Translations under genes and position numbers: made by a program
Source of the DNA: Mycobacterium stomatepiae
GTDB taxonomy: Bacteria; Actinomycetota; Actinomycetes; Mycobacteriales; Mycobacteriaceae
NCBI RefSeq assembly: GCF_010731715.1
Contig: NZ_AP022587.1
Span: 5,022,001-5,086,000, forward strand
Length of the DNA stretch: 64,000 nt
Direction: 5' to 3'
In this document: positions 1 through 64,000 of the stretch, one piece after another
Position numbering within the stretch: the first letter of the stretch is position 1
Layout of the letters: each line of letters opens with the position of its first letter
The notes under the pieces: generated by a model
Told to the model about the DNA's origin: nothing
Seen by the model: only the letters and a program-made list of their open reading frames with translations
Database searches by the model: none

Positions 1-248
1 ACGGCGGACTGCTGCGCGTCGAAGACACCGTTTCGGGAGGACACCCGCCGGGAACATCGATTTACGTGCTGCTTCCCGGCCGGCCGCTGCCGATTTCGAC
101 GTATCGGACGGCCGGGACCGAGAGTGGGGGCGGCGCCGGCAGCGACGCCACGACCGACCCCGCCGTTCCGATGGACGGCGACGCAGCGAACTCTCGTGAA
201 TCGACGAACGTTATCTCAGTTGACTCTCAGTCCGCGCGCGCAAGGTAG
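1..248 (+). CDS. mprB: MprB sensor histidine kinase, C-terminal end (partial)
   Basis: The reading frame is open from base 3 to the TAG at 246-248. It encodes the last ~81 residues of a histidine kinase: the G2-type end of the ATPase domain (GGLLRVEDTV, then SIYVLLPGRPLP), followed by a low-complexity tail. MprB is the membrane sensor of the MprAB envelope-stress system. The identification rests on the match of this tail to the mycobacterial MprB C-terminus and on pepD, a known MprAB target, lying immediately downstream. The catalytic domain lies outside the window. Confidence 0.8.
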   Translation, partial: GGLLRVEDTVSGGHPPGTSIYVLLPGRPLPISTYRTAGTESGGGAGSDATTDPAVPMDGDAANSRESTNVISVDSQSARAR

Positions 249-323
249 ATGCAGATAGTGTTGGAAATCGAGCCAAGTTGAGCTCGATAGCACCCCCATT
301 TAGAGGAAGAGCGACTTAGCGAC

Positions 324-1874
324 ATGACGAATGACCCAAGGTATTCGCCACCGCCGCAGCAGCCGGGATACCGCACCGGGCCTAACCAGCCCTTTGAGCC
401 AGGTGTAGTTCCCGCGTATGCCCCAGGGCCTCACCAACCGTACAACCAGCCTTACGACTGGCGGTACCACCAGGGGCAGCCGTCACAACCGTCGCCGACG
501 TCGCCATACCGTCGGCCCTACGAGCCGTTCGGGGACACCGGGGCGGGTTCGATACCCAGCGGCACCGGGCCAGGCCGGATCCCCGGTGGCACCGGCGCGG
601 GCCCGATCCCCGGCGGCACCGGCGCCGGTCCGATTCCCGGGGGCGCCGGGTCGGGTCCCATCCCCGGCATGCTGCCGCCGATGGGGCCGCCGCGGCCGGA
701 GAAGCGATCGCGGGCCGGCCTGCTGGTGGCGGGCGCGCTGGCGGTCGCGGTGGTATCGGCGGGCATTGGTGGCGCCGCGGCAACGGTCGTCGAACTCGGC
801 ACGCACTCCACGGGCTCCAGCCGCATCGGCGGACCGTCGGGGGCCACGCCGGGCGTTCCGGCGGCCAACATGCCGCCCGGCACCGTCGAACAGGTCGCCG
901 CGAAGGTAGTGCCCAGCGTCGTGATGCTGGAGACCGACCTCGGTCGCGCGTCCGAAGAGGGCTCCGGTGTGATCCTGTCGTCCGACGGGCTGATTCTGAC
1001 CAACAACCACGTCATCGCTGCGGCCGCCGGCCCTCCGAAAGGTCCGAGCGCGCCGGGTACGCCGACACCGGGCAGCCCGACCCCGGGCAGCCCGCCGCCG
1101 GGCGGGCCGGCACCGAAGACCACGGTGACCTTCTCCGACGGCCGCACCGCGCCGTTCACGGTGGTGGGTGCCGATCCCACCAGTGACATCGCCGTCATCC
1201 GCGTGCAGGGGGTGTCCGGGCTGACTCCGATCGCGTTGGGCTCCTCGTCGGATGTGCGGGTCGGCCAGCCGGTGATCGCGATCGGTTCGCCGCTGGGGTT
1301 GTCAGGCACGGTGACCACCGGCATCATCAGCGCCTTGAACCGGCCGGTGTCGACAACCGGTGAGTCCGGCAACCAGAACACGGTGCTGGACGCGATCCAG
1401 ACCGATGCCGCGATCAACCCGGGTAACTCCGGCGGTGCGCTGGTCAACTTGCAGGGGCAGCTGGTCGGCATCAACTCGGCGATCGCCACTCTGGGGTCGG
1501 ATTCGCCTGACGCGCAAAGCGGTTCGATCGGGCTCGGCTTCGCGATCCCGGTCGACCAGGCCAAGCGCATCGCCGACGAGTTGATCAGCACCGGCAAGGC
1601 GTCGCATGCGTCGCTGGGCGTGCAGGTGACCAGTGACAAGGGCACGCCGGGTGCCAAGGTCGTCGAAGTCGTGCAGGGCGGCGCCGCGGCGAACGCGGGA
1701 GTGCCCAAGAACGTGGTCGTCACCAAGGTCGACGACCGTCCGATCAGCAGCGCCGACGCGTTGGTCGCCGCGGTGCGGTCCAAGGCGCCCGGCGATAAGG
1801 TAACGCTGACGTTCCAGGACCCCGGCGGTGGCAGCCGGACCGTGCAGGTCACCCTCGGCAAGGCGGATCAGTAA
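324..1874 (+). CDS. pepD: PepD, HtrA-type membrane serine protease
   Basis: This 516-residue HtrA/DegP-type envelope protease is the Rv0983 homologue. It has a Pro/Gly-rich cytoplasmic N-terminus, one membrane segment at about residues 131-153, a trypsin-like domain with His229 (TNNHV), Asp288 (SDIAV) and Ser369 (GNSGG), and a C-terminal PDZ domain (about 410-510). The family degrades or refolds damaged exported proteins, and in M. tuberculosis pepD belongs to the MprAB/SigE stress network. Two features are unusual: five tandem 9-residue repeats of the type TGAGPIPGG at residues 72-115, and a Pro/Gly-rich loop at about 237-265, just after the catalytic His. The stop overlaps the moaB2 start (TAATG), so the two genes are probably translationally coupled. 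Confidence 0.95.
   Translation: MTNDPRYSPPPQQPGYRTGPNQPFEPGVVPAYAPGPHQPYNQPYDWRYHQGQPSQPSPTSPYRRPYEPFGDTGAGSIPSGTGPGRIPGGTGAGPIPGGTGAGPIPGGAGSGPIPGMLPPMGPPRPEKRSRAGLLVAGALAVAVVSAGIGGAAATVVELGTHSTGSSRIGGPSGATPGVPAANMPPGTVEQVAAKVVPSVVMLETDLGRASEEGSGVILSSDGLILTNNHVIAAAAGPPKGPSAPGTPTPGSPTPGSPPPGGPAPKTTVTFSDGRTAPFTVVGADPTSDIAVIRVQGVSGLTPIALGSSSDVRVGQPVIAIGSPLGLSGTVTTGIISALNRPVSTTGESGNQNTVLDAIQTDAAINPGNSGGALVNLQGQLVGINSAIATLGSDSPDAQSGSIGLGFAIPVDQAKRIADELISTGKASHASLGVQVTSDKGTPGAKVVEVVQGGAAANAGVPKNVVVTKVDDRPISSADALVAAVRSKAPGDKVTLTFQDPGGGSRTVQVTLGKADQ
537..668 (+). repeat. Five tandem 27-bp repeats within pepD
   Basis: About five copies of a 27-bp unit encode the 9-residue motif TGAGPIPGG and close variants in the cytoplasmic region of PepD. 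The third and fourth copies are identical at the protein level, which suggests recent unit duplication. Copy number is likely to vary between strains. Confidence 0.85.
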
Positions 1875-2422
1875 TGAGAGTCGATGAGTCCATGTCCGAG
1901 CTCGGATATACGGTTGCACCCATGGAAACGGGTGCGGAATTGGTAGTCGGCCGGGCGCTGGTTGTGGTGGTCGACGATCGCACCGCCCACGGGGACGAAG
2001 AAGATCACAGCGGGCCGCTGGTCACCGAGCTGCTGACCGAAGCGGGATTCGTCGTCGACGGTGTGATCGCGGTCGCGGCCGACGAGGTCGAGATTCGCAA
2101 CGCGCTCAACACCGCGGTGATTGGCGGGGTGGATCTGGTGGTGTCGGTCGGCGGGACCGGCGTGACCCCGCGCGATGTCACTCCGGAGGCCACCGTGGAG
2201 ATTCTGGACCGCGAAATCCTCGGCATCGCCGAGGCCGTCCGCGCCTCCGGGTTGTCCGCCGGCATCATCGACGCGGGGCTGTCGCGGGGTCTGGCCGGTG
2301 TGTCCGGCAGCACGCTGGTGGTCAACCTCGCCGGTTCCCGGTACGCGGTGCGCGACGGGATGGCGACGCTGAATCCGCTCGCGGCACAGATCATCGGACA
2401 GTTATCGAGCCTCGAGATCTAG
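1874..2422 (+). CDS. moaB2: MoaB2, MoaB/Mog-family molybdopterin protein
   Basis: This 182-residue protein of the MoaB/Mog fold is the homologue of Rv0984, of nearly identical length. The MPT-binding signature is visible as VSVGGTGVTPRDVTPEA near the middle, preceded by the GPLVTELL helix. The family adenylylates molybdopterin before metal insertion. In mycobacteria the gene is transcribed with pepD, and its ATG overlaps the pepD stop by one base. An internal ATG at 1922 is possible, but the longer form matches the family length. A MoeA-type partner (moeA1) lies 3.3 kb downstream. Confidence 0.93.
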   Translation: MRVDESMSELGYTVAPMETGAELVVGRALVVVVDDRTAHGDEEDHSGPLVTELLTEAGFVVDGVIAVAADEVEIRNALNTAVIGGVDLVVSVGGTGVTPRDVTPEATVEILDREILGIAEAVRASGLSAGIIDAGLSRGLAGVSGSTLVVNLAGSRYAVRDGMATLNPLAAQIIGQLSSLEI

Positions 2423-2451
2423 AGTCGCGCGGCCAAGTCCCGCACTAACCG

Positions 2452-2907
2452 CTATTGCGACTCGACGTCTGCGCGCGGGCCGTGCTCGGGTGGCGGCGTG
2501 GTCCCGCCGTGCCTGCCCGACGAGGAATTCCCGTCGGTCTGCGCCAGCAGGTCGCGGATCTCGGTCAGCAAGACGATCTGGGCGTCGTCGGCCTGCTCGA
2601 CCTCGCCACGCTTGCGGAAAGTGTTGTAGGGCAGCACGACCAGGAAGTACACCACCGCGGCGACCAGGAAGAAGTTGATCGCGGCGGATACCAGAACGTT
2701 CAGGTCGATGGTCTGGCCGCCGCCGATGCTGATCTTCAGGATGCCGATATCCGACTGCTGTTTGACGCCGATCCGGTTGATCAGCGGCGTGATGATGCTG
2801 TCGGTGAATTTGGTGACCAGCGCGGTGAACGCCGTACCGATGACCACCGCGACCGATAGGTCGACGATGTTGCCCCGCGAGAGAAACTCCTTGAACCCCT
2901 TGAGCAT
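2452..2907 (-). CDS. mscL: MscL large-conductance mechanosensitive channel
   Basis: This 151-residue homopentameric channel opens under membrane tension to release solutes during osmotic downshock. It begins with the typical N-terminal helix ([20 protein letters not shown]) and TM1, then a periplasmic loop, TM2 (about 68-92) and a charged cytoplasmic helix ([20 protein letters not shown]). The tail is poorly conserved. An AAAGGA site lies about 8 bases before the ATG. It is convergent with moaB2, with only 29 bases between the stops. In M. tuberculosis the next genes (Rv0986-Rv0989c) are missing here. Confidence 0.96.
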
Positions 2908-2972
2908 TCCGACGTCCTTTCTGGGCTGGACACACGTTGCTGCGGGTTCTGTGGCGAGCGCCAGTCAGGTAC

Positions 2973-3641
2973 TCAGTGCAGGGTGAGGGTCACTGCCTGC
3001 CCTAGCACCGAGCCTGCCACCGTGTTCGCCACGCGCGCCGGCAGCGCAACTAACACTACGCGGTCACCGTCCGCGGCCTGGACTTTCTGCTTCGGCGACA
3101 CGAGCACGACGACGGCGTCGGTGGCCACCAACTTGCTGATCGCCTGCGTGCCCGGCTGCGAATCGGTGGGCGGCGCGGCCAGCACGTCGACGACGTCACC
3201 GGCGCGAACCAGGTCGATCAGCGCGCTGTCGGCAAGATGCAGCGGCACGATGCGCGCGCCCGGCCCGGCCGTTAACTCGGCCAGCCGGCTGCCCAGCAAG
3301 CGGACATCGGTGAGCACCTCACCGCGCCGCGTCGGACCGGCCAGCATCGAACCGACCACCGCGGCAACGTCAGCTTGTGAACCGTCGGGAAGTGTTGTCG
3401 GCGAACGCTTTTCGACTCGAACATCGTCGGGCGTCAAAGCGGCGCCGGGAGTCAGGTCACGCGTGGCTACCACCACGTCGACGCGGTCGCCGTCCGGATT
3501 CGAACCCAGCGCCGCGACGCCGGCCAACACGACCAGCCCACCCGCGACCACCCGGCGGGCCAGCACGGTCCGGGCCCAATCCGGGCGCAGCGACGCCGAT
3601 ATCCGCTGCAGCAGCGCTGGATTCAGCGACGGTTCGCCCAC
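2973..3641 (-). CDS. SAF-domain (CpaB/RcpC-like) membrane-anchored protein
   Basis: This 222-residue protein has one N-terminal membrane segment (about 30-46) followed by an extracytoplasmic SAF domain (VVVATRDLTPGAALTPDDVR ...). SAF domains also occur in CpaB/RcpC pilus-assembly proteins and in antifreeze/flagellar P-ring proteins. No other pilus genes are nearby, so a Flp-pilus role is not supported. It occupies the position of Rv0990c, downstream of and in the same direction as ruc, and may be co-transcribed with it and thus heat-inducible. The molecular role is unknown. Confidence 0.75.
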   Translation of the reverse strand: MGEPSLNPALLQRISASLRPDWARTVLARRVVAGGLVVLAGVAALGSNPDGDRVDVVVATRDLTPGAALTPDDVRVEKRSPTTLPDGSQADVAAVVGSMLAGPTRRGEVLTDVRLLGSRLAELTAGPGARIVPLHLADSALIDLVRAGDVVDVLAAPPTDSQPGTQAISKLVATDAVVVLVSPKQKVQAADGDRVVLVALPARVANTVAGSVLGQAVTLTLH

Positions 3642-3707
3642 GCCCGCAACCGTAGGCGCCGTGCGCCGCCGAAGTTTCCGTCCCGGAAACGGTCTGTGGA
3701 TAACCCG

Positions 3708-4040
3708 CTAGCTGGAAGCGGCCGCGGTCGACGAGGCCGAACTCGTCGACTTATCGCTCGAGCTGGACTTGTCGCTCGAACCCGACTTCTCGCCCGAACC
3801 GGAGCTCTCGCTGGAGCCGTTGGTCGAGGAGCCGTTGCTCGAACTCGACGATTTCTTGCCCGACTCGCGGCTGTCGGTGCGGTAGAAGCCGCTGCCTTTG
3901 AACACGACGCCGACGGAGTTGAACAGTTTGCGCAGTCGACCCGAGCACTTCTCGCAGGTGGTCAGCGCGTCATCGGTGAAGGCCTGCACAACGTCAAAGC
4001 GGTTGTCGCACTCGGTGCACGCGTAGCTGTAGGTCGGCAC
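3708..4040 (-). CDS. ruc: Ruc-like FmdB zinc-ribbon protein with disordered Ser-rich tail
   Basis: This 110-residue homologue of Rv0991c has an N-terminal FmdB zinc ribbon with two Cys pairs (CTEC at 8-11, CEKC at 33-36) and a long low-complexity Ser/Gly/Lys tail from about residue 60. In M. tuberculosis, Ruc is a redox-regulated chaperone: oxidation of the zinc cysteines activates it to hold unfolded proteins for DnaK. The GTG start at 4040 is supported by GGAGG six bases upstream. A CIRCE operator lies 26 bases upstream, as expected for an HrcA-controlled heat-shock gene. Confidence 0.88.
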   Translation of the reverse strand: MPTYSYACTECDNRFDVVQAFTDDALTTCEKCSGRLRKLFNSVGVVFKGSGFYRTDSRESGKKSSSSSNGSSTNGSSESSGSGEKSGSSDKSSSSDKSTSSASSTAAASS

Positions 4041-4065
4041 TCAAAACCTCCGTTAGATAAGATTG

Positions 4066-4093
4066 TTAGCACTCTACAGTGCCTGAGTGCTAA
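4066..4093 (-). promoter_or_regulatory. CIRCE element (HrcA operator) upstream of ruc
   Basis: This perfect 9-bp inverted repeat, TTAGCACTC and GAGTGCTAA, is the canonical HrcA-binding CIRCE sequence. The spacer counts as 10 bases (4075-4084) instead of the usual 9. It lies between the cyclo-ligase stop and the ruc start, so ruc has its own heat-shock promoter. Confidence 0.9.
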
Positions 4094-4112
4094 AACAGTC
4101 ATGAAATCCGTC

Positions 4113-4718
4113 TCATTCCCGGGGCCCATCGGCCGCGCGCAGGCTCACCAGCCCGCGCCCCGGGGTGATCACGTGGGTCATCGGCACGTCGTGCGGCTCG
4201 GCCGGCAGCTCGTCGACGAACTCGTCGTCGCGCACCATTGCGACCAGGCGGGCCAGCGGGTTCCTGGCGTCCAGCGAGCGGTCGTAGTAGCCACGGCCCC
4301 GGCCCAAACGCGCGCCCCGACGGTCGACGGCCAAGGCCGGCACCACCACCATTTCGGCCTCGGCCAGGGCGGCCTCCGGCAGCCATGGCTCGCGCGGCTC
4401 GAGCAGGCCCCACCGGCCGCGGACGAGTTCACCCGGCCGGTACTCGGCCCAGCGCAGCCGCATCGGGCTGCCGTCCGCGGCCGTGCGCGCGACCGGCAAC
4501 AGCACCCTCCGGGAAAGCTGCAGCAGCGCGTCCAGCATCGCCACCGAGCCCGGCTCGGTACCGACCGGAACGTAGGCGCAGACGGTGCTGCCGCCGCTCG
4601 CGGCGAGCGCGAGTTGTTCGGTGAGTATCCGCGCCTCAGCGGCGCGAACGTCGTCGGCAACCAGACCTCGGGCCGCCAGCAGTTGCTCACGCAATGCGGC
4701 CTTGGTCAAAGTTGTCAT
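4113..4718 (-). CDS. 5-formyltetrahydrofolate cyclo-ligase
   Basis: This 201-residue enzyme converts 5-formyl-THF to 5,10-methenyl-THF with ATP, recycling folate storage forms and countering antifolates. The family signature GRGRGYYDR is at about residues 143-151, and the ATP/folate-binding VVVPALAVDRRGARLG precedes it. It is the Rv0992c homologue, divergent from galU with about 78 bases between the starts. The product is cytosolic. Confidence 0.93.
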   Translation of the reverse strand: MTTLTKAALREQLLAARGLVADDVRAAEARILTEQLALAASGGSTVCAYVPVGTEPGSVAMLDALLQLSRRVLLPVARTAADGSPMRLRWAEYRPGELVRGRWGLLEPREPWLPEAALAEAEMVVVPALAVDRRGARLGRGRGYYDRSLDARNPLARLVAMVRDDEFVDELPAEPHDVPMTHVITPGRGLVSLRAADGPRE

Positions 4719-4796
4719 GTATCAACGATGACAGGGCGGGTATTCGGCCTGCCATGCAGCGGCGGCAACCCCCCTGAGGGCTATGGTGTGTGAACG

Positions 4797-5711
4797 ATGT
4801 CACGGCCAGATGAAGTCCCGATCCCGTACACGGCGATCGTCCCCGCAGCCGGTCTGGGCACCCGTTTCCTGCCGGCCACCAAGACGGTGCCCAAAGAGTT
4901 GCTGCCCGTCGTCGACACGCCCGGTATCGAGCTGGTAGCGGAGGAAGCGGCCGCGGCCGGTGCCGAGCGGCTGGTCATCATCACCTCCGAGGGCAAGGAC
5001 GGCGTCGTCGCCCACTTCGTCGAGGACCTGGTGCTGGAAGGCACGCTCGAAGCCCGGGGCAAGAAGGCGATGCTCGCCAAGGTGCGTCGCGCCCCGGCAC
5101 TGATCAAGGTCGAGTCGGTGGTGCAGGCCGAGCCGCTCGGATTGGGACATGCCATCGGTTGCGTGGAGCCCACGCTGACGCCCGACGAGGACGCCGTGAT
5201 GGTGCTGCTGCCCGACGACCTGGTGCTGCCGACCGGCGTGCTGGAGACCATGTCGAAGGTACGCGCCGAGCACGGCGGCACGGTGTTGTGCGCCATCGAG
5301 GTCACGCCGGAAGAGATCAGCGCCTACGGTGTTTTCGACGTCGAGGCCATCCCCGGAGCCGGCAATTCCGACGTGCTCAAGGTCAAGGGCATGGTGGAAA
5401 AACCCAAGGCCTCCGACGCCCCATCGCTGTATGCGGCGGCCGGCCGGTACGTGCTGGACCGCGCCATCTTCGATGCCCTGCGCCGCATCGACCACGGGGC
5501 CGGCGGCGAACTCCAGCTCACCGACGCGATCGCGCTGCTGATCAAGGAGGGCCACCCGGTTCATGTCGTCGTCCACCGCGGATCTCGACACGACTTGGGA
5601 AATCCTGGCGGCTACCTCAAGGCTGCGGTTGACTTTGCATTGGATCGTGACGACTACGGACCGGAATTGCGGCGGTGGTTGGTGGCGCGATTGGGCCTGA
5701 ACGAGCAGTAG
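4797..5711 (+). CDS. galU: UTP-glucose-1-phosphate uridylyltransferase GalU
   Basis: This 304-residue nucleotidyltransferase makes UDP-glucose from UTP and glucose-1-phosphate, feeding trehalose, glycan and polysaccharide synthesis. The N-terminal nucleotide-binding signature (PAAGLGTRFLPATKTVPKEL) and the VEKP segment are intact, and the length fits the family. It is the Rv0993 homologue and leads the galU-glp-rimJ-glpR group. UDP-glucose could also serve the polysaccharide locus at 46-64 kb (inference). Confidence 0.95.
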   Translation: MSRPDEVPIPYTAIVPAAGLGTRFLPATKTVPKELLPVVDTPGIELVAEEAAAAGAERLVIITSEGKDGVVAHFVEDLVLEGTLEARGKKAMLAKVRRAPALIKVESVVQAEPLGLGHAIGCVEPTLTPDEDAVMVLLPDDLVLPTGVLETMSKVRAEHGGTVLCAIEVTPEEISAYGVFDVEAIPGAGNSDVLKVKGMVEKPKASDAPSLYAAAGRYVLDRAIFDALRRIDHGAGGELQLTDAIALLIKEGHPVHVVVHRGSRHDLGNPGGYLKAAVDFALDRDDYGPELRRWLVARLGLNEQ

Positions 5712-5748
5712 CCGCCCGTCAGGGGTGACGGCAGAGAGGCGGCGGCGA

Positions 5749-7038
5749 GTGCGTTCGGTTGAGGAGCAGCAGGCCCGGATCGCGGCGGCGGCGGTAGCCC
5801 CGCGCCCGATACGTGTCGCCATCGCGGAGGCGCAGGGATTGTTGTGCGCCGAAGAAGTGGTGACCGAGCGGCCGCTGCCCGGCTTCGACCAGGCCGCGAT
5901 CGACGGCTACGCCGTGCGTAGCGTCGACGTACTCGGCATCGGTGAAGTGGGCGGCGACCTGTCCCTCGACGAAACCGGCGAGCCAATGGCCGACGAGGAC
6001 ACCCCCGGCGGGCTGGTCCTGCCGGTGATGGGGACCATCGAGGCCGGTGCGCGCACGCCGAGCCGCTTACAGCCGCGGCAGGCCGCGCGGGTGCAGACCG
6101 GGGCGCCGCTGCCCACGCTGGCCGACGCGGTGCTGCCGTTGCGCTGGACCGATGGCGGCACGTCGAAGGTGCGGATTCTGCGCGGGGCGCCGTCGGGCGC
6201 CTACGTGCGTCGCGCCGGCGACGATGTCCAGCCCGGCGACGTCGCGGTGCGTGCCGGGACGATCATCGGTGCGGCTCAGGTGGGCCTGCTCGCGGCGGTT
6301 GGCCGGGAACGGGTGCTGGTGCATCCGCGTCCGCGGGTGTCGGTGATGGCGGTGGGCGGCGAGTTGGTCGACATCGCGCGCACGCCGAGCAACGGTCAGG
6401 TCTACGACGTCAACTCCTATGCACTGGCGGCCGCCGCCCGCGATGCCGGCGCCGAGGTCAACCGGGTCGGCATCGTGCCCAACAACCCCCACGAGCTGGG
6501 CGAAATCGTGCAGGGTCAGATCAATCGCGCCGAAGTCGTGGTGATCGCCGGCGGGGTGGGCGGCGCGGCGGCCGAGGCGGTGCGGGTGGTGCTGTCCGAG
6601 CTCGGCGAGATGGAGGTCGTCCGCGTCGCCATGCACCCGGGCTCGGTGCAGGGCTTCGGGCAGCTGGGCCGCGACGGGGTGCCGGTCTTCCTGTTGCCGG
6701 CCAACCCGGTCAGCGCGTTGGTGGTCTTCGAGGTGATGGTGCGCCCGTTGATCCGGCTTTCGCTGGGCAAGCGCCAGCCGATGCGCCGGGTGGTGCAGGC
6801 TCGCACGCTGTCGCCGATCACCTCGGTGGCCGGGCGCAAGGGTTACCTGCGCGGGCAGCTGATGCGCGACCAGGACAGCGGTGAGTATTTGGTGCAGGCG
6901 CTGGGCGGGGCGCCGGGGTCGTCGCATTTGCTCGCGACGCTGGCTGAGGCAAACTGTCTAGTTATGGTTCCCAGTGGGGCCGAGCAGATTCGTACCGGTG
7001 AGATCGTCGACGTCGCGTTCCTGGCCCAGCGCGGCTGA
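5749..7038 (+). CDS. moeA1: MoeA1 / gephyrin-like Glp
   Basis: This ~429-residue MoeA-family protein has domains I-IV in order, the GFDQAAIDGYAV segment near the N-terminus, and the MoCF core (VIAGGVGGAAAEAV, then LPANPVSALVVFEVMV). Classical MoeA inserts molybdate into adenylylated molybdopterin. In Corynebacteriales the copy beside glpR is Glp, which binds the polar scaffold Wag31 and the membrane receptor GlpR in cell division. Here the usual GGxS/T of the active loop reads GGVGG, consistent with a non-catalytic role (inference). GTG 5749 is preferred over GTG 5725 because purine-rich AGAGAGG precedes it and it matches the family N-terminus MRSVEEQQ. Confidence 0.9.
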   Translation: MRSVEEQQARIAAAAVAPRPIRVAIAEAQGLLCAEEVVTERPLPGFDQAAIDGYAVRSVDVLGIGEVGGDLSLDETGEPMADEDTPGGLVLPVMGTIEAGARTPSRLQPRQAARVQTGAPLPTLADAVLPLRWTDGGTSKVRILRGAPSGAYVRRAGDDVQPGDVAVRAGTIIGAAQVGLLAAVGRERVLVHPRPRVSVMAVGGELVDIARTPSNGQVYDVNSYALAAAARDAGAEVNRVGIVPNNPHELGEIVQGQINRAEVVVIAGGVGGAAAEAVRVVLSELGEMEVVRVAMHPGSVQGFGQLGRDGVPVFLLPANPVSALVVFEVMVRPLIRLSLGKRQPMRRVVQARTLSPITSVAGRKGYLRGQLMRDQDSGEYLVQALGGAPGSSHLLATLAEANCLVMVPSGAEQIRTGEIVDVAFLAQRG

Positions 7039-7047
7039 CTCACACGA

Positions 7048-7713
7048 TTGCGCGCGCCGGTGAACCTCTTGCGTTCCAACGCCCGTCATCCCGGGTGGCC
7101 CTCGTCGGTCGGGCCGCTGCGGGTCGCGGCCGGCGTCGTGCGGCTGCGCGCGGTGCGGATGCGCGATGGCGCCCAGTGGAGCCGCCATCGGTTGGCCGAT
7201 CGCGCGCATCTCGAGCCGTGGGAGCCGACGTCCGACGGCGACTGGGCGCTGCGGCACACCGTCGCGGCCTGGCCGGCGTTGTGTTCGGGCCTGCGTGCCG
7301 AGGCCCGCAGTGGCCGCATGCTGCCGTATGTGATCGAGCTCGACGGGCAGTTCTGCGGGCAGCTGACCATCGGCAACGTGACTCACGGCGCGCTGCGGTC
7401 GGCATGGATCGGCTACTGGGTGCCCAGCTCGGCGACCGGCGGCGGCGTGGCCACCGGCGCACTGGCGCTGGGCCTGGACCACTGCTTCGGACCGGTCATG
7501 CTGCATCGGGTGGAGGCCACCGTGCGTCCGGAGAACGTCGCCAGCCGGGCGGTGTTGGCCAAGGTCGGATTCCGCGAGGAGGGCCTGCTGCGGCGCTACC
7601 TCGAGGTTGACCGGGCCTGGCGCGACCATCTCCTGATGGCCATCACGGCCGAGGAGGTCTACGGGTCGGTGGCGTCGACGCTGGTCCGTGCCGGATACGC
7701 GCGCTGGGCGTGA
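7048..7713 (+). CDS. rimJ: RimJ-like GNAT acetyltransferase
   Basis: This 221-residue GNAT is homologous to RimJ/RimL ribosomal-protein N-acetyltransferases and to Rv0995. The acetyl-CoA-binding region is visible at TGGGVATGALALGLDHCFG, followed by HRVEATVRPENVASRAVLAKVGF, the typical C-terminal part of the fold. It lies 9 bases after moeA1 and is part of the same transcription unit. The TTG start at 7048 gives a protein longer than Rv0995; GTG 7060 or a later start is possible. Its actual acetyl acceptor is unproven. Confidence 0.85.
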   Translation: MRAPVNLLRSNARHPGWPSSVGPLRVAAGVVRLRAVRMRDGAQWSRHRLADRAHLEPWEPTSDGDWALRHTVAAWPALCSGLRAEARSGRMLPYVIELDGQFCGQLTIGNVTHGALRSAWIGYWVPSSATGGGVATGALALGLDHCFGPVMLHRVEATVRPENVASRAVLAKVGFREEGLLRRYLEVDRAWRDHLLMAITAEEVYGSVASTLVRAGYARWA

Positions 7714-7959
7714 TTTAGCGGCTCGCTGCTTGGGCGTGCCGCGGTGGCCGCCTTTTCGCTTTCGAGACAGTGATTTCGACGCCCGACGACCCGCCGCCGT
7801 AGAGAAATCGCAATAAATTTGTGGCTAGCGTGATATATGTGGCGTGTGATGCTTGATTGAGGCAAATTACAGGTGTGTAATTGTGCTGGTCACAGGTCCC
7901 GGCAGCGCAGGCCAACGATCGGCCCCGCGGGGGATCCCGACCAGAAAGAGCAGGTCATC
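7714..7959. promoter_or_regulatory. Intergenic region with a perfect dyad, upstream of glpR
   Basis: These 246 bases without a gene are AT-rich for this genome. They contain a perfect inverted repeat at 7865-7882: AATTACA, four bases, TGTAATT. It is centred about 85 bases before the glpR start and has the form of a repressor operator. A regulator cannot be named from the sequence. Confidence 0.4.
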
Positions 7960-8982
7960 ATGCCAAGCATCCCGCAGTCGTTGTTGTGGATCTCGCTCGT
8001 GGTGCTCTGGCTGTTCGTGCTGGTACCGATGCTGATCAGCAAGCGTGACGCCGTGCGACGCACCAGCGACGTGGCGCTGGCCACCCGGGTGCTCAACGGT
8101 GGCGCGGGTTCCCGGCTGCTTCGGCGCAACGGTCCGGCCGCGGGTCACCGCAGCGACCCGGACTGGAAGCCGGAAGACTCGGCCGGCGACGAGCTCGCGG
8201 AGACCGACGACGAAGCCGAGACCGAGGAGCTGCGCCCCGCCGGTGTGGTCGTGATGCGGATGGCGGCCGCCGAGCCGGCCGAGCCCGACTACCTGGACGT
8301 CGACGTCGTCGAAGACTCCGGCGCCCTGCCGGCCGGGGTCAGCGCCGTGGCCACCGAGCCCGAGCTGGCTCCGGTCGACGAAGACGAGGGCGCCGAAGAG
8401 AAGCACGCCGAGGACGAAGACGGAGCCGACGACGATCACCTCGACGACGAGTACGAGTACGTCGAGGATTCATCCGGTTTGGAGCCCGAGGCGGACGACG
8501 AGGACCCGGGCGTGCGCGAGCGCGTGGTCCCGGCGAGCGCACAACGCCGGCGCCGTTTCGACACCAAGACCGCGGCCGCCGTCACCGCCCGCAAGTACGC
8601 CTTCCGCAAGAAGGTGCTGATGGTGATGGCCGTTGTCTTGGTCGGCACGGCGACGGCTGCCTTCGAGATCACCCCGGGCGCCTGGTGGGTCTGCGGGACC
8701 GCCACCGCGATCACACTGCTCTACCTGGGTTATCTGCGCCGCCAGACCAAAATCGAGGAGAAGGTCCGCCGACGCCGCACGCAGCGGATGGCCCGCACCC
8801 GCTTTGGCATGGAGAACGCCCGCAATCGCGACTACGACGTGGTCCCGTCGCGGCTGCGCCGCCCCGGTGCGGTGGTGCTGGAGATCGATGACGAGGACCC
8901 GATCTTCGAGCACCTGGACTACGCGATGCCGCAGCAGAACTACGGCTGGCCCCGGGACCTGCCGCGCGCCGTCGGCCAGTAG
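7960..8982 (+). CDS. glpR: GlpR, membrane receptor for gephyrin-like Glp
   Basis: This 340-residue membrane protein is the Rv0996 homologue. TM1 lies at residues 7-27, followed by a long acidic cytoplasmic segment (Glu/Asp-rich, about 70-190), two adjacent TMs (about 214-255: VLMVMAVVLVGTATA and WWVCGTATAITLLYLGYL) and a basic C-terminus. In Corynebacteriales this family is the receptor that tethers Glp (MoeA1-like) to the membrane at the divisome/elongasome. The neighbourhood galU-glp-rimJ-glpR supports this. ATG 7960 is chosen because the family N-terminus is MPSIPQSLLW; an upstream in-frame GTG at 7873 gives only low-complexity sequence. Confidence 0.85.
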   Translation: MPSIPQSLLWISLVVLWLFVLVPMLISKRDAVRRTSDVALATRVLNGGAGSRLLRRNGPAAGHRSDPDWKPEDSAGDELAETDDEAETEELRPAGVVVMRMAAAEPAEPDYLDVDVVEDSGALPAGVSAVATEPELAPVDEDEGAEEKHAEDEDGADDDHLDDEYEYVEDSSGLEPEADDEDPGVRERVVPASAQRRRRFDTKTAAAVTARKYAFRKKVLMVMAVVLVGTATAAFEITPGAWWVCGTATAITLLYLGYLRRQTKIEEKVRRRRTQRMARTRFGMENARNRDYDVVPSRLRRPGAVVLEIDDEDPIFEHLDYAMPQQNYGWPRDLPRAVGQ

Positions 8983-9031
8983 TGCCGTTGGTGCTGGCGC
9001 CGTTGCAGAACTGGTAGCCTCTAGCGGTCAA

Positions 9032-9104
9032 GGGGCTATAGCGCAGTTGGTAGCGCGTCTCGTTCGCATCGAGAAGGTCAGGGGTTCGATTCCCCTTAGC
9101 TCCA
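9032..9104 (+). tRNA. tRNA-Ala(CGC)
   Basis: A full cloverleaf can be drawn: acceptor GGGGCTA/TAGCTCC (one G-T pair), D stem GCGC/GCGC, anticodon stem TCTCG/CGAGA with loop TTCGCAT (anticodon CGC, reads GCG, Ala), T arm AGGGG-TTCGATT-CCCCT, discriminator A. CCA is not encoded. The accessory region begins immediately downstream, although no second copy of the tRNA 3' end was found near 28.8 kb. Confidence 0.96.
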
Positions 9105-9127
9105 CAAAGTTTGAGCAGGTCAAGGAT

Positions 9128-9775
9128 TCAATCGCTGACAGTTTGGCCGGTCGCCTCGAACACGACGCGCCGCCCGATCTCCACCGCATGGTCGGCAGAC
9201 CGTTCATAGAAGCGGCCCAACAGCGTGACATCGACAGCCGCCGTGACGCCGTCCTCCCACTCCTCGTCCAAGACGGCGCTGAACAGTCGTTGGTGCAGAT
9301 CGTTCATCGCATCGTCTTCGTCGCTGATCCGCGCGGCTTGGTCCGGATCATGGGATAGCACTACGTCGCGAGCGCTGTTGCCGAGCTCGACGGCTATGCG
9401 CCCCATCTCCGCGAAGTACCCGTGGACCTTGTCCGGCAGGGTGTAGCTGGGATGGCGGCGGCGCGCGATCTTCGCGACGTGTAGCGCTAGTCCGCCCATC
9501 CGTTCGGCGTTCGCCACGTTCTGCAGGGAGCCGACGACGAGCCGCAGGTCCCCGGCGACGGGCGCTTGCAGCGCGAGCAGGGCGAACGCGGCCTCTTCTG
9601 CGCGGGTTTGCATCTCGGTGAGCTGATCGTGATCGGTGATCACTTGCTCGGACATGGCCAGATCGGCTTTAAGTAGCGCTTGTGTCGCTCGCTCCATCGC
9701 CAGACCGGCCAGGCCGCACATGCTGCTCAGCAATTCGGTCAGCGATTCCAGTTGTCCATGAAACGCCGTACGCAT
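9128..9775 (-). CDS. PhoU-family protein (PhoY-like)
   Basis: This 215-residue PhoU has two three-helix bundles, each with the metal-binding-type acidic patch ([17 protein letters not shown] at about 91-107; [14 protein letters not shown] near the C-terminus). PhoU proteins couple the Pst phosphate transporter to SenX3-RegX3 and restrain phosphate-starvation signalling, and they affect persistence. M. tuberculosis has PhoY1 and PhoY2. This copy resembles both but stands alone, without pst genes, 23 bases beyond the tRNA-Ala. It may be an additional paralogue (inference). Confidence 0.88.
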
Positions 9776-9921
9776 TTCACCAGCTTAAAAGGACCCGGCC
9801 CCGGCGCGACGGCAACGTTGGACGCATGATTAACAAACGATTTCCGATGGGTGAAGTGGCTTCCCTACAAGTGGTTGGAAAGGCGAGGGTTGTTTACCGA
9901 AGCATGCGAGGTGGGGAGACG

Positions 9922-10230
9922 ATGGCGCTGTCGGACGTGGTGATGAGGGTACTCGGCTTCTTGCGCGCCGGCTACCCCGAAGGTATCCCCACACATGACT
10001 ATGTCCCGCTGCTGGCGTTGCTGCGGCGCCGTCTTTCCGACGATGAAGTCGTCGCTGTTGCCGCGCAGGTGATCTCGCGCGGAAACAGGCCGATCGACGC
10101 GGCGGATGTGCGGGTCGCGATCACCAAGCTCACCGACGAAATGCCCTCGCCGGACGACACCGAGCGGGTGAAACAGAGGCTGGCGCACGTCGGCTGGCCG
10201 GTTGACGACGCCTTCGGAACTTCGCACTAG
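9922..10230 (+). CDS. DUF3349-family small protein
   Basis: This 102-residue all-helical protein begins MALSDVVMRVLGFLRAGYPE and contains HDYVPLLALLRRRLSDDEV and VRVAITKLTDEMPSP, the pattern of the mycobacterial DUF3349 family (e.g. Rv0543c). The function is unknown. The start at 9922 is chosen because GGGGAG lies just upstream and the family begins here; the open frame extends back to 9682 without family similarity. It is followed after 9 bases by another small gene. Confidence 0.75.
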   Translation: MALSDVVMRVLGFLRAGYPEGIPTHDYVPLLALLRRRLSDDEVVAVAAQVISRGNRPIDAADVRVAITKLTDEMPSPDDTERVKQRLAHVGWPVDDAFGTSH

Positions 10231-10239
10231 GGGCGAATC

Positions 10240-10515
10240 ATGGCAGCACGTGAGAGTCGTCGAAGGTCAGGCACTCGCGCGGGCGACGAAGTCGCATCCC
10301 CCGATCGTGCTCAAGCCGAGCAGTTCGCCAAGATCCTGCGTCGCGAACTCGCCGAACTCAGCGAGAACCTTGTCGCAGCAGAAGTCGAACGGCACCTTCG
10401 ATGCGAGTCTGAGGGCTACGTCGATCCACCCAAGCGTCTTATCGCAGCCCAGGATCGCATTGCGGATATTCGAAGAATGCTCAACACACTGACCGCGCGG
10501 TTCCCTGGCACCTAG
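10240..10515 (+). CDS. Small helical protein, unknown
   Basis: This 91-residue charged protein is predicted to be largely alpha-helical, with a possible coiled coil at 26-50 (FAKILRRELAELSENLVAAE) and another helix ending RIADIRRMLNTLT. It starts 9 bases after the DUF3349 gene with AGGGG before the ATG, so the two probably form an operon. No family is recognised. Ribosome or DNA association is possible from the basic N-terminus but cannot be shown. Confidence 0.55.
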   Translation: MAARESRRRSGTRAGDEVASPDRAQAEQFAKILRRELAELSENLVAAEVERHLRCESEGYVDPPKRLIAAQDRIADIRRMLNTLTARFPGT

Positions 10516-10526
10516 GCGGCAGGTGG

Positions 10527-11621
10527 TCACGCCTTGGTATTGCCGAACCCGACATGGCTGCGGATCAGTGGCAGGGTCGCCGCGGTGGCGAAGCCGGCCG
10601 GGGCTGCACAGATCGCCGGCACGGCATTGAGCACCTGCATGCCGGTGGCCACGCTTGCCGAACGGACGTGTTCTTCCATGCTCGCGGCGCGGGTAAAGCT
10701 CGCCAGGCAGAAGAAGTGTGTCCGCATCGAGGGTTCGCCCTCGATCGTCAGCGTCCAACCGTCCTGGGGTTTGGGCCAATGACCCGGGTATTCGCCGCCC
10801 ACGGTCCACAGCGTCTCGATCTCGACGAGCACCTCGCCGTTACGCCGTCCCGACGACGTCCAGCGTTGCCCCGCAGTGGTTCCCGCGCGCAGCACGCGGT
10901 CGAAGATCTGATGATCCTCTCGTGCGGGCACCGCCTCCACCGTTGCGGTGACCTCGTCGATGTCGGCGTTCAGCGCGTCCGCGAGAAGCCAGACCTGTTC
11001 GGTGAAGATCCCGCTGTTGAAGGCCAAGAACTCGCTGGCTTCGGTGCTGATGTCTTCGACCGGTTGTCCAAAGCGCATGTTGTCGAACGTGATCGACGTG
11101 CTTTCGTAGACCGACCAGTCGGCGCGTTCCTGCAGGGTGATCTTGTCGATGGTGCGGCACATGCCGGACAGGGGCAGTGGCAGCGCGCCGGAGAGGTTCC
11201 CGGGGTTCAGGCCGCTGCCATGCACCGTGGTGCCGCCGGCCTGACAGGCTTCGAGGACACGGTCGCGGTCGGCCGGATCGATACGGCGCGGATGGAACAG
11301 AAATGCCGTCGTGGCAACGTTTTTCCCGCTGGCGAGCAGGGCGCATACCTCGTCGAGGTTGGTGTTGCGCGGCGTGTAGAGCACGCAATCCGCATCCAGT
11401 GCGACGATCTTGTCGACGTCGGTGGTCGCGGTGACGCCGATCGGCTCTCGGCCGACTAACGTGCCGACGTCGACTCCGTTCTTCGAGTCGGAATACACTC
11501 GGGCGCCGACGATCTCGATGTCGGGCCGGTGGTCGATGATGGTCGTGACCATCTCGGCGCCGACCGTGCCGGTGCCCCAGGGGATGACGCGGAGCCGCGT
11601 TGGATCACGATCTGTCGTCAC
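10527..11621 (-). CDS. NAD(P)-dependent dehydrogenase, dihydrodipicolinate reductase-like
   Basis: This 364-residue Rossmann-fold protein starts with RVIPWGTGTVGAEMVTTI, the dinucleotide-binding motif seen in the dihydrodipicolinate-reductase/2,4-diaminopentanoate dehydrogenase-like family common in mycobacteria. SGLNPGNLSGALPL in the middle is typical of these proteins. The substrate is unknown; relatives act on amino acids or are found in lipid/sterol gene sets. GTG 11621 has AGGAGG six bases upstream and is much better than the open extension to 11714. Confidence 0.75.
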   Translation of the reverse strand: MTTDRDPTRLRVIPWGTGTVGAEMVTTIIDHRPDIEIVGARVYSDSKNGVDVGTLVGREPIGVTATTDVDKIVALDADCVLYTPRNTNLDEVCALLASGKNVATTAFLFHPRRIDPADRDRVLEACQAGGTTVHGSGLNPGNLSGALPLPLSGMCRTIDKITLQERADWSVYESTSITFDNMRFGQPVEDISTEASEFLAFNSGIFTEQVWLLADALNADIDEVTATVEAVPAREDHQIFDRVLRAGTTAGQRWTSSGRRNGEVLVEIETLWTVGGEYPGHWPKPQDGWTLTIEGEPSMRTHFFCLASFTRAASMEEHVRSASVATGMQVLNAVPAICAAPAGFATAATLPLIRSHVGFGNTKA

Positions 11622-11814
11622 TGCTTCCTCCTGACACCGGTGGCTGAGGCGGCCTTCATTGTGACCGACCCGTTGCCCTGTCTTGCAGCTAGGTGTCGCA
11701 GGCGATGGGGACAATCGACGACATTCCCGACGTGGTCAGCGCCTGTACCAGGGTGGCCGTCCAGGCGTGTTGGCCGCTCGGCAGCACGAGGTCCGGCGCG
11801 CCTACGATCGCTAT
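11622..11814. other. Intergenic region, possible gene remnant
   Basis: These 193 bases lie between divergent starts. On the minus strand one frame reads a protein-like stretch ending MSSIVPIACDT before a stop at about 11689, which may be the tail of a decayed gene, but no family is recognised. Nothing else is seen. Confidence 0.25.
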
Positions 11815-12015
11815 ATGAGCAGAGCTTTCGTCGTCACATTCGCGGCCGGATTGCTCGTCGCAATATTCGGTCTGATCTGGGCGCTGCAGGGATTCGGGGT
11901 GCTTGGTGGCAGCCCGATGAGCAACACCACCACCTGGTCCGTCATCGGTCCGATCACGGTGGTGATCGGCACCGCAATCGCGGTATTCAGCTGGCGGAAA
12001 ATCTCGTCGAAATAG
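11815..12015 (+). CDS. Small two-TM membrane protein
   Basis: This 66-residue protein has two predicted membrane helices (about 4-26 and 41-58) separated by a short polar loop (GGSPMSNTTTW), ending in a basic tail (WRKISSK). Small proteins of this form are common in actinobacteria and their role is unknown. The ATG at 11815 is the first that yields membrane-protein composition; upstream in-frame sequence is Arg-rich and unlike a real N-terminus. It is convergent with the Mo-cofactor oxidoreductase. Confidence 0.6.
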   Translation: MSRAFVVTFAAGLLVAIFGLIWALQGFGVLGGSPMSNTTTWSVIGPITVVIGTAIAVFSWRKISSK

Positions 12016-12019
12016 TCCG

Positions 12020-13558
12020 TCAGGTCTGTGCCACGGTGAATCCCACCGTGTGCCATCCGGTGGCGCCATCGGGCACGCTGCCAACCTGATCCGCGGTTTG
12101 GATAGCCCCGGTGTTGTCGGTGGCGCGCACCGTGATGGTGTGTTTCCCAGGGGTTTTCGCCTGCCAGGGGAAGCTCCACAATCGCCACGTCGCCCCGGAA
12201 TAACTCGCGCCCAGTTCGGCGGGCTGCCACCCGCCATCGTCGATACGGACCTCCACCGCCCGCACCCCGCGATTCTGTGCCCACGCGACACCGCCGAACA
12301 CGACCGGTCCCCCCGGTAGTTCCTGACCATCTTTCGGCACGTCAATGCGCGACTCGGTCTTGATGGGCGCTTGCGCCGCCCAGCCGAACCGCGTCCAGTA
12401 CGCCTTTGCCTTGTCGAAACGAGTCAGCTCCAGGTCGACGACCCATTTGGTCGCGGACACATACCCGTAGAGCCCCGGCACCACCAGCCGGGCCGGGTAG
12501 CCGTGCTCGATCGGCAGCGGCTGACCGTTGAGGCCCACCGCCAGCAGCGCCTCGCGGCCATCGGTCAGCGCCGCCACCGGCGTGCCCGCCGTGAATCCGT
12601 CTATCGAGGTGGAGAGCACCATGTCGGAGTCCGCATGCACACCGGCCGCCGCCAGCAGGTCGGCTACCCGGTATCCCGTCCATATCCCCGTCGAAAGCAA
12701 TTTCCCCCCAACGGGATTCGAGACACAGGTCAACGTCGCCACCGTCTCGACGACCTCGAAGTGGGCGAGATCGTCGAAGCCGTATGTGGCATCGCGATTC
12801 ACCATGCCGTGGATGCGTAGCCGCCAGTCGCCGTGGCTGAGTTGGGGCACGCTTAGTGCGGTGTCCACCCGGTAGAAGTCGGCGCTCGGGGTGATAAAGC
12901 TAGTAAGGGCACGGCCTTTCGGTTGCACGTCAACGGGCACCGGCGGCGCCGGTGATCGCGGCCGGGGGAGCGCGAAGGTGTTGCGGTCGCCGGCGACCGA
13001 ATGCGCCAGTCGCGTGACGACCGCACCCACCACACTGCTCACTACGCCGAAACCGAGCAATCCGTACACGATCAGCATGCGCCGGCGCGCGTCCGGCGCG
13101 TCCTCGGCGCCGCCGGCAGGATCTCTCGGCCACAACCGCAGGGTGAGCAAACGCAGAGCCACCACGCCGCAGACCGCGCCCACAACGGTGGGAATCGTGT
13201 CGGGCAACGTCGCGCCCTGCCGCGACAGCACTGCGACGCATCCGAGGACACCCGCCGTGGCGATCGCGGCGCTGCCGACCGGGCGGCGCCGAGTTTCGGA
13301 ACTCCCGGCTATCGCCGCGATCGTAGCGATCACCGCGAGCACGACGATCGCCAAGAAGATTTTGTCGAGGGAGCCCAGCGTCTGAATCGCCCACTCTTTG
13401 ACGGGCCCCGGAGTCAGGTCGACTACCAGCGACCCGATCGCGGCACGCGCATTGGCCCGCGCGCCGAACGGGATACCCACCAGCTCAGCGACTCCGAGCG
13501 AGACCGCCGCGGCGGAGACCCCGGCGATCATCCGCTCATTCGAGGGGGCGTCAGCCAT
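12020..13558 (-). CDS. Membrane-anchored molybdopterin oxidoreductase (sulfite-oxidase family)
   Basis: This 512-residue protein has about five TM segments in the first 185 residues, then an exported sulfite-oxidase-type Mo-cofactor domain (about 215-400) with the Mo-ligating Cys278 (TLTCVSNPVGG), and a C-terminal Ig-like Mo-co dimerisation domain (about 410-510). The architecture matches the Rv0218 family of membrane-tethered YedY/sulfite-oxidase-like enzymes. The substrate is unknown. Start ATG 13558 (MADAPSNERM) is preferred; a start at 13600 adds 14 residues. It depends on the Moco pathway. Confidence 0.85.
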   Translation of the reverse strand: MADAPSNERMIAGVSAAAVSLGVAELVGIPFGARANARAAIGSLVVDLTPGPVKEWAIQTLGSLDKIFLAIVVLAVIATIAAIAGSSETRRRPVGSAAIATAGVLGCVAVLSRQGATLPDTIPTVVGAVCGVVALRLLTLRLWPRDPAGGAEDAPDARRRMLIVYGLLGFGVVSSVVGAVVTRLAHSVAGDRNTFALPRPRSPAPPVPVDVQPKGRALTSFITPSADFYRVDTALSVPQLSHGDWRLRIHGMVNRDATYGFDDLAHFEVVETVATLTCVSNPVGGKLLSTGIWTGYRVADLLAAAGVHADSDMVLSTSIDGFTAGTPVAALTDGREALLAVGLNGQPLPIEHGYPARLVVPGLYGYVSATKWVVDLELTRFDKAKAYWTRFGWAAQAPIKTESRIDVPKDGQELPGGPVVFGGVAWAQNRGVRAVEVRIDDGGWQPAELGASYSGATWRLWSFPWQAKTPGKHTITVRATDNTGAIQTADQVGSVPDGATGWHTVGFTVAQT

Positions 13559-13793
13559 CGGAGTTACTGTACTCGCGTTGACCGGCAATACTGCAAACAT
13601 CTTGCCGTGCAGGCGAACCGGTGAATGAACCCGAGAACGAGCGAAGTTGCCTATGCGTCAGAGGCGCGTTCGGCTGCGAAGATCCGTGCTGCGTCGTGAC
13701 TTCGCGGCAAACGAACATGAAATTGGTCGACGTCGCGCGCCGGCTGGTCACCGAACCCAAATCCGAGCTCGAAGGCCAGTCCGGCGCAGACCG
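13559..13793. other. Intergenic region without a recognised gene
   Basis: These 235 bases lie between the oxidoreductase start and the ancestral thiolase stop codon. Open frames exist on both strands, but none has a plausible start, codon usage or family. They may hold the oxidoreductase promoter; nothing specific is seen. Confidence 0.3.
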
Positions 13794-15032
13794 CTATGCT
13801 GCGTTCGGGTTCTCCAGCACGACGGACACACCTTGGCCCGACCCGATGCATACTCCGATGACGCCCTAGCGTGCGCCGCGCTCACGCAATTCGGTGGCCA
13901 AGGTGAGTACGTAGCGGGTTCCGGTGGCGCCGAAGGGATGTCCGATCGCGACGGCGCCGCCATTGGGTGTCAGCTTGTCATCCGGAATCACGAAACCGCC
14001 TAGCTGGTTGGGGAGTTCACGCAAGACGCCGAGCGCCTGAGCGCTGAATGCCTCATGGATTTCCCAGATATCGATCTGCTCGGGCGCCAGACCGGCCCGG
14101 CGAATCGCCATCGGAATGGCCCACGCCGGCGCGAGTCCCATGATGAGGGGATCGATGCCGTACACCGCGCTGGACACCACCCGCGCCAACGGTTCCACAC
14201 CGAGTTCGGCCGCCCTCTCACCGGAGGCGACGACGACCGCGCTCGCACCGTCGGTCAGGGGGGTGGAGTTGGCCGCCGTCATCTGCGTGGTACCAGGTTG
14301 GACCGGCAAGGCCGCGAGTGTTTCGGCCGTCGTGTCGTCGCGGATGAATTCGTCGTGCTCGGCCAGCCGCGCCGGGGTCTTCTTCGTCGCGGGAATGGGC
14401 ACGCTCATGATCTCCTTGGCGAACCGGCCCCGGTCGCGCGCGGTCTTGGCATGCTGTTGGGACCGCAGCGCGAAAGCATCGATCTCCTCGCGGCTCAACG
14501 AGTACCGGTCGGCAAGATTTTGGGCGGTCTCGATCATGCTGATGTAGGCGTTGCGGACGAGCAGGGCCGGGTTGGGTGGACCGCCCGCGCCCGACCACAT
14601 GGTGTCGAGCATCAGGACGGGGCCTCGGGGGCTAAACGGTGCTTCGCCCTTCATCAGTGCCCACCCCGACCGCGACATCGATTCGACGCCGCCGGCGATC
14701 CCGACGCCCAAGTCGCCGGCCTTGATGGCGTGACTGACACTGACCAGTGCACTCAGTGACGATCCGCAGTATCGATTGAGCGTCGCCCCCGCGACGCTGT
14801 CGGGGAATCCGACCGCGAGCGCGGCCCAACGAGCGATGTCGCCCATTCCCTCGTGCGCGGGGTTCACGCAACCGGCCACGATGTCTTCCACGGCGTCCAG
14901 CGGCACACCGACGCGCTCGCACGCGCCTTTCATGGTCATGCCCAGTAGCTCGTCGGTGCGGATGCCCGACAAGGTGCCGCCGTAACGGGTGAACGGCGTG
15001 CGCACCCCACCTAGGACGTATGCCTCAGTCAT
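13794..15032 (-). pseudogene. Acetyl-CoA acetyltransferase (thiolase) with premature stop
   Basis: This thiolase has nucleophile Cys89 (NRYCGSSLSA) and catalytic His365 (GHPFGATG). A TAG at 13866-13868 ends the frame after 388 residues. In the same frame beyond it, 23 codons encode the normal thiolase C-terminus, GVIGVCIGSGQGVSVVLE and a short tail, ending at a TAG at 13794-13796. The truncated part holds the second catalytic Cys (CIGSGQG, residue 395), the base in the condensation/thiolysis cycle, so a truncated product should be inactive. Thiolases of this type act in beta-oxidation or sterol side-chain degradation. A single substitution (or sequencing error) explains the stop. Confidence 0.85.
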
Positions 15033-15053
15033 CGTTGACCTTTCAGATACTCG

Positions 15054-15674
15054 TCAGGACTGGGTGACGCTGGAGAAGTTCAGGCTGATCCGCGCCCCAG
15101 CCGGGGTCTTCTGCTTGGGCACGCAATGCTGCCAGTCCCGTTGGCAGCGCCCTTGCATGATGATCAGGTCTCCGCCCGCAGGAGTAAAGACCGTGCTGGG
15201 TCCTCCGCCGATTGGGCGGAGCAGGAACCGGCGCGGCGGACCGAGACTGAGCACGGGCACGATCGCCGTCGGTACCTGGTTCGCCGGACGGTCGGCATGC
15301 CAGCCGGTGCCGTCGTGGTGGTCTCGGTACCAGTTCATCCAGATCCGGTCGTACGGCACCCCGAGCCGCTCGCCAAGCGTGGCGGCCAGCCCTGCCAGCA
15401 GTGCGGGCGCGGCGGTCAGGTCGGCGTATTCGCCGGTGAGCCTAGGTTCGTCGACCATGCGGTCGTACATCCAGCGCTGGCGTTGTTCCCACACGTCGAG
15501 GGTGGCCAGCTCGTCGACCAGCCGCATATGACCAGTGAGGAAACCCGGCACATGGGTGATCCACGACTGCTCGTCAAGCCGGTGCTCGGTGGCGTTCTCA
15601 AAAGCAGCGATATCGACTGCGGAAGTCAGGGTTTCGTCGTCGTCGAACAACGTCGCCTGATAGGCACGCGTCAT
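15054..15674 (-). CDS. AlkB-like 2-oxoglutarate/Fe(II) dioxygenase
   Basis: This 206-residue protein of the AlkB superfamily has the iron triad His126-x-Asp128 (GWHADRP) and His183 (DWQHCVPK) and the 2-oxoglutarate Arg195 (GARISLNF) in place. The family repairs alkylated bases by oxidative demethylation. ATG 15674 is well supported by AGGAGG six bases upstream. It lies downstream of the thiolase start in the opposite sense of core synteny; a second, diverged AlkB (31310-31978) is the conserved Rv1000c homologue, so this genome has at least two. Confidence 0.88.
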   Translation of the reverse strand: MTRAYQATLFDDDETLTSAVDIAAFENATEHRLDEQSWITHVPGFLTGHMRLVDELATLDVWEQRQRWMYDRMVDEPRLTGEYADLTAAPALLAGLAATLGERLGVPYDRIWMNWYRDHHDGTGWHADRPANQVPTAIVPVLSLGPPRRFLLRPIGGGPSTVFTPAGGDLIIMQGRCQRDWQHCVPKQKTPAGARISLNFSSVTQS

Positions 15675-15757
15675 CGGCGCCTCCTTGTCACCCGTCGCGG
15701 GTCTTCTAGACAACCTAGAAAGCCGACGAAATAATCCGGGGCGCTGCGGCGAGTGCC

Positions 15758-16837
15758 TCAGTGGTGGTGACTGTGTGACGCGGTGCTATCGCGATGTTCC
15801 TGGGCCGCGTTGGTGCCGCCGGCCGGATAGGCGTGAATCATCGCGGTGGTCAGCTTGGGCACGGCGTGAATCAGGTCGTGTTCGGATTCGTGCGCGATCT
15901 GATGTGCCGCGGCCAGACTCAGCGCGGGGTCGATGTCGAGTTCGGCGTCGGCGTGCAGCCGGTGCCCGATCCAGCGCATCCGCACGCTGCGCACCGCACG
16001 CACGCCCGGCCGCGCGGCGAGCGCGGTTTCGGCGGTATCGATGAACGTCGGATCGACGCCGTCCATCAGCCGGCGGAACACATCTCGCACCGCGGTGCGC
16101 AGCACGGCCAGGATGGCCACCGTGATCACCAGTCCGACGATCGGATCGGCCAGCGGGAAGCCCAGAGCCACGCCGGCGGCGCCTATCAGCACCGCCAGGG
16201 AGGTAAAGCCATCGGTGCGGGCGTGCAGGCCGTCGGCGACCAGCGCGGCCGAGCCGATGCGGCGTCCGATCCGGATGCGGTAGAGAGCCACCCATTCGTT
16301 TCCGATGAACCCGAGGACTGCGGCCACTGCGACCCAGCCGACGTGCTCGATGGGCCGCGGGGTGATCAGCCGCTCGATGGCCTCGTAGCCGGCGATGATC
16401 GCAGACAGCGTGATCATCGCGACCACGAACAGCCCCGCCAGGTCTTCCACCCGGCCGAAGCCATAGGTGTAGCGGCGGGTTGCGGCCTTGGTGCTCAACG
16501 CAAACGCGATCCACAGTGGCACGGCGGTGAGGGCGTCGGAGAAGTTGTGGATGGTGTCGGCGGCCAGCGCGATGGAGCCGGAGAGCACGACGACGACGAT
16601 CTGCGCGATGGCAGTCGCGCCCAGGACCAGCAGGCTGATCTTGACCGCGCGGATGCCGTCGGCGCTGGATTCCAGCTCGCTGTCGAAACTGTCGGCGGCG
16701 TCGTGGGAATGCGGCACGAAAATCTCCTTGATCGCGCCCCGCAAACCCTTCGGATGATCATGCCCGTGTGGGTGCTCGTGTCCGTGGGAGTGGTCGTGCT
16801 CGTGATCGTGCCCGTGATCGTGCCCGTGATCGCTCAT
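15758..16837 (-). CDS. Cation diffusion facilitator (CDF) metal exporter
   Basis: This 359-residue CDF antiporter has a strongly His/Asp-rich cytosolic N-terminus (HGHDHGHDHEHDHSHGHEH), six TMs, and the intramembrane metal site HxxxD in TM2 (TIHNFSDAL) and in TM5 (GLHARTDGF), plus a C-terminal cytosolic domain and a His tail (SHSHHH). It probably exports Ni, Co or Zn in exchange for protons. It overlaps the upstream kmtR-like gene by four bases (ATGA). In M. tuberculosis KmtR controls the distant CDF gene Rv2025c; here repressor and exporter form one operon. Confidence 0.92.
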   Translation of the reverse strand: MSDHGHDHGHDHEHDHSHGHEHPHGHDHPKGLRGAIKEIFVPHSHDAADSFDSELESSADGIRAVKISLLVLGATAIAQIVVVVLSGSIALAADTIHNFSDALTAVPLWIAFALSTKAATRRYTYGFGRVEDLAGLFVVAMITLSAIIAGYEAIERLITPRPIEHVGWVAVAAVLGFIGNEWVALYRIRIGRRIGSAALVADGLHARTDGFTSLAVLIGAAGVALGFPLADPIVGLVITVAILAVLRTAVRDVFRRLMDGVDPTFIDTAETALAARPGVRAVRSVRMRWIGHRLHADAELDIDPALSLAAAHQIAHESEHDLIHAVPKLTTAMIHAYPAGGTNAAQEHRDSTASHSHHH

Positions 16838-17232
16838 CGCGCACTGGCCTTTCGTGGGCGGCGGTCGGTCGTGATACCCCGCACGTCGGGGTCGTCGCGG
16901 TGGTGGGACGGCACGCCGGGACCGGCGTGTTCGGCGTTGAAGACCGCATCGGTGACCAGCTGGCGGACGTGTTCGTTCTCCAGGCTGTAGAAGATCGTGG
17001 TGCCGGACCGGCGGGTGCGCACCAGCCGGGCCATCCGCAGCTTGGCCAGGTGCTGGGACACCGATGGCGCGGGCTTGTCCACCTTTTCGGCGAGGTCGTT
17101 GACCGACGACTCGCCCTCGGTCAGCGCCCACAACACGCGAATACGTGTGTGGTCGGCCAACATTCGGAAGACCTCGACGATCAGGCTGACCTGATCTTCG
17201 GCGAGCGGCACTGCAGTGTTATCTGCATTCAT
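16834..17232 (-). CDS. kmtR: KmtR-like ArsR/SmtB nickel-cobalt sensor repressor
   Basis: This 132-residue winged-helix ArsR repressor contains the recognition region KPAPSVSQHLAKLRMARLV. All five metal ligands described for M. tuberculosis KmtR are at the same numbers: His88, Glu101, His102, His110, His111 (NAEHAGPGVPSHH). KmtR releases DNA on binding Ni(II) or Co(II). The ATG at 17232 gives this exact numbering. Its stop overlaps the CDF start, so the repressor and its exporter are co-transcribed and probably autoregulated. Confidence 0.93.
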   Translation of the reverse strand: MNADNTAVPLAEDQVSLIVEVFRMLADHTRIRVLWALTEGESSVNDLAEKVDKPAPSVSQHLAKLRMARLVRTRRSGTTIFYSLENEHVRQLVTDAVFNAEHAGPGVPSHHRDDPDVRGITTDRRPRKASAR

Positions 17233-17249
17233 GCGTAGATAGTAGCGCA
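17232..17249 (-). promoter_or_regulatory. Candidate KmtR operator
   Basis: The dyad TGCG ... CGCA with inner TA pairs is present (on the minus strand TGCG-C-TA-CTATC-TA-CGCA). It overlaps the kmtR start codon, the position expected for autoregulation. Only the symmetry supports this call. Confidence 0.4.
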
Positions 17250-17308
17250 AAGCCTGGTCCGACGCCTCGATGGTCCGCGCAGGGTACTCGTGTGACGGGC
17301 GAGGCCCG

Positions 17309-18163
17309 TCAGAACTTCGCGACTGCCCCCGCGTCGACCGGCAACGCCGCCCCGGTGATGTACTGCGCCTCGTCGGAAGCGAGGAACAGCACCGCATTGC
17401 TGACCGCGCGCGCCTCGATCACCGGCACCGGCATCATGTGGAAGTGGCCGAGCACCGCGGCCGTGTCGTCCATGGTGGGGTTGGGCAGGTCCGGCCGCAG
17501 CGTGCGGTGGAACTGCTCGTTGTCGATCATCGGCGTCCGAATATTGCCGGGATGGATCGAATTGACCCGAATCAACTGCGGTGCAAGCTCATTCGCGAGC
17601 GAGTTCATCAGGCCGACGACGCCGTGCTTGGCCGAGGCATAGTGCGCCATATACCCGCCGCCGCGCAGACCCAACATGGAACTCACCAGGATGATGGAGC
17701 CGCCGCGGCCGTCGGACATGTGTGGCACCGCCACCTTGACGGTGTGCCAGACCCCGGTGAGGTTGATGTCGAGCATGGTCTGCCAGGCGGCTTCTTCGAT
17801 CATCGCGGCGGGCGCGGGACTGCCGCTGATGCCGGCATTGGCGATCACCACATCGGGTCGGCCCAACTCGTCGATGCCCTGCTGCAACGCGGCGCCAAGG
17901 CTCGCAACGTCTCGGACATCGGCCTTGGCGGTTACGATGCGACGTCCCGACTTCTCGACCAGCGCCGCGGTTTCGTCGAGATCGGCCTCGGTCGCCAACG
18001 GATAGGCGACGCTCTCCACGTCACCGCACATGTCCACGGCGATGATGTCGGCGCCTTCCTCGGCGAGGCGGACGGCGTGTTCGCGGCCTTGGCCGCGCGC
18101 AGCACCCGTGATGAATGCGACCTTGCCGGCCATTCTGCCAACGGCGTTTGTCATGGCGGACAC
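17309..18163 (-). CDS. Mycofactocin-type SDR oxidoreductase
   Basis: This 284-residue short-chain dehydrogenase has the cofactor motif TGAARGQGREHAVRLAEEGA, the NAG motif (ANAGISG), catalytic Ser (SSMLGLRGGG) and YxxxK (YASAKHG). The GAARGQGREH signature and the insert after the second strand (DMCGDVESVAYPLAT) are typical of the mycofactocin-coupled SDR subfamily, in which NAD stays bound and mycofactocin reoxidises it. The substrate is unknown, probably an alcohol or sterol-like compound. GTG 18163 has AGGG upstream; ATG 18154 is an alternative. Confidence 0.88.
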   Translation of the reverse strand: MSAMTNAVGRMAGKVAFITGAARGQGREHAVRLAEEGADIIAVDMCGDVESVAYPLATEADLDETAALVEKSGRRIVTAKADVRDVASLGAALQQGIDELGRPDVVIANAGISGSPAPAAMIEEAAWQTMLDINLTGVWHTVKVAVPHMSDGRGGSIILVSSMLGLRGGGYMAHYASAKHGVVGLMNSLANELAPQLIRVNSIHPGNIRTPMIDNEQFHRTLRPDLPNPTMDDTAAVLGHFHMMPVPVIEARAVSNAVLFLASDEAQYITGAALPVDAGAVAKF

Positions 18164-18175
18164 GATATCGCTGCC

Positions 18176-20109
18176 CTAGACGACGGCCACTTTCGGCCAG
18201 GCGCGCGCGCTCAGCAGTCGCAACCCGTTGAGTGCGACGATGATTGTCGAACCTTCGTGGCCGGCCACGCCCAGCGGCAGCGGCAGGTGGCCGAGTAGGT
18301 CCCAGACGACGAGTGCGGTGATGAAGGTCGCGGCGATGGCCAAATTGGCGATGACGATCCGGCGCGCCCGACGCGCGAGCGCGACGACGGCCGGGATGGT
18401 GGCGAGTTCGTCTCGGACGGTGACGGCGTCGGCGGTTTCCAGGGTGAGGTCGGCTCCGGTGCGGCCCATGGCGATCGACGAGTGCGCGGCGGCCATGGCG
18501 GGTGCGTCGTTGATGCCGTCGCCGACAAACAACACCCGGCCGCCGTCGGCCTCGAGCTGACGCACGGCGGCGACCTTGTCGTCGGGCAGCAGGTCGGCCC
18601 GGACATCGGTGATCCCGACCTGTGCAGCCAGATGCGCTGCGGCTGGCCGGGTATCGCCGGTCAGCAGCGTCGCGGCCTCATCGTGAGCGCGGCGATGGCG
18701 GCAACGACCACATCGGTTCCCTCGCGCACGGTGTCGTCCAGACCGAGAACCCCCACCGCCGAGGCGTCCACGACGACGAGCACGGCGGTCGTGCCCGGGC
18801 GTTCGAGGTTGCTCGCGACGGTCGGATCGCCGTGAAACGCGCGCGGGCTGAGCACTTCGATCGTCCGGTCCGCGACACGCGCGCGCACGCCACGACCGGG
18901 CAGGGCCGCGAAATCGGTGGCTCCGGCAAACGCGAGGCCCCGTGCGCGGGCGGCCGCCACGACCGCACGCCCGAGGGGATGTTCGCTGAATTGCTCTGCG
19001 CTGGCAGCTATCCGCAGCACGTCGCCGTCGCAGTAGCGATCGTCGATCACCTCGATGCTGCTCAGTCGCGGTGTGCCGGTCGTCAGGGTGCCGGTCTTAT
19101 CGATCGTGACCGCAGTGGTATCCGCGAGGTGCTCCATCGCGACCGCCGACTTGACCAGCACACCGTGGCGTCCGGCGTTGGCTATCGCCGAGAGCAGCGG
19201 AGGCATCGTCGCCAGCACCACCGCGCACGGTGACGCCACGATCATGAACGTCATTGCCCGAAGCAGCGTCGACTGTAGTTGCGCCCCGAGCAGCAGGGGT
19301 ACCGCGAACAGGGCGAGGGTCGCCACCACAACGCCCACCGAATAGTGCTGCTCGACCTTCTCGATGAACAGCTGCGTCCTGGCTTTGGTCGCCGACGCCT
19401 CGGCGACCAGGGCAACGATGCGGGCGACGACGGTGTCCGACGGGTCTTTGGTGACGCGAATACGAAGTGCCCCAGCACCATTGAGCGTGCCGGCGAATAC
19501 CTCTGCGTCGGTGGCCTTGGCGACCGGCATCGGCTCCCCGGTCACCGACGATTGGTCGACGTCGGACGCGCCGTCGACGACGACACCGTCGGCCGAGACG
19601 CGGTCACCGGGGCGCACACTGACCAAGTCACCCACCCGCAGGTCGGCCGCGTTGACCGATTCTTCGATTCCGTCGGTATCGATGCGGACCGCGCGATCCG
19701 GTGCGAGGTCCAGCAATCCGTTGACCGAATCCTCGGTGCGTTTGGTCGCCGCGTCTTCCAACGCGCCCGACGTGGCAAAGATGACGATCAGCAGGGCGCC
19801 GTCGAAGATTTGGCCGATGCTCGCGGCGCCGATGGCGGCAATCACCATTAGCAGGTCGACATCGAGCGTGCGAGAACGTAACGCCTGCAAGCCTTCCCAG
19901 GCCGGTGACCAGCCACCGGTGAGGTAGCAGGCCAGGTAGCAGACCCACCAACTCCACGAAGGAGCATCAACCAACTGGGCCACCAGCCCGGCCACAAACA
20001 GGACGAGCGCGACGGTCGCCCACCGGACCGACGCGACCGACCACAGGCCCCCCAGGCTCGATCGCCCTGCCTCTGGTGCGAGCGTCGGCTGCACCGTCGT
20101 GCACGTCAT
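18176..20109 (-). pseudogene. ctpJ: P1B-4-type metal ATPase (CtpJ-like), frameshifted
   Basis: The first part (20109 to about 18682) encodes TMs, TGE (190-192), the SPC metal-site motif (293-295) and DKTGT phosphorylation site (337-341). It then runs out of frame to a stop at 18661. The rest, in the next frame to 18176, continues with LLTGD, the hinge GDGINDAP and TM8 motif HEGST. SPC plus HEGST defines P1B-4 ATPases, which export Co, Ni or Fe(II). Restoring one base near 18682 rejoins a normal protein of about 645 residues. The nmtR gene is divergent, as at ctpJ in M. tuberculosis. GAGGG precedes the ATG. Confidence 0.88.
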
Positions 20110-20130
20110 TGAAGTCCCTCTCTCGCCAAT

Positions 20131-20165
20131 ATGTCAGCTACATGTATACATATATAGCTCTACAT
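20131..20165. promoter_or_regulatory. Candidate NmtR operator between ctpJ-like gene and nmtR
   Basis: This AT-rich dyad is centred on the perfect palindrome TGTATACA (20143-20150) with outer arms AGCTA and TAGCT. It lies in the 94-base divergent interval, where NmtR controls ctpJ in M. tuberculosis. The AT content is strikingly higher than the surroundings. Confidence 0.6.
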
Positions 20166-20203
20166 ATATCATATCGATTGATCGTGCGTGCTTCAATTGA
20201 GAG

Positions 20204-20557
20204 ATGGGACATGGAGTCGAGGGCAGGGTGCCGCCACCCGCTCCTCTCGACCTGGCATCGGCAGGCAGGATCGCCGAGACGCTGCAGGCCTTGGCGTCAC
20301 CCAACCGGCTGATGATCCTGACCCGGCTGCGGCAATCCCCATGCTCTGTCGGCGATCTGTCGGCTGCGGTCGGGATGGAACAGCCGGCGGTTTCTCACCA
20401 GTTGCGCCTACTTCGCGCGCTCGGACTGGTTGCCGGCGACCGCAATGGACGAAACATCGTCTACCGCCTCTACGACAACCATGTCGCGCAATTGCTCGAC
20501 GAGGCGGTGTACCACATCGATCACTTACGCCTCGGCGCGAGCGAACCTAGCGCCTGA
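20204..20557 (+). CDS. nmtR: NmtR, ArsR/SmtB nickel-cobalt repressor
   Basis: This 117-residue homologue of M. tuberculosis NmtR keeps the N-terminal MGHGVEGR (Gly2 and His3 are ligands), the recognition helix (QPAVSHQLRLLR) and the alpha-5 ligands Asp91, His93, His104 and His107. His109, used in the C-terminal extension of the M. tuberculosis protein, is Arg109 here, and the tail ending ASEPSA lacks a further His. Nickel/cobalt selectivity may therefore differ. It is divergent from the P1B-4 ATPase, its expected target. Confidence 0.93.
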   Translation: MGHGVEGRVPPPAPLDLASAGRIAETLQALASPNRLMILTRLRQSPCSVGDLSAAVGMEQPAVSHQLRLLRALGLVAGDRNGRNIVYRLYDNHVAQLLDEAVYHIDHLRLGASEPSA

Positions 20558-20585
20558 CGTTCGGCCCCGGATCCAGGTCGGGGCG

Positions 20586-20608
20586 TTGTTGAAAATCATT
20601 GTCGACAA
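20586..20608. promoter_or_regulatory. Zur-like box 1 (upstream of rpmE2)
   Basis: A 23-bp dyad with core TGAAAATCATTGTCGA resembles the AT-rich mycobacterial Zur (FurB) operator. It lies about 75-95 bases before the L31 start, with a second box between. Confidence 0.65.
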
Positions 20609-20640
20609 GGTCGCCGGGAATCGGTAGCCTCAACTCTGCG

Positions 20641-20663
20641 TTAATGAAAACGATTATCGATAG
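20641..20663. promoter_or_regulatory. Zur-like box 2 (upstream of rpmE2)
   Basis: A 23-bp dyad with core TGAAAACGATTATCGATA is adjacent to the rpmE2 start. Together with box 1 it gives tandem operators about 55 bases apart. Confidence 0.7.
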
Positions 20664-20681
20664 ATGCTGAGGGGGCTACGG

Positions 20682-20939
20682 ATGAAACCCGACATCCATC
20701 CCGATTACCACCCCGTGGTCTTCCAGGACGCAACGACCGGCGCGACCTTTCTCACCCGATCGACGATGACAACTTCACGCACGATTGAGTGGCCGACGGC
20801 GCAGGGCGTGCGGACGTACCCACTTGTCGTTGTCGAGGTCACCTCGGATTCACACCCGTTCTGGACCGGGGGGCGTCGAATCCTCGACACCGCGGGGCAG
20901 GTGGAAAAGTTCCGTCGCCGCTATGGCAATCGGCGTTGA
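20682..20939 (+). CDS. rpmE2: 50S ribosomal protein L31 type B (zinc-independent)
   Basis: This 85-residue L31 begins [20 protein letters not shown] and contains [12 protein letters not shown] and EKFRRRYG. It lacks the CxxC zinc site of standard L31. Type B L31 replaces the zinc form on ribosomes during zinc starvation, releasing zinc, and is normally repressed by Zur. The two Zur-like boxes upstream support that. ATG 20682 matches the family N-terminus; an in-frame ATG at 20664 adds six residues. It is convergent with the COG0523 GTPase gene. Confidence 0.95.
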
Positions 20940-21005
20940 CGACTCGGGCGTTCAGCAACTCGGGTCAGGCGCTGCGTGTGGGCTGTCGCTGAATCTCGTT
21001 GTCCA

Positions 21006-22148
21006 TCAATGGGTGTGGACGGCGCTCCACGACGGAAGCGGGTCGGGATAGGCGACCCATCGTCGCGGGCCTTGGGCTAGTTCGGTGTCGGTCAACAGCG
21101 CCGATGTCATCAGGCTCAGTACCCGGTCGCGGTCAAGCTTGAGCCCGATGAACACGATTTCCTGGCCGGGGCGAATGTCGGAGGTCGTCCAGTATTGCGC
21201 CGGCTCGATCACCAGGTTCGGTCCGGCCTGCGACCAGATCGCCGCGACGTCGGGACGGCTGGCGATCCAGCAGAATCCTTTGCTGCGCAACAACCCTTGC
21301 AATTGTTCGAGTGCTTCATGCAGGCGCTGGGGATGCAAGGGCCGCCGCGCGCGGAACGTGACGCTGCCGATGCCGTATTCCTCGGTCTCGGGCGTGTGAC
21401 CGCCGCTGATCTCTTGATCCCAGCCCGGTGATTCGGCGGCGAGATCGGGGTCGAACAAGCCGGTGCCCAGCACTTCCGCGAGCGGCACCCGGCCGTGGTC
21501 GGTGGGCACGATGCGCGCCGACGGATTCAGGCGCCTCAACATCGCGGCTGTTCTCGCGCCGGACTCCTCGGTGACCAGATCGGTCTTGTTGAGCAAGATG
21601 ACATCGGCGAATTCGACTTGATCGACCAGCAGGTCGGCGATGGTGCGGCTGTCGGCGTCGCTGACGGCGAGATCGCGAGCCGCCAGCGCGTCGCCGCGCG
21701 CGAGCTCACGCAGAAACGTCGACGCGTCGACCACCGTGACCATGGTGTCGAGTTTCGCGACGCGACTGAGGCTGAAGCCGTCTTCGAATTCCCAGCTGAA
21801 GCTTGCGGCGACCGGCATGGGTTTGGAGATGCCCGTCGATTCGATCAGGAGGTAATCGAAGCGGCCCGTCGCTGCCAGGCGTCCCACCGACTCGATGAGG
21901 TCCTCGCGCAACGTGCAGCAGATACAGCCGTTGGTCAGTTCGACCAGCTTCTCTTCGGTGCGGTCCAGATACCCCGTTCCGGCGATCAACGCGGCGTCGA
22001 TGTTGACTTCGCTCATGTCGTTGACGATCACCGCGACCCGTCCGCCTTCGCGGTTCGCCAGCACGTGATTCAGCAGCGTCGTTTTTCCGGCTCCGAGAAA
22101 GCCGGACAAGACGGTCACCGGGAGTAGGTCAGGGCGCTGCGAAGGCAT
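21006..22148 (-). CDS. CobW/COG0523 zinc-related GTPase
   Basis: This 380-residue G3E GTPase has P-loop GFLGAGKTT (16-24), the metal-binding CxCC (GCICC, 75-78), NKTD, and a C-terminal CobW_C domain ([15 protein letters not shown] onward). COG0523 proteins of the Rv0106 type act as zinc chaperones or metallochaperones in zinc-poor conditions. A strong Zur-like box lies two bases before the start codon, so the gene should be induced by zinc starvation, and its mRNA is probably leaderless. Confidence 0.93.
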
Positions 22149-22150
22149 GC

Positions 22151-22173
22151 TTAATGATAATCATTTTCATTAA
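22151..22173. promoter_or_regulatory. Zur box 3 (upstream of the COG0523 gene)
   Basis: A near-perfect 23-bp palindrome with core AATGATAATCATTTTCATT matches the mycobacterial Zur operator closely. It is the strongest of the four boxes and abuts the gene start. Confidence 0.88.
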
Positions 22174-22253
22174 GCGCACAACAGGAGCTCAGCTTCCCTG
22201 GCGCGGAGTCGTCACGGTTACCGGCGCTCGTCTTCGAGGCGGGGGTAAGCGAC

Positions 22254-22802
22254 TCAGTGGGGACCCATCATGCCGGGGCCCATCATGCCGGGGCCCATCA
22301 TTCCCCGCATCATTGGCGGCATTCCGTCGCGGATGAATCCGGTGACTTCTAGGGCGTGTGCCCGAATGGCTTGGGTGAGAGCAGGATCGTCGGCGGTTTC
22401 TTCGGCGACGACACCGTTTGGGGTGAAGGTCAATTGACGACGGTAGCCGTTCGCGTGTCGAAACAGGGTGGGCAGACTGCTGCTCATACACATGACTTCG
22501 GCGCTCTGGTCGAGGTGGGCGTACATGCTCGATACGTGGGCTTGCAGCTGGGCCGCAAGGTCCGGCGAATTCGATTGGGTGGTGGTCCGTACGCCCCCGG
22601 GGATTTCCTCGACCGTGCGGGTTATTTCGTTGTGCCGGTTGAACATTTCCATGTAGCGGCTCATGTCGGCGGGATCGACACCCATGCCGTGGTCGACCAG
22701 TCGCAAGCCCGGCGGCGACCATCTAACGTCCCGGAGCAGGCATCCCAGCGCGAGCGCGCCGCCGCCGGCGACGAGTGCTGCACGCCTGGTTAACCTCGCC
22801 AT
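22254..22802 (-). CDS. Exported Met-rich protein, unknown
   Basis: This 182-residue protein has a Tat-like signal (LTRRAALVAGGGALALGC; a lipobox-like ALGC may make it a lipoprotein), a central helical region with His and Met (YMEMFNRHNEITRT ... VSSMYAHLDQSAEVMCM), and a C-terminal Met/Gly/Pro repeat (MMRGMMGPGMMGPGMMGP). The Met clusters suggest Cu(I) binding. It follows the 22817-23194 gene after 14 bases and is probably co-transcribed under the CsoR-like repressor. The function is not established. Confidence 0.65.
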   Translation of the reverse strand: MARLTRRAALVAGGGALALGCLLRDVRWSPPGLRLVDHGMGVDPADMSRYMEMFNRHNEITRTVEEIPGGVRTTTQSNSPDLAAQLQAHVSSMYAHLDQSAEVMCMSSSLPTLFRHANGYRRQLTFTPNGVVAEETADDPALTQAIRAHALEVTGFIRDGMPPMMRGMMGPGMMGPGMMGPH

Positions 22803-22816
22803 CCCACGCCCCGCCG

Positions 22817-23194
22817 CTACGCTCGAGGAGTGGGCGAGGCTGTGGGTGACCCTGGCCCCATCATCCCGCCGGGACCCATCGTCGTGCCGGGCATCATCTG
22901 ACCCGGTTTCATCGGACGGCCGGGCTCCATCATTGCGCCCTGGGCCATGTGGTCGCCGGGTTTCATCTGGCTGCAGCAGTCCATCTTGTCCGGCCCGGCG
23001 TGCCGACCGCCGCCGATGCCCCAATTGAGGAAGAAACCGGAGAAGAAGATGGCTGCGACGACGAACAGGCCACCGGCGACAATGCCCACCCAGGCCAGGG
23101 CTTGATTGAGCCGACTCGGCCGGCGACCCGCCGCTGCTTCGACAGCGGGCTCGGTCTTGGCGGACCCGGTTGTTGCATCCGTCGGACTTGTCAT
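22817..23194 (-). CDS. Membrane-anchored Met-rich protein, unknown
   Basis: This 125-residue protein has one TM (about 33-56: LAWVGIVAGGLFVVAAIFFS) and an outside segment with CC and many Met and Gly/Pro (DKMDCCSQMKPGDHM, then MMPGTTMGPGGMMGPG). The composition fits copper binding at the cell surface. AGGAGG precedes ATG 23194; the open frame begins earlier at 23230. It is divergent from the CsoR-like gene and is likely its target. Confidence 0.65.
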   Translation of the reverse strand: MTSPTDATTGSAKTEPAVEAAAGRRPSRLNQALAWVGIVAGGLFVVAAIFFSGFFLNWGIGGGRHAGPDKMDCCSQMKPGDHMAQGAMMEPGRPMKPGQMMPGTTMGPGGMMGPGSPTASPTPRA

Positions 23195-23235
23195 GACGTG
23201 AACCTCCTGTGGTGGGTAGATCAAGTGCACGCCAT

Positions 23236-23268
23236 GTTACTCCTCCCGGGGAGGGGTGGGGTATCATG
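23236..23268. promoter_or_regulatory. Candidate CsoR-type operator
   Basis: A G-tract-containing inverted repeat (TACTCCTCCCGGGGAGG then GGGTGGGGTATC) lies in the 117-base divergent interval. CsoR/RicR operators in mycobacteria are G/C-tract dyads of the TACCC/GGGTA type. It could control both directions. Confidence 0.5.
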
Positions 23269-23311
23269 GCTGTTGATGCAGCTCAAGCATGCTGTGGGGA
23301 TGGAGACGAAG

Positions 23312-23653
23312 ATGACCCAGGAGCTGACGGCGAAAAAGCGCGCGGCACTCAATCGCTTGAAGACCGTTCGCGGTCATCTGGACGCGATAATCCGGATGCT
23401 CGAAACCGACGCGTATTGCGTGGATGTCATGAAGCAGATATCCGCGACGCAGTCGGCGCTGGAACGCACGAACCGGGTCATGCTGCACAACCATCTGGAG
23501 ACCTGCTTCTCCGAGGCGGTGCTGGACGGGCGCGGCGCAAGGGCCATCGACGAACTCGTCGATGCGCTCAAGTTCAGTCCCGCGTTGACCGGTCCGGACG
23601 CGTGCCTCAACGGCACGGCTGCCGACGAGGCGGTGCACGCCGACAGGTCATGA
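23312..23653 (+). CDS. CsoR-family metal-sensing repressor
   Basis: This 113-residue all-helical DUF156/CsoR protein places the copper ligands of M. tuberculosis CsoR at identical numbers: Cys36 (AYCVDVMKQI), His61 and Cys65 (HNHLETCFSEA). Cu(I) binding releases DNA in this family. ATG 23312 has GGAG six bases upstream and gives this numbering; ATG 23300 is possible. Divergent Met-rich exported proteins are the likely regulon. The C-terminal 30 residues extend beyond the core fold. Confidence 0.88.
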   Translation: MTQELTAKKRAALNRLKTVRGHLDAIIRMLETDAYCVDVMKQISATQSALERTNRVMLHNHLETCFSEAVLDGRGARAIDELVDALKFSPALTGPDACLNGTAADEAVHADRS

Positions 23654-23754
23654 CCGGCTGCGATCTCGTGTGGTCGGGAAAATTTGGCTGAACATTTGAT
23701 AAGACTGTGTTTCGGCGCGCGATTAGATACGGTCTCGGCTCTAATGTGATGGGG

Positions 23755-24006
23755 ATGAGTATCGAGTACTACCTGCAGAAGGTTCCGGTCGAATCCGTTG
23801 AGCCGGGCTTCTCGCTGGCGATCGGCGAGGACGGCGACTATCGGCTGTTCCAGGTCGAATGCACGCAGATGTCGCACCGGGCCGGCTTGCCCGTCATGTT
23901 CACGCTTACCTCCGAGCCCGTCGACGGCGGCGAGCCCTGGGTACTTGAGTGCGAAGAGGGCACGCCGGTTGTCCGGCTCCTCGGTGTCGTCAAGGCCGCG
24001 TCTTAA
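23755..24006 (+). CDS. Small conserved-looking protein, unknown
   Basis: This ~83-residue acidic protein (MSIEYYLQKVPVESVEPGFS ...) has alternating hydrophobic/charged character predicted to be beta-rich. No family is recognised. The start is uncertain: ATG 23749 or 23755, both preceded by GATGGGG-like sequence. It stands between the CsoR-like gene and a convergent methyltransferase and may be independent of the metal genes. Confidence 0.5.
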   Translation: MSIEYYLQKVPVESVEPGFSLAIGEDGDYRLFQVECTQMSHRAGLPVMFTLTSEPVDGGEPWVLECEEGTPVVRLLGVVKAAS

Positions 24007-24007
24007 C

Positions 24008-24748
24008 TCAGCCAGGCTTTGCGGCGACGACGAACTGCACCGCACGCTGCGTCTGCTGTTCGATGTCGATGAGCCCGGCCGATGAGAACAGGTCGACGAA
24101 GGCGCGCCGGTCGAACACCGTGAGCCCGATGCTGCGCGCGATCACGGTCATCGCATGCCGCACCGCGGCCGGTTCGGGTGCATAACTGGTCAGGATCGCG
24201 ATCCGACCGCCGGGCCGCAGCACCCGCATCATCTCGCCGGCCACCCGGAACGGCTCCGGCATCAGGTACAAGGCACCGAAACAGCAAACGGCGTCGAAGG
24301 TTTCGTCTTCGAACGGCAACATGCGGGCATCGCCGCGGACATAGCAGGTGTGCGGCCCGCTATTGTCGGCGACGGCGCGGGTCAGCATCGACTCGGAGAT
24401 ATCGAAACCGACCGCCAGGCCGTCATCCGGCAGCTCAGCGGCCAGGGGAGCCGTGAAATTGCCTGGGCCACAAGCGACATCGAGCAGCCGGTGCGCACCG
24501 GTCAGATGCAGGGCCGACGCCGCGCGGCGCTGTTCGGCCCGGTGTGTGAGGCCGCTGGCGGCGTAGAAGGCCGTCGGGCGCCACAGTCGTTCGTACACGG
24601 TTGCGACGAAAGGGCTGTTCATCGCGCGCTGTGCGACGGTCGGAACCGGCGCGGCCGTCGACTCGCCCAGCACGTCAAGAAAGCCGTGTCGCAGCTCGGC
24701 GGTCTGGCTTATCAGACCGCGGGTCAGTTCGACTGGATCCTGGCTCAT
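24008..24748 (-). CDS. Class I SAM-dependent methyltransferase
   Basis: This 246-residue methyltransferase has motif I (LLDVACGPGNFTAPLA), acidic motif II (GFDISESML), the motif GDARMLPFEDETFDAV, and the ubiE-like LRPGGRIAILT. The substrate is unknown, probably a small lipid or quinone-like compound. ATG 24748 (MSQDPVELTRG) is preferred over the open extension to 24826, which would run into the Zur-like box. That box lies about 57 bases upstream, so zinc control is possible. Confidence 0.8.
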   Translation of the reverse strand: MSQDPVELTRGLISQTAELRHGFLDVLGESTAAPVPTVAQRAMNSPFVATVYERLWRPTAFYAASGLTHRAEQRRAASALHLTGAHRLLDVACGPGNFTAPLAAELPDDGLAVGFDISESMLTRAVADNSGPHTCYVRGDARMLPFEDETFDAVCCFGALYLMPEPFRVAGEMMRVLRPGGRIAILTSYAPEPAAVRHAMTVIARSIGLTVFDRRAFVDLFSSAGLIDIEQQTQRAVQFVVAAKPG

Positions 24749-24803
24749 TGTGTTGCAGGCTAGTCGACATGCCGGTGGCCCGGGTGCGGCCGCCGGGCCC
24801 ATC

Positions 24804-24826
24804 ACAGTGATAATCATTTTCATCAA
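24804..24826. promoter_or_regulatory. Zur box 4 (divergent methyltransferase / permease)
   Basis: A 23-bp dyad with core GTGATAATCATTTTCATCAA is nearly the same as box 3. It is 32 bases before the permease start and about 57 bases before the methyltransferase start, so it could regulate either or both. Confidence 0.82.
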
Positions 24827-24857
24827 TGGTCATGAGAGTTCAGGCCGGGTGCGTTAG

Positions 24858-25853
24858 ATGAGGGCCGAGCGCCGATCGCGGTTCGGGTCCATGGAAGTCC
24901 TGGTCTTCGGTTTGGTGGGGTTCGCGATCGCGGGTACGTGGCTGCGCGCCATCGTCGCCAGCAGTGACGCCTTGGCCACCGCGGGCACCGTGTTCTGTGG
25001 CGTCTTCGTCCAGGCCCTGCCCTTCCTGGGCCTCGGCGTGGTGGTCAGCGGGCTGATCGCGGTGTTCGTGCCGCCCGAGCGGCTGGTGCGCTGGCTGCCG
25101 CGCCGGCCCGCGGCGGCGGTGCTGGCCGCCGGTGTCGCCGGCGCCGCGCTGCCCGGCTGTGAATGCGGGTCGGTGCCGGTGGCGCGCCGGCTGTTCGGTG
25201 ACGGCGGGGCGGCCGGAGCGGCGGCGTTGACGTTCATGCTCGCCGCACCCGCCATCAACCCCGTCGTGGTGGTCGCGACCGCCGTCGCCTTTCCCGGTCA
25301 GCCGAAGATGGTCATCGCGAGGGTAGCGGCGTCGCTGCTGACCGCGGTGGTGATGGGCGGGGCGTGGTCGCGGTGGGGGCGCACCGAGTGGATCACCCGG
25401 CGGCTGCCGCCGCACGAGTCGCACAGCCCCGGGGCGCAGTCGAAGTGGCTGGTGTTCTGCGAAGTGGCCCGGCACGACTTCCTGCAGGCGGCGGCCTACC
25501 TTGTGGTCGGAGCCGCCGCCGCGGCGGCACTGCACGTTCTGGTGCCGCCCTGGATCTTCGAAAACGTCGGCGCGCATTTGGTTCTCGGCGTCGTCGTGAT
25601 GGCCGCGCTGGCCGTCACCCTGGCCGTCTGCTCGGAAGCCGACGCGTTCGTGGCGTCGAGCCTGACGATGGTTCCCCTGGTTCCGCGGCTGGTGTTCCTG
25701 GTGGTCGGGCCCGCCGTCGACGTCAAGCTGCTGGCGATGCAGTCCGGCATGTTCGGCCGGGCATTCGCCACCCGCTTCGCCCCCGCGACACTGGTCGTGG
25801 CCACCGCGGTGGCCACCGGAGTCGGCGTGCTGCTGCTGGGCGGTGCCCGATGA
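24858..25853 (+). CDS. YraQ/DUF318-family permease
   Basis: This 331-residue multi-TM permease has the family motifs PGCECGSVPVARRL (about 98-111), TFMLAAPAINPVV, and CSEADAFVASS in the second half, giving a two-half arrangement. The family includes Rv2963, which is in a copper regulon in M. tuberculosis; the substrate is unproven. Here it is next to a Zur-like box, with a TIGR03943-type partner encoded downstream, so zinc or another metal is a reasonable guess. The stop overlaps the next ATG. Confidence 0.85.
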   Translation: MRAERRSRFGSMEVLVFGLVGFAIAGTWLRAIVASSDALATAGTVFCGVFVQALPFLGLGVVVSGLIAVFVPPERLVRWLPRRPAAAVLAAGVAGAALPGCECGSVPVARRLFGDGGAAGAAALTFMLAAPAINPVVVVATAVAFPGQPKMVIARVAASLLTAVVMGGAWSRWGRTEWITRRLPPHESHSPGAQSKWLVFCEVARHDFLQAAAYLVVGAAAAAALHVLVPPWIFENVGAHLVLGVVVMAALAVTLAVCSEADAFVASSLTMVPLVPRLVFLVVGPAVDVKLLAMQSGMFGRAFATRFAPATLVVATAVATGVGVLLLGGAR

Positions 25854-26557
25854 AACGCGAAACCGAGAACACGATCCTGCTGCTGGTCGGTCTGAGCGTC
25901 GCGCTGATCCTGGCCACCGGCGTGTTCACCCGCTACGTCAAGCCCACGCTGATGCCGTGGCTGGTGCTCACCGCCGCGTTGCTGATCGGGCTCGCGCTGG
26001 TGGCCATCGTCGGCGACGTCCGTCGCGGCGGCCGCGATCCCGACGACGGCCATGCCCACCGCGGCGGTGTGGTGTGGCTGCTCGCCGTGCCCGTCGTGGT
26101 GCTGTGCTTTGTGACGCCGCCGGCATTGCGGCCCCAGGCCGCCACCGGGTCGGTGACCAACGTCTCCAATGATGTTCTGCGCGTGGCATTTCCGCCATTG
26201 CCGGCGGGACCGGCGCCCGAGGTCTCGCTGGCCGAGGCGGTGGTACGGGCGGCCAACGACAGCACCGGGTCGCTGAACAACCGGCTGATCACCGTCACCG
26301 GGTTCGCGCTCAACGAACCCGGCGGCGTCGACCTGGCCCGCATCGTCATCATCTGTTGTGCCGCCGACGCCCAACTGGCTCGCATCCATCTGCGCGATCA
26401 CGACGGCGCCAGCAGTTTCGCATTCCCCGACAACACCTGGCTGCGGGTGGAAGGCGTGGTGACGCCCGCCGAGCGTCAACCCCACACGCCGCCGATCCCG
26501 ACCCTGCGGGCCGTCTCGGTCACGCCCGTCGCCGCGCCCGCCAACCCCTACGCGTAG
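25850..26557 (+). CDS. TIGR03943-family permease partner protein
   Basis: This 235-residue protein has about three N-terminal TMs (9-26, 33-56 and 74-91), a short His-containing loop (DPDDGHAHRGG), and a C-terminal extracytoplasmic domain with the conserved CC (VIICCAADAQLARI). It belongs to the family always encoded beside YraQ-type permeases (TIGR03943/DUF1980). The four-base overlap ATGA with the permease confirms the pair, which probably forms one transport complex. Confidence 0.85.
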   Translation: MKRETENTILLLVGLSVALILATGVFTRYVKPTLMPWLVLTAALLIGLALVAIVGDVRRGGRDPDDGHAHRGGVVWLLAVPVVVLCFVTPPALRPQAATGSVTNVSNDVLRVAFPPLPAGPAPEVSLAEAVVRAANDSTGSLNNRLITVTGFALNEPGGVDLARIVIICCAADAQLARIHLRDHDGASSFAFPDNTWLRVEGVVTPAERQPHTPPIPTLRAVSVTPVAAPANPYA

Positions 26558-26641
26558 GCCCGAAAGAACGACAAAACCGCTGGTAAGCCTGTTAGGCTCG
26601 CGTCGGCTCAGCGCAGCGAATCACGTCGGAAGAGACCTTGG

Positions 26642-27658
26642 ATGACACGCCCACGAATCCGCGCCCGTGCGCCGCTGCGGATATCGTTCGCCGGCGGCGG
26701 CACCGACGTCCCACCCTTCCCGGCGCTCGAGGGCGGCTGTGTGCTGTCGGCGACCATCGACCGCTACGCCTACGGCTCGCTGACCCCGCGTACCGATCGC
26801 AAGGTCACCATCGAGTCGGTGGACTTCAAGACCACCCATGAGATGACGCTCGACAGCGAGATCCTCTATGACGGCAGCCTCGACCTGATCAAGGCCGCGG
26901 TGCGACGGTTCGGCCGCGACGGCACGGATGGCTACGACCTGGTGCTGCGATCGAGCGCTCCGCCCGGATCCGGACTCGGTTCGTCGTCGACGATGATGGT
27001 CGCGCTCACCGGCTTGCTTGCCGAGCACTACCGGGCGCCGATGGGCGAGTACGAGACCGCCCAGCTGGCCTGCGCCATCGAACGCGACGACCTCGGCATC
27101 GCCGGCGGCATGCAGGACATGTACGCGGCGACGTTCGGCGGATTCAATTTCATCGAGTTCTCCGACCGGGTGATCGTCAACCCGCTGCGGGTACGCGACC
27201 AGGTCGCCTTCGAGCTCGAGCTCAGCCTGCTGCTGTGCTACACCGGCATCACGCGCGACTCCGGGCGAGTGATCGAAGACCAAACCCGCCGCGCGACCAC
27301 GGGTGCCGACGACACCCTCGCCGGACTCCGGGCCCAGAAGGAACTGGCGGTCGCGATGAAGGCCGCACTGCTGACCGGCAAGCTGAACGACTTCGGTGCC
27401 CTGCTGGGCGAGGCATGGACTCAGAAGAAGCGGATGTCGCCCTACATCACCAACGCGCGCATCGACGAGCTGTACGACCTGGCGTTGCGGACCGGCGCGC
27501 TCGGCGGCAAGATCACCGGCGCCGGCGGTGGTGGCTACATCCTGTTGTTCTGCGACTTCACCAAGAAGCATCGCGTCATCGAGGCCCTCGAGGGGGCGGG
27601 GGCCGCCGTCACCGAATTCGCGTTCGAGAGCAAGGGATTGACCACATGGCAGGCATGA
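26642..27658 (+). CDS. hddA: D-glycero-alpha-D-manno-heptose 7-phosphate kinase HddA
   Basis: This 338-residue GHMP kinase has the motifs RISFAGGGTDVPPF (N-terminal), PPGSGLGSSSTMMVAL (ATP loop) and the C-terminal KITGAGGGGYIL. It is homologous to Rv0115. It phosphorylates the C1 of heptose-7-phosphate on the route to GDP-D-glycero-D-manno-heptose. It overlaps gmhA by four bases (ATGA). The M. tuberculosis order gca-gmhA-gmhB-hddA is rearranged here and no nucleotidyltransferase or gca is next to it. Confidence 0.92.
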   Translation: MTRPRIRARAPLRISFAGGGTDVPPFPALEGGCVLSATIDRYAYGSLTPRTDRKVTIESVDFKTTHEMTLDSEILYDGSLDLIKAAVRRFGRDGTDGYDLVLRSSAPPGSGLGSSSTMMVALTGLLAEHYRAPMGEYETAQLACAIERDDLGIAGGMQDMYAATFGGFNFIEFSDRVIVNPLRVRDQVAFELELSLLLCYTGITRDSGRVIEDQTRRATTGADDTLAGLRAQKELAVAMKAALLTGKLNDFGALLGEAWTQKKRMSPYITNARIDELYDLALRTGALGGKITGAGGGGYILLFCDFTKKHRVIEALEGAGAAVTEFAFESKGLTTWQA

Positions 27659-28263
27659 GCACGTCGGATGTCGTCACGCCCAGTGTGGAGACGGTCCAGG
27701 CCAGGCTCGCGGACACGATCGCCGTCAAGCAGCAAATGCAGTCGGGAGAATTCGCGACGCAGACCGTCGAGGTGGCACGGGTGATCATCGACGCGCTGCG
27801 CGCCGGCGGGAAGGTGATCTTCTTCGGAAACGGCGGCTCCGCCCAGGACGCGGGACATCTGGCCGCCGAGCTGATGGGCCGCTTCGCGTTCGACCGTCCG
27901 GGCCTGGCAGCGCTGAGCCTGCCCGACGCCACCGCGGCGATGACCGCGATCGGCAATGACTACTCCTACGACGAGGTCTTCGCCCGCCAGGTGCTGGCCG
28001 CCGGCCGGGCCGGCGATGTCGTGGTCGGGCTGACCACGTCGGGCAACTCACCCAATGTGGTGCGCGCACTGGAGGCGGCCGGCCAGGCCGGGATGAAGAC
28101 CGTGACGCTTACCGGCGCCCGCGGCGGCAAGGTCGCCGACGTCGCCGAGATCTGCATCCGGGTGCCCAGCGCGGACACCGGCCGGATTCAGGAAGCGTGT
28201 CTGCACCTGGGCCACACCATTTGCGAAATGGTCGAAGCCGCCCTGTTCCCCCGACCGTTCTGA
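27655..28263 (+). CDS. gmhA: Sedoheptulose-7-phosphate isomerase GmhA
   Basis: This 202-residue SIS-domain isomerase has the motif FFGNGGSAQDAGHLAAELMGRF and TSGNSPNV. It converts sedoheptulose-7-phosphate to D-glycero-D-manno-heptose-7-phosphate. ATG 27655 overlaps the hddA stop; ATG 27646 is also in frame. It is followed after two bases by gmhB, so the three genes are one operon. Confidence 0.94.
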   Translation: MSTSDVVTPSVETVQARLADTIAVKQQMQSGEFATQTVEVARVIIDALRAGGKVIFFGNGGSAQDAGHLAAELMGRFAFDRPGLAALSLPDATAAMTAIGNDYSYDEVFARQVLAAGRAGDVVVGLTTSGNSPNVVRALEAAGQAGMKTVTLTGARGGKVADVAEICIRVPSADTGRIQEACLHLGHTICEMVEAALFPRPF

Positions 28264-28265
28264 CG

Positions 28266-28790
28266 ATGGGCGTTGGGAACGTCCGCACCGTTTTCCTGGA
28301 CCGCGACGGCACCATCAACGTCAAGGCTGCCGAGGGTGAATACATCCGATCACCCGCGGAATTGTTCCTGCTGCCCGGCGCGGCCGAGGCGATCGCCGCG
28401 CTCAACGCGGCGGGCCTGCGCACGGTGCTGGTGACCAATCAGCGCTGGCTGTCCGAACCGTCGGCTGACCCGGCACATTTCGACGTGATCCAGGAGCGGC
28501 TGTCACAACTGCTCGCCGAGCAGGGCGCCCGTCTCGACGCGGTGTATCACTGCCCGCACGCGGCGAACAGCTGTGATTGTCGTAAACCGTTGGCCGGCAT
28601 GTTGATTCGTGCGGCGGCAGAGCACGGTTTCGACCTGGCCGAGTCGGTGATGATCGGCGACAGCGACGCCGACGTCGCGGCGGGCCGGGCGGCCGGTGCG
28701 ACGACCGTGCTGCTGCGTGCCGACGGGGCAGGGGATGCCGACGTTGTCGTGGACGACCTCGCCGCCGCCGTGCGGCTCATCCTCGCCTGA
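28266..28790 (+). CDS. gmhB: Heptose 1,7-bisphosphate 7-phosphatase GmhB
   Basis: This 174-residue HAD phosphatase has DxD nucleophile FLDRDGTIN, the zinc loop CPHAANSCDCRKP, and GDSDADVAAGRAAGA. It removes the 7-phosphate from heptose bisphosphate. It is the last gene of the accessory block before the Rv0998 homologue. Confidence 0.93.
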   Translation: MGVGNVRTVFLDRDGTINVKAAEGEYIRSPAELFLLPGAAEAIAALNAAGLRTVLVTNQRWLSEPSADPAHFDVIQERLSQLLAEQGARLDAVYHCPHAANSCDCRKPLAGMLIRAAAEHGFDLAESVMIGDSDADVAAGRAAGATTVLLRADGAGDADVVVDDLAAAVRLILA

Positions 28791-28878
28791 AACGCGACAC
28801 GATCGACCGCGTCACCAGGGCGAGCGCAAACGGCACGCCCAAGTTGTTGCTGCAGCCACCGCCGACGCCATAACCTGA

Positions 28879-29898
<1,020 letters not shown>

Positions 29899-29953
29899 GC
29901 CGCTCGGCCGGGCTGGTGCATACGCGCGACAAGGTTCTCGTCTCCTAAGATGA

Positions 29954-30628
29954 ATGGGCATGCGGCCGTTCTGGTTTGGCGCGGTGCTCATGGTGTTGCC
30001 GGTCGCATGCTCAGGCGCCCCGGCGCACCGGCCGTCGGCCACGCCGTCACCGTCGGCGCATGGCACCGTCGTCAACCCCGCCAGCATCAAGCGAGTCGTT
30101 CGCGACCTGCCGCCGGGCTACGAGGCCACCCCTGGCATCGCGAGCGCGACCTCGCCCCGGGTGATCTGGGGTCTTGACCCCGACGTGACCTCCAAGCCCG
30201 CGTCATGCGCCGCACTCGCCGACCCCGGCAAGGGGCACGACGAATCGGCGCAGGGCCTATCGGCCTCGGGCCCGGGCGGCATCATCAACGTGTCGGTGGT
30301 GGCATTGCCAGACATCGACCTCGACCAGAACGTCATCGATACCTGCGGCCAGTGGGCCATGACAACCGCGCATACCACCGCCAGCGTCCGGCTCACCGAC
30401 CCTCCGCGTATCGACGCTGCGCAGACCGTCGGGATGATTGCGGACCTCAAGTCCGCCGTCGAGGCGGGCACCGAAATCGATTCGCGGGCATACACGTTCA
30501 TCGCGTATCTGGGCGGCTTCTACGCCTTCACCACGGTGACCACCGACCCAGGATCGGCGCAGCCGGCATTGCCGCCGCAATTCGCCGCCGATCTGCTCGT
30601 CAAAACGGTGTCCACGTTGCGCAGCTGA
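29954..30628 (+). CDS. DUF5642-like exported protein 1
   Basis: This 224-residue exported protein has a signal sequence (FWFGAVLMVLPVACSG; Cys is preceded by V-A but the -3 position is Pro, so lipidation is uncertain), then a Thr/Ser/Pro linker and a beta-rich domain with two Cys. It is similar to the next gene and to Rv0999, the mycobacterial DUF5642 family of unknown function. The pair appears to be a tandem duplication. ATG 29960 is an alternative start. Confidence 0.75.
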   Translation: MGMRPFWFGAVLMVLPVACSGAPAHRPSATPSPSAHGTVVNPASIKRVVRDLPPGYEATPGIASATSPRVIWGLDPDVTSKPASCAALADPGKGHDESAQGLSASGPGGIINVSVVALPDIDLDQNVIDTCGQWAMTTAHTTASVRLTDPPRIDAAQTVGMIADLKSAVEAGTEIDSRAYTFIAYLGGFYAFTTVTTDPGSAQPALPPQFAADLLVKTVSTLRS

Positions 30629-30638
30629 GGGCCGGGTC

Positions 30639-31313
30639 TTGGGTAGATTAGCCACGGTGTCCAAGCTGGTGTGCGCGATCGCGGCCGTCTGCGTGCTCGC
30701 CGGTTGCTCATCGAATGCCCCCGTGTCGACCAATGCCGACATTGCCAAGGTCGTCGAGGTGAAGTCGAATTTCGGGCCGGAGTTCAAGGTCACCGACATC
30801 TCGGAACGAGCGATCGATCCCAAGCTGCTGGCCGCCCGCAAGCTGCCCGAGGGGCTGAAGTTCGACCCCGCCAACTGCGCGAAGTTGGCGGCGGGACCCG
30901 ACATGCCGCCGGACGTGCAGGGCAACATGGCCGCGGTGTCCGCCGAGGGTAACGGCGGCCGGTACGTCGTCATCGCGGTGGAGACGTCCAAACCGCTGCC
31001 CGTCAACGACCCGGGCAAGGACTGCACCAAGGTCGCGTTCTCCGGGACCGGGGTGCGCGGCGGGCTCGAGGTCATCGACGCGCCGACGATCGACGGGACG
31101 CACACATTCGGCGTGCGCCGCGTCCTGCAGGCGGTGATCGCCGGGGGTCCCCGCACCGGCGAGCTGTACGACTACTCCGCGCAGTTCGGCGACTACCAGG
31201 TGATCGTGATTGCCAACCCGCTCGTCGTCCCGGACCAGCCGGTCGCCAAGGTCGACACGCAGCGGGCCCGCGACCTGCTCGTCAAAGCGGTGGCCGCGAT
31301 CCGCACGTCCTAG
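30639..31313 (+). CDS. DUF5642-like lipoprotein 2
   Basis: This ~224-residue (218 if GTG 30657 is used) lipoprotein has a clear lipobox VLAGCSS after a short signal. The domain contains KFDPANCAKLAAGPD and DPGKDCTKVAF, with two Cys likely paired. It is paralogous to the upstream gene (only about 10 bases apart) and to Rv0999. It is convergent with the AlkB gene, overlapping it by four bases. Confidence 0.78.
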   Translation: MGRLATVSKLVCAIAAVCVLAGCSSNAPVSTNADIAKVVEVKSNFGPEFKVTDISERAIDPKLLAARKLPEGLKFDPANCAKLAAGPDMPPDVQGNMAAVSAEGNGGRYVVIAVETSKPLPVNDPGKDCTKVAFSGTGVRGGLEVIDAPTIDGTHTFGVRRVLQAVIAGGPRTGELYDYSAQFGDYQVIVIANPLVVPDQPVAKVDTQRARDLLVKAVAAIRTS

Positions 31314-31978
31314 CGCACGTCGCGCGGGCGGAACTGGATGCTGACCCGCGGGCCCGTGCGAATCGCCGTCTTCGGGACCGCATGCTCCCAGGTGCGTTGG
31401 CAGGATCCGCCCATCACCAGCAGGTCACCGTGTGCCTGTGGCAGCCGCAGCGACGGCCCGCCGCCGCGCCGCCGCAGCGCGAACGTTCGCGTGGCACCGA
31501 GGCTGAGGATCGCGACCATGGTGTCCTCGGTGCTGCTGCGGCCGATCGTGTCGCCGTGCCAGGCGACGCTGTCGGCGCCGTCGCGATAACAGCACAACCC
31601 GATCGTGGTGAACGGCTCGCCGAGCTCGCCGGCGTAGATGTCGTTGAGCCGCCGGCGCAGCCGCGCCAGCAGCGGGTGGGGTGGCTCCTCGACGGTCAGG
31701 TCGTGAAAGCTCACCAGCCGCGGCACGTCGACCACTCGGTCGTACATCTGGCGGCGCTCGGCCCGCCACGGGACCGTGGACAGCAACGCGTCGAGCAGGT
31801 CTTGCGCGCCGGGAGGATCGTCGCCGAGCCACCCGGCGCGCATCTCGACGAAGGCACCGTCGCCGAGGTGCCGTCGCTCGGTGTGCTCGAACAGCGAGCC
31901 CTGTACGCCTGATGCCCGGGTTCCCACGCCGTCCAGACTATCGCACATTCGTTCGATTGATCCGGACTCGCCGGGCAC
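31310..31978 (-). CDS. AlkB-like dioxygenase (Rv1000c homologue)
   Basis: This 222-residue AlkB-superfamily protein has His141-x-Asp143 (AWHGDTIGR), His199 (WEHAVPK) and Arg211 (PRVSIQF) intact, giving a predicted Fe(II)/2-oxoglutarate demethylase. It is in the same place as Rv1000c. An internal start at ATG 31948 gives a length closer to that of Rv1000c. It differs from the 15054-15674 paralogue in its loops (VVDVPRLVSFHDL). Confidence 0.87.
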   Translation of the reverse strand: MPGESGSIERMCDSLDGVGTRASGVQGSLFEHTERRHLGDGAFVEMRAGWLGDDPPGAQDLLDALLSTVPWRAERRQMYDRVVDVPRLVSFHDLTVEEPPHPLLARLRRRLNDIYAGELGEPFTTIGLCCYRDGADSVAWHGDTIGRSSTEDTMVAILSLGATRTFALRRRGGGPSLRLPQAHGDLLVMGGSCQRTWEHAVPKTAIRTGPRVSIQFRPRDVR

Positions 31979-32033
31979 CAGCGTGCCTCGGGCGTGACGC
32001 GACGGTTGTGTTTCGCGCGGTTACGGTTTAGGG

Positions 32034-33245
32034 GTGGGTGTGATCGAGCTGGGCACCAATTCCGAGGTCGGCGCGCTGCGGATGGCGATCCTACACCGTC
32101 CCGGCCCCGAGTTGCGGCGACTCAATCCGCGCAACAACGACCAGTTGCTGTTCGACGGGCTGCCGTGGGTGGACCGCGCGCAGGACGAGCACGACGAGTT
32201 CAGCGCCCTGCTGCGGGCCCGCGGCGTGGACGTGCTGTTGCTGTCCGACCTGCTGACCGAGGCACTGCAACACAGCGGCGCCGCCCGGATGCAAGGGGCG
32301 GCGGCGGCGGTGGACGCGCGCCGGTTCGGAGTGCCGCTGGCGCAAGAGCTTTCGGCCTATCTGCGGGGCCTGGACCCGGCCCGGCTGGCACACGTCCTGA
32401 TGGCCGGCATGACGTTCAACGAGCTGCCGGCCGATACCCGGACCGACGTCTCGCTGGTGCTTCGCATGCACCACGGCGGAGATTTCGTGATCGACCCGCT
32501 GCCGAATCTGGTGTTCACCCGGGACTCGTCGATCTGGATCGGGCAGCGGGTGGTGATCCCGTCGCTGGCGCTGCGGGCCCGCGTGCGCGAGACGTCGCTG
32601 ACCGACCTGATCTATGCCCACCACCCACGGTTCACCGGGGTGCGCAAGGCCTACGAATCGCGATCCGCTCCCGTCGAGGGCGGGGACGTGCTGTTGCTGT
32701 CCCCCGGAGTGGTCGCGGTCGGCGTCGGCGAGCGGACTACGCCGGCCGGCGCGGAAGCGTTGGCGCGCAGCCTCTTTGACGACGAACTTGCCCATGCCGT
32801 GCTGGCCGTTCCGATCGCGCAACAGCGCGCGCAGATGCACCTGGACACGGTGTGCACGATGGTCGACACCGACACGGTAGTGATGTACGCGAACGTCGTC
32901 GACAACCTGTCGGCGTTCACGATCCAGCGCGGGGCCGACGGCGTGAACATCAGCGATGAAGCGCCATTCTTGGAGGCGGCGGCCAAGGCGATGGGAATCG
33001 ACAAGTTGCGCGTCATCGACACCGGTCGGGATCCCGTTGTCGCCGAACGCGAACAGTGGGACGACGGCAACAACACGTTGGCGCTGGCGCCCGGCGTCGT
33101 CGTCGCCTACGAGCGCAGCGTGCAGACCAACGCGCGCTTGCAGGAAGCGGGCATCGAGGTGTTGACGATCGCGGGCTCCGAATTGGGCACCGGCCGCGGC
33201 GGCCCGCGGTGCATGTCCTGCCCCGTCGCGCGCGAAGCGCTTTAG
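32034..33245 (+). CDS. arcA: Arginine deiminase ArcA
   Basis: This 403-residue enzyme converts L-arginine to citrulline and ammonia. The active-site regions are [32 protein letters not shown] and the nucleophile Cys near the end ([11 protein letters not shown]). It is homologous to Rv1001. No arcB or arcC is adjacent, so a complete ADI pathway is not encoded here. Start GTG 32034. Confidence 0.95.
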
Positions 33246-33252
33246 TTTTCGC

Positions 33253-33309
33253 CGAGATTGCGTCCAGAGTCGTGGTCGGCCAGAGATCACAGCCCCCGCG
33301 GCAATCTCG
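33253..33309. repeat. 57-bp palindromic repeat, copy L
   Basis: The ends CGAGATTGC and GCAATCTCG form a perfect 9-bp inverted repeat. A second 57-bp copy lies at 34178-34234 in the same orientation. This copy begins 8 bases after the arcA stop, and the DUF559 gene ends inside it. Confidence 0.8.
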
Positions 33310-34158
33310 ACGCCGTCCGGCGTACCAGCGCATCGCGGGTGCGCTCGACGATCACCGTCGGCCGGTCCTCGTTGATCACCCTGATCACCTGCCAGCCTGC
33401 TCGTTCCACCATCTCTGCTCGGCGGATGTCTTTGACGTACTGCCGCCGGTCGCTGCGATGGTGGTCGCCGTCGTATTCGAGCGCGACCTTCGGCTTGTCC
33501 CAACCCATATCGAGGTAGGCGACAAGCCGGCCATCGCTGACTTTCAGTTGGGTGACAGGCCTCGGTAGGCCGGCGTCGATGAGGACGAGTCGCAGCCAGC
33601 TCTCTTTGGGCGATTGCGCGCCGCCGTCCATCAAAGACAGCGCCAGCGTGCACTTGCGTACACCCCTCGCTCCCGGGTAGCGGCCGATCGACGCCGTCGC
33701 GTCGGACGCGGCTACACCCGTCGCGGCCGACAGCGCGTCGAGATGCGTGACCGCCACATCACGCGGCAGATGCCGGGCAGATCGAAAGCCGTCCGCGCGA
33801 GGCCAGTTACCCGCAGGGCGCCCACTTCCACGATCTCGTCCAACTCGACCCGTTCGCGTCGAACGATGATCCCTGGCGGTGGATGGTTGAACGGCCCGAG
33901 GAGCTCAACGGGTGTGAAATCGTCGACCCATTTGGCTCCGTGGAGCGCGGCCGCAGCACGGCCGGCAATGATCCCCTTCCGCCCCGACCACAGCCATGCC
34001 GCGTAGATGTTGTCCCACAGTGATCTCGGCGCATCCTTCGCCAGATACACACCGCGATGGATTTGCCGGTAGTTCCAACGCAATTGACCGCGGGTCAGCG
34101 CGCCGCGCGCTACCGCTTCGCTTCCAAGAAAGACCCCCACCACGCGCTCATGATGCAA
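33287..34158 (-). pseudogene. AbiEi/DUF559 endonuclease-like protein, frameshifted
   Basis: The N-terminal half (34158 to about 33776) is an AbiEi-type winged-helix domain (GALTRGQLRWNYRQIHRGVYLA) followed by AAALHGAKWVDDFTPVELLG. The C-terminal half, in the next frame (to 33287), is DUF559: VALEYDGDHHR then YVKDIRRAEMVERAGWQVIRV, a PD-(D/E)xK-like (Vsr/restriction) fold. One missing base near 33776 separates AFDL from RHLPRDVAVTHLDAL, so the full protein would be about 290 residues. It fills the whole arcA-pmt interval, where M. tuberculosis has no such gene, and is bracketed by 57-bp palindromes. Confidence 0.8.
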
Positions 34159-34177
34159 GCACCGACCGACATGTCAG

Positions 34178-34234
34178 CGAGATTGCCGCCAGCGTTGTGG
34201 TTGGCGGAGATTCGCAGCCATAGCGGCAATCTCG
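34178..34234. repeat. 57-bp palindromic repeat, copy R
   Basis: This copy has perfect 12-bp arms CGAGATTGCCGC and GCGGCAATCTCG around a 33-base centre. It is similar to copy L throughout, with the same total length. It ends 14 bases before the pmt stop and starts 20 bases upstream of the DUF559 start codon. Confidence 0.82.
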
Positions 34235-34248
34235 ACGTGGACCAGCGC

Positions 34249-35811
34249 TTAGCGCCAGCTGGGCAGCCAGATCTCCATGTCCCACGTCTGCTGTGAGATC
34301 GGCAGACCGGTGAGCACCGGGAACAACCAGGCGAAGTTGGTCACCACCAAGGCGACGTAGCTGGACACTGCGATGAGTCCCAGCGTGCGGCGCTCCGCGG
34401 TCTGGTTTGAAGGGAGGCGATAGAGAATGTCGCCGCAGATCAGCGCGATGCCCATCACCAGAAACGGCGCCATCGTCGCGGCGTAGAAGAAGTACATCTG
34501 CCGGTCGATGTCGGCGAACCACGGCAGCCACCCGGCGCAGTAGCCGACGAGAACGACCGCGTAGCGCCAGTCCCTGCGGATGACCGATCGCCATAAGGCG
34601 TACAGCAGCACCGGCACCGCCAGCCACCACATCGCGGGCGTGCCGACCAGCATCTCCGCCTTCACGCACGACTGCGCGCCGCAGCCGGTGACGTTTTGCT
34701 GATCGATCGCGTACAGCACCGGCCGCAACGACATCGGCCAGCTCCACGGCTTGGATTCCCACGGGTGGTAGTTGCCCGCCGAATTGGTCAGTCCCGCATG
34801 GAATTGCAGCGCCTTCGCGCTGTAGCGCCACAGCGAACGCAACGCGTCGGGCACCGGGAAGTCGCTTTGCGGGCCGATCGTCTGGCCCACCTCGTGCCGG
34901 TCGATCGCGGTCTCGGACGCGAACCACGGCGCATAGCTGGCCAAGTACACCGCGATCGGGATGATGCCGAGCGCGTATGCCGCGGGGATCAGATCGCGGC
35001 CCAGCGTGCCGAGCCACGGCCGGTTCACCTGATACTGCCGCCGCGCGGCCACGTCGAACGCCAATGACATCGCGCCGAAGAACACCACGAAGTACAGGCC
35101 CGACCACTTTGTCCCGCAAGCCAATCCGAGCATGACCCCGGCCAGGAACCGCCACCAGCGCACCCCCAGCCGCGGGCCCCACTCGGTGGCCGTGTTGCGG
35201 CCTTCGAGCAACGCGACGTGCAGGCGCCGGCGCACCTCGTCGCGGTCGACGATCAGCGCTCCGAATGCCGCGACCACGAAGAAGACGAGGATGCCGTCGA
35301 GCAGCGCGGTGCGGGAGGCGACGAAGCTGACACCGTCGCAGATGCACAGCACTCCGGCTATCGCGCCCACCAGCGTCGAGCGGCTGATTCGCCGTACGAT
35401 CCGCATCACCAGCAGCACCATCACCGTGCCGAGCAGCGCGCCGGTGAAGCGCCAGCCCACCCCGTCGTAGCCGAAGATCGCCTCGCCGATCGCGATCAGC
35501 TGCTTACCGACCGGCGGATGGACCACCAAACCGAAGCCGGGGTTGTCCTCCACCCCGTGGTTGTGCAGCGCCTGCCAGGCCTGTGGCGCGTAATGCTTCT
35601 CGTCGAAGATCGGCGTGCCGGCGTCGGTCGGCGAGCCCAGGTTGACGAATCTTGTGATCGCCGCGAGCAGCGTGATGATGCCGGTGACCACCCAGCCGCG
35701 GATGTGGTCGACCGGTCCGAAATCCGCCACCGGAACCAGCGGCCCCGGGCTGACCATGGGCACGACGCGTTCCTGGACCGTCGCGGAGGCTTCGCTGGGC
35801 GGGGCAGACAT
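34249..35811 (-). CDS. pmt: Protein O-mannosyltransferase Pmt
   Basis: This 520-residue integral membrane GT39 enzyme is the Rv1002c homologue. The acidic DE of the first loop is visible (TPIFDEKHYAPQAW), followed by HPPVGKQLIAIGEAIFG and many TMs. It transfers mannose from polyprenyl-phosphate-mannose to Ser/Thr of exported proteins. ATG 35811 (MSAPPSEAS) is preferred; the open frame extends past 35838, but that would overlap the divergent rsmI start. Confidence 0.94.
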   Translation of the reverse strand: MSAPPSEASATVQERVVPMVSPGPLVPVADFGPVDHIRGWVVTGIITLLAAITRFVNLGSPTDAGTPIFDEKHYAPQAWQALHNHGVEDNPGFGLVVHPPVGKQLIAIGEAIFGYDGVGWRFTGALLGTVMVLLVMRIVRRISRSTLVGAIAGVLCICDGVSFVASRTALLDGILVFFVVAAFGALIVDRDEVRRRLHVALLEGRNTATEWGPRLGVRWWRFLAGVMLGLACGTKWSGLYFVVFFGAMSLAFDVAARRQYQVNRPWLGTLGRDLIPAAYALGIIPIAVYLASYAPWFASETAIDRHEVGQTIGPQSDFPVPDALRSLWRYSAKALQFHAGLTNSAGNYHPWESKPWSWPMSLRPVLYAIDQQNVTGCGAQSCVKAEMLVGTPAMWWLAVPVLLYALWRSVIRRDWRYAVVLVGYCAGWLPWFADIDRQMYFFYAATMAPFLVMGIALICGDILYRLPSNQTAERRTLGLIAVSSYVALVVTNFAWLFPVLTGLPISQQTWDMEIWLPSWR

Positions 35812-35836
35812 TGGTGTCGATCGTAGGCTGTTCGTC

Positions 35837-36676
35837 ATGTCCCACGGTCGCCTGTTGCTCGGTGCGACCCCGCTGGGCCAGCCGTCGGATGCCTCACCGC
35901 GGCTGATCAGGGCGCTGGCCGACGCCGACGTGGTGGCCGCCGAGGACACCCGGCGGGTGCGCACGCTGGCCAAGGCGCTCGACGTCCGGATCGGCGGCCG
36001 GGTGGTCAGCATGTTCGATTCTGTCGAGGCCAGCCGGGTGCCGGCGCTGGTCGACGAGATCAAAGCCGGTGCGACGGTGCTGGTGGTCAGCGACGCCGGA
36101 ATGCCGCTGATCAGCGACCCCGGCTACCGGATGGTCGCGGCGTGTGTCGAAGCCGGCGTCCCGGTGACATGCCTGCCGGGGCCCTCCGCGGTGACGACCG
36201 CGCTGGCCGTCTCCGGTCTGCCCTCGGAGCGGTTCTGCTTCGAGGGTTTCGCGCCGCGCAAGAGCGGAGCGCGCAAGACCTGGCTGGCCTCGCTGGCCGA
36301 CGAGCGGCGCACCTGCGTGTTCTTCGAGTCGCCGCGCCGGCTGGCGGCGTGCCTGGCCGACGCGGTCGAGCAGCTCGGCGGCGCCCGCCGGGCGGCGATC
36401 TGCCGGGAGCTGACCAAGGTGCACGAGGAAGTGGTGCGCGGAACGCTGGAGGAGCTGGCGGCCTGGGCCGCCGACGGTGTGCTCGGCGAGATCACCGTCG
36501 TGCTGGCCGGCGCGACGCCGCCCGCCGACGTGCCGTCGCTGGTGGCCCGGGTGAAAGAGCTCGTCGCCCAGGGAGTTCGCGTCAAGGACGCCTGCACCGA
36601 GGTGGCCGCGGCCCATCCTGGCGTGCGCTCACGGCAGCTGTACGACGAGGTGCTGGCCGCGCGGGGCGAGGACTAA
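35837..36676 (+). CDS. rsmI: 16S rRNA 2'-O-ribose C1402 methyltransferase RsmI
   Basis: This 279-residue SAM methyltransferase of the tetrapyrrole-methylase fold has the N-terminal LLGATPLGQPSDASPR, AEDTRR, the SDAGMPLISDPGYR loop and GPSAVTTAL. It modifies C1402 in the decoding centre. It is homologous to Rv1003, divergent from pmt, and overlaps the pabB stop by four bases. Confidence 0.94.
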   Translation: MSHGRLLLGATPLGQPSDASPRLIRALADADVVAAEDTRRVRTLAKALDVRIGGRVVSMFDSVEASRVPALVDEIKAGATVLVVSDAGMPLISDPGYRMVAACVEAGVPVTCLPGPSAVTTALAVSGLPSERFCFEGFAPRKSGARKTWLASLADERRTCVFFESPRRLAACLADAVEQLGGARRAAICRELTKVHEEVVRGTLEELAAWAADGVLGEITVVLAGATPPADVPSLVARVKELVAQGVRVKDACTEVAAAHPGVRSRQLYDEVLAARGED

Positions 36677-37917
36677 CCTGCCGCGGCCGCGTTGCACGGC
36701 ACCCCGACGACAGGGGCGGCCTTGTGTAGGCATTCCGCCCATTCGGCGTCGGTGTTCGAGTCGGCGGTGATTCCGCCGCCGACGCCCAGCACCGCGGTGC
36801 CGGCGGCGTCGAACTCCACGGTGCGGATCGCGACGTTCAGCTCGCATCCGGCGATTGGGGATGCTAAACCGACTGTGCCGCAATATATTCCGCGTCTATG
36901 CGATTCCCACTGCGAAATCAATTGGCGGGCACGGTGTTTCGGGGTACCGGTGACCGAGGCCGGCGGGAAAGCCGCGTCCAGCAGTGCCGAGGTGGGCAGC
37001 TCGACGGGCACCTGCGCCGACACCGTCGACACCAGATGCCACACCCCGGGCGCACGCCGCACCACCAGCAGCTCGGGCACTTTGACCGTCCCGGTGACCG
37101 CCACCCGGCCCAGGTCGTTGCGGACCAGGTCGACGATCATGATGTTCTCGGCCACCTCTTTCGGCGAGGCGCGCAGCGCCGACGGCCAGGCGTCCAGGGG
37201 CAGTGTGCCCTTGATCGGGCTCGACGTCACGACCTCGCCGTGGCGGCTCAGAAACAGCTCGGGCGACAGCGATGCGACCGCACCCCACCGGCCGGCGAGG
37301 TAGGCCGCGCGGGCCGGCGTGGTGCGCGCGATGCCGTCGATGAAGAAGTCCAGCGCGGACCCGGTGACCGTCCCGGTGAACCGGGTGCACACGCACGCCT
37401 GGTAGACCTCGCCCGCGCGGATCGCCTCCAGGCAGGCCAGCACCGCGCCGCGGTGCGCCTCCCGCTCGGCCCCGTCCCACTCGATCCGGCAGGCGCGCGC
37501 CGGCCCCGGCGTCGCGGCCAGCGCGGCGGTCAGCCAACCCGGCATCGCCACCCCGGACAGGCTCTCGTACCACCACTGCCCGTCCCGGTCGCGGCGCAGC
37601 ACGCAGTCGGTCCAGCCGCCGGCGGCCTCGGGGATGCGATGCGGCCGACCGTCGGCACCGGCGTCCGGATAGGACAGGTAGCCGAACCAGCCGCCACCGA
37701 CCACGGATGGATGGGACTGCGAGCTCTGCGGGACGGCGAATGCATCCGTGGGATCCCCCGGACGCACCGCCAGGCTCGGCGCGATGACGGCCAGCGCCCC
37801 GAACCATTCGCCGGTCAGCGCCGCGGGCGGTGGCAGCCCGAGCCGGCGGGCGGCATCACCGACCGCGCGCAGCACGCCGGGTGCGTCGCCGAGGTTGCCG
37901 AGCCGGTCAATTCGCAC
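36673..37917 (-). CDS. pabB: Aminodeoxychorismate synthase component I PabB
   Basis: This 414-residue chorismate-utilising enzyme makes 4-amino-4-deoxychorismate for folate. The C-terminal signatures are intact: RNDLGRVAVTGTVKVPELL and SVTGTPKHRARQLI (with the PIKGTLP segment before). It is the Rv1005c homologue; Rv1004c is absent between it and rsmI. Confidence 0.92.
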   Translation of the reverse strand: MRIDRLGNLGDAPGVLRAVGDAARRLGLPPPAALTGEWFGALAVIAPSLAVRPGDPTDAFAVPQSSQSHPSVVGGGWFGYLSYPDAGADGRPHRIPEAAGGWTDCVLRRDRDGQWWYESLSGVAMPGWLTAALAATPGPARACRIEWDGAEREAHRGAVLACLEAIRAGEVYQACVCTRFTGTVTGSALDFFIDGIARTTPARAAYLAGRWGAVASLSPELFLSRHGEVVTSSPIKGTLPLDAWPSALRASPKEVAENIMIVDLVRNDLGRVAVTGTVKVPELLVVRRAPGVWHLVSTVSAQVPVELPTSALLDAAFPPASVTGTPKHRARQLISQWESHRRGIYCGTVGLASPIAGCELNVAIRTVEFDAAGTAVLGVGGGITADSNTDAEWAECLHKAAPVVGVPCNAAAAG

Positions 37918-37966
37918 TGCCCTAGCTTGACAGAACGGCGAACATCCGCACCCCAGGCCTCGTCGC

Positions 37967-38869
37967 TTAGCCGCGGCTGATGGCGCGCGCGGTCGCCAGG
38001 GCGACCAGCTTGTCCGGGTTGCGCATCACATAGAAGTTGGTGATCAAGTCGTCGACGATCTCCAGCGTGATGACACCCTTGAGCTGATCGCCGAGGTAGA
38101 GCAGCACCGCCGGGGCGTTGTTGCAGTTCACCATCTCCACGCGCAACTCGGCCATGCCGGCGGCCCTGCGCATCAGCCCAGCGATCGCCCGGGCCACCTT
38201 GTCGGCACCCACGACCGGCCGCCGCGCCGCGGACACCTTGCCGCCGCTGTCGGCCATCCAGGTGGCGTCCGGGGCCAGCATCGCCATCAGGCCTTCCACG
38301 TCGCCGCTGGCCGCGGTGGCCAGGAACTGCGCGGTGATCGCGGCGTTGCGCTGCGGGTCGACGTTGTCGAAGCGCTTGCGGCGTGCCCGGACATGCTCGC
38401 GGGCGCGGTGCGCGACTTGGCGGACCGTCGCCGCCGGTTTGCCCACCGCGTCGGCGATCTCGGCGTAGTCGAAACCGAACACCTCGCGCAGCACGAACAC
38501 CGCCCGCTCGTCGGGACTCAGCGTTTCCAGCAGCACCAGCATGGCCATCGAAACCGATTCCGCCAGAACGACATCGGCCGACGGGTCCTGCTCGTCGAGC
38601 AGCAGCGGTTCGGGCAGCCAGGGCCCGACGTACTCCTCGCGGCGGCGGGCCCCGGCCCGCCGGGCGTTGAGCGCCTGGCGGGTCACCAGCTGGGCCAGAT
38701 ACGACTTGGTGTCGTGCACCGTCGACAGGTCGACGTCCGCCCAGCGCAGATAGCTGTCCTGCAATACGTCGTCGGACTCGGTGGCCGAGCCGAGGATCTC
38801 GTAGGCGATGGTGAACAGCAGGGGGCGCAGCAGCGTGAACCGCTCCGCGTGTTCGCCGGTCGCGATCAT
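37967..38869 (-). CDS. ECF41-type sigma factor (SigJ-like) with SnoaL-like C-domain
   Basis: This 300-residue ECF sigma factor has sigma-2 (FTIAYEILGSATESDDVLQD), sigma-4 (LSPDERAVFVLREVFGFDYAEIADAVG) and a fused SnoaL-like domain. ECF41 marks are present: the DSGGKVSAARRP segment and NPDKL near the end. In this group the C-terminal domain replaces an anti-sigma factor and modulates activity. It follows the FAD oxidoreductase with an ATGA overlap, the usual ECF41-plus-oxidoreductase pair. Confidence 0.9.
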   Translation of the reverse strand: MIATGEHAERFTLLRPLLFTIAYEILGSATESDDVLQDSYLRWADVDLSTVHDTKSYLAQLVTRQALNARRAGARRREEYVGPWLPEPLLLDEQDPSADVVLAESVSMAMLVLLETLSPDERAVFVLREVFGFDYAEIADAVGKPAATVRQVAHRAREHVRARRKRFDNVDPQRNAAITAQFLATAASGDVEGLMAMLAPDATWMADSGGKVSAARRPVVGADKVARAIAGLMRRAAGMAELRVEMVNCNNAPAVLLYLGDQLKGVITLEIVDDLITNFYVMRNPDKLVALATARAISRG

Positions 38870-40050
38870 TTGATCGCGACCTGCTCGTCGGCCGTTTGTG
38901 ACGGCCGGCTGCCGCTACCGCCCTTGATCCAGAAGTACGAGCCCGGTTTGGCCGCCTCGCGCCGGATCGCCCACAGCGTGCCCCGGCAGATTCCTTCCTT
39001 GATCGCGGCGGTGGTTCGACCGCCGAGCGCCACGTTCACCGGGGTGTCGTCGGTGCGGGCGAACTGCAGCGTGCCGCCGCTGCGGCCGATGCTGATGCAC
39101 TGGCCGACGAACGCCTGGTTGAGCGCCGCGGGAGTCCGTCCGGCGATCCGGGCGAGCACGCTCTCGGCGGCCTGGGCGCCCAACGGCCCGGCGGCCTGGC
39201 AGCTCATCCGCAACGGCCGGCCCGACGGGGCGGCGCAGTCACCGGCGGCGACGATGCGATCGTCGTCGACGGCGGTCAGCGTCTCGTCGGTGAGCAGCCG
39301 GCCCAGCTCGTCGGTGCGCAGCCCACTGCGGGCGGCCAGATCCGGCACCGCGAACCCGGCCGTCCACACCGTCGCCGAGCTGGGCAGCACCGCGCCGTCG
39401 CTGAGCACCACGCTGTCCCAGCGGACCTCGCTCACGGCGACAGTTTCGGCGATGGTGACCTCGAGCCGGCGCAGTTGTTTGGCCACCGAACGCCGGCCCC
39501 GCTTGCTCAGCGACGCGCCGAGCGCGCCGCCGCACACCAGGGTTACCGGGCGGCCCTGCTCGGCCAGCTCGGAGGCGGTTTCGATGCCGGTCAACCCGCC
39601 GCCGACGACGGTGACGGGTGCGCCCAGCGGCAGGTCGGCGAGCGCGTAGCGCAGCCGCTGCGCGCTTTCCAGATCGCAGATCGCATGGGCGAACTCCGCG
39701 GCACCGGGCACGGACGCCTGGGCGGGCACCGCGCCGGTGCTGCCGACCGCATAGATCAGGTAGTCGTAGTCCAGCGCGGCGCCGGAGGTCAGCTCGAGAC
39801 GACGGGCAACGGAGTCGATCCGCTCGACGGCGTCGACGACCAGCCGGACTCCGTCGCCCAGCAGCGTGCCGTAATCGGCGGTCGCGGTGCCGGTGTCGGC
39901 GACCATTTGGTGCAAGCGGATTCGTTCGACGAAGACCGGGCGGGGATTCACCAGTGTGATTTCCAGGTCCGGCCGCTGCCGCAGGCGATTGGCCGCCAGA
40001 GTGCCGGCGTAGCCACCGCCGACGACGACGACACGAGTGCTGTTGCTCAT
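38866..40050 (-). CDS. NDH-2-like FAD-dependent oxidoreductase
   Basis: This 394-residue pyridine-nucleotide-disulfide-type flavoprotein has the FAD motif VVVVGGGYAGTLAANRL, second dinucleotide motif VTVVGGGLTGIETASEL, and VAAGDCAAPSG. It resembles type II NADH dehydrogenases and the oxidoreductases paired with ECF41 factors. It is probably the target of the sigma factor encoded downstream in the same operon; a matching promoter is upstream. The electron acceptor is unknown. Confidence 0.85.
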   Translation of the reverse strand: MSNSTRVVVVGGGYAGTLAANRLRQRPDLEITLVNPRPVFVERIRLHQMVADTGTATADYGTLLGDGVRLVVDAVERIDSVARRLELTSGAALDYDYLIYAVGSTGAVPAQASVPGAAEFAHAICDLESAQRLRYALADLPLGAPVTVVGGGLTGIETASELAEQGRPVTLVCGGALGASLSKRGRRSVAKQLRRLEVTIAETVAVSEVRWDSVVLSDGAVLPSSATVWTAGFAVPDLAARSGLRTDELGRLLTDETLTAVDDDRIVAAGDCAAPSGRPLRMSCQAAGPLGAQAAESVLARIAGRTPAALNQAFVGQCISIGRSGGTLQFARTDDTPVNVALGGRTTAAIKEGICRGTLWAIRREAAKPGSYFWIKGGSGSRPSQTADEQVAIK

Positions 40051-40087
40051 TGCTGTCTCCTATTCTCTTTCGGGCTTGTGCCCTTGA

Positions 40088-40114
40088 GACACCGCAGCGC
40101 CGTCAGCCGTGACA
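40088..40114 (-). promoter_or_regulatory. Candidate ECF41-dependent promoter
   Basis: On the minus strand TGTCACG, 16 bases, TGTC lies about 40 bases before the oxidoreductase start. The described ECF41 consensus is TGTCACA, 16 bases, CGTC. The spacing is exact, with one mismatch in each element. Confidence 0.6.
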
Positions 40115-40193
40115 ATGCGCCCGACGATTGTGAGTTGTATCACCAAGTCGGGGTCGCGCAGCGGAGCCACCGCTCACCCGGGGGCGCGGTTCC
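40107..40193. repeat. 87-bp imperfect direct repeat, copy 1 (fkbM flank)
   Basis: This copy contains TGACAAT, TGTATCAC, GCGGAGCC and CCGCTCACCCGGGGGCGCG in the same order and spacing as copy 2 at 41120-41207. It ends two bases from the fkbM stop and includes the -35-like part of the ECF41 promoter. Confidence 0.75.
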
Positions 40194-40195
40194 GC

Positions 40196-40990
40196 TTACG
40201 AGCCCTTGGGAAAGAAAGTGAAGTTGTTGACGTAGGTGCCGCGGGCCGCCCAGCCGTTCTCGCGGCTGCCGACGTTCGCGGGGTTCTGATGACGTGCCGG
40301 GTCGAACTCTTCTATCGGCCGCCGAGCGTCATCCAGGTCGAAGAAGCCCGCGTAGCCCAGCCCGATCATCAGCCTGGTGATCTCGGCCACCGCGTTGGGG
40401 TGGTGGCGTTCCTCGGCTTCCACCACGACCGTTGGCTGGCTGCGGGTGAGGGTGTCCGTGGCGCCGCGCAGCACGGCCAGTTCGTGGCCTTCCACGTCGA
40501 TCTTGATCAGGCCGACGTCGTCCAAGTGCAGATCATCGAGCCGTTTGACGGGCACGTCGATGCTCTGAATTTCGCCGCCGTCCACGTCGCCAAGGCTGTT
40601 GTCGGTGTCGATCGTGCTGCGGCCGGGCTCGGCTTCGACCACCCGCATCGGCAGCACGCCGGGTTGGTCCGATAGCGCCACCGCTTCCACCCGGACCGCG
40701 GCGCCGACCGCGGCGAACATCGACGCGAGAGCGCGGGCCTGGGCCGGCCGGGGTTCGAATGCGATCACCGCCCGCGACGCCGCCAACATCGCGATCGTGA
40801 ACTCGCCGACGTCCGCCCCGATATCCAGCGAGACCCGGTTGGGATCGCACAACGACGCCGTCAGCTGCACGTCCGCGCGAGATTGGCCCAGCTGTTGCAT
40901 GGCGCGATACTTCCGCCGCCAGAACAGTTGTGGCGCGATCGTCTTTGCCACGGGCACCAGCCAATGTTTGGCCGAGCGTGCGACGGGCAT
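40196..40990 (-). CDS. FkbM-family methyltransferase
   Basis: This 264-residue FkbM-type SAM methyltransferase has motif I VSLDIGADVGEFTIAM, EPRPAQARAL and the family core LIKIDVEGHELAVLRGA. The family O-methylates sugars in glycolipids and polysaccharides. It is flanked by two copies of an 87-bp repeat and starts the polysaccharide region, whose product it may methylate. Confidence 0.85.
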   Translation of the reverse strand: MPVARSAKHWLVPVAKTIAPQLFWRRKYRAMQQLGQSRADVQLTASLCDPNRVSLDIGADVGEFTIAMLAASRAVIAFEPRPAQARALASMFAAVGAAVRVEAVALSDQPGVLPMRVVEAEPGRSTIDTDNSLGDVDGGEIQSIDVPVKRLDDLHLDDVGLIKIDVEGHELAVLRGATDTLTRSQPTVVVEAEERHHPNAVAEITRLMIGLGYAGFFDLDDARRPIEEFDPARHQNPANVGSRENGWAARGTYVNNFTFFPKGS

Positions 40991-41119
40991 CTGTGGGGTC
41001 TCCAGTGGCGGCCTTCTGGCGGTCGCAAGCTCGACGGGGACCGGCCGGGCTGCGGGTCGCCAGCAATTTGTCAGCCGTCAGCCTAGTCGAAGCGCCGGTA
41101 CCCCAAACGTTTGCGCGTA

Positions 41120-41207
41120 CCGCTGACAATCCGGCCGTCGAATGTGGGCTGTATCACTGATCCGGGTGGCTGTGGCGGAGCCGCCGCTCACCCGGGGGCG
41201 CGAATCC
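41120..41207. repeat. 88-bp imperfect direct repeat, copy 2 (fkbM flank)
   Basis: The order is the same as in copy 1 (TGACAAT, TGTATCAC, GCGGAGCC, CCGCTCACCCGGGGGCGCG). It lies in the 233-base interval between fkbM and the first DUF4832 gene; beyond it is the short leaderless-type promoter. Confidence 0.75.
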
Positions 41208-41210
41208 CTC

Positions 41211-41223
41211 TAGCATCGCAACG
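41211..41223 (+). promoter_or_regulatory. -10 element for leaderless DUF4832 gene 1
   Basis: TAGCAT is followed by 7 bases and then ATG at 41224, the usual leaderless layout in mycobacteria. The same TAGCATCGCA stretch precedes the paralogue at 44788. Confidence 0.6.
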
Positions 41224-42780
41224 ATGGTCCGGACACTGAGGCGAGGCGCGGCGGCCGTTGGCGCCTGCGCGGCGCTCGTGTTGAGCGGCTGTGGGAGCCA
41301 CGTCGACCCCGGGCCGCTGTCGGCCATGATCACCCCGGTCATCCCGCCCAGCGTCGCTGACATCTCCAATCCACTGCGCGGCCAGTACGAAGACCTGATG
41401 AATCCGCTTTTCCCGCAAGGCAATCCCGCGCAGCAGCGCTACCCGGCGTGGCCGGCGTCCTATGACGCCAGCATGGGGATCTCGTGGCGTCAGCTACAGC
41501 CCACCGATCCGGCCACCCTGCCTGCCGACGCGCCCGACGATCGCAAGTTCGACTTCAGCGCGATCGACGACGCGCTGAACAAGCTGGCCAGCCGCAACAT
41601 GCGGCTGGCCCTGCGCGTATACCCCTACAGCGCCGACCCGAACGGCACCGGCATCGCCGTTCCCGAATGGGCGCGTCCGCTGACCACCAGCTTTCCCCCG
41701 CCGCCGAACAGTGCCGGGGTGCCGCAGGTGGTGCCGAACTGGGATGACCCGCACTACCTCGACGCGTTCGGCCAGCTGCTCGCGGCGCTGGGCCGTCGCT
41801 ACGACGGCGACGAGCGGCTCAGCGTTTTCGAGTTCTCCGGATACACCCAGTTTCGCGACCAGAGCATCAGCGCCGCGTCGATCCGGCAGCTGGTCGCGGC
41901 GAACGTCGGCGCCTTCGGCCACACCCAATTAGTGGTGGCGCCGCAGAACCCGGAGATCGTGCGCGAGCTGTTCTCCGACGACACCAGCAAGAAGCTGTCC
42001 GCCCCGGTCGGCATCCGCTCGGATTGCCTCGGCCTGCAGTCGCCGTTGCCCGGTTGGGCCGAATCCGGTGACTCGCAGTACGTCCGGAACAACGATGCGA
42101 TCGTCAACGGGATCAAGCAGCGACTGCGCTCGGCTCCGGTGATCACCGAATGGTGCTCCCTGCCCGGCGGGGCCGATCCGAAGGGCTACTACGAAAAGGG
42201 CCTGCACGACGTCGTCAAATACCACGTGTCGATGACGTCGAGCGCGAACTTCCCGGACCGGGATTCGACATCGGCGATGGACCCCAAGCTCTATGCGTTG
42301 TGGGCGCAGGCCAATGCGGCTGCCGGATACCGGTATTCGGTCGACGCGAAGCCGGGATCGCAGTCCATCCAGGGCAAGGTCGCGGCGATCTCGGTGGAGT
42401 GGACGAACTACGGCGCCGCGGCAACCACCGAGCAGTGGGCGCCCAACTACAAGCTGGTGGATTCCACCGGCGCGGTGGTGCGCACGCTGCCGGCCACGGT
42501 CAACCTCAAGACGTTGGTGCATGACGATTCCAGCCCGTCGCGCGAGGAGGCGGTCCCGGCGTCGTCCGCCGAGACCGTGCACGTCGACCTTTCCGGGTTG
42601 GCGCCGGGGCATTACACGCTGCGCGCGTCGGTGGATTGGCAACAGCACAAACCGGGCGCCTCGCACGTGGTGAACTACGGCCCGATGGCACTGGCTCGGG
42701 ACGGGCGCGATGCGTCTGGGCTGTACCCGATTGCCACCCTTGACATCCCGCGCGACTACCCGAACTCAACCAGCGGTTGA
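41224..42780 (+). CDS. DUF4832 lipoprotein 1 (glycoside-hydrolase-like)
   Basis: This 518-residue exported protein has signal peptide and lipobox LVLSGCGS. The N-terminal part is TIM-barrel-like, as in GH42-type hydrolases (YPAWPASYDASMGISWRQL, then GRRYDGDERLSVFEFSGY), and the C-terminal part is a beta-sandwich with DUF4832 features (VSVEWTNYGAA, HYTLRASVDWQQHKP). Possible polysaccharide processing or binding at the surface; no activity is proven. The paralogue at 44788-46461 is very similar. Both flank a c-di-GMP enzyme. Confidence 0.78.
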   Translation: MVRTLRRGAAAVGACAALVLSGCGSHVDPGPLSAMITPVIPPSVADISNPLRGQYEDLMNPLFPQGNPAQQRYPAWPASYDASMGISWRQLQPTDPATLPADAPDDRKFDFSAIDDALNKLASRNMRLALRVYPYSADPNGTGIAVPEWARPLTTSFPPPPNSAGVPQVVPNWDDPHYLDAFGQLLAALGRRYDGDERLSVFEFSGYTQFRDQSISAASIRQLVAANVGAFGHTQLVVAPQNPEIVRELFSDDTSKKLSAPVGIRSDCLGLQSPLPGWAESGDSQYVRNNDAIVNGIKQRLRSAPVITEWCSLPGGADPKGYYEKGLHDVVKYHVSMTSSANFPDRDSTSAMDPKLYALWAQANAAAGYRYSVDAKPGSQSIQGKVAAISVEWTNYGAAATTEQWAPNYKLVDSTGAVVRTLPATVNLKTLVHDDSSPSREEAVPASSAETVHVDLSGLAPGHYTLRASVDWQQHKPGASHVVNYGPMALARDGRDASGLYPIATLDIPRDYPNSTSG

Positions 42781-42912
42781 CACAGCCGGCCGACGCGTTC
42801 CTTCGCCCGGAGAAAACGCGTGGTGCATGATACGGTTCTCTCACTAATACATCTGTGACCTGCTCAAATCTGGCCGCCCGGCCGGGACTTGCGCCCCATA
42901 TCGGAGGACTCC

Positions 42913-44778
42913 ATGCCGCGCAGCCTGGACCTGGTCGTGACCTCCGTTGCCGCGCAACTGGTGGACGCGACAGCGTCCACCGCGATCGAGGTGAGTCAGA
43001 AGGTCCTCGCGCAGCTCGTCGAACAATTCGAAGTGGACGCCGCCTTCTTGCGGCACCGCGACGAGCTTTCCCGCGCCTCGGTGCTGGTCGCGGAGTGGCC
43101 ACCGCGCGTCGAGGTTCCGGATTCGGACCCGGCCGGCGTCGTTCCCTACACCGGCGCCGACCCGCTGCTGTCCCAGGTCGAACAGAACCGCAAACCGGTG
43201 GTGGTGTCGGCCGGTCCGCCCCGGGGTTCGCGGTGGCGCCGGCTGGCGGGCCCCAAGCAACCGAACGTTCCGTCGGTGGTGGCGCCGCCGCTGGTTTCGG
43301 GCGACACGACGACCGGCGTGCTCGGCTTCGTCAGGTTCGGCGCCCGCAAATGGAAGCAAGCCGAGCTCAACGTGCTCGAGGCGGTCGCCACCCTGTTCGC
43401 GCAACTGCAAGCGCGGATCGCGGCCGAGGAGAAGCTGCGCTACCTGGCCGAGCACGACGACCTGACCGGCCTGTACAACCGCCGGGCACTGGTCGCGCAT
43501 CTGTCCGAACGGCTCGCCGCCGGAAAGCCGGGGCCCGTCGCGGTGCTCTACCTCGACCTCGATCGGTTGAAGCCGATCAACGACTATCTGGGCCACACCG
43601 CGGGGGATTGGTTCATCCGGGTCTTCGCCCAGCGCATTCAGGTCTGCGCCGGCAGCCAGGCGATGATCGCCCGGCTGGGCGGCGACGAGTTCGTCGTGGT
43701 GCCCGAGCAGTCGATGTCGCCGGAGACCGCGGAGTCGTTCGCCCGCCGGTTGTCGAAAATGCTCTGCGAGCGGCTGGCCATCGGCGGGCACATGATCAGC
43801 CGCACCGTCAGCATCGGGCTGGCGGTCGGCATGCCGGAGCGCGACAACTGCACCGCGCTGTTGCGCCGCGCCGACGAGGCGGTGCTCACCGCGAAGCGTG
43901 CCGGCGGCAACCAGATCGCGGTGTTCACCGACGACATGTCGTTGAAGAGCGCCTTCCGCAACGACATTGAGCTGCATCTGCAGGGCGATATCGGCAGCGA
44001 GGCGCTGCTGCTGCACTATCTGCCCGAGGTCGACTTGTGGACCGGCGCGGTGGTGGCGGCCGAGGCGCTGGTCCGCTGGCGGCACCCGATCTGGGGACTG
44101 CTGTTGCCAAACGCGTTCATCGGCGTGGCCGAATCGACCAACCTGGCCGGCGAGCTGGGCCGCTGGGTGATGCGCACCGCCTGCGCCGAGTTCAGCCGGT
44201 GGCGTGCCAACGGTGTGGGGCAGGGCGCGGTCCTGCGTGTCAATGTGTCGCCGGTACAGCTGATCACCCGCGGCTTCGTGCGCAGCGTCGCCGAGACGAT
44301 CGAGGAGTTCGGCATCGACGCCGCGTCGTTATGCCTGGAGATCACCGAGCGCGCCGTCGTGCACGACATCGAGACCACCCGCAATACCCTCGCCGAACTC
44401 AAAGAGGTCGGTGTGCAGCTGGCGATCGACGATTTCGGTACTGGCTACGCCGTGCTGTCACATCTGAAGTCGCTGCCGGTCGACATGCTGAAGATCGACG
44501 CCGGATTCGTGCGCGATCTGGGGAACAACGCCGGAGACCTGGCCATCGTGCGCGCCATCATCGGGCTGGCCGAGGCGTTCGGTCTGCAAGTCGTCGCCGA
44601 GGGAGTCGAGACACCCGCTGCCGCACTGACTTTGATGCAGCACGGGTGTCACCGTGCGCAAGGATTCCTGTTGTCCAGGCCCGTCCCCGGCGACGCGATG
44701 GAGGCATTACTGTCCGCACGCTGGATGCCGATGCCGTTCCTCGCCGATCGTGAGGCTTTGTCACAGGGCGCCATCTAG
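42913..44778 (+). CDS. GAF-GGDEF-EAL cyclic-di-GMP enzyme
   Basis: This 621-residue protein has a GAF sensor (about 25-165), GGDEF diguanylate cyclase (motif intact at 256-260) and EAL phosphodiesterase (EAL at 384-386; later DDFGTGYAVLSHLKSL). The architecture is that of Rv1354c, the main c-di-GMP enzyme of M. tuberculosis. The product-inhibition RxxD site upstream of GGDEF is not seen. Start 42913 has GGAGG upstream. Its place between polysaccharide genes suggests c-di-GMP control of that locus (inference). Confidence 0.92.
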   Translation: MPRSLDLVVTSVAAQLVDATASTAIEVSQKVLAQLVEQFEVDAAFLRHRDELSRASVLVAEWPPRVEVPDSDPAGVVPYTGADPLLSQVEQNRKPVVVSAGPPRGSRWRRLAGPKQPNVPSVVAPPLVSGDTTTGVLGFVRFGARKWKQAELNVLEAVATLFAQLQARIAAEEKLRYLAEHDDLTGLYNRRALVAHLSERLAAGKPGPVAVLYLDLDRLKPINDYLGHTAGDWFIRVFAQRIQVCAGSQAMIARLGGDEFVVVPEQSMSPETAESFARRLSKMLCERLAIGGHMISRTVSIGLAVGMPERDNCTALLRRADEAVLTAKRAGGNQIAVFTDDMSLKSAFRNDIELHLQGDIGSEALLLHYLPEVDLWTGAVVAAEALVRWRHPIWGLLLPNAFIGVAESTNLAGELGRWVMRTACAEFSRWRANGVGQGAVLRVNVSPVQLITRGFVRSVAETIEEFGIDAASLCLEITERAVVHDIETTRNTLAELKEVGVQLAIDDFGTGYAVLSHLKSLPVDMLKIDAGFVRDLGNNAGDLAIVRAIIGLAEAFGLQVVAEGVETPAAALTLMQHGCHRAQGFLLSRPVPGDAMEALLSARWMPMPFLADREALSQGAI

Positions 44779-44787
44779 CATCGCACT
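44776..44787 (+). promoter_or_regulatory. -10 element for leaderless DUF4832 gene 2
   Basis: TAGCAT then 6 bases, then GTG 44788. The TAG is also the stop codon of the GGDEF-EAL gene. The sequence TAGCATCGCA is shared with the promoter of the first paralogue. Confidence 0.6.
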
Positions 44788-46461
44788 GTGATCCGACGAG
44801 TGAGCAAATGCACGGCGGCCGTTGCGGTGTGCGCGGCGCTGGTTCTCAGCGGGTGTGGCAAATCGAATGGCCCCGAGCCGCTGAGCGCGATTGCCAGCCC
44901 GGCCATCCCGCTGACCGTGCAGGAGGTGCCCAATCCGCTGCGCGGCCAGTACGAAGACCTGCTGATGCCACTTTTCCCGCAAGGCAGTCCCGCCCAACAC
45001 CAGTACCCGGCGTGGCCGGCGTCCTACGACGCCAGCTTGCGTGTCACCTGGCGGCAGCTGCAGCCGGTCGATCCGGCCAGGCTGCCTCCCGATGCACCCG
45101 ACGATCGCAAGTTCGACTTCAGCGTGATCGACGACGCGCTAGCAAAACTCGCCGGCGCAAACATGCGGCTGACCCTTCGCGTGGTCGCCTACAACTCCTG
45201 TTGCAACTCCTGGTACCCGAACAACACGAACATCGCGATTCCCGACTTCATGTGGCCGCTGGCTGCCAACTATACTGGGCCGCAACGTTATTGGTGGACT
45301 GCCGGGGTGACGCACGTCGTTCCGAAATGGAATGACCCTCAGTACCTGGACGCGTTCTCTGCGCTGCTCGCCGCGCTGGGTCGCCGTTACGACGGCGACG
45401 AGCGGCTGAGCGTCTTCGAGTTCTCCGGCTACGGAGACTTCAGCGAGAACCACATCTCCTATCAGCGTGACACGCTGGGCGCGCCGGGCCCGGCCCCCGA
45501 CGAAAGCGTGGCAAAGCTCGGCTATTACAGCCAATTTCGTGACCAAGACATCACCGCCGCATCCATTCGGCAGCTCGTTGCCGCGCATGTCAGCGCCTTC
45601 CCTCATACCCAATTGGTGACGACGGCGCTGAACCCGGAGATCGTGCGGGAGCTGCTCGCCGACGACGTCACGAAGAAATTGTCCGCGCCGGTCGGTATCC
45701 GCGCGGATTGCCTCGGCGTCCAGGCGCCCTTGCCCGCCTGGGCCGAGCGGGAAGGCTCGCACTATTTGCAGGTGAAGGATCCGGTCGTCGGTCAGCTGAA
45801 AGACCGGATGGCCGCGGCGCTGGTGATTACCGAATGGTGCCAGTTGCCCGACGGAACCGATCCGAAGTCCTATTACGAAAAGGGCGTGCGCGACGTCGTC
45901 AAGTACCACGTATCGATGACGTCGAGTTACAACTTCCCGGCGGTGGACTCGAGTAGTCCGATGGACCCGGCGTTGTACCTGCTGTGGGCGCGAGCCAACG
46001 TGGTTGCCGGTTATCGGTATACGGCCGAAGCGCAGGCGGGATCGCAAACGTTCCGCGAGGGGGTGGCGACGATCGGGGTCACCTGGACCAACCACGGCTC
46101 CGCCGGCCTCAGCGAGAAATGGGTCCCCGGCTACCGGCTGGTGGATTTCACGGGCGCGGTGATCCGCGAGATGCCCGTGACCGTGAACCTCAAGACCCTG
46201 GTCCACGGCGACAACTCGGGTACCGAACCCGCCCCGGCGTCGGCCAACAAAACCGTGACCGTCGACATCGGGAGCCTGCCGCCCGGGAACTACACCCTGC
46301 AGGCGGCGGCCACCTGGCAACAGCACAAACCCGATGCCTCCCACGTCGTGAACTACCCCCCGATGCGGCTGGCCCGTGACGGGCGCGACGGAACCGGGTG
46401 GTATCCCATCGCAACGGTCGACATACCGCGCGACGTGGTCACCTCCACGCCACGACAGTGA
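44788..46461 (+). CDS. DUF4832 lipoprotein 2 (glycoside-hydrolase-like)
   Basis: This 557-residue paralogue of the 41224-42780 product has the same signal and lipobox (LVLSGCGK), the same barrel and beta-sandwich segments (RGQYEDLLMPLFPQGSP; GRRYDGDERLSVFEFSGY; TWQQHKPDASHVVNY), and an extra ~40 residues at about 145-190 and 220-250. The duplication seems to have included the promoter. The role in polysaccharide metabolism is inferred. Confidence 0.78.
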   Translation: MIRRVSKCTAAVAVCAALVLSGCGKSNGPEPLSAIASPAIPLTVQEVPNPLRGQYEDLLMPLFPQGSPAQHQYPAWPASYDASLRVTWRQLQPVDPARLPPDAPDDRKFDFSVIDDALAKLAGANMRLTLRVVAYNSCCNSWYPNNTNIAIPDFMWPLAANYTGPQRYWWTAGVTHVVPKWNDPQYLDAFSALLAALGRRYDGDERLSVFEFSGYGDFSENHISYQRDTLGAPGPAPDESVAKLGYYSQFRDQDITAASIRQLVAAHVSAFPHTQLVTTALNPEIVRELLADDVTKKLSAPVGIRADCLGVQAPLPAWAEREGSHYLQVKDPVVGQLKDRMAAALVITEWCQLPDGTDPKSYYEKGVRDVVKYHVSMTSSYNFPAVDSSSPMDPALYLLWARANVVAGYRYTAEAQAGSQTFREGVATIGVTWTNHGSAGLSEKWVPGYRLVDFTGAVIREMPVTVNLKTLVHGDNSGTEPAPASANKTVTVDIGSLPPGNYTLQAAATWQQHKPDASHVVNYPPMRLARDGRDGTGWYPIATVDIPRDVVTSTPRQ

Positions 46462-46633
46462 ATGGCGCGTAGGGTGCCTCGGCAAAACAACGCAAAAGTC
46501 CGCTGCTGCCTGGGCGGACGGCCGGATCCTGATTTGACGACGCTGCATAATGAGCGTTGGGTTTGCGCAGAGCGTCCATAGGAGACCGAATGTATGCTCT
46601 TACCCGCTAGGCCGTTAGAAGGGTATTCGCGGG

Positions 46634-48061
46634 ATGGATTTCCGTACTTTTGTCCGGATTATCGCGGCGCACTGGAAGCTCGCCGTGACCGCGCTGCTGA
46701 TGTGTACCCTGGGCGCCGCGTTCGTTACGGCGGTGCAGAACAAGCACTACCAATCGTCGGCCACCGTCCTGATCTCGTTCACCGGTGCTACCGACCTCAA
46801 CGAGGTGTACAGCGGCACGATGGCCGCTCAAGAGCGGCTGTCGTCGTATGCGCAGATCGCCGGTGGACGCAGCGTCGCAGAGCGCGCGGTCACTCAGCTG
46901 CAACTATCCATCAGTCCCGATGAAGTGCTGAGCCAAACCCAAGTCAAATACACCGCTAAATCGTTGCTGTTCACGATCAGCGTCAAGGACACCGATCCGT
47001 CCCGCGCCGCCGCGCTGGCCGGTGCGATGGCGGATCAGTTCAGCGCCCTCGTCCCGACACTGGCCGGCAACCCGCGCCCGGCCGACACCATCGCTACGCC
47101 GACCGACGCTCCGGGAGGCCCCGGACCGCTGGGACCGCTGGGGCCGACGAACAAGCCATTCCCGATCGCCCACGCGAAGGTGGTGGAGTCGCCCCGGATA
47201 TCGCGCGTTCCGGTCTCGCCAGTGCCGGCGCGCAACATGGCGATCGGCTTTATCGCCGGTGTGCTGCTGGCCATCGCGGTGGCGCTGACCCGCGAGGCCA
47301 GTGACCGCACCGTGCGCACCCGCGAAAAACTGGAGGAGCTTTCGGGTTTGCCGACCCTGGCCGAGCTCCCCGGCAAGCGCGGCACGGCCCCGAAGTTCGG
47401 CACCGACGCCGCATTCGACGACGCGGTGCGCGGCCTGGCCGCCCGCCTGCGCAGGGCGATGGGGACCGGGAGCCGCCGCGTGCTCCTCACCGCGCCCTTC
47501 GGGGGCGAGGGAACCACCACGACCGCGCTGAACGTGTCGCACGTCTTCGCCCAGCTCGGCGAGGACGTGCTCTTGGTCGAGGGCGATACTCGCCGGCCCG
47601 TGATCGCCGGCCTGCTGAACGTCGAGTCGGGGGAGGGGTTGGCCAACGCGCTGGCCAACCCCGGTATCGCCGCCGACGCGGTGCGGCCGACGGTGATCTC
47701 CAGACTGTTCGTATTGGCGTCGCGGTCATTCCGCCGCGAGACCCCCTCGGCCAGCTCGTACCAACCGGAAGTGATCGACGCCGTGCTGGCAGACCTGTCC
47801 TCGCGCTTTGACCGGGTGGTGGTCGATGGGCCGCCCGTGTTGGCGACGGTCGACACCGGCCTGCTGGTCGGCGCGGTTCAAGCCACGGTGTTGGTGGTGC
47901 GGGCAAGGCGCACCACCGCCGACGAAATCACAGACGCGTTGACGGCGTTGCGCGCGGTCAACGCGGAGGTCATCGGAACCGTGCTGACCGACGCCCGACC
48001 GTCAATGCGAACCAGCGCCGCGGGACGGAACTACCGGGCAAAGGCCAGAGGGTCGGCGTGA
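46634..48061 (+). CDS. Wzz/BY-kinase-like polysaccharide copolymerase, degenerate P-loop
   Basis: This 475-residue protein has a Wzz domain (TM1 about 15-35; TM2 about 203-220) fused to a cytoplasmic CpsD/BY-kinase-like ATPase. The Walker A reads PFGGEGTTTTALN: the Lys expected after GEG is Thr294. Walker A' is VEGDTRRPVI in place of the usual D-x-D. There is no Tyr-rich C-terminal cluster. Kinase activity is therefore doubtful, and it may act as a structural chain-length regulator of Wzy. It overlaps the polymerase gene by four bases. Confidence 0.85.
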   Translation: MDFRTFVRIIAAHWKLAVTALLMCTLGAAFVTAVQNKHYQSSATVLISFTGATDLNEVYSGTMAAQERLSSYAQIAGGRSVAERAVTQLQLSISPDEVLSQTQVKYTAKSLLFTISVKDTDPSRAAALAGAMADQFSALVPTLAGNPRPADTIATPTDAPGGPGPLGPLGPTNKPFPIAHAKVVESPRISRVPVSPVPARNMAIGFIAGVLLAIAVALTREASDRTVRTREKLEELSGLPTLAELPGKRGTAPKFGTDAAFDDAVRGLAARLRRAMGTGSRRVLLTAPFGGEGTTTTALNVSHVFAQLGEDVLLVEGDTRRPVIAGLLNVESGEGLANALANPGIAADAVRPTVISRLFVLASRSFRRETPSASSYQPEVIDAVLADLSSRFDRVVVDGPPVLATVDTGLLVGAVQATVLVVRARRTTADEITDALTALRAVNAEVIGTVLTDARPSMRTSAAGRNYRAKARGSA

Positions 48062-49524
48062 TCCACTACCTGCAGAGTCGCCATCGCATGGCGGTAACTG
48101 CAGCCCTGCTGGCGATGTTCGCGTTCGGGTGCTTCGTGTTCGGCGTGCTTGCGGTGCGCCGAACCACCGAGGGTGTGGTGCTCACCGCCGTGTTGTTCTG
48201 CGTGGTCGTCTACTGGGTGAAACCCGAGGGGATGGTAGCGGTCACGCTGTTTGGGGCGTTCGCCGCGCTGCCCGAAGACTTGCACGTCGGCAAAGTCCTT
48301 GGCCCGGTAACGATTTACGCCTACCAACTGGCCGCGGTGCTCGCCATCTGCTACCTGATCCCGGTCGTGAAACCGCGGTTCTCGGATTTCCGATTGCCCG
48401 GGATCCTGGTGCTCGTGGTGGTGGTCTCCACCATCGCCGGACTCGCGACGGGACAACTCCCCCTGGTGGTGATGCGCGAAGCGTCGACGATGCTCGAATT
48501 GGTGGTTGGGTTCGTGCTGGCCGTGTGTGTCGTCTACGGCGGCTACCTGGCATTTTCGCTGCGCGTGATGATCGTGGTTTTGTGGTTTTCGGCGGCCATG
48601 GCGGTGGTCAGTTCCTTGCATGCGATCCGGCTGGCCGGCCGTGCGGAAAGCCTGGAAGACACCACGGGCGCGGGCCAGGCCCTGCGCATCATCGTGTCCA
48701 CCCAAACGCCGGCCACCGCCGTGCTGAGCGGACTCGTCGCCGCCGCGGTCGTCGGCCGGGTTAAACCCGCGGTGTACTTCGCGGTCGGGCCCCCGGCGTT
48801 GCTCATTTCGCTGCTGTCCTTCTCCCGCAACACACTGATCGCCATGGCGGTAGCCGGCGGCATCGCCCTGCTGGGCAGTTTGAGCTGGGCGGCCCTGCGC
48901 CGTATAGTCGCTGCTCTCGCCGTCGCCGGGGCCGCCATCGCGATGGCGGTGCCGGGGTCGCTGTTTTTGCTGCAACGCTCCAAGAGCGGGGCATGGCTCG
49001 CCGATCAGTTCGCCGCGTTCAATCAACGGGTGCTGGGCGAAGTTACGGAAAGCGCGCTCGCCGTAGATGATTCGGCGCTGGAGCGACTGCGGGAAATCAA
49101 TCTGCTCAAGGAGACCATTGCCGCGGCCCCGGTGTTCGGCCACGGCCTGGGCTACCCCTATCAACCGCCGACCGGGAACGACGAGTTCCATATGACGCTC
49201 TACCCCGCCTATTCCCACAACTTCTACCTGTGGTGGTTGGCCAAGGCCGGGGCCGTGGGTATGGCGGTATTCGCGTTGTTCGCGCTCACGCCGGTGATCC
49301 TGGCGCTGCGTTGTGCGTCCGCGCCGGCGAAGATCAGTGCGGCGGTCAGCGCCGGACTCCTGGCGATATCCGCGGTGTGGCCGTTGCCGGAGATGCCGAT
49401 GGACGCCCTCGGGCTGGGTCTGGCCCTGGGGACCGCGATGGGATACGCCGGCTTGCGGCGCAGGGCCCAGGCTGCCGGCCAGCCAGTCGAGCACGCGCCG
49501 GCCCTGACCGCGACGCCCAGCTGA
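48058..49524 (+). CDS. O-antigen polymerase/ligase-like membrane protein (Wzy)
   Basis: This 488-residue protein has about 12 TMs and the O-antigen ligase/Wzy_C family region (SFSRNTLIAMAVAGG near the middle; large loop with GHGLGYPYQPP and AYSHNFYLWWLAKAGAVG). Wzy joins lipid-linked repeat units outside the membrane. GTG 48058 overlaps the Wzz-like stop (GTGA). This adjacency supports a Wzx/Wzy-type pathway. Confidence 0.85.
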   Translation: MIHYLQSRHRMAVTAALLAMFAFGCFVFGVLAVRRTTEGVVLTAVLFCVVVYWVKPEGMVAVTLFGAFAALPEDLHVGKVLGPVTIYAYQLAAVLAICYLIPVVKPRFSDFRLPGILVLVVVVSTIAGLATGQLPLVVMREASTMLELVVGFVLAVCVVYGGYLAFSLRVMIVVLWFSAAMAVVSSLHAIRLAGRAESLEDTTGAGQALRIIVSTQTPATAVLSGLVAAAVVGRVKPAVYFAVGPPALLISLLSFSRNTLIAMAVAGGIALLGSLSWAALRRIVAALAVAGAAIAMAVPGSLFLLQRSKSGAWLADQFAAFNQRVLGEVTESALAVDDSALERLREINLLKETIAAAPVFGHGLGYPYQPPTGNDEFHMTLYPAYSHNFYLWWLAKAGAVGMAVFALFALTPVILALRCASAPAKISAAVSAGLLAISAVWPLPEMPMDALGLGLALGTAMGYAGLRRRAQAAGQPVEHAPALTATPS

Positions 49525-49563
49525 AATTGCGCGAGCGTCACCCGGTTGGTTGCCGACCTGGTT

Positions 49564-49575
49564 TATCTTGACCGT
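49564..49575 (+). promoter_or_regulatory. -10 element of a leaderless small ORF
   Basis: TATCTT followed by exactly 6 bases and ATG 49576, a canonical mycobacterial leaderless arrangement. Confidence 0.55.
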
Positions 49576-49647
49576 ATGCCCGGTTTGCTGGGGGACTTGC
49601 GTGCGTACACCCGTCAGCCGCGCTGGCGCGCGCGTGGCGGAAAATGA
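49576..49647 (+). CDS. Leaderless 23-residue ORF coupled to a glycosyltransferase
   Basis: This ORF encodes MPGLLGDLRAYTRQPRWRAR and three more residues, a basic peptide. The TGA overlaps the ATG of the following glycosyltransferase (ATGA). A -10 hexamer sits six bases before its ATG, and the glycosyltransferase itself has no good Shine-Dalgarno sequence outside this ORF, so translational coupling is plausible. It may only be a leader, not a functional peptide. Confidence 0.45.
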   Translation: MPGLLGDLRAYTRQPRWRARGGK

Positions 49648-50657
49648 TCGCAGTCACTCACGTAGGGCCCGACATGTACAGCATCGGTGGGACGCAGTCG
49701 GTGATCCGCGTCATCCGTGACAACAAGATTGGCGCGGACGACATGAGCGTTCTTTCGACATGGAGCGGCCGCAACCAGGTGAGGAACCTGCTTCTGATGG
49801 CGCGTGCGGCGGTTGCGCTTGCCACCGCGCCCCGCGCGACCATCGTGCATTTCCACATCTCCAATGGAGGAGCCTGGCTGCGCGATGGACCGTTGATCCG
49901 CCTGGCCAGCGCTCGGGGCCGACGGATTATCGTCACGATCCACGGCCCCGACTTTCCCGAGTTCGCCAGATCACGTCCCCGCTTCGTGGGGGGCACGTTG
50001 CAGCATGCCGACCATGTGATCGTCCTATCGGAGGAAGCGCGCGGTTCGGTGGCCGAGGTGGCGCCCGCGGTGTCAACCTCCGTGGTGGCGAACCCGATCG
50101 TGATTGATCGAGACGCGCCCCGCGCCAGCTCGACGCCACCGGTGGTGCTTTTTGCGGGCACCATCGGGCACCGCAAAGGTGTGGACAGGCTTGTCGAGGC
50201 CTGGCGGCTGCTTCTCGCCGAGGGCATTGAGGGGCGTTGCCGAATAGTCGGACCCGTCGACGACTACGCTCCGCCGCCGACCGAGCGCCTCTCCGTTGAT
50301 GGGCCGATTTCCCCGGATGGTGTCCGTGAGCTGCTCCGGACGGTTCGAGTGGTTGCGCTTCCGTCATTCGCTGAAGGGATGCCGATGATCCTCACCGAGG
50401 CCCTCGCCAGCGCGCGGCCGTTCGTGGCGACCCCGGTGGGCGGTACAGCACAGATCGCGTCCGACCCCGGCATGCTCGTACCGGTTGGTGACGTGCCCGC
50501 CCTGGCGGCGGCGATCGGCCGCTACCTGCGCGATCCCTACTTGGCCGAACGTGATGGTCTCCGAGGTCAGGCGCACATCGCGGCGACCCGCAGCCCCGAA
50601 GTCATCGGAACGCAGCTTCGCCGGATATACGAGGGATGTGGCATTGAAACGAGTTGA
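49644..50657 (+). CDS. GT4-family glycosyltransferase
   Basis: This 337-residue GT-B enzyme has N-terminal VGPDMYSIGGTQSVIRVI and the donor-binding C-half (FAGTIGHRKGVDRLVEAWRLL, then PSFAEGMPMILTEALASARPFVATPVGG with the E-x7-E motif). It adds a sugar to the growing lipid-linked unit; donor and acceptor are unknown. The aldo/keto reductase start (50638) overlaps its 3' end. Confidence 0.87.
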   Translation: MIAVTHVGPDMYSIGGTQSVIRVIRDNKIGADDMSVLSTWSGRNQVRNLLLMARAAVALATAPRATIVHFHISNGGAWLRDGPLIRLASARGRRIIVTIHGPDFPEFARSRPRFVGGTLQHADHVIVLSEEARGSVAEVAPAVSTSVVANPIVIDRDAPRASSTPPVVLFAGTIGHRKGVDRLVEAWRLLLAEGIEGRCRIVGPVDDYAPPPTERLSVDGPISPDGVRELLRTVRVVALPSFAEGMPMILTEALASARPFVATPVGGTAQIASDPGMLVPVGDVPALAAAIGRYLRDPYLAERDGLRGQAHIAATRSPEVIGTQLRRIYEGCGIETS

Positions 50658-51599
50658 ACTTCCGGGACCGCAGCTGACGGTGAGTACTGTCGGCTTCGGA
50701 TGCGGCAGCCTGATGCAGTGGCCGTTCCGCAAGGAGCGGATGGCGGTACTCGCCAGCGCGGTCGACAGCGGGATCACCCACTTCGACACCGCGCGGATGT
50801 ACGGCTTGGGGATGGCCGAGGCGGAATTGGGGAGGTTCTTGCGCACGGTGGATCGTGATGCCGTGACCATCGCTACCAAGTTCGGCATCGACGTCGGCGG
50901 CGCGGTTGGCCGTCTTGCCCGATTTCAGGGTCCGGCGCGGGCGCTACTACGAAAGGCGCCGGCGCTTCGGCGTGCCGCCAAGCGGCAGCAGGAACCGACG
51001 ACGACCCCCGGCTCTACGATCCCGCCGTCGCGGCACGCAGCCTTGACCAGAGTCTCGGGGCGCTGCGTGTCGACCACGTCGACATCTTGTTCGTTCATGC
51101 CCCGCGGCCCGGGGACACGGTGGCCAGCGACCAACTGCGTGAATTTTTCGAGCGTGCCCGCCAGCAGGGCAAGATTCGCGCCTGGGGCGTTTCTCAAGAG
51201 GAGGGGCTCGAAGCAGATTTTGCCCGCGCGTTCGCACCCGAGGGAGTGAGTCAACTTCGCGGTGACGTGCTCGACCCTGCGCCGCGGCCCGCCGACGTGG
51301 CGTTCGGCGTACTGAACGCGCCACATGCGAGGCTCGCCCAGGCGTTGTCTACGAACGCGCAATTGGCCAGACATTGGCGCGACACTCTCGAAATCGACCC
51401 GCAGGCGCCGGGCATGCTCGCGAAGTTGATCCTCGGGTCTTCGCTTACCGCAACGGGATGCCGCGCGATCCTGTACAGCACGACCAAACCGCAACGGGTC
51501 ACCGATGCGGCCAGCGCGGTCTGCGCACCACCGGACCCGGAGATCGTGACGCGGTTCCTCGGTCTGGTTGAGGAGTTTCGAGCGGGTGCTTGCGCGTGA
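50638..51599 (+). pseudogene. Aldo/keto reductase, frameshifted
   Basis: The N-terminal half (from GTG 50638) is a typical AKR: GFGCGSLMQ, SGITHFDTARMYG, IATKFGID. At about 50991-51000 the frame breaks (one base missing in a short G run before GAACCG). The other frame continues with DPRLYDPAVAARSLDQSLGA, VDHVDILFVHAP and a complete C-terminus to 51599. The predicted full protein is about 320 residues. It would reduce or oxidise a sugar or aldehyde in the polysaccharide pathway. Its TGA overlaps the next start. Confidence 0.85.
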
Positions 51600-53287
51600 T
51601 TCGTGGCCCCGGGGAGTTCGGCGATGGCACGACGATCCAGACCGATGTGGTGGTCGTCGGGGCCGGTCCGATCGGCATCGCGACGGCGCTGGAACTCGCG
51701 AGATCGGGCGTCCAGGTGGCGCTGATCGAAAGCGGTCGCGAGCATGCCCAGCACGCGACGCAGGATTTGGCGGCTTTCGATTCGCGGCAGGACGACTACT
51801 TCCATTCGCGTAGTGAGCTCGCGGTCAGTCGGCAGGTGGGGGGAACTACCGCCCTCTGGGGTGGGCGCTGCGTCAAGTTCGACCCCATCGACTTCGAGGA
51901 TCGGCCGATCACCGCGCAGGCGCCCTGGCCGATCGGGTACCGCGACGTCGAGCCGTACCTACAGCGGGCCTGTGATTGGGCGGCGTGCGGTCAGGCGGCA
52001 TTCAATGCGCACGACATCCCCGAGCTTGCGCATCGGGACATGATCGTGGGGCTTCCCGACGGTGTCGTGCGCACGACCGATCTCGAGCGCTGGGTGTTGC
52101 CAACGCGTTTCGGCCGCGAATATCGCCGTGCGTTGCGCGCCACCCCGGGTCTGACCGTGTGGACCGGCCTCACGTGCACCGAAATCGTGACGACCGAAGC
52201 CGGTGACGCCGTCGACCACCTCGTGGTCAAGACGCTCGACGGCCGCCAGGGAACATTCGTGGCGGCGGACTACGTCATCGCGACCGGTGGTTTGGAGGCA
52301 ACACGTTTGCTGCTGGTGTCCGACAGCCGTCATCCCGGTGGGCTGGGAAATGCGGGCGGGCACCTCGGACGGTGGTACATGGGTCACGTCGAGGCCCGGG
52401 TCGCGCGCGTGCATTTCACCACGGGCGAGGTCATCTACGGACACGAGCGGGACAACGGCGGGGTGTACGTTCGCCGCCGCTTTACCATCGATCCCGAACG
52501 ACAGCGTGAATCCGGGATGCCGAACTCCGCCGTCTGGCTGGTGAACCCCGCGGTCAGCGATCCCGATCATCGAAGTGGGATTCTGTCGGGTGTCTATCTC
52601 ACCCTGATATCTCCGGTCGGCCGGTTCCTGCTCGCGGAGGCGATTCGGGAGGCGCACACCAAAACCGACGCCACGCCACAGATTCGCGCGCACCTGCGAA
52701 ATATCTTGCGAGACCTGTTCCCATCCATCGCGTTTGCGGTCGCGTTTTGCTATGCCCGGTTCCTCCGCAGGGGCCGCAAGGCGCCGGGCTTTTTCGTGAA
52801 GAGCGCCGACAATCGATATCCGCTCCACTACCACGGCGAGCATGTCGGCCACTGGGAGAGTCGAGTCGAGCTCGCCGACGAACGAGACGCCCTGGGCATG
52901 CGCCGGATTCGCACCCACATGCACTTTTCCGACACCGACTACCAGAGCGTGCGCAAGGCCATCGTCGCGATCGATGAGCACCTTCGCCGCCACGGTGTCG
53001 GATACGTCGAGTGGCTCACCGACGACGTCGAGGGTTCGGTACGTGCCTACATGGCGCAACGGGCCGGTTTCCACCAGTCCGGAACCACTCGGATGTCGGC
53101 GACCCCGGAAGGGGGCGTCGTGGACTCACAGCTGCAGGTCCACGGCGTGCGCGGACTCTACGTCGCGAGCACGTCCGTCCTGCCGACATCCAGCCAGGCC
53201 AACCCGACACTGCTCGGCATCGCGCTGGGCGTCCGGCTTGCGGACCGCCTCGCAAACGCTCGAAAGGGTTGCGGACCTTCGGATTAA
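51596..53287 (+). CDS. GMC-type FAD oxidoreductase
   Basis: This ~563-residue flavoprotein has FAD motif DVVVVGAGPIGIATALELA, the GMC-like GGTTALWGGRCVKFDP, and C-terminal domain with FHQSGTTRMS and QANPTLLGIALGVRLAD. The family oxidises sugar or alcohol CH-OH groups. GTG 51596 overlaps the AKR stop (GTGA), so translation is coupled; TTG 51590 is also open. It probably modifies a sugar in the polysaccharide locus. Confidence 0.85.
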   Translation: MIRGPGEFGDGTTIQTDVVVVGAGPIGIATALELARSGVQVALIESGREHAQHATQDLAAFDSRQDDYFHSRSELAVSRQVGGTTALWGGRCVKFDPIDFEDRPITAQAPWPIGYRDVEPYLQRACDWAACGQAAFNAHDIPELAHRDMIVGLPDGVVRTTDLERWVLPTRFGREYRRALRATPGLTVWTGLTCTEIVTTEAGDAVDHLVVKTLDGRQGTFVAADYVIATGGLEATRLLLVSDSRHPGGLGNAGGHLGRWYMGHVEARVARVHFTTGEVIYGHERDNGGVYVRRRFTIDPERQRESGMPNSAVWLVNPAVSDPDHRSGILSGVYLTLISPVGRFLLAEAIREAHTKTDATPQIRAHLRNILRDLFPSIAFAVAFCYARFLRRGRKAPGFFVKSADNRYPLHYHGEHVGHWESRVELADERDALGMRRIRTHMHFSDTDYQSVRKAIVAIDEHLRRHGVGYVEWLTDDVEGSVRAYMAQRAGFHQSGTTRMSATPEGGVVDSQLQVHGVRGLYVASTSVLPTSSQANPTLLGIALGVRLADRLANARKGCGPSD

Positions 53288-53318
53288 AGATGACCGCTGA
53301 TACGCGTGGATCGGGGAA

Positions 53319-54188
53319 TCATGTCGGCGCCCGCCAGAGCTCGTCGATCAGGGACTTGGTCTCCCGGATATTCGTGCGGCTGGATGCGCCAAAGACGATC
53401 GAGTGGATCTGCGGCTGGCTGCAGACGTAGTGGATCGCCTCGCGTGGCGAGATCGCACCCGAGGCGAGGACCGACATCGCGATCACCCGGCAGCGGCGTT
53501 CACGGATCGTCTTCTCGTAAAGCTCTATGCCCCCACACATCCGGAAACCGATCTTGTTGAAATTGGTGCAGATTATCGGGTTCTCGATTCCCTGCTTCTC
53601 CAGCACATCGAGGAGGCGCGGCAGGTTCATCGTGATGAAGCCCGGCTCGGCGTTGTACTTCAGCTTGACATGGTCGGCGAAGAGTCGGAAGGTCTCGTCC
53701 ATTCCGAGCCCGAGAAGTAGGTCCGTGACGACGTTCTGAAGGAAGATGACGGGTGTCGACAGTCCGGCGAACATCTTCATCTCGGCATCGACCAGCAGCT
53801 GCATCAGCGGCTCCACGTCCTTGCTGGCGAGAGCAACGCCGCCCTTGAACATCGACCGGACGGCCCCGGTGTCCGGCAAAAACTTCCGGAGCGCCTCCAT
53901 CATTCCGAACTCCGTCACGGCATTCGCATACTTGTGCGCATACGGCATGCATGGGTAAAAGACGTAGTCTGGGTATTCAATCTCGTTGGCGCGGAAATGA
54001 TCACAGATTTCGCCAACGCGATCGTGGGTCGTGCAGACGAACGTGCGGATGCCTTCCCGGTAGGCGTCGTCGAGCGTCGCGAGCACGGCCGGGAGGTGCT
54101 GGAAACGCATCGCCTGTGCGCGCGCCTTTTCCTCGGACATATGGTTGACGCCGAAAAATTGATTGTCTCCGAACAGCACACGGTCCAT
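53319..54188 (-). CDS. Aldo/keto reductase-like TIM-barrel protein, unknown
   Basis: This 289-residue protein begins MDRVLFGDNQFFGVNHMSEE and contains a C-terminal AKR-like end (SVLASGAISPREAIHYV and SIVFGASSRTNIRETKSLID). The classical AKR Asp-Tyr-Lys-His set is not clear. It is three bases after the Gfo/Idh/MocA gene. Possibly a sugar epimerase, aldolase or reductase acting with it; the reaction is unknown. Confidence 0.6.
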   Translation of the reverse strand: MDRVLFGDNQFFGVNHMSEEKARAQAMRFQHLPAVLATLDDAYREGIRTFVCTTHDRVGEICDHFRANEIEYPDYVFYPCMPYAHKYANAVTEFGMMEALRKFLPDTGAVRSMFKGGVALASKDVEPLMQLLVDAEMKMFAGLSTPVIFLQNVVTDLLLGLGMDETFRLFADHVKLKYNAEPGFITMNLPRLLDVLEKQGIENPIICTNFNKIGFRMCGGIELYEKTIRERRCRVIAMSVLASGAISPREAIHYVCSQPQIHSIVFGASSRTNIRETKSLIDELWRAPT

Positions 54189-54190
54189 GG

Positions 54191-55282
54191 TCACGATGCC
54201 TTCGAGGCGGCGCGTCTCCTGACGCGCGCAAGGAGCTTGCGGTGGAAGGTCACCGGCGCGGGACGCGCGTTGAGTGCGGCGCCGGTGATCATGTCGACCA
54301 CACGATCGACGTCGAGTGCAGAACGAAATGTGTTCTCGCCGTCTAGCCGGTTCTTGGTCACACTCTTGGCGAAATAGTCGATCTGCGCCGAATACTCCTC
54401 GCCGCGAAGGTAATACCAGACGTCCTCGGTGAGATCTGTGGTGTACCGGATCGTCCACCCCGGTGCGAATTCGGGGAGTGCGGCGTGTGCCTCGCGCAGA
54501 TAGATCTGACACTCCTGCCGGTCGGCGATCAGGCGGCCGTTTGTCCCCCATACCGACACCTTGGTCGACATCTTGCGGAAGCTCTCGTCACTCCAGTTCA
54601 CGCACAGCTGGCCACTTGCGCCGCCCGCGTAGTGCATCGTGCAGTACACCTCGTCGTCGACGTCGCGGGAGAAAACACTATGACGCACGACTCCGTCGAC
54701 CGAATGGGGAACGCCGACAATGAAATTCATCAAGTCGATGGCGTGGCACGCGTAATCGTAAAGGGCGCCACCGCCTTCGGCCTTCACCCCGCGCCACGTG
54801 CTCCCCTTTTCGCGCAGGACGACCGGGCCGTACGCCTCGGCGCGCACGTGGTGTACGCGCCCGAGCGCGCCCGACGCGACGATCCGTGCCGCCTCTTGGA
54901 ACGCACCGACAAAGCGGTAGTGGTACCCGACCTGAGTTACGAGTTGACTGTTCTCCGCCAGAGCCACCAAGCGTTCGCCATCCCGCACATCGAGGACGAA
55001 CGGTTTCTCACAGAACACATGCGCCCCGCTCCTGAGTGCCTTCTCGACGGTCGGCGCGTGCAGCCTCGACGGGACGGCAACGACCACCGCTTCGGGCTTG
55101 CACTCCGCCAGCATCCGATCGAAGTCGTCGTAGCACCGCAGACCGGTGTACTTGCCGAGGACATTGCGCACATAGCCGGCCGAATCACAGATGCCAACCA
55201 CGTCGAGGTCCGGATGCGGACGAAGTATCGCCAGGTGCGACAACCCCATCTTCCCCAGGCCGACTATGGCCGTCCGAATCAT
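54191..55282 (-). CDS. Gfo/Idh/MocA-family sugar oxidoreductase
   Basis: This 363-residue NAD(P)-dependent oxidoreductase has N-terminal Rossmann motif RTAIVGLGKMGLSHLAIL and the family signature CEKPFVLDV (Lys of EKP), then GGGALYDYACHAIDLMNF with the catalytic Asp/His region. The family oxidises or dehydrates sugars, e.g. nucleotide-hexose 3-dehydrogenases. Co-transcribed with the downstream AKR-like gene. Substrate unknown. Confidence 0.87.
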   Translation of the reverse strand: MIRTAIVGLGKMGLSHLAILRPHPDLDVVGICDSAGYVRNVLGKYTGLRCYDDFDRMLAECKPEAVVVAVPSRLHAPTVEKALRSGAHVFCEKPFVLDVRDGERLVALAENSQLVTQVGYHYRFVGAFQEAARIVASGALGRVHHVRAEAYGPVVLREKGSTWRGVKAEGGGALYDYACHAIDLMNFIVGVPHSVDGVVRHSVFSRDVDDEVYCTMHYAGGASGQLCVNWSDESFRKMSTKVSVWGTNGRLIADRQECQIYLREAHAALPEFAPGWTIRYTTDLTEDVWYYLRGEEYSAQIDYFAKSVTKNRLDGENTFRSALDVDRVVDMITGAALNARPAPVTFHRKLLARVRRRAASKAS

Positions 55283-55571
55283 CGTCTGCGCCTCTCAGTC
55301 ATATTTCGAGTCCCGCATTGACGATGTATGCGGCTCCGTCGTCGAGCCAGGGGTAGGAGATCAGTGGTGATGCGTTGGACTCGACGCCGATCAAGACCGC
55401 TCTGCCTGGCATCCCTGTCCTTGTACATGATCGCTGTTTTGGCGAGCCCAGCTAACAACGAGGACGCTAGCATCCGGTCGGTCGCCGCTCTCGACGATCT
55501 GATCGATCTGTTTTCCGCAACGGGCGTTAGTCTTCTCGTCTAGCAGCGCGACGCCGGAGGTGACGGGAGAC
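55283..55571. other. Intergenic region, no gene called
   Basis: These 289 bases lie between divergent genes. A 71-codon plus-strand frame (55328-55543) is Arg-rich at the start with no ribosome site, and was not accepted. The interval probably holds the two divergent promoters. Confidence 0.4.
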
Positions 55572-56027
55572 ATGGGCCGCCTGCTGCTGATCGCATCGTC
55601 CGGTGGACACATCTACGAGATGTTCTGTCTGCGGGAGTTCTGGCAGGACAAGGATCGGTATTGGGTCAGTTTCGGCACGGCCGATGCCCGCTACCTGCTG
55701 CGCGACGAGCATGAGGTCTATTGGGCGGCACATCCCACCGTTCGCAACGTGCCCAACCTGCTGCGCAATCTGGTGCTGGCCCTGCGTCTCCTGATCCGCC
55801 ACCGCCCCGCGATGATCCTGACTACCGGTTCAGGCGTGGCCGCGCCCTTCCTGTGGCTGGCGTGGTTCCTGCGGATCCCGACCGTCTTCGTCGAATCCAT
55901 CACCCGCATCACCGGCTTGTCTCTGACCGCGCGGATGGTGAAGCCCTTCGCCTCCCGATTCCTGGTGCAGTGGCCCGAATTGGTCGACCAGATTCCCCGC
56001 ACGGAATATCACGGGAGGGTGGTGTGA
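55572..56027 (+). CDS. PssD/Alg14-like glycosyltransferase subunit
   Basis: This 151-residue protein has the Alg14/EpsE-type start LLLIASSGGHIYEMFCL, RPAMILTTGSGVAAPFLWLA and an internal membrane-associated helix. The family anchors the catalytic subunit to the membrane. The stop overlaps the partner's GTG start (GTGA). A GGGAG site precedes ATG 55572. PssD/PssE pairs transfer glucuronic acid or similar in exopolysaccharide systems. Confidence 0.88.
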   Translation: MGRLLLIASSGGHIYEMFCLREFWQDKDRYWVSFGTADARYLLRDEHEVYWAAHPTVRNVPNLLRNLVLALRLLIRHRPAMILTTGSGVAAPFLWLAWFLRIPTVFVESITRITGLSLTARMVKPFASRFLVQWPELVDQIPRTEYHGRVV

Positions 56028-56563
56028 TCTTCGTGATCATGGGGATGGAGGTGCATCCCTTCGACCGGCTGGCGCACGCGGTCGACGAACTGGCCCGCAC
56101 CGGCGCGGTAGAGGACGATTTTTTCGTGCAGCTCGGCACGTGTAAGTACGAGCCGCGCTACGCCCGGTTCGAGCGCTTCCTCTCCTTCGGAGACCTCTGC
56201 GAACAGATCCGGCGCGCCTCCGTGGTCGTCACGCACGCCGGCGCCGGATCGGCGCTGTCGTGCATCGAGCAGGGCAAGCACCCGGTGATCGTTCCCCGTC
56301 GCTCGTCGCTGGGCGAGCACGTCGACGAGCACCAGCTGCCGTTCGCCGAGAAGCTGGAAGCAGGCGGACTCGCGACCGTGGCCCGAGAGATGGAGGAGCT
56401 GCCCGCGGCGATCGACGCGACGCGCTCGATGTCGGCACCGCCGGACGCGCTCGGCCGGGCCCGTGAGCTGACCGAGTGGCTAGAGACGTACTGGCAAGGG
56501 CTTGGCGCGGGGCGCAGCAAGGGTCGGCGCGGCCTTCGCGCACTCAGCCCGCGCCATCGTTGA
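56024..56563 (+). CDS. PssE/Alg13-like glycosyltransferase catalytic subunit
   Basis: This 179-residue GT28-type C-terminal domain has IFVIMGMEVHPFDRL, then VVVTHAGAGSALSCIEQGKHPVIVPR and EHVDEHQLPFAEKLE, the Alg13/MurG-type UDP-sugar site. It works as a dimer with the upstream Alg14-like subunit. GTG start, translationally coupled. Confidence 0.88.
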   Translation: MIFVIMGMEVHPFDRLAHAVDELARTGAVEDDFFVQLGTCKYEPRYARFERFLSFGDLCEQIRRASVVVTHAGAGSALSCIEQGKHPVIVPRRSSLGEHVDEHQLPFAEKLEAGGLATVAREMEELPAAIDATRSMSAPPDALGRARELTEWLETYWQGLGAGRSKGRRGLRALSPRHR

Positions 56564-56569
56564 CAGAAC

Positions 56570-57629
56570 TCAGCGCCGAGGGGCTATCACGTCGGCGATG
56601 ACGTCCAGGAAGCGCTGCGCGACGATGTCGACGGCGCAGTGCCGCGCGTAGTAACGCGCCGCCTGCGCTCCGAGCTGGGCGGCGATGGCGGGGTCGGCCA
56701 GCAGGTCGAAGGCGGCGGCGAGCCCGGCAACGTCGTCGGCACCGATGGGGTCGCAGCCCGGCGGCTGGTATTCGGGCAGCGCTCCGGCCGTCGAAACGAT
56801 CGGCATGACGCCCAGCTGCATGGAGAGCACCTGCACCCCGCTCTGGGACGCACGCCGGTAGTGGGAGACCGAACCCTTCGCGGCGGCCAGGGTCGGGATG
56901 ACGTCGGCGTAGCGGAAGCTGCCCGTGCGCCAGCGCACGTGTCCGGGGAGCGCGGCGGCGTCCAGCGGCCCGTTGCCGATCAGGACCAGATTGTCTCCGC
57001 GCCAACCGCCCCCGTCGACGTGGCGCTGCCACGCGGCGAGCACGACGTCGACGTTCTTGTAGGGGTTGAGCCGGCCGAACAGGACGAAGTCGCGACGCCC
57101 TTCGGGCCCGACGAAGGGGGGGGATCCGGGACAGGTCGACGTCGCTGGGGAGCGGCACCACGTGTACCGGCGTGCCGGCGACGTCGCGCCGGGTGGCGAC
57201 GGCACCTGCGACGTAGTCGCTGTAGGTGATGGTGGCCGCCGATCGGGCGCCCCAGCGGTCGAATACGGCACGTTCGTAGGCCGGCATCAGTTCGTCGGGA
57301 TCGTGCGGCCGGTCGTCGTGCACCACCTGAATGCGTGGGGTCCGGCCGGCCAGCACGATCCAGCGTGGGTCGCGGACGAGTTCGGCGAGCACTACGTCGG
57401 GCCGGAACGCCCGGATTTGTTGCCAGGCTTTCAGGGTCGGCAGCCATGTCGCGGCGGTCTTGAACCGCGGATCGAGCACCAACTCGTAGTCGCGGGCGGC
57501 GTCCGACTCCGGATGTTGGTCGGAGGTCACCAACAATACGTCGGCGCCTCGCCGCTGTAGTGCTTCGGCCTGCACGCGTACCGCTGGCCGCGTCCACGGC
57601 GAAAGCCACAGTACCCGAGGCGAATTCAC
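56570..57629 (-). pseudogene. Glycosyltransferase with a frameshift in a C8 tract
   Basis: A GT-B glycosyltransferase starts at GTG 57629 (VNSPRVLWLSPWTRPAV) and runs to SRIPP, then an 8-base C run (G8 on the plus strand, 57116-57123) puts it out of frame. The other frame resumes FVGPEGRRDFVLFGRLNPYKN and ends at 56570. Its C-terminal part carries the donor loop (FRYADVIPTLAAAKGSV, QSGVQVLSMQLGVMPIVST). Seven Cs would restore a ~352-residue protein. The stop of the upstream GT2-GT4 gene overlaps its start. Confidence 0.85.
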
Positions 57630-59437
57630 AATACTGCCCCGATCGCGTCGAGGTAGGAGTCGGTCATCGCTTCCACGGTATAGTGCTTTCGCATCCGCGC
57701 GTAGCCGCGTTGTCCGATCGATGACAGCGCGCCGGGGTCCGCCAGGATCCGGGCCAGCTGTTCTCGCCACCCCGACACGGATACGGGCTCGACGAGATAG
57801 CCCGCCTCGCCGAAATCCAGCATTTCCGGTACGGCGCAGATCGCCGACGCCGCAACGGGTATCGCCCGGGACATCGCCTCGAGAATCACCAGCGGGAACG
57901 CCTCGGAGCGGCTCGGAACACACAACAGATCCGCGTCGGCCAGTGCGGGCCCGGGGCCCGGCGACCATCCGCGCCAGCGCACCCGATCGCGCAATTCGGG
58001 GGGCGTGCGCGCCTGCAGCCGTTCCCGATCGGGGCCGTCGCCGAAAATCGACAGCCGCCAAGGCATATCGGCGAGCCCGCTGAGCGCCTCGACGAGCACA
58101 TGCGGGTTCTTGTGCTCGAGGATGCGCGACAGCATCACCAGGTGCACCGGTTCGCCATCGGCCCGGATCCGCCTGCGTGGTTCACCCGGTGCGACCACGC
58201 CGTTGGGTGCGATGAACCGCCGCCCAGAAAGCCGATGCTGCGCGGCCAGTATGTGCCAATGACGTTGTGCCAGAACGATAATGCCGTCGGCGCGGCGGAT
58301 GGCCGCGGTCAGTGGCCGTGAGTAGATGGGCCGGTCCTCCTCGGGAGGAACGTGCGGCGCGACCAACCAGCGCCGACGGGGTGAGGCCGCCCGCCACAAC
58401 GTGGCGAATCCCGTCTCGGTGTTGGTGTCGCCGGAGATCAGCACCGCCGGACCCTTCGCAATATCGACGGCCGTCGCCCACCAAGGCTGGCGCACCACCC
58501 GGACGGACGGTGGAATCTCGGAGATCAACGGGCCGAACCGCTGCATGCAGACGATCGTGACCGAGTAGCCGCGGCGATCCAATTCCGCTGCCAGCAAAGC
58601 CGTTTGCCGTTCGGCCCCGCCGTAGACCAGCCGGTTGGTGGTGATCACGATCGCCGGCAGCTCGGTGTGCCCGCGCTTCGGCCGCCGCAATCGCTGCAAC
58701 AGCGCAGTGCCGGCCAGATATGCGTCCGCGTGGTGAACTCCGTGTCGATGCTCGATGAGCAGCGCGGTGTTGGCACGCACCAGGTCGCGAGTGCGTTCGA
58801 TGCCCGCTGCGGCAGCGGGAGTGACGCGATCGAAGCCGAACTCGTCGGCCGGCAGGACGCGCCAGCCCGCCGCGTGAGCACGGGCCTGCCAATCGGCCGC
58901 CTCACCGTAACCGAAGAACTCTTCGTCGAGGCCGCCGATGCTGTTCCAGGCCGCCCGGTTGATTGCCAGGCAGTCGATACCCAAATACCTTTTGACGCTT
59001 CGTGATTCGCAGGGCGCGGGCGCGTCGTCGTCACGTATCTTCGGCGACACCGCCGCCACCAAAGGCTGGCTAAGCAGCTCTTTGGTGCGGATCAACGGCC
59101 CCAGTAGACGGGTGCCGGAAGTGAGCAACAGCAGGTCGGTGTCGGCCGGCGCGTGCTCGGCCAGTGTGTTGAAGGCGGTGGCAAGGCCAACGTTGGCCGG
59201 GCCCGTCACCCAGTGCACCGCCGGGTAGCGCGCCGCCAGTTCCTCTCCGCCGTTGTCGTTGTCGTAGACGTAGACCGGTAGCTCGGGTAGCTGCTCGGCG
59301 ACGCTGCCGAGGCAGGCATCGAGCGTGTGGTGACCGGTATTGGCCACGATCATCACCGCAAGGGACCGCGTGGACGGCAGGGCGGCGGAGGTGTCGGCCG
59401 GGGGCTTGAGGTATGCCCGCTCCGCTTTACGGCTCAT
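57626..59437 (-). CDS. Two-domain glycosyltransferase (GT2-like + GT4)
   Basis: This 603-residue fusion has an N-terminal GT2-like domain (VIVANTGHHTLDACLGSVAEQ; GPANVGLATAFN; GLDEEFFGYGEAADWQARAHAAG) up to about residue 250, then a GT4-type GT-B domain (NRLVYGGAERQTALLAAEL; LSRILEHKNPHVLVEALSGL; PSRSEAFPLVILEAMSRAIPVAAS). It may add two successive sugars. In the GT2-like part the usual DxD metal motif is replaced by DTDLLLLTSG, so that half may be inactive. Confidence 0.85.
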   Translation of the reverse strand: MSRKAERAYLKPPADTSAALPSTRSLAVMIVANTGHHTLDACLGSVAEQLPELPVYVYDNDNGGEELAARYPAVHWVTGPANVGLATAFNTLAEHAPADTDLLLLTSGTRLLGPLIRTKELLSQPLVAAVSPKIRDDDAPAPCESRSVKRYLGIDCLAINRAAWNSIGGLDEEFFGYGEAADWQARAHAAGWRVLPADEFGFDRVTPAAAAGIERTRDLVRANTALLIEHRHGVHHADAYLAGTALLQRLRRPKRGHTELPAIVITTNRLVYGGAERQTALLAAELDRRGYSVTIVCMQRFGPLISEIPPSVRVVRQPWWATAVDIAKGPAVLISGDTNTETGFATLWRAASPRRRWLVAPHVPPEEDRPIYSRPLTAAIRRADGIIVLAQRHWHILAAQHRLSGRRFIAPNGVVAPGEPRRRIRADGEPVHLVMLSRILEHKNPHVLVEALSGLADMPWRLSIFGDGPDRERLQARTPPELRDRVRWRGWSPGPGPALADADLLCVPSRSEAFPLVILEAMSRAIPVAASAICAVPEMLDFGEAGYLVEPVSVSGWREQLARILADPGALSSIGQRGYARMRKHYTVEAMTDSYLDAIGAVL

Positions 59438-59517
59438 CTCTTTCGCCGCTCCAAACGCGAGGAGGCTACCGGCGGCCAGGTGAGCGGGCCCGCGGCCGCC
59501 GCGATGAAGACCACCAG

Positions 59518-60072
59518 CTAGTCCCCCGTGTGTGAGCGACGGTCGTTGACGATCCGGGCCGGGTATCCAGCTACGTCGACGTCGTCGGGCACCGGTTTGG
59601 TGACAACGGCGCCGGGGCGGATGCTGACGCGGTTACCGACGTCGGCACCCAACACCAAGGCCATGGGCGAGATGAACAGGTCGTCGCCGACGGTCGGGTA
59701 GTGGCCGGGACGCCCTTCCCCGATCGTCACTCCGTGATGAATCCGGCAATTCGCGCCGACGCGGGCTTTGTAGTGCACGACCACCAAGCCGGCGTGAGCG
59801 ATCGACAGACCCGGACCAAAGACATTGCGAGGAATGTCGAATCCGAGCCTTTCACCCAAAAGCTTGGTGCGCAGCCTCAGATAGGCAGCGATGACGTGCC
59901 CGGCCGGCGTCCGGGCCGTGTTGGTCCAATATTCGGATTTGCGAAGCAGGCGCTGAAAATAAGCCGGGCGTTCCAAGATCCGGTGGCGCAGTTGCCAACG
60001 TTGCAGGCCGTAGGCTTTCAAGTCCGCCGCCAAGTACGCACGCAGGTCCTCGCGAGTCCTGATCACCGGCAC
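59518..60072 (-). CDS. Serine-acetyltransferase-like left-handed beta-helix acetyltransferase
   Basis: This 184-residue protein has an N-terminal helical part and a hexapeptide-repeat beta helix (IAHAGLVVVHYKARVGANCRIHHGVTIGE ... VGDDLFISPMALVLGADVGNRVSIRPGAVV). It resembles CysE-type and colanic-acid/EPS acetyltransferases. In this locus it probably O-acetylates the polysaccharide; true serine acetyltransferase activity is less likely. Confidence 0.83.
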   Translation of the reverse strand: MPVIRTREDLRAYLAADLKAYGLQRWQLRHRILERPAYFQRLLRKSEYWTNTARTPAGHVIAAYLRLRTKLLGERLGFDIPRNVFGPGLSIAHAGLVVVHYKARVGANCRIHHGVTIGEGRPGHYPTVGDDLFISPMALVLGADVGNRVSIRPGAVVTKPVPDDVDVAGYPARIVNDRRSHTGD

Positions 60073-60124
60073 ACCGTGCTTTCATCGCCCGGCGAATTGA
60101 GGTATGCGGAATCCCCGTGACGTG

Positions 60125-61588
60125 TCATGTCGTCAGTTGATTCTCGCGCAACGACGCCAATGCCGACCACTTCAGCGGCCCGACCGCCGCGCTGGTGGCG
60201 AGGTAAACAGTAGCGGCAGCCACTAGGATGAAAACCACGTGATAGCCCGAGAGTAGCAGTGTCACAACGACACTCGCTGCCGTCGGCACCAGCAACCGCA
60301 GCAAGAACAGCACCGGTGAAGAGTAACCGCACTTGCGGCGCAGCCACCAGCTGGAAATCGCCATGTTGAACAACTCCGTGCACACCAGAGCGACGGCGGG
60401 TCCGACGGCACCGAATCGTCCGGCCAGCAGGAGATTGAGGGTGATGTTGAGTGCGAGAGTGGCGACCGTCAACCACAGCAAGACCTGCTGATAGTGGGCG
60501 GCGACCAAGCCCTGGCCAAGGGTGCCGCCCACGAATCGCAGGGCCGCCGCGATGAACAGCAACGCCAGCGTCGGCGTCCCGCGCTCGACGAACGCCTTAT
60601 CGCCGAAGAGTTCGATCAATGGTCCGGCCAGCAACGCGCCGACAACCGCGACGGGGACTGCCACGAAGCACATCAGCTCGACGCTGCGGCGCAAAAAGCG
60701 GGCGAAGGCGGCGACGTCACGCGAAAACAGCTCGGTGGCCGTCGATAGCGTCGACTTGAGGAATACCAGTGACACCACGATGGTGTTGAAGGCGATCGTA
60801 AAGGCCAGGCCATAGACGCCCACCTCGGAGTGGCTACTGAGCAGGGACAGGATCACGCCGTCGGCGCGGCAGTACAGGTACCCGACCACCAAGAATCCAG
60901 CGAGCGGCAGGCTTTCCCGCAACAGGTCGGCGGCCTCGCGGGGCGCGAAGATCGGGCGCACCGAGATGTGGCGCATCGCCGCCGAACCCTGAATCAGCAG
61001 TTGCACGGCGGGTGGGATGAGTTGTGCAACAGCGAACCACACGACGTCGGATCGCTGCGCGACCAGGAAGGTGACCATGCCCAGCGCGCCGAGCCGGCCG
61101 AGGACGTCGGAGATGGCCACCGCCGAAAACCGCACGGTGGCAAGGAGCACCGGCTCGAATCGTGTCACCATCGTCTGCATCAGCAGTGCCCCGGACAACA
61201 CGACGAGCATCACCTGCACGTCGGAGTCGTGATAGATCAGCAGGCCCGACCCGGCCGCCAGCAGTGCCAGCGGAACGCAGTAGACCAGGGCCATACCGCT
61301 GTTGACGCGGACCAGGCGCTCGAGATCACCGTGGCCGGAGGTCACCCGGCGCACGATCACGGTGGCGATCCCAAGATCGGCCAGGCTGGTCCACATCGCG
61401 ATGAAGAGCATCGCGATGGAGAGCAGGCCGTAGCGCCCGGGTCCCAGGTAGCGGGCGGTCATCGCCACCGACGCCACCGAGGCGATCATCCCCAGCGCTC
61501 GGCAGATCAGCTGGATGGAGAACGCGTGAGCCATCCGCCGCAGCGGCACTGACGGTACGACCGCACCTGGTGCCGTCGGCTCGGTCAT
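60125..61588 (-). CDS. Wzx-type polysaccharide flippase
   Basis: This 487-residue MOP-superfamily protein has about 12-14 TMs. The N-terminus (LICRALGMIASVASVAMTARYLGPGRYGLLSIAMLF) is typical of Wzx/RfbX. It flips undecaprenyl-diphosphate-linked repeat units to the outside for Wzy polymerisation. It ends shortly after the phosphoglycosyltransferase gene's start region, in the same operon orientation. Confidence 0.9.
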   Translation of the reverse strand: MTEPTAPGAVVPSVPLRRMAHAFSIQLICRALGMIASVASVAMTARYLGPGRYGLLSIAMLFIAMWTSLADLGIATVIVRRVTSGHGDLERLVRVNSGMALVYCVPLALLAAGSGLLIYHDSDVQVMLVVLSGALLMQTMVTRFEPVLLATVRFSAVAISDVLGRLGALGMVTFLVAQRSDVVWFAVAQLIPPAVQLLIQGSAAMRHISVRPIFAPREAADLLRESLPLAGFLVVGYLYCRADGVILSLLSSHSEVGVYGLAFTIAFNTIVVSLVFLKSTLSTATELFSRDVAAFARFLRRSVELMCFVAVPVAVVGALLAGPLIELFGDKAFVERGTPTLALLFIAAALRFVGGTLGQGLVAAHYQQVLLWLTVATLALNITLNLLLAGRFGAVGPAVALVCTELFNMAISSWWLRRKCGYSSPVLFLLRLLVPTAASVVVTLLLSGYHVVFILVAAATVYLATSAAVGPLKWSALASLRENQLTT

Positions 61589-61594
61589 GACTCC

Positions 61595-63184
61595 CTAGTA
61601 TGCGCCGTGGCTGGTGAGAACGGCCTTCACGGTCTTGGCGATAATCATCAGGTCGCCCGCCATCGACCAGTTGTCGACATAGGACAGATCCAGCCGGACC
61701 GACTGCTCCCAGGAAAGATTCGAGCGGCCGCTCACCTGCCACAGGCCGCTGACGCCCGGCTTGACCAGCAGCCGGCGTGCGACGTCGCCGTCGTAGTTCT
61801 CGACTTCCCGGCGTAGCGGCGGCCGCGGCCCGACGACGCTCATGTCGCCCTTGATCACGTTGATGAACTGCGGCAGCTCGTCGATGCTGAATCGGCGCAG
61901 TATCCGGCCGACGGGCGTGACCCGGGGGTCGTTGCGCATCTTGAACAACATGCCGCCGGCGCTCTCGTTATGCGCCAGCAGGTGGTCGATCTGCTTGTCG
62001 GCACCGTCGGTCATGGTGCGAAACTTCGGCATGGTGAAGGGGTTTCCGTCCATGCCGATGCGCTCGGACGGGTAGAAGACGGGGCCCCGGCTGGTCAGCT
62101 TGACGGCGATCGCCGCGATGATCAACAGTGGCGCGGTCGCGATCAGGGCGGCCAGGGAGAAGCAGAAGTCGAAGGCCTGCTTCTGAAAGCGCTGTGTCCC
62201 TTCGTATTGCGGCTTCTCGACGTGGAGCAGGGGCAAGCCGGCGGTGAGCTGCAGGGTCAGTCTCGCCTCGGCGACGTCCATCACGCCGGGGGAGACCACC
62301 AGGTCGACGTCCTTGGTCTCCAACTGCCACATCAGCTCTCGGATGCCGCGCACACCGAAGTGCTCGGTCCGGGTGACCGCCACGGTGTCGGCGCCGCAGC
62401 CGTCGATGGCTGCCACGGCATGGCTTTCGTCGCCCAGGATCGGGACCTCGCGGCCGTCGACCACCAGCGTGTTGCCGCGCGACGGGCCGTATCCGGGAAT
62501 GCAGACCCCGACCACGATGCAGCCCGCCCGGGGATTGCGGGCCAGCTCGTGGGCGAGGTGTGCGACCGCCTGCCGGTCACCGACCGCCAGCACCTTGGTC
62601 TGGCACTGGCCGCGAGCACGCAGGCTGCCGAGGTGCTGGCGCCACAGGCTGCGGCTGGCCAGCAATCCGAGGGTGCCGGCGGGCAGGGCGATCGCCAGGT
62701 ACCCGCGGGCCAGGTCGACCTTGGCGAGCAGGGTGACCATCGCGATGATGCCGAAGGTCCAAAAGGACGCGCTGCCGATGCGGCGGTACTCGTCGATGCC
62801 GGCTCCGATAATGCGCGGTGACCTCGTCTGGAATACCGCGAGCGCCGACAGCCACAGCGCCGCGAACAGGATCGAGAACAGCGTCATGACCGGGCCCGAG
62901 TGGCCCGAGGTGCGGGCGGGGGATTCCCCGAACCGGACGTATTGCGCGAGCATGACCGATCCGAAGACGATCACCGAGTCGGTGATGCGCAGTCGCTGCG
63001 AATACTGGAATTGCCAGCGCCGCACGGCATTACCGCGGGGTGCCGCCACCGACCGGATGGCCAATGCCGAACCAGGAAGTCGACCACCCGGCAACGAGAT
63101 CATCCCTGCTGGCTTTCGCTTATGCGGTGGCTGATTGGGGCGGAACGCCGTCGCGGACGGTGCCGGAGCCATTGGCATGATCAT
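61595..63184 (-). CDS. Polyprenyl-phosphate sugar-1-phosphate transferase (initiating PGT)
   Basis: This 529-residue polytopic PGT of the WbaP/WcaJ group has about five N-terminal TMs (about 65-180), a CoA-binding-like domain (about 190-310), then the catalytic domain FDFCFSLAALIATAPLLI, PKFRTM, DELPQFINVIKGDMSVVGPRP and SGLWQVSGRSNLSWEQ. It starts polysaccharide synthesis by moving a hexose-1-phosphate onto decaprenyl phosphate. The first residues (MIMPMAPAP) are of uncertain start. Confidence 0.92.
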   Translation of the reverse strand: MIMPMAPAPSATAFRPNQPPHKRKPAGMISLPGGRLPGSALAIRSVAAPRGNAVRRWQFQYSQRLRITDSVIVFGSVMLAQYVRFGESPARTSGHSGPVMTLFSILFAALWLSALAVFQTRSPRIIGAGIDEYRRIGSASFWTFGIIAMVTLLAKVDLARGYLAIALPAGTLGLLASRSLWRQHLGSLRARGQCQTKVLAVGDRQAVAHLAHELARNPRAGCIVVGVCIPGYGPSRGNTLVVDGREVPILGDESHAVAAIDGCGADTVAVTRTEHFGVRGIRELMWQLETKDVDLVVSPGVMDVAEARLTLQLTAGLPLLHVEKPQYEGTQRFQKQAFDFCFSLAALIATAPLLIIAAIAVKLTSRGPVFYPSERIGMDGNPFTMPKFRTMTDGADKQIDHLLAHNESAGGMLFKMRNDPRVTPVGRILRRFSIDELPQFINVIKGDMSVVGPRPPLRREVENYDGDVARRLLVKPGVSGLWQVSGRSNLSWEQSVRLDLSYVDNWSMAGDLMIIAKTVKAVLTSHGAY

Positions 63185-63252
63185 CGCGCGGCGTCCTTAT
63201 ATCGCACATGATGGGTAGGTCACCTGAAGAACCGGCGCGGTGGCGGCGCCCC

Positions 63253-63816
63253 TCAGCATGAGGCTGCGCTCACAATCGGCGTGGGTCGCGGCGCATATGC
63301 GGGCCAGCTCGCGTCCTCCTCGGAGATCACGGTGACTGGCAGTGGCCATTCGATTCCGAATTCCGCGTCGTCCCAGCGCAATCCCCGCTCGTCGGCCAGC
63401 TCGCGGTGGCTGCTGATCTGGTAGTTGACCTCGGTGTTGGCGGTCAGGGTCTGAAAGCCGTACGCGATGTAGGGCGGCAGGAACAGCGCCCGGTGATTGT
63501 CGGCGTTGAGCTCGACCATCATGTGGTCGCCGAAAGTCTGTGCCTCGGGCCGGATGTCGACGACGGCGGCGGCAATCGCACCTCGAGTGCAGCGCACCAA
63601 CCTGGATTCGGTGTGTGGCGGCACCTGAAAGTGCAGCCCCCGCACGGTACCCCGGGTGTAGTTGAAGAACACGTCGGTCTGGGTGACCTTGAAAGTCAGG
63701 CCGTAACGCTCGAATTCGCCTGCGGAGAACGAACGTGACGAGAAGCCGCGGTGGTCCCGTTGCGGTTCGAGGTCGACGATCGTCACGCCGGCGACCTTTG
63801 TTGGCGTGTACTTCAC
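63253..63816 (-). CDS. RmlC-like dTDP-sugar 3,5-epimerase
   Basis: This 187-residue cupin has catalytic His62 in GTVRGLHFQVPP, RLVRCTRGAIAAAVVDIRP, and the YGF segment (LPPYIAYGFQTL). It would epimerise C3 and/or C5 of a dTDP-4-keto-6-deoxyhexose, giving a rhamnose- or talose-type sugar for the polysaccharide. It is not accompanied here by rmlA, B or D. Whether it is the housekeeping RmlC or a specialised paralogue cannot be told. Confidence 0.85.
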   Translation of the reverse strand: MKYTPTKVAGVTIVDLEPQRDHRGFSSRSFSAGEFERYGLTFKVTQTDVFFNYTRGTVRGLHFQVPPHTESRLVRCTRGAIAAAVVDIRPEAQTFGDHMMVELNADNHRALFLPPYIAYGFQTLTANTEVNYQISSHRELADERGLRWDDAEFGIEWPLPVTVISEEDASWPAYAPRPTPIVSAASC

Positions 63817-63860
63817 ATACCGCTCCTTCCGTATGGGGCGTGCATAGGAGGGCTGCTTTC

Positions 63861-64000
63861 TTATCCGGCGGCGAACGGGCGAGCCATCGCGGTGGGGATG
63901 AGCCCGTAGCGAGGAACCGGAGGGGTGCGCGGAGCGGTGCCCCGCGCCATCGGCAGTCCGCCCAGCATGTTCGGCATCGAGCTGCCGTTGAGGGCGATGT
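63861..64000 (-). CDS. PPE-family protein, C-terminal end (partial)
   Basis: The minus strand reads ALNGSSMPNMLGGLPMARGT, then PRYGLIPTAMARPFAAG and a TAA at 63861-63863. This is the characteristic C-terminus of the PPE-SVP subgroup (PRYG-x-x-P-T-x-MARP-x-AAG). Such proteins are exported by ESX type VII systems and are expanded in slow-growing mycobacteria. The gene continues past the right edge. Confidence 0.8.
   Translation of the reverse strand, partial: IALNGSSMPNMLGGLPMARGTAPRTPPVPRYGLIPTAMARPFAAG

What the first reader, a model, noticed from the sequence alone, without database searches (positions are those of the whole stretch)
40196..63816. A nearly complete Wzx/Wzy-type exopolysaccharide locus in a mycobacterium, with a c-di-GMP enzyme
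The locus combines an initiating phosphoglycosyltransferase, Wzx, Wzy, Wzz-like protein, several glycosyltransferases, acetyltransferase, FkbM methyltransferase, sugar oxidoreductases and RmlC-like epimerase. A GAF-GGDEF-EAL protein sits within it. Mycobacterial surface glycans (arabinogalactan, LAM, alpha-glucan) are not made by this route, so a capsule or biofilm polymer under c-di-GMP control is a real possibility.
Basis: partly seen in the sequence, partly recalled or inferred. Interest (0 to 1): 0.85.

Follow-up and report, generated by a model that had tools for sequence, protein, structure and literature searches.

The report
Mycobacterial capsule-type sugar polymer gene cluster
This mycobacterium carries a gene set for making a long surface sugar polymer by the route many other bacteria use for capsules, with an added PPE gene, a cellulose-machine-like gene and sugar-cutting-type lipoprotein genes; its polymerase gene is found in about a quarter of the mycobacterial genomes checked, and a gene of the tuberculosis bacillus resembles one of its parts.

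Summary
Window 40196-63816 encodes a polyprenyl-phosphate sugar transferase (PGT), Wzx, Wzy, a Wzz/Wzc-like protein, glycosyltransferases, modifying enzymes and a GAF-GGDEF-EAL protein with intact motifs. The set continues past the window end with a PPE-SVP gene and a BcsB-fold gene, between pabB and metS. Wzy is found in 99 of 396 Mycobacterium genomes. In 26 loci mapped around it, Wzz, Wzx and PGT are always present, in a conserved frame with a variable sugar cassette. Unusual features: (1) a locus-specific PPE group: 19 of 19 strong hits lie within 6 kb of the PGT, in 19 of 23 Wzy-positive and 0 of 57 Wzy-negative genomes, and no Wza-type exporter passes cut-off in 27 genomes; (2) BcsB without BcsA; (3) lipoproteins with a hydrolase-type barrel fold. 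One of these stands alone at the same site in five genomes without the locus, and a published Rv1006 peptide of M. tuberculosis matches it. Control by c-di-GMP is plausible but unproven: the enzyme is missing from 4 of 26 mapped loci, and no PilZ receptor was found. Best reading: a Wzx/Wzy exopolysaccharide locus, a new mycobacterial variant of a known pathway.

The parts
40196..40990 (-). FkbM-family methyltransferase
   Evidence: Pfam PF05050 68.9 bits; in 25 of 26 mapped loci
41224..42780 (+). lipA: lipoprotein paralogue of lipB (61% identical), DUF4832-like, with a deletion after the strand-4 glutamate
   Evidence: (DUF4832 below cut-off); in 11 of 26 loci
42889..44778 (+). GAF-GGDEF-EAL protein, likely bifunctional c-di-GMP cyclase/phosphodiesterase; start codon uncertain
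   Evidence: Pfam over cut-off; motifs present; in 22 of 26 loci
44788..46461 (+). lipB: secreted lipoprotein with predicted (beta/alpha)8 glycoside-hydrolase-type fold
   Evidence: AF2 model and Foldseek/VIA matches; in 24 of 26 loci
46634..48061 (+). Wzz/Wzc-like co-polymerase fused to a degenerate BY-kinase-type domain (no P-loop lysine)
   Evidence: 26 of 26 loci
48058..49524 (+). Wzy-type polymerase (Wzy_C family)
   Evidence: Pfam PF04932 50 bits, cut-off 31.7; 99 of 396 genomes; 26 of 26 mapped loci, which were picked by it
49644..50657 (+). GT4 glycosyltransferase (cassette gene)
   Evidence: in 11 of 26 loci
50644..51599 (+). aldo/keto reductase gene, split over two reading frames in this genome
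51590..53287 (+). GMC-type oxidoreductase (cassette gene)
   Evidence: 11 of 26 loci
53319..54194 (-). conserved cassette protein without a Pfam match ('AKRb' in my scripts is only a label)
   Evidence: 6 of 26 loci
54191..55282 (-). GFO/IDH/MocA sugar oxidoreductase (cassette gene)
   Evidence: 6 of 26 loci
55560..56027 (+). Alg14-like half of a two-part glycosyltransferase
   Evidence: 6 of 26 loci
56024..56563 (+). Alg13-like half (GT28 C-terminal)
   Evidence: 6 of 26 loci
56570..57575 (-). GT4 glycosyltransferase (GT4b), split over two reading frames in this genome
   Evidence: 24 of 26 loci
57626..59437 (-). two-part glycosyltransferase (GT2-4: C-terminal GT4 by Pfam; N-terminal half GT2-like by eye)
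   Evidence: 22 of 26 loci
59518..60072 (-). hexapeptide acyltransferase
60125..61588 (-). Wzx-type flippase (MOP superfamily)
   Evidence: Pfam PF13440 63.2 bits, PF01943 60 bits; 26 of 26 loci
61595..63064 (-). initiating polyprenyl-phosphate glycosyl-1-phosphate transferase (PGT); open frame reaches 63184
   Evidence: 26 of 26 loci
63253..63816 (-). RmlC-type dTDP-sugar 3,5-epimerase
   Evidence: 13 of 26 loci
63861..64000 (-). 3' end of a PPE-SVP gene that runs on to 65018 (locus L071). Beyond it: TetR 65490-66179, TetR 66298-67011, BcsB-fold protein 67086-69077, PAS protein, metS
   Evidence: PPE-SVP by Pfam on the 96%-identical M. florentinum protein

Best explanation
This is a Wzx/Wzy-dependent exopolysaccharide locus. 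Mechanism: the PGT puts the first sugar phosphate on a polyprenyl carrier on the cytoplasmic side; GT4b, GT2-4 and the cassette glycosyltransferases build a repeat unit, changed by oxidoreductases, epimerase, FkbM methyltransferase and acyltransferase; Wzx flips it; Wzy polymerises it outside the membrane with the Wzz-type co-polymerase. These steps are inferred from homology and gene order, not shown by assay. LipB is probably a surface-anchored hydrolase or binder that trims the polymer, as PslG does for Psl (inferred from fold). The BcsB-like protein probably guides the chain across the periplasm, and the PPE protein probably acts at the mycomembrane in its exit or anchoring (both inferred from co-occurrence and fold or family). 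The GAF-GGDEF-EAL enzyme may tune production through local c-di-GMP (inferred from adjacency only). The central cassette differs between genomes, so the polymer probably does too.
Against: No polymer has been seen. Wzy_C cannot by itself be told from an O-antigen ligase. Wzz is below cut-off and its kinase half looks dead. Two genes in this genome are broken or misassembled, one of them (GT4b) otherwise in 24 of 26 loci, so this strain may not make the product. GGDEF-EAL is missing from 4 of 26 fetched regions and BcsB from 9. PilZ (PF07238) gave no match in 27 genomes. PGT homologues as such are not special to this locus: 62 of 80 genomes have one. The genomes are related, so counts are not independent.
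Confidence: 0.78

Rival explanations
1. The locus makes a lipid-linked oligosaccharide or glycolipid head group, or glycosylates a protein, and the 'Wzy' acts as a ligase that moves the glycan onto an acceptor rather than a polymerase.
For: PF04932 covers ligases as well as polymerases (sources often call the homologues 'O-antigen ligase'). A PMT-type protein mannosyltransferase lies 4 kb away, but also in the five lipB-only genomes.
Against: A Wzz-type gene overlaps wzy by 4 bp and is present in 26 of 26 loci; chain-length proteins go with polymerases. No PKS, MmpL or Pap-type gene was seen among the proteins scanned in 40196-63816.
Confidence: 0.14
2. A Wzx/Wzy polysaccharide locus, but the c-di-GMP enzyme is a bystander: a DcpA/Rv1354c-type global enzyme that does not act on this polymer.
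For: In the own genome it is the only protein of this type at E<=1e-100, so it may serve globally. It is absent from 4 of 26 fetched regions, in two Wzy-positive genomes (G056, G073) it lies about 37-41 kb from wzy, and it stays in two genomes without the polymer genes. No PilZ protein. 13 GGDEF domains in this genome.
Against: 22 locus-site sequences form one clade (100/98), and in four further loci other subtypes sit near the same genes. The gap to a lipB gene is 2-13 bp in 11 of 22 loci and 9 bp in the window. In Gram-positive Pel clusters a DUF4832 gene stands where bifidobacteria have a dual cyclase/phosphodiesterase gene (PMC7112168, passages).
Confidence: 0.45
3. A decaying locus: in this particular genome two frame breaks mean the pathway is dead, and the locus is on the way to the lipB-only state.
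For: Frame breaks in the aldo/keto reductase and GT4b genes. lipB-only sites in five genomes and core-less sites in two.
Against: 29 of 31 proteins of the M. florentinum region, all core genes among them, match this genome in one frame over nearly their whole length. Both breaks could be sequencing errors.
Confidence: 0.2

Closest known systems
Wzx/Wzy-dependent capsule/EPS pathway (e.g. E. coli group 1 capsule, recalled; Actinoplanes missouriensis imp and wps clusters, PMC13390465, passages read)
   Same: PGT, Wzx, Wzy, Wzz-type gene, glycosyltransferases and modifying enzymes in one cluster; conserved frame with variable centre
   Different: No Wza/OPX over cut-off in 27 genomes; Wzc-type kinase half lacks its P-loop lysine; PPE, BcsB-like and barrel-fold lipoprotein genes added
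BcsA-BcsB cellulose synthase
   Same: Protein 67086-69077 has the BcsB fold over 536 residues
   Different: BcsA-like GT2 not found at E<=1e-20 in 23 of 24 Wzy-positive genomes searched; no PilZ. Other mycobacteria do pair a BcsB homologue with a BcsA-like GT2
DcpA (M. smegmatis) / Rv1354c (M. tuberculosis) GAF-GGDEF-EAL enzymes
   Same: Same domain order (Rv1354c order from PMC6364259, passages); EAL domain matches 5yrp at E 6e-110 (its assignment to DcpA is recalled)
   Different: 22 locus-site copies form their own clade; the other copies in genomes that also hold a locus-type copy are clearly more distant from the window protein
PslG, endoglycosidase of the Psl exopolysaccharide operon
   Same: LipB model matches PslG 4zn2, 5bx9, 9g17 among many barrel hydrolases in Foldseek
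   Different: Global TM-scores are low (0.27-0.29), model pLDDT 67, identity 12%; PslG is not among the 50 VIA rows; lipoprotein anchor
PPE10 of M. marinum, an ESX-5 substrate needed for capsule integrity (PMC4900558, passages read)
   Same: A PPE protein tied to the capsule; the authors raise export of a carbohydrate as one option
   Different: PPE10 is a PPE-MPTR protein; this one is PPE-SVP and is encoded in a polysaccharide locus
Gram-positive Pel clusters with DUF4832 accessory genes (PMC7112168, passages read)
   Same: DUF4832-type gene and dual c-di-GMP enzyme beside an exopolysaccharide locus
   Different: Pel is synthase-dependent, not Wzx/Wzy; lipA matches DUF4832 only below cut-off and lipB not at all

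Membership tests
Wzx/Wzy-dependent polysaccharide pathway | Initiating polyprenyl-phosphate glycosyl-1-phosphate transferase | tested here: met
   TIGR03025 421 bits, cut-off 295.6; PF02397 over cut-off
Wzx/Wzy-dependent polysaccharide pathway | MOP-family flippase (Wzx) | tested here: met
   PF13440 and PF01943 over cut-off
Wzx/Wzy-dependent polysaccharide pathway | Wzy polymerase | tested here: inconclusive
   PF04932 over cut-off, but this family also holds ligases
Wzx/Wzy-dependent polysaccharide pathway | Wzz-type chain-length protein | tested here: inconclusive
   PF02706 24.5 vs 25.5 bits; right place, 4-bp overlap with wzy, 26 of 26 loci
Gram-negative group 1 capsule export | OPX/Wza exporter (PF02563) | tested here: not met
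   0 of 27 genomes over cut-off, one hit below it in G291; 4 of 14 control genomes positive
BY-kinase (Wzc/CapB) | P-loop lysine (motif recalled) and C-terminal tyrosine cluster | tested here: not met
   GEG followed by T, A or S in place of K in 27 of 27; 1-2 Tyr in the last 45 residues
BcsAB cellulose synthase | BcsB fold | tested here: met
BcsAB cellulose synthase | BcsA-type processive GT2 partner | tested here: not met
   BcsA-like GT2 of G055 finds nothing at E<=1e-20 in 23 of 24 Wzy-positive genomes, this one included; found in all 8 other genomes, G055 itself among them
DcpA/Rv1354c-type GAF-GGDEF-EAL | Domain order and catalytic motifs | tested here: met
DcpA/Rv1354c-type GAF-GGDEF-EAL | Cyclase and phosphodiesterase activity | not testable with these tools
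   needs assay
(beta/alpha)8 glycoside hydrolase, PslG-like | (beta/alpha)8 fold | tested here: met
(beta/alpha)8 glycoside hydrolase, PslG-like | Two catalytic glutamates on strands 4 and 7 (clan GH-A, recalled) | tested here: inconclusive
   Strand-4 Glu in 39 of 39; strand-7 Glu in 25 of 27 lipB, 5 of 12 lipA; roles inferred, not tested
(beta/alpha)8 glycoside hydrolase, PslG-like | Closest to PslG rather than to other barrels | tested here: inconclusive
   PslG entries stand at ranks 41, 43 and 44 in Foldseek and are not listed in VIA
Mycobacterial glycolipid loci (LOS, GPL, PGL) | PKS, MmpL, FadD or Pap genes in the locus (markers recalled) | tested here: not met
   None among the proteins of 40196-63816 scanned with Pfam

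The most novel reading that the evidence does not exclude
Mycobacteria export a Wzx/Wzy-made polysaccharide through a mycomembrane route of their own: a locus-dedicated PPE protein does the job of Wza, and a BcsB protein that left its cellulose synthase guides the chain across the periplasm, with barrel-fold lipoproteins trimming it and a co-encoded GGDEF-EAL enzyme setting output. The tubercle bacillus and leprosy bacillus lineages lost this polymer and keep only a relic lipoprotein (Rv1006) or its pseudogene.
Probability: 0.15. Interest if true: 0.92.

Novelty: new variant of a known kind. Interest (0 to 1): 0.72.

Why it matters
Papers seen here in passages call the genes behind mycobacterial cellulose and other biofilm polysaccharide unknown (PMC6364259 and PMC12167362). 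This locus, whose Wzy carries source names such as M. intracellulare, M. kansasii, M. marinum and M. scrofulaceum, gives a concrete, deletable candidate. If true it would also give PPE proteins a precise possible role, export or anchoring of a polymer, and explain the M. tuberculosis gene Rv1006 as the relic of a lost surface polymer.

Tried and rejected
Known glycolipid pathway: no PKS/MmpL-type genes among the locus proteins scanned. BcsB homology by sequence: no Pfam or NCBIfam match and only chance-level PDB-sequence matches; the fold search showed it. LipB by PDB sequence: one weak match, E 0.0046. EpsH of M. marinum as part of this locus: the paper's passages give Rv2957 as its nearest relative in M. 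tuberculosis, so set aside without a sequence test. A GGDEF-EAL type exclusive to the locus: rejected, the nine non-locus rows need 5 changes on the tree (shuffled mean 8.1).

Choices behind the counts. The 29 fetched regions come from 98 other Wzy-positive genomes, chosen mainly for few contigs, not at random. Three (G171, G275, G156; Wzy-like hits of 28-38% without the other genes) were dropped before the counts, leaving 26. The 80-genome panel is G000-G083 without G003, G005, G008 and G025, which one search lists at 70-84% complete; 76 of the 80 are at least 90% complete and at most 5% contaminated. In one search the aldo/keto reductase count of 0 of 26 is an artefact of the broken query; one search shows it in 11 loci. 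'Hexa' hits next to TetR in some genomes are another gene. A gene counted absent is absent from the fetched 40 kb only; in G367 the stretch ends near RmlC, so its PPE could not be seen. That M. tuberculosis lacks the rest of the locus was not tested on a named genome. Novelty searches that found no description of this locus: (open-licence PMC papers only; listings and passages).
Full report
WHAT WAS CHECKED. The window is bases 5022001-5086000 of a single-contig genome of 6.21 Mb in the GTDB genus Mycobacterium (the genus is read from the names of its relatives). Gene calls were made with a codon-usage script and the proteins scanned with Pfam and NCBIfam. The PGT, Wzx and Wzy pass curated cut-offs; the Wzz-type match is just below (24.5 vs 25.5 bits).

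THE LOCUS IS LARGER. The next 30 kb show that the set continues: PPE 63861-65018, two TetR regulators, a 663-residue protein at 67086-69077, a PAS protein, then metS, tatD, rpfB, ksgA, ispE (housekeeping names by eye). On the left it is bounded by a chorismate-binding enzyme (pabB by eye), a sigma-70-family factor and an oxidoreductase. So the cluster sits between pabB and metS.

HOW COMMON IT IS. The Wzy protein finds a match in 99 of 396 genomes of the genus, this one included; by that table 93 are near full length at 48% identity or more, five are weak (28-38%) and one is a fragment. Record titles of holders include M. colombiense, M. europaeum, M. montefiorense, M. parascrofulaceum, M. scrofulaceum, M. 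ahvazicum, M. bohemicum and M. nebraskense; source names of the protein add M. intracellulare, M. malmoense, M. kansasii, M. gastri, M. marinum and others (120 of 249 listed). M. avium appears among the names for the BcsB-like protein and the M. avium complex among those for lipB, but not among the 120 listed Wzy proteins, so I make no claim for it.

ANATOMY ACROSS GENOMES. I fetched 40-kb regions from 29 of the 98 other Wzy-positive genomes, dropped three that lacked the other genes, and mapped 26. Beside Wzy: Wzz, Wzx and PGT 26 of 26; FkbM 25; lipB, GT4b and PPE 24 each; GT2-4 22; GGDEF-EAL 22; BcsB-like 17; RmlC 13. The centre varies: the window's GFO/IDH, Alg13/14 and GMC genes are found in 6, 6 and 11 of 26, while G325 has a UDP-sugar dehydrogenase, an epimerase and a methyltransferase there and G006 two C-methyltransferases. 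Conserved frame and variable centre is the layout of capsule and O-antigen loci (established knowledge). Six of the 26 regions show neither pabB nor metS; five of those still hold the PPE gene at 53% identity or more.

THE PPE GENE. In an 80-genome panel the locus PPE (query: the M. florentinum protein) finds matches at E<=1e-80 in 19 genomes, one each. All 19 are Wzy-positive (19 of 23; 0 of 57 Wzy-negative; Fisher p 8e-15, not corrected for relatedness), and in all 19 its reported start lies 1.9-5.8 kb from that of the PGT. The four Wzy-positive genomes without it are G030, G075, G078, G080; at a laxer threshold G075 shows a PPE gene beside RmlC. The M. florentinum protein is PPE-SVP by Pfam, and in G006 the small gene beside the PPE is a PE. 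In a different glycan locus of genome G072 a PE-PPE-WXG100 trio also precedes a PGT. No Wza/OPX protein passes the cut-off in 27 locus-bearing genomes, while four control genomes ring. Hence the proposal that the PPE protein serves polymer exit or anchoring at the mycomembrane. PPE10 has been tied to capsule integrity in M. marinum (PMC4900558, passages), and PE/PPE proteins to outer-membrane transport, though direct structural evidence for a pore is said to be lacking (PMC11434571, passages).

RELICS. In five Wzy-negative genomes (G015, G023, G026, G029, G063) lipB alone, 67-70% identical, lies between metS and pabB; these five also have no GGDEF-EAL match at E<=1e-100. In G057 and G058 the core is missing while GGDEF-EAL and a lip gene remain between pabB and metS. 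In G074, recognised as M. lepromatosis by its length of 3,271,694, lipB is in fragments. For M. tuberculosis, a 36-residue peptide of Rv1006 printed in PMC8006519 aligns with lipB at 21 of 35 identities, E 1e-10 for the pair (passages). That Rv1006 lies between pabB (Rv1005c) and metS (Rv1007c) is recalled, and the absence of the other genes in M. tuberculosis was not tested. PMC3087520 lists Rv1006 as a possible transfer, 'glycosyl transferase' (passage).

THE c-di-GMP ENZYME. GGDEF, EAL and EG.E patterns are present in 37 of 37 sequences examined, DDFG(T/A)G in 33, and my RxxD inhibition-site pattern in 1. A tree of 36 of them gives one clade of 22 locus-site sequences (100/98), the two relic genomes included; locus copies of G116, G291, G338 and G030 fall elsewhere, G291 with the type found outside the locus. 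In the panel, identity of 71% or more occurs in 20 of 23 Wzy-positive genomes and 2 of 57 negative ones, the two relics; in G056 and G073 it lies about 37-41 kb from wzy. The own genome has 13 GGDEF domains. No PilZ protein in 27 genomes, with five of 14 controls positive. So a link is likely by history, but its target is unknown.

THE CO-POLYMERASE. The C-terminal half resembles bacterial tyrosine autokinases, below cut-off, but the P-loop lysine (recalled motif) is replaced by T, A or S in 27 of 27 and the last 45 residues hold one or two tyrosines. I infer a structural, not catalytic, role.

STATE IN THIS GENOME. Error or real decay cannot be told apart here.

VERDICT. Core pathway: well supported by homology and conservation. 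Accessory roles (PPE, BcsB, lipoproteins) and c-di-GMP control: inferred. It is a new mycobacterial variant of a known kind of system; the searches named under Tried and rejected found no description of it in print.

Noticed in passing
L132, L133, L135, L136 (genomes G083, G055, G066, G011): A BcsB homologue, a BcsA-like GT2 (QxxRW seen in L133) and two further proteins stand beside ribosomal protein genes: a candidate cellulose-type synthase of some mycobacteria.
   Followed up: partly
L150:6121-10256 (genome G072): PE, PPE, WXG100 and a PGT gene in a row, near nucleotide-sugar-type genes and a PKS-like gene by eye: another PPE-PGT pairing.
   Followed up: partly
window 50644-51599 and 56570-57575: Two locus genes are each split over two reading frames relative to M. 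florentinum; sequencing error or real decay.
   Followed up: partly
L176 (genome G074): lipB fragments with stops in a genome whose length equals that of M. lepromatosis FJ924; the three identical GGDEF-EAL copies there were already reported.
   Followed up: partly
L171, L172, L173, L174, L175: The five genomes with only lipB at the site also lack any GAF-GGDEF-EAL match at E<=1e-100.
   Followed up: no
80-genome panel of the genus: PGT homologues occur in 62 of 80 Mycobacterium genomes, often several per genome, so other polysaccharide loci may be common in the genus.
   Followed up: no
L072:407-1453 (84407-85453 in extended coordinates): An IS30-type transposase gene by eye.
   Followed up: no
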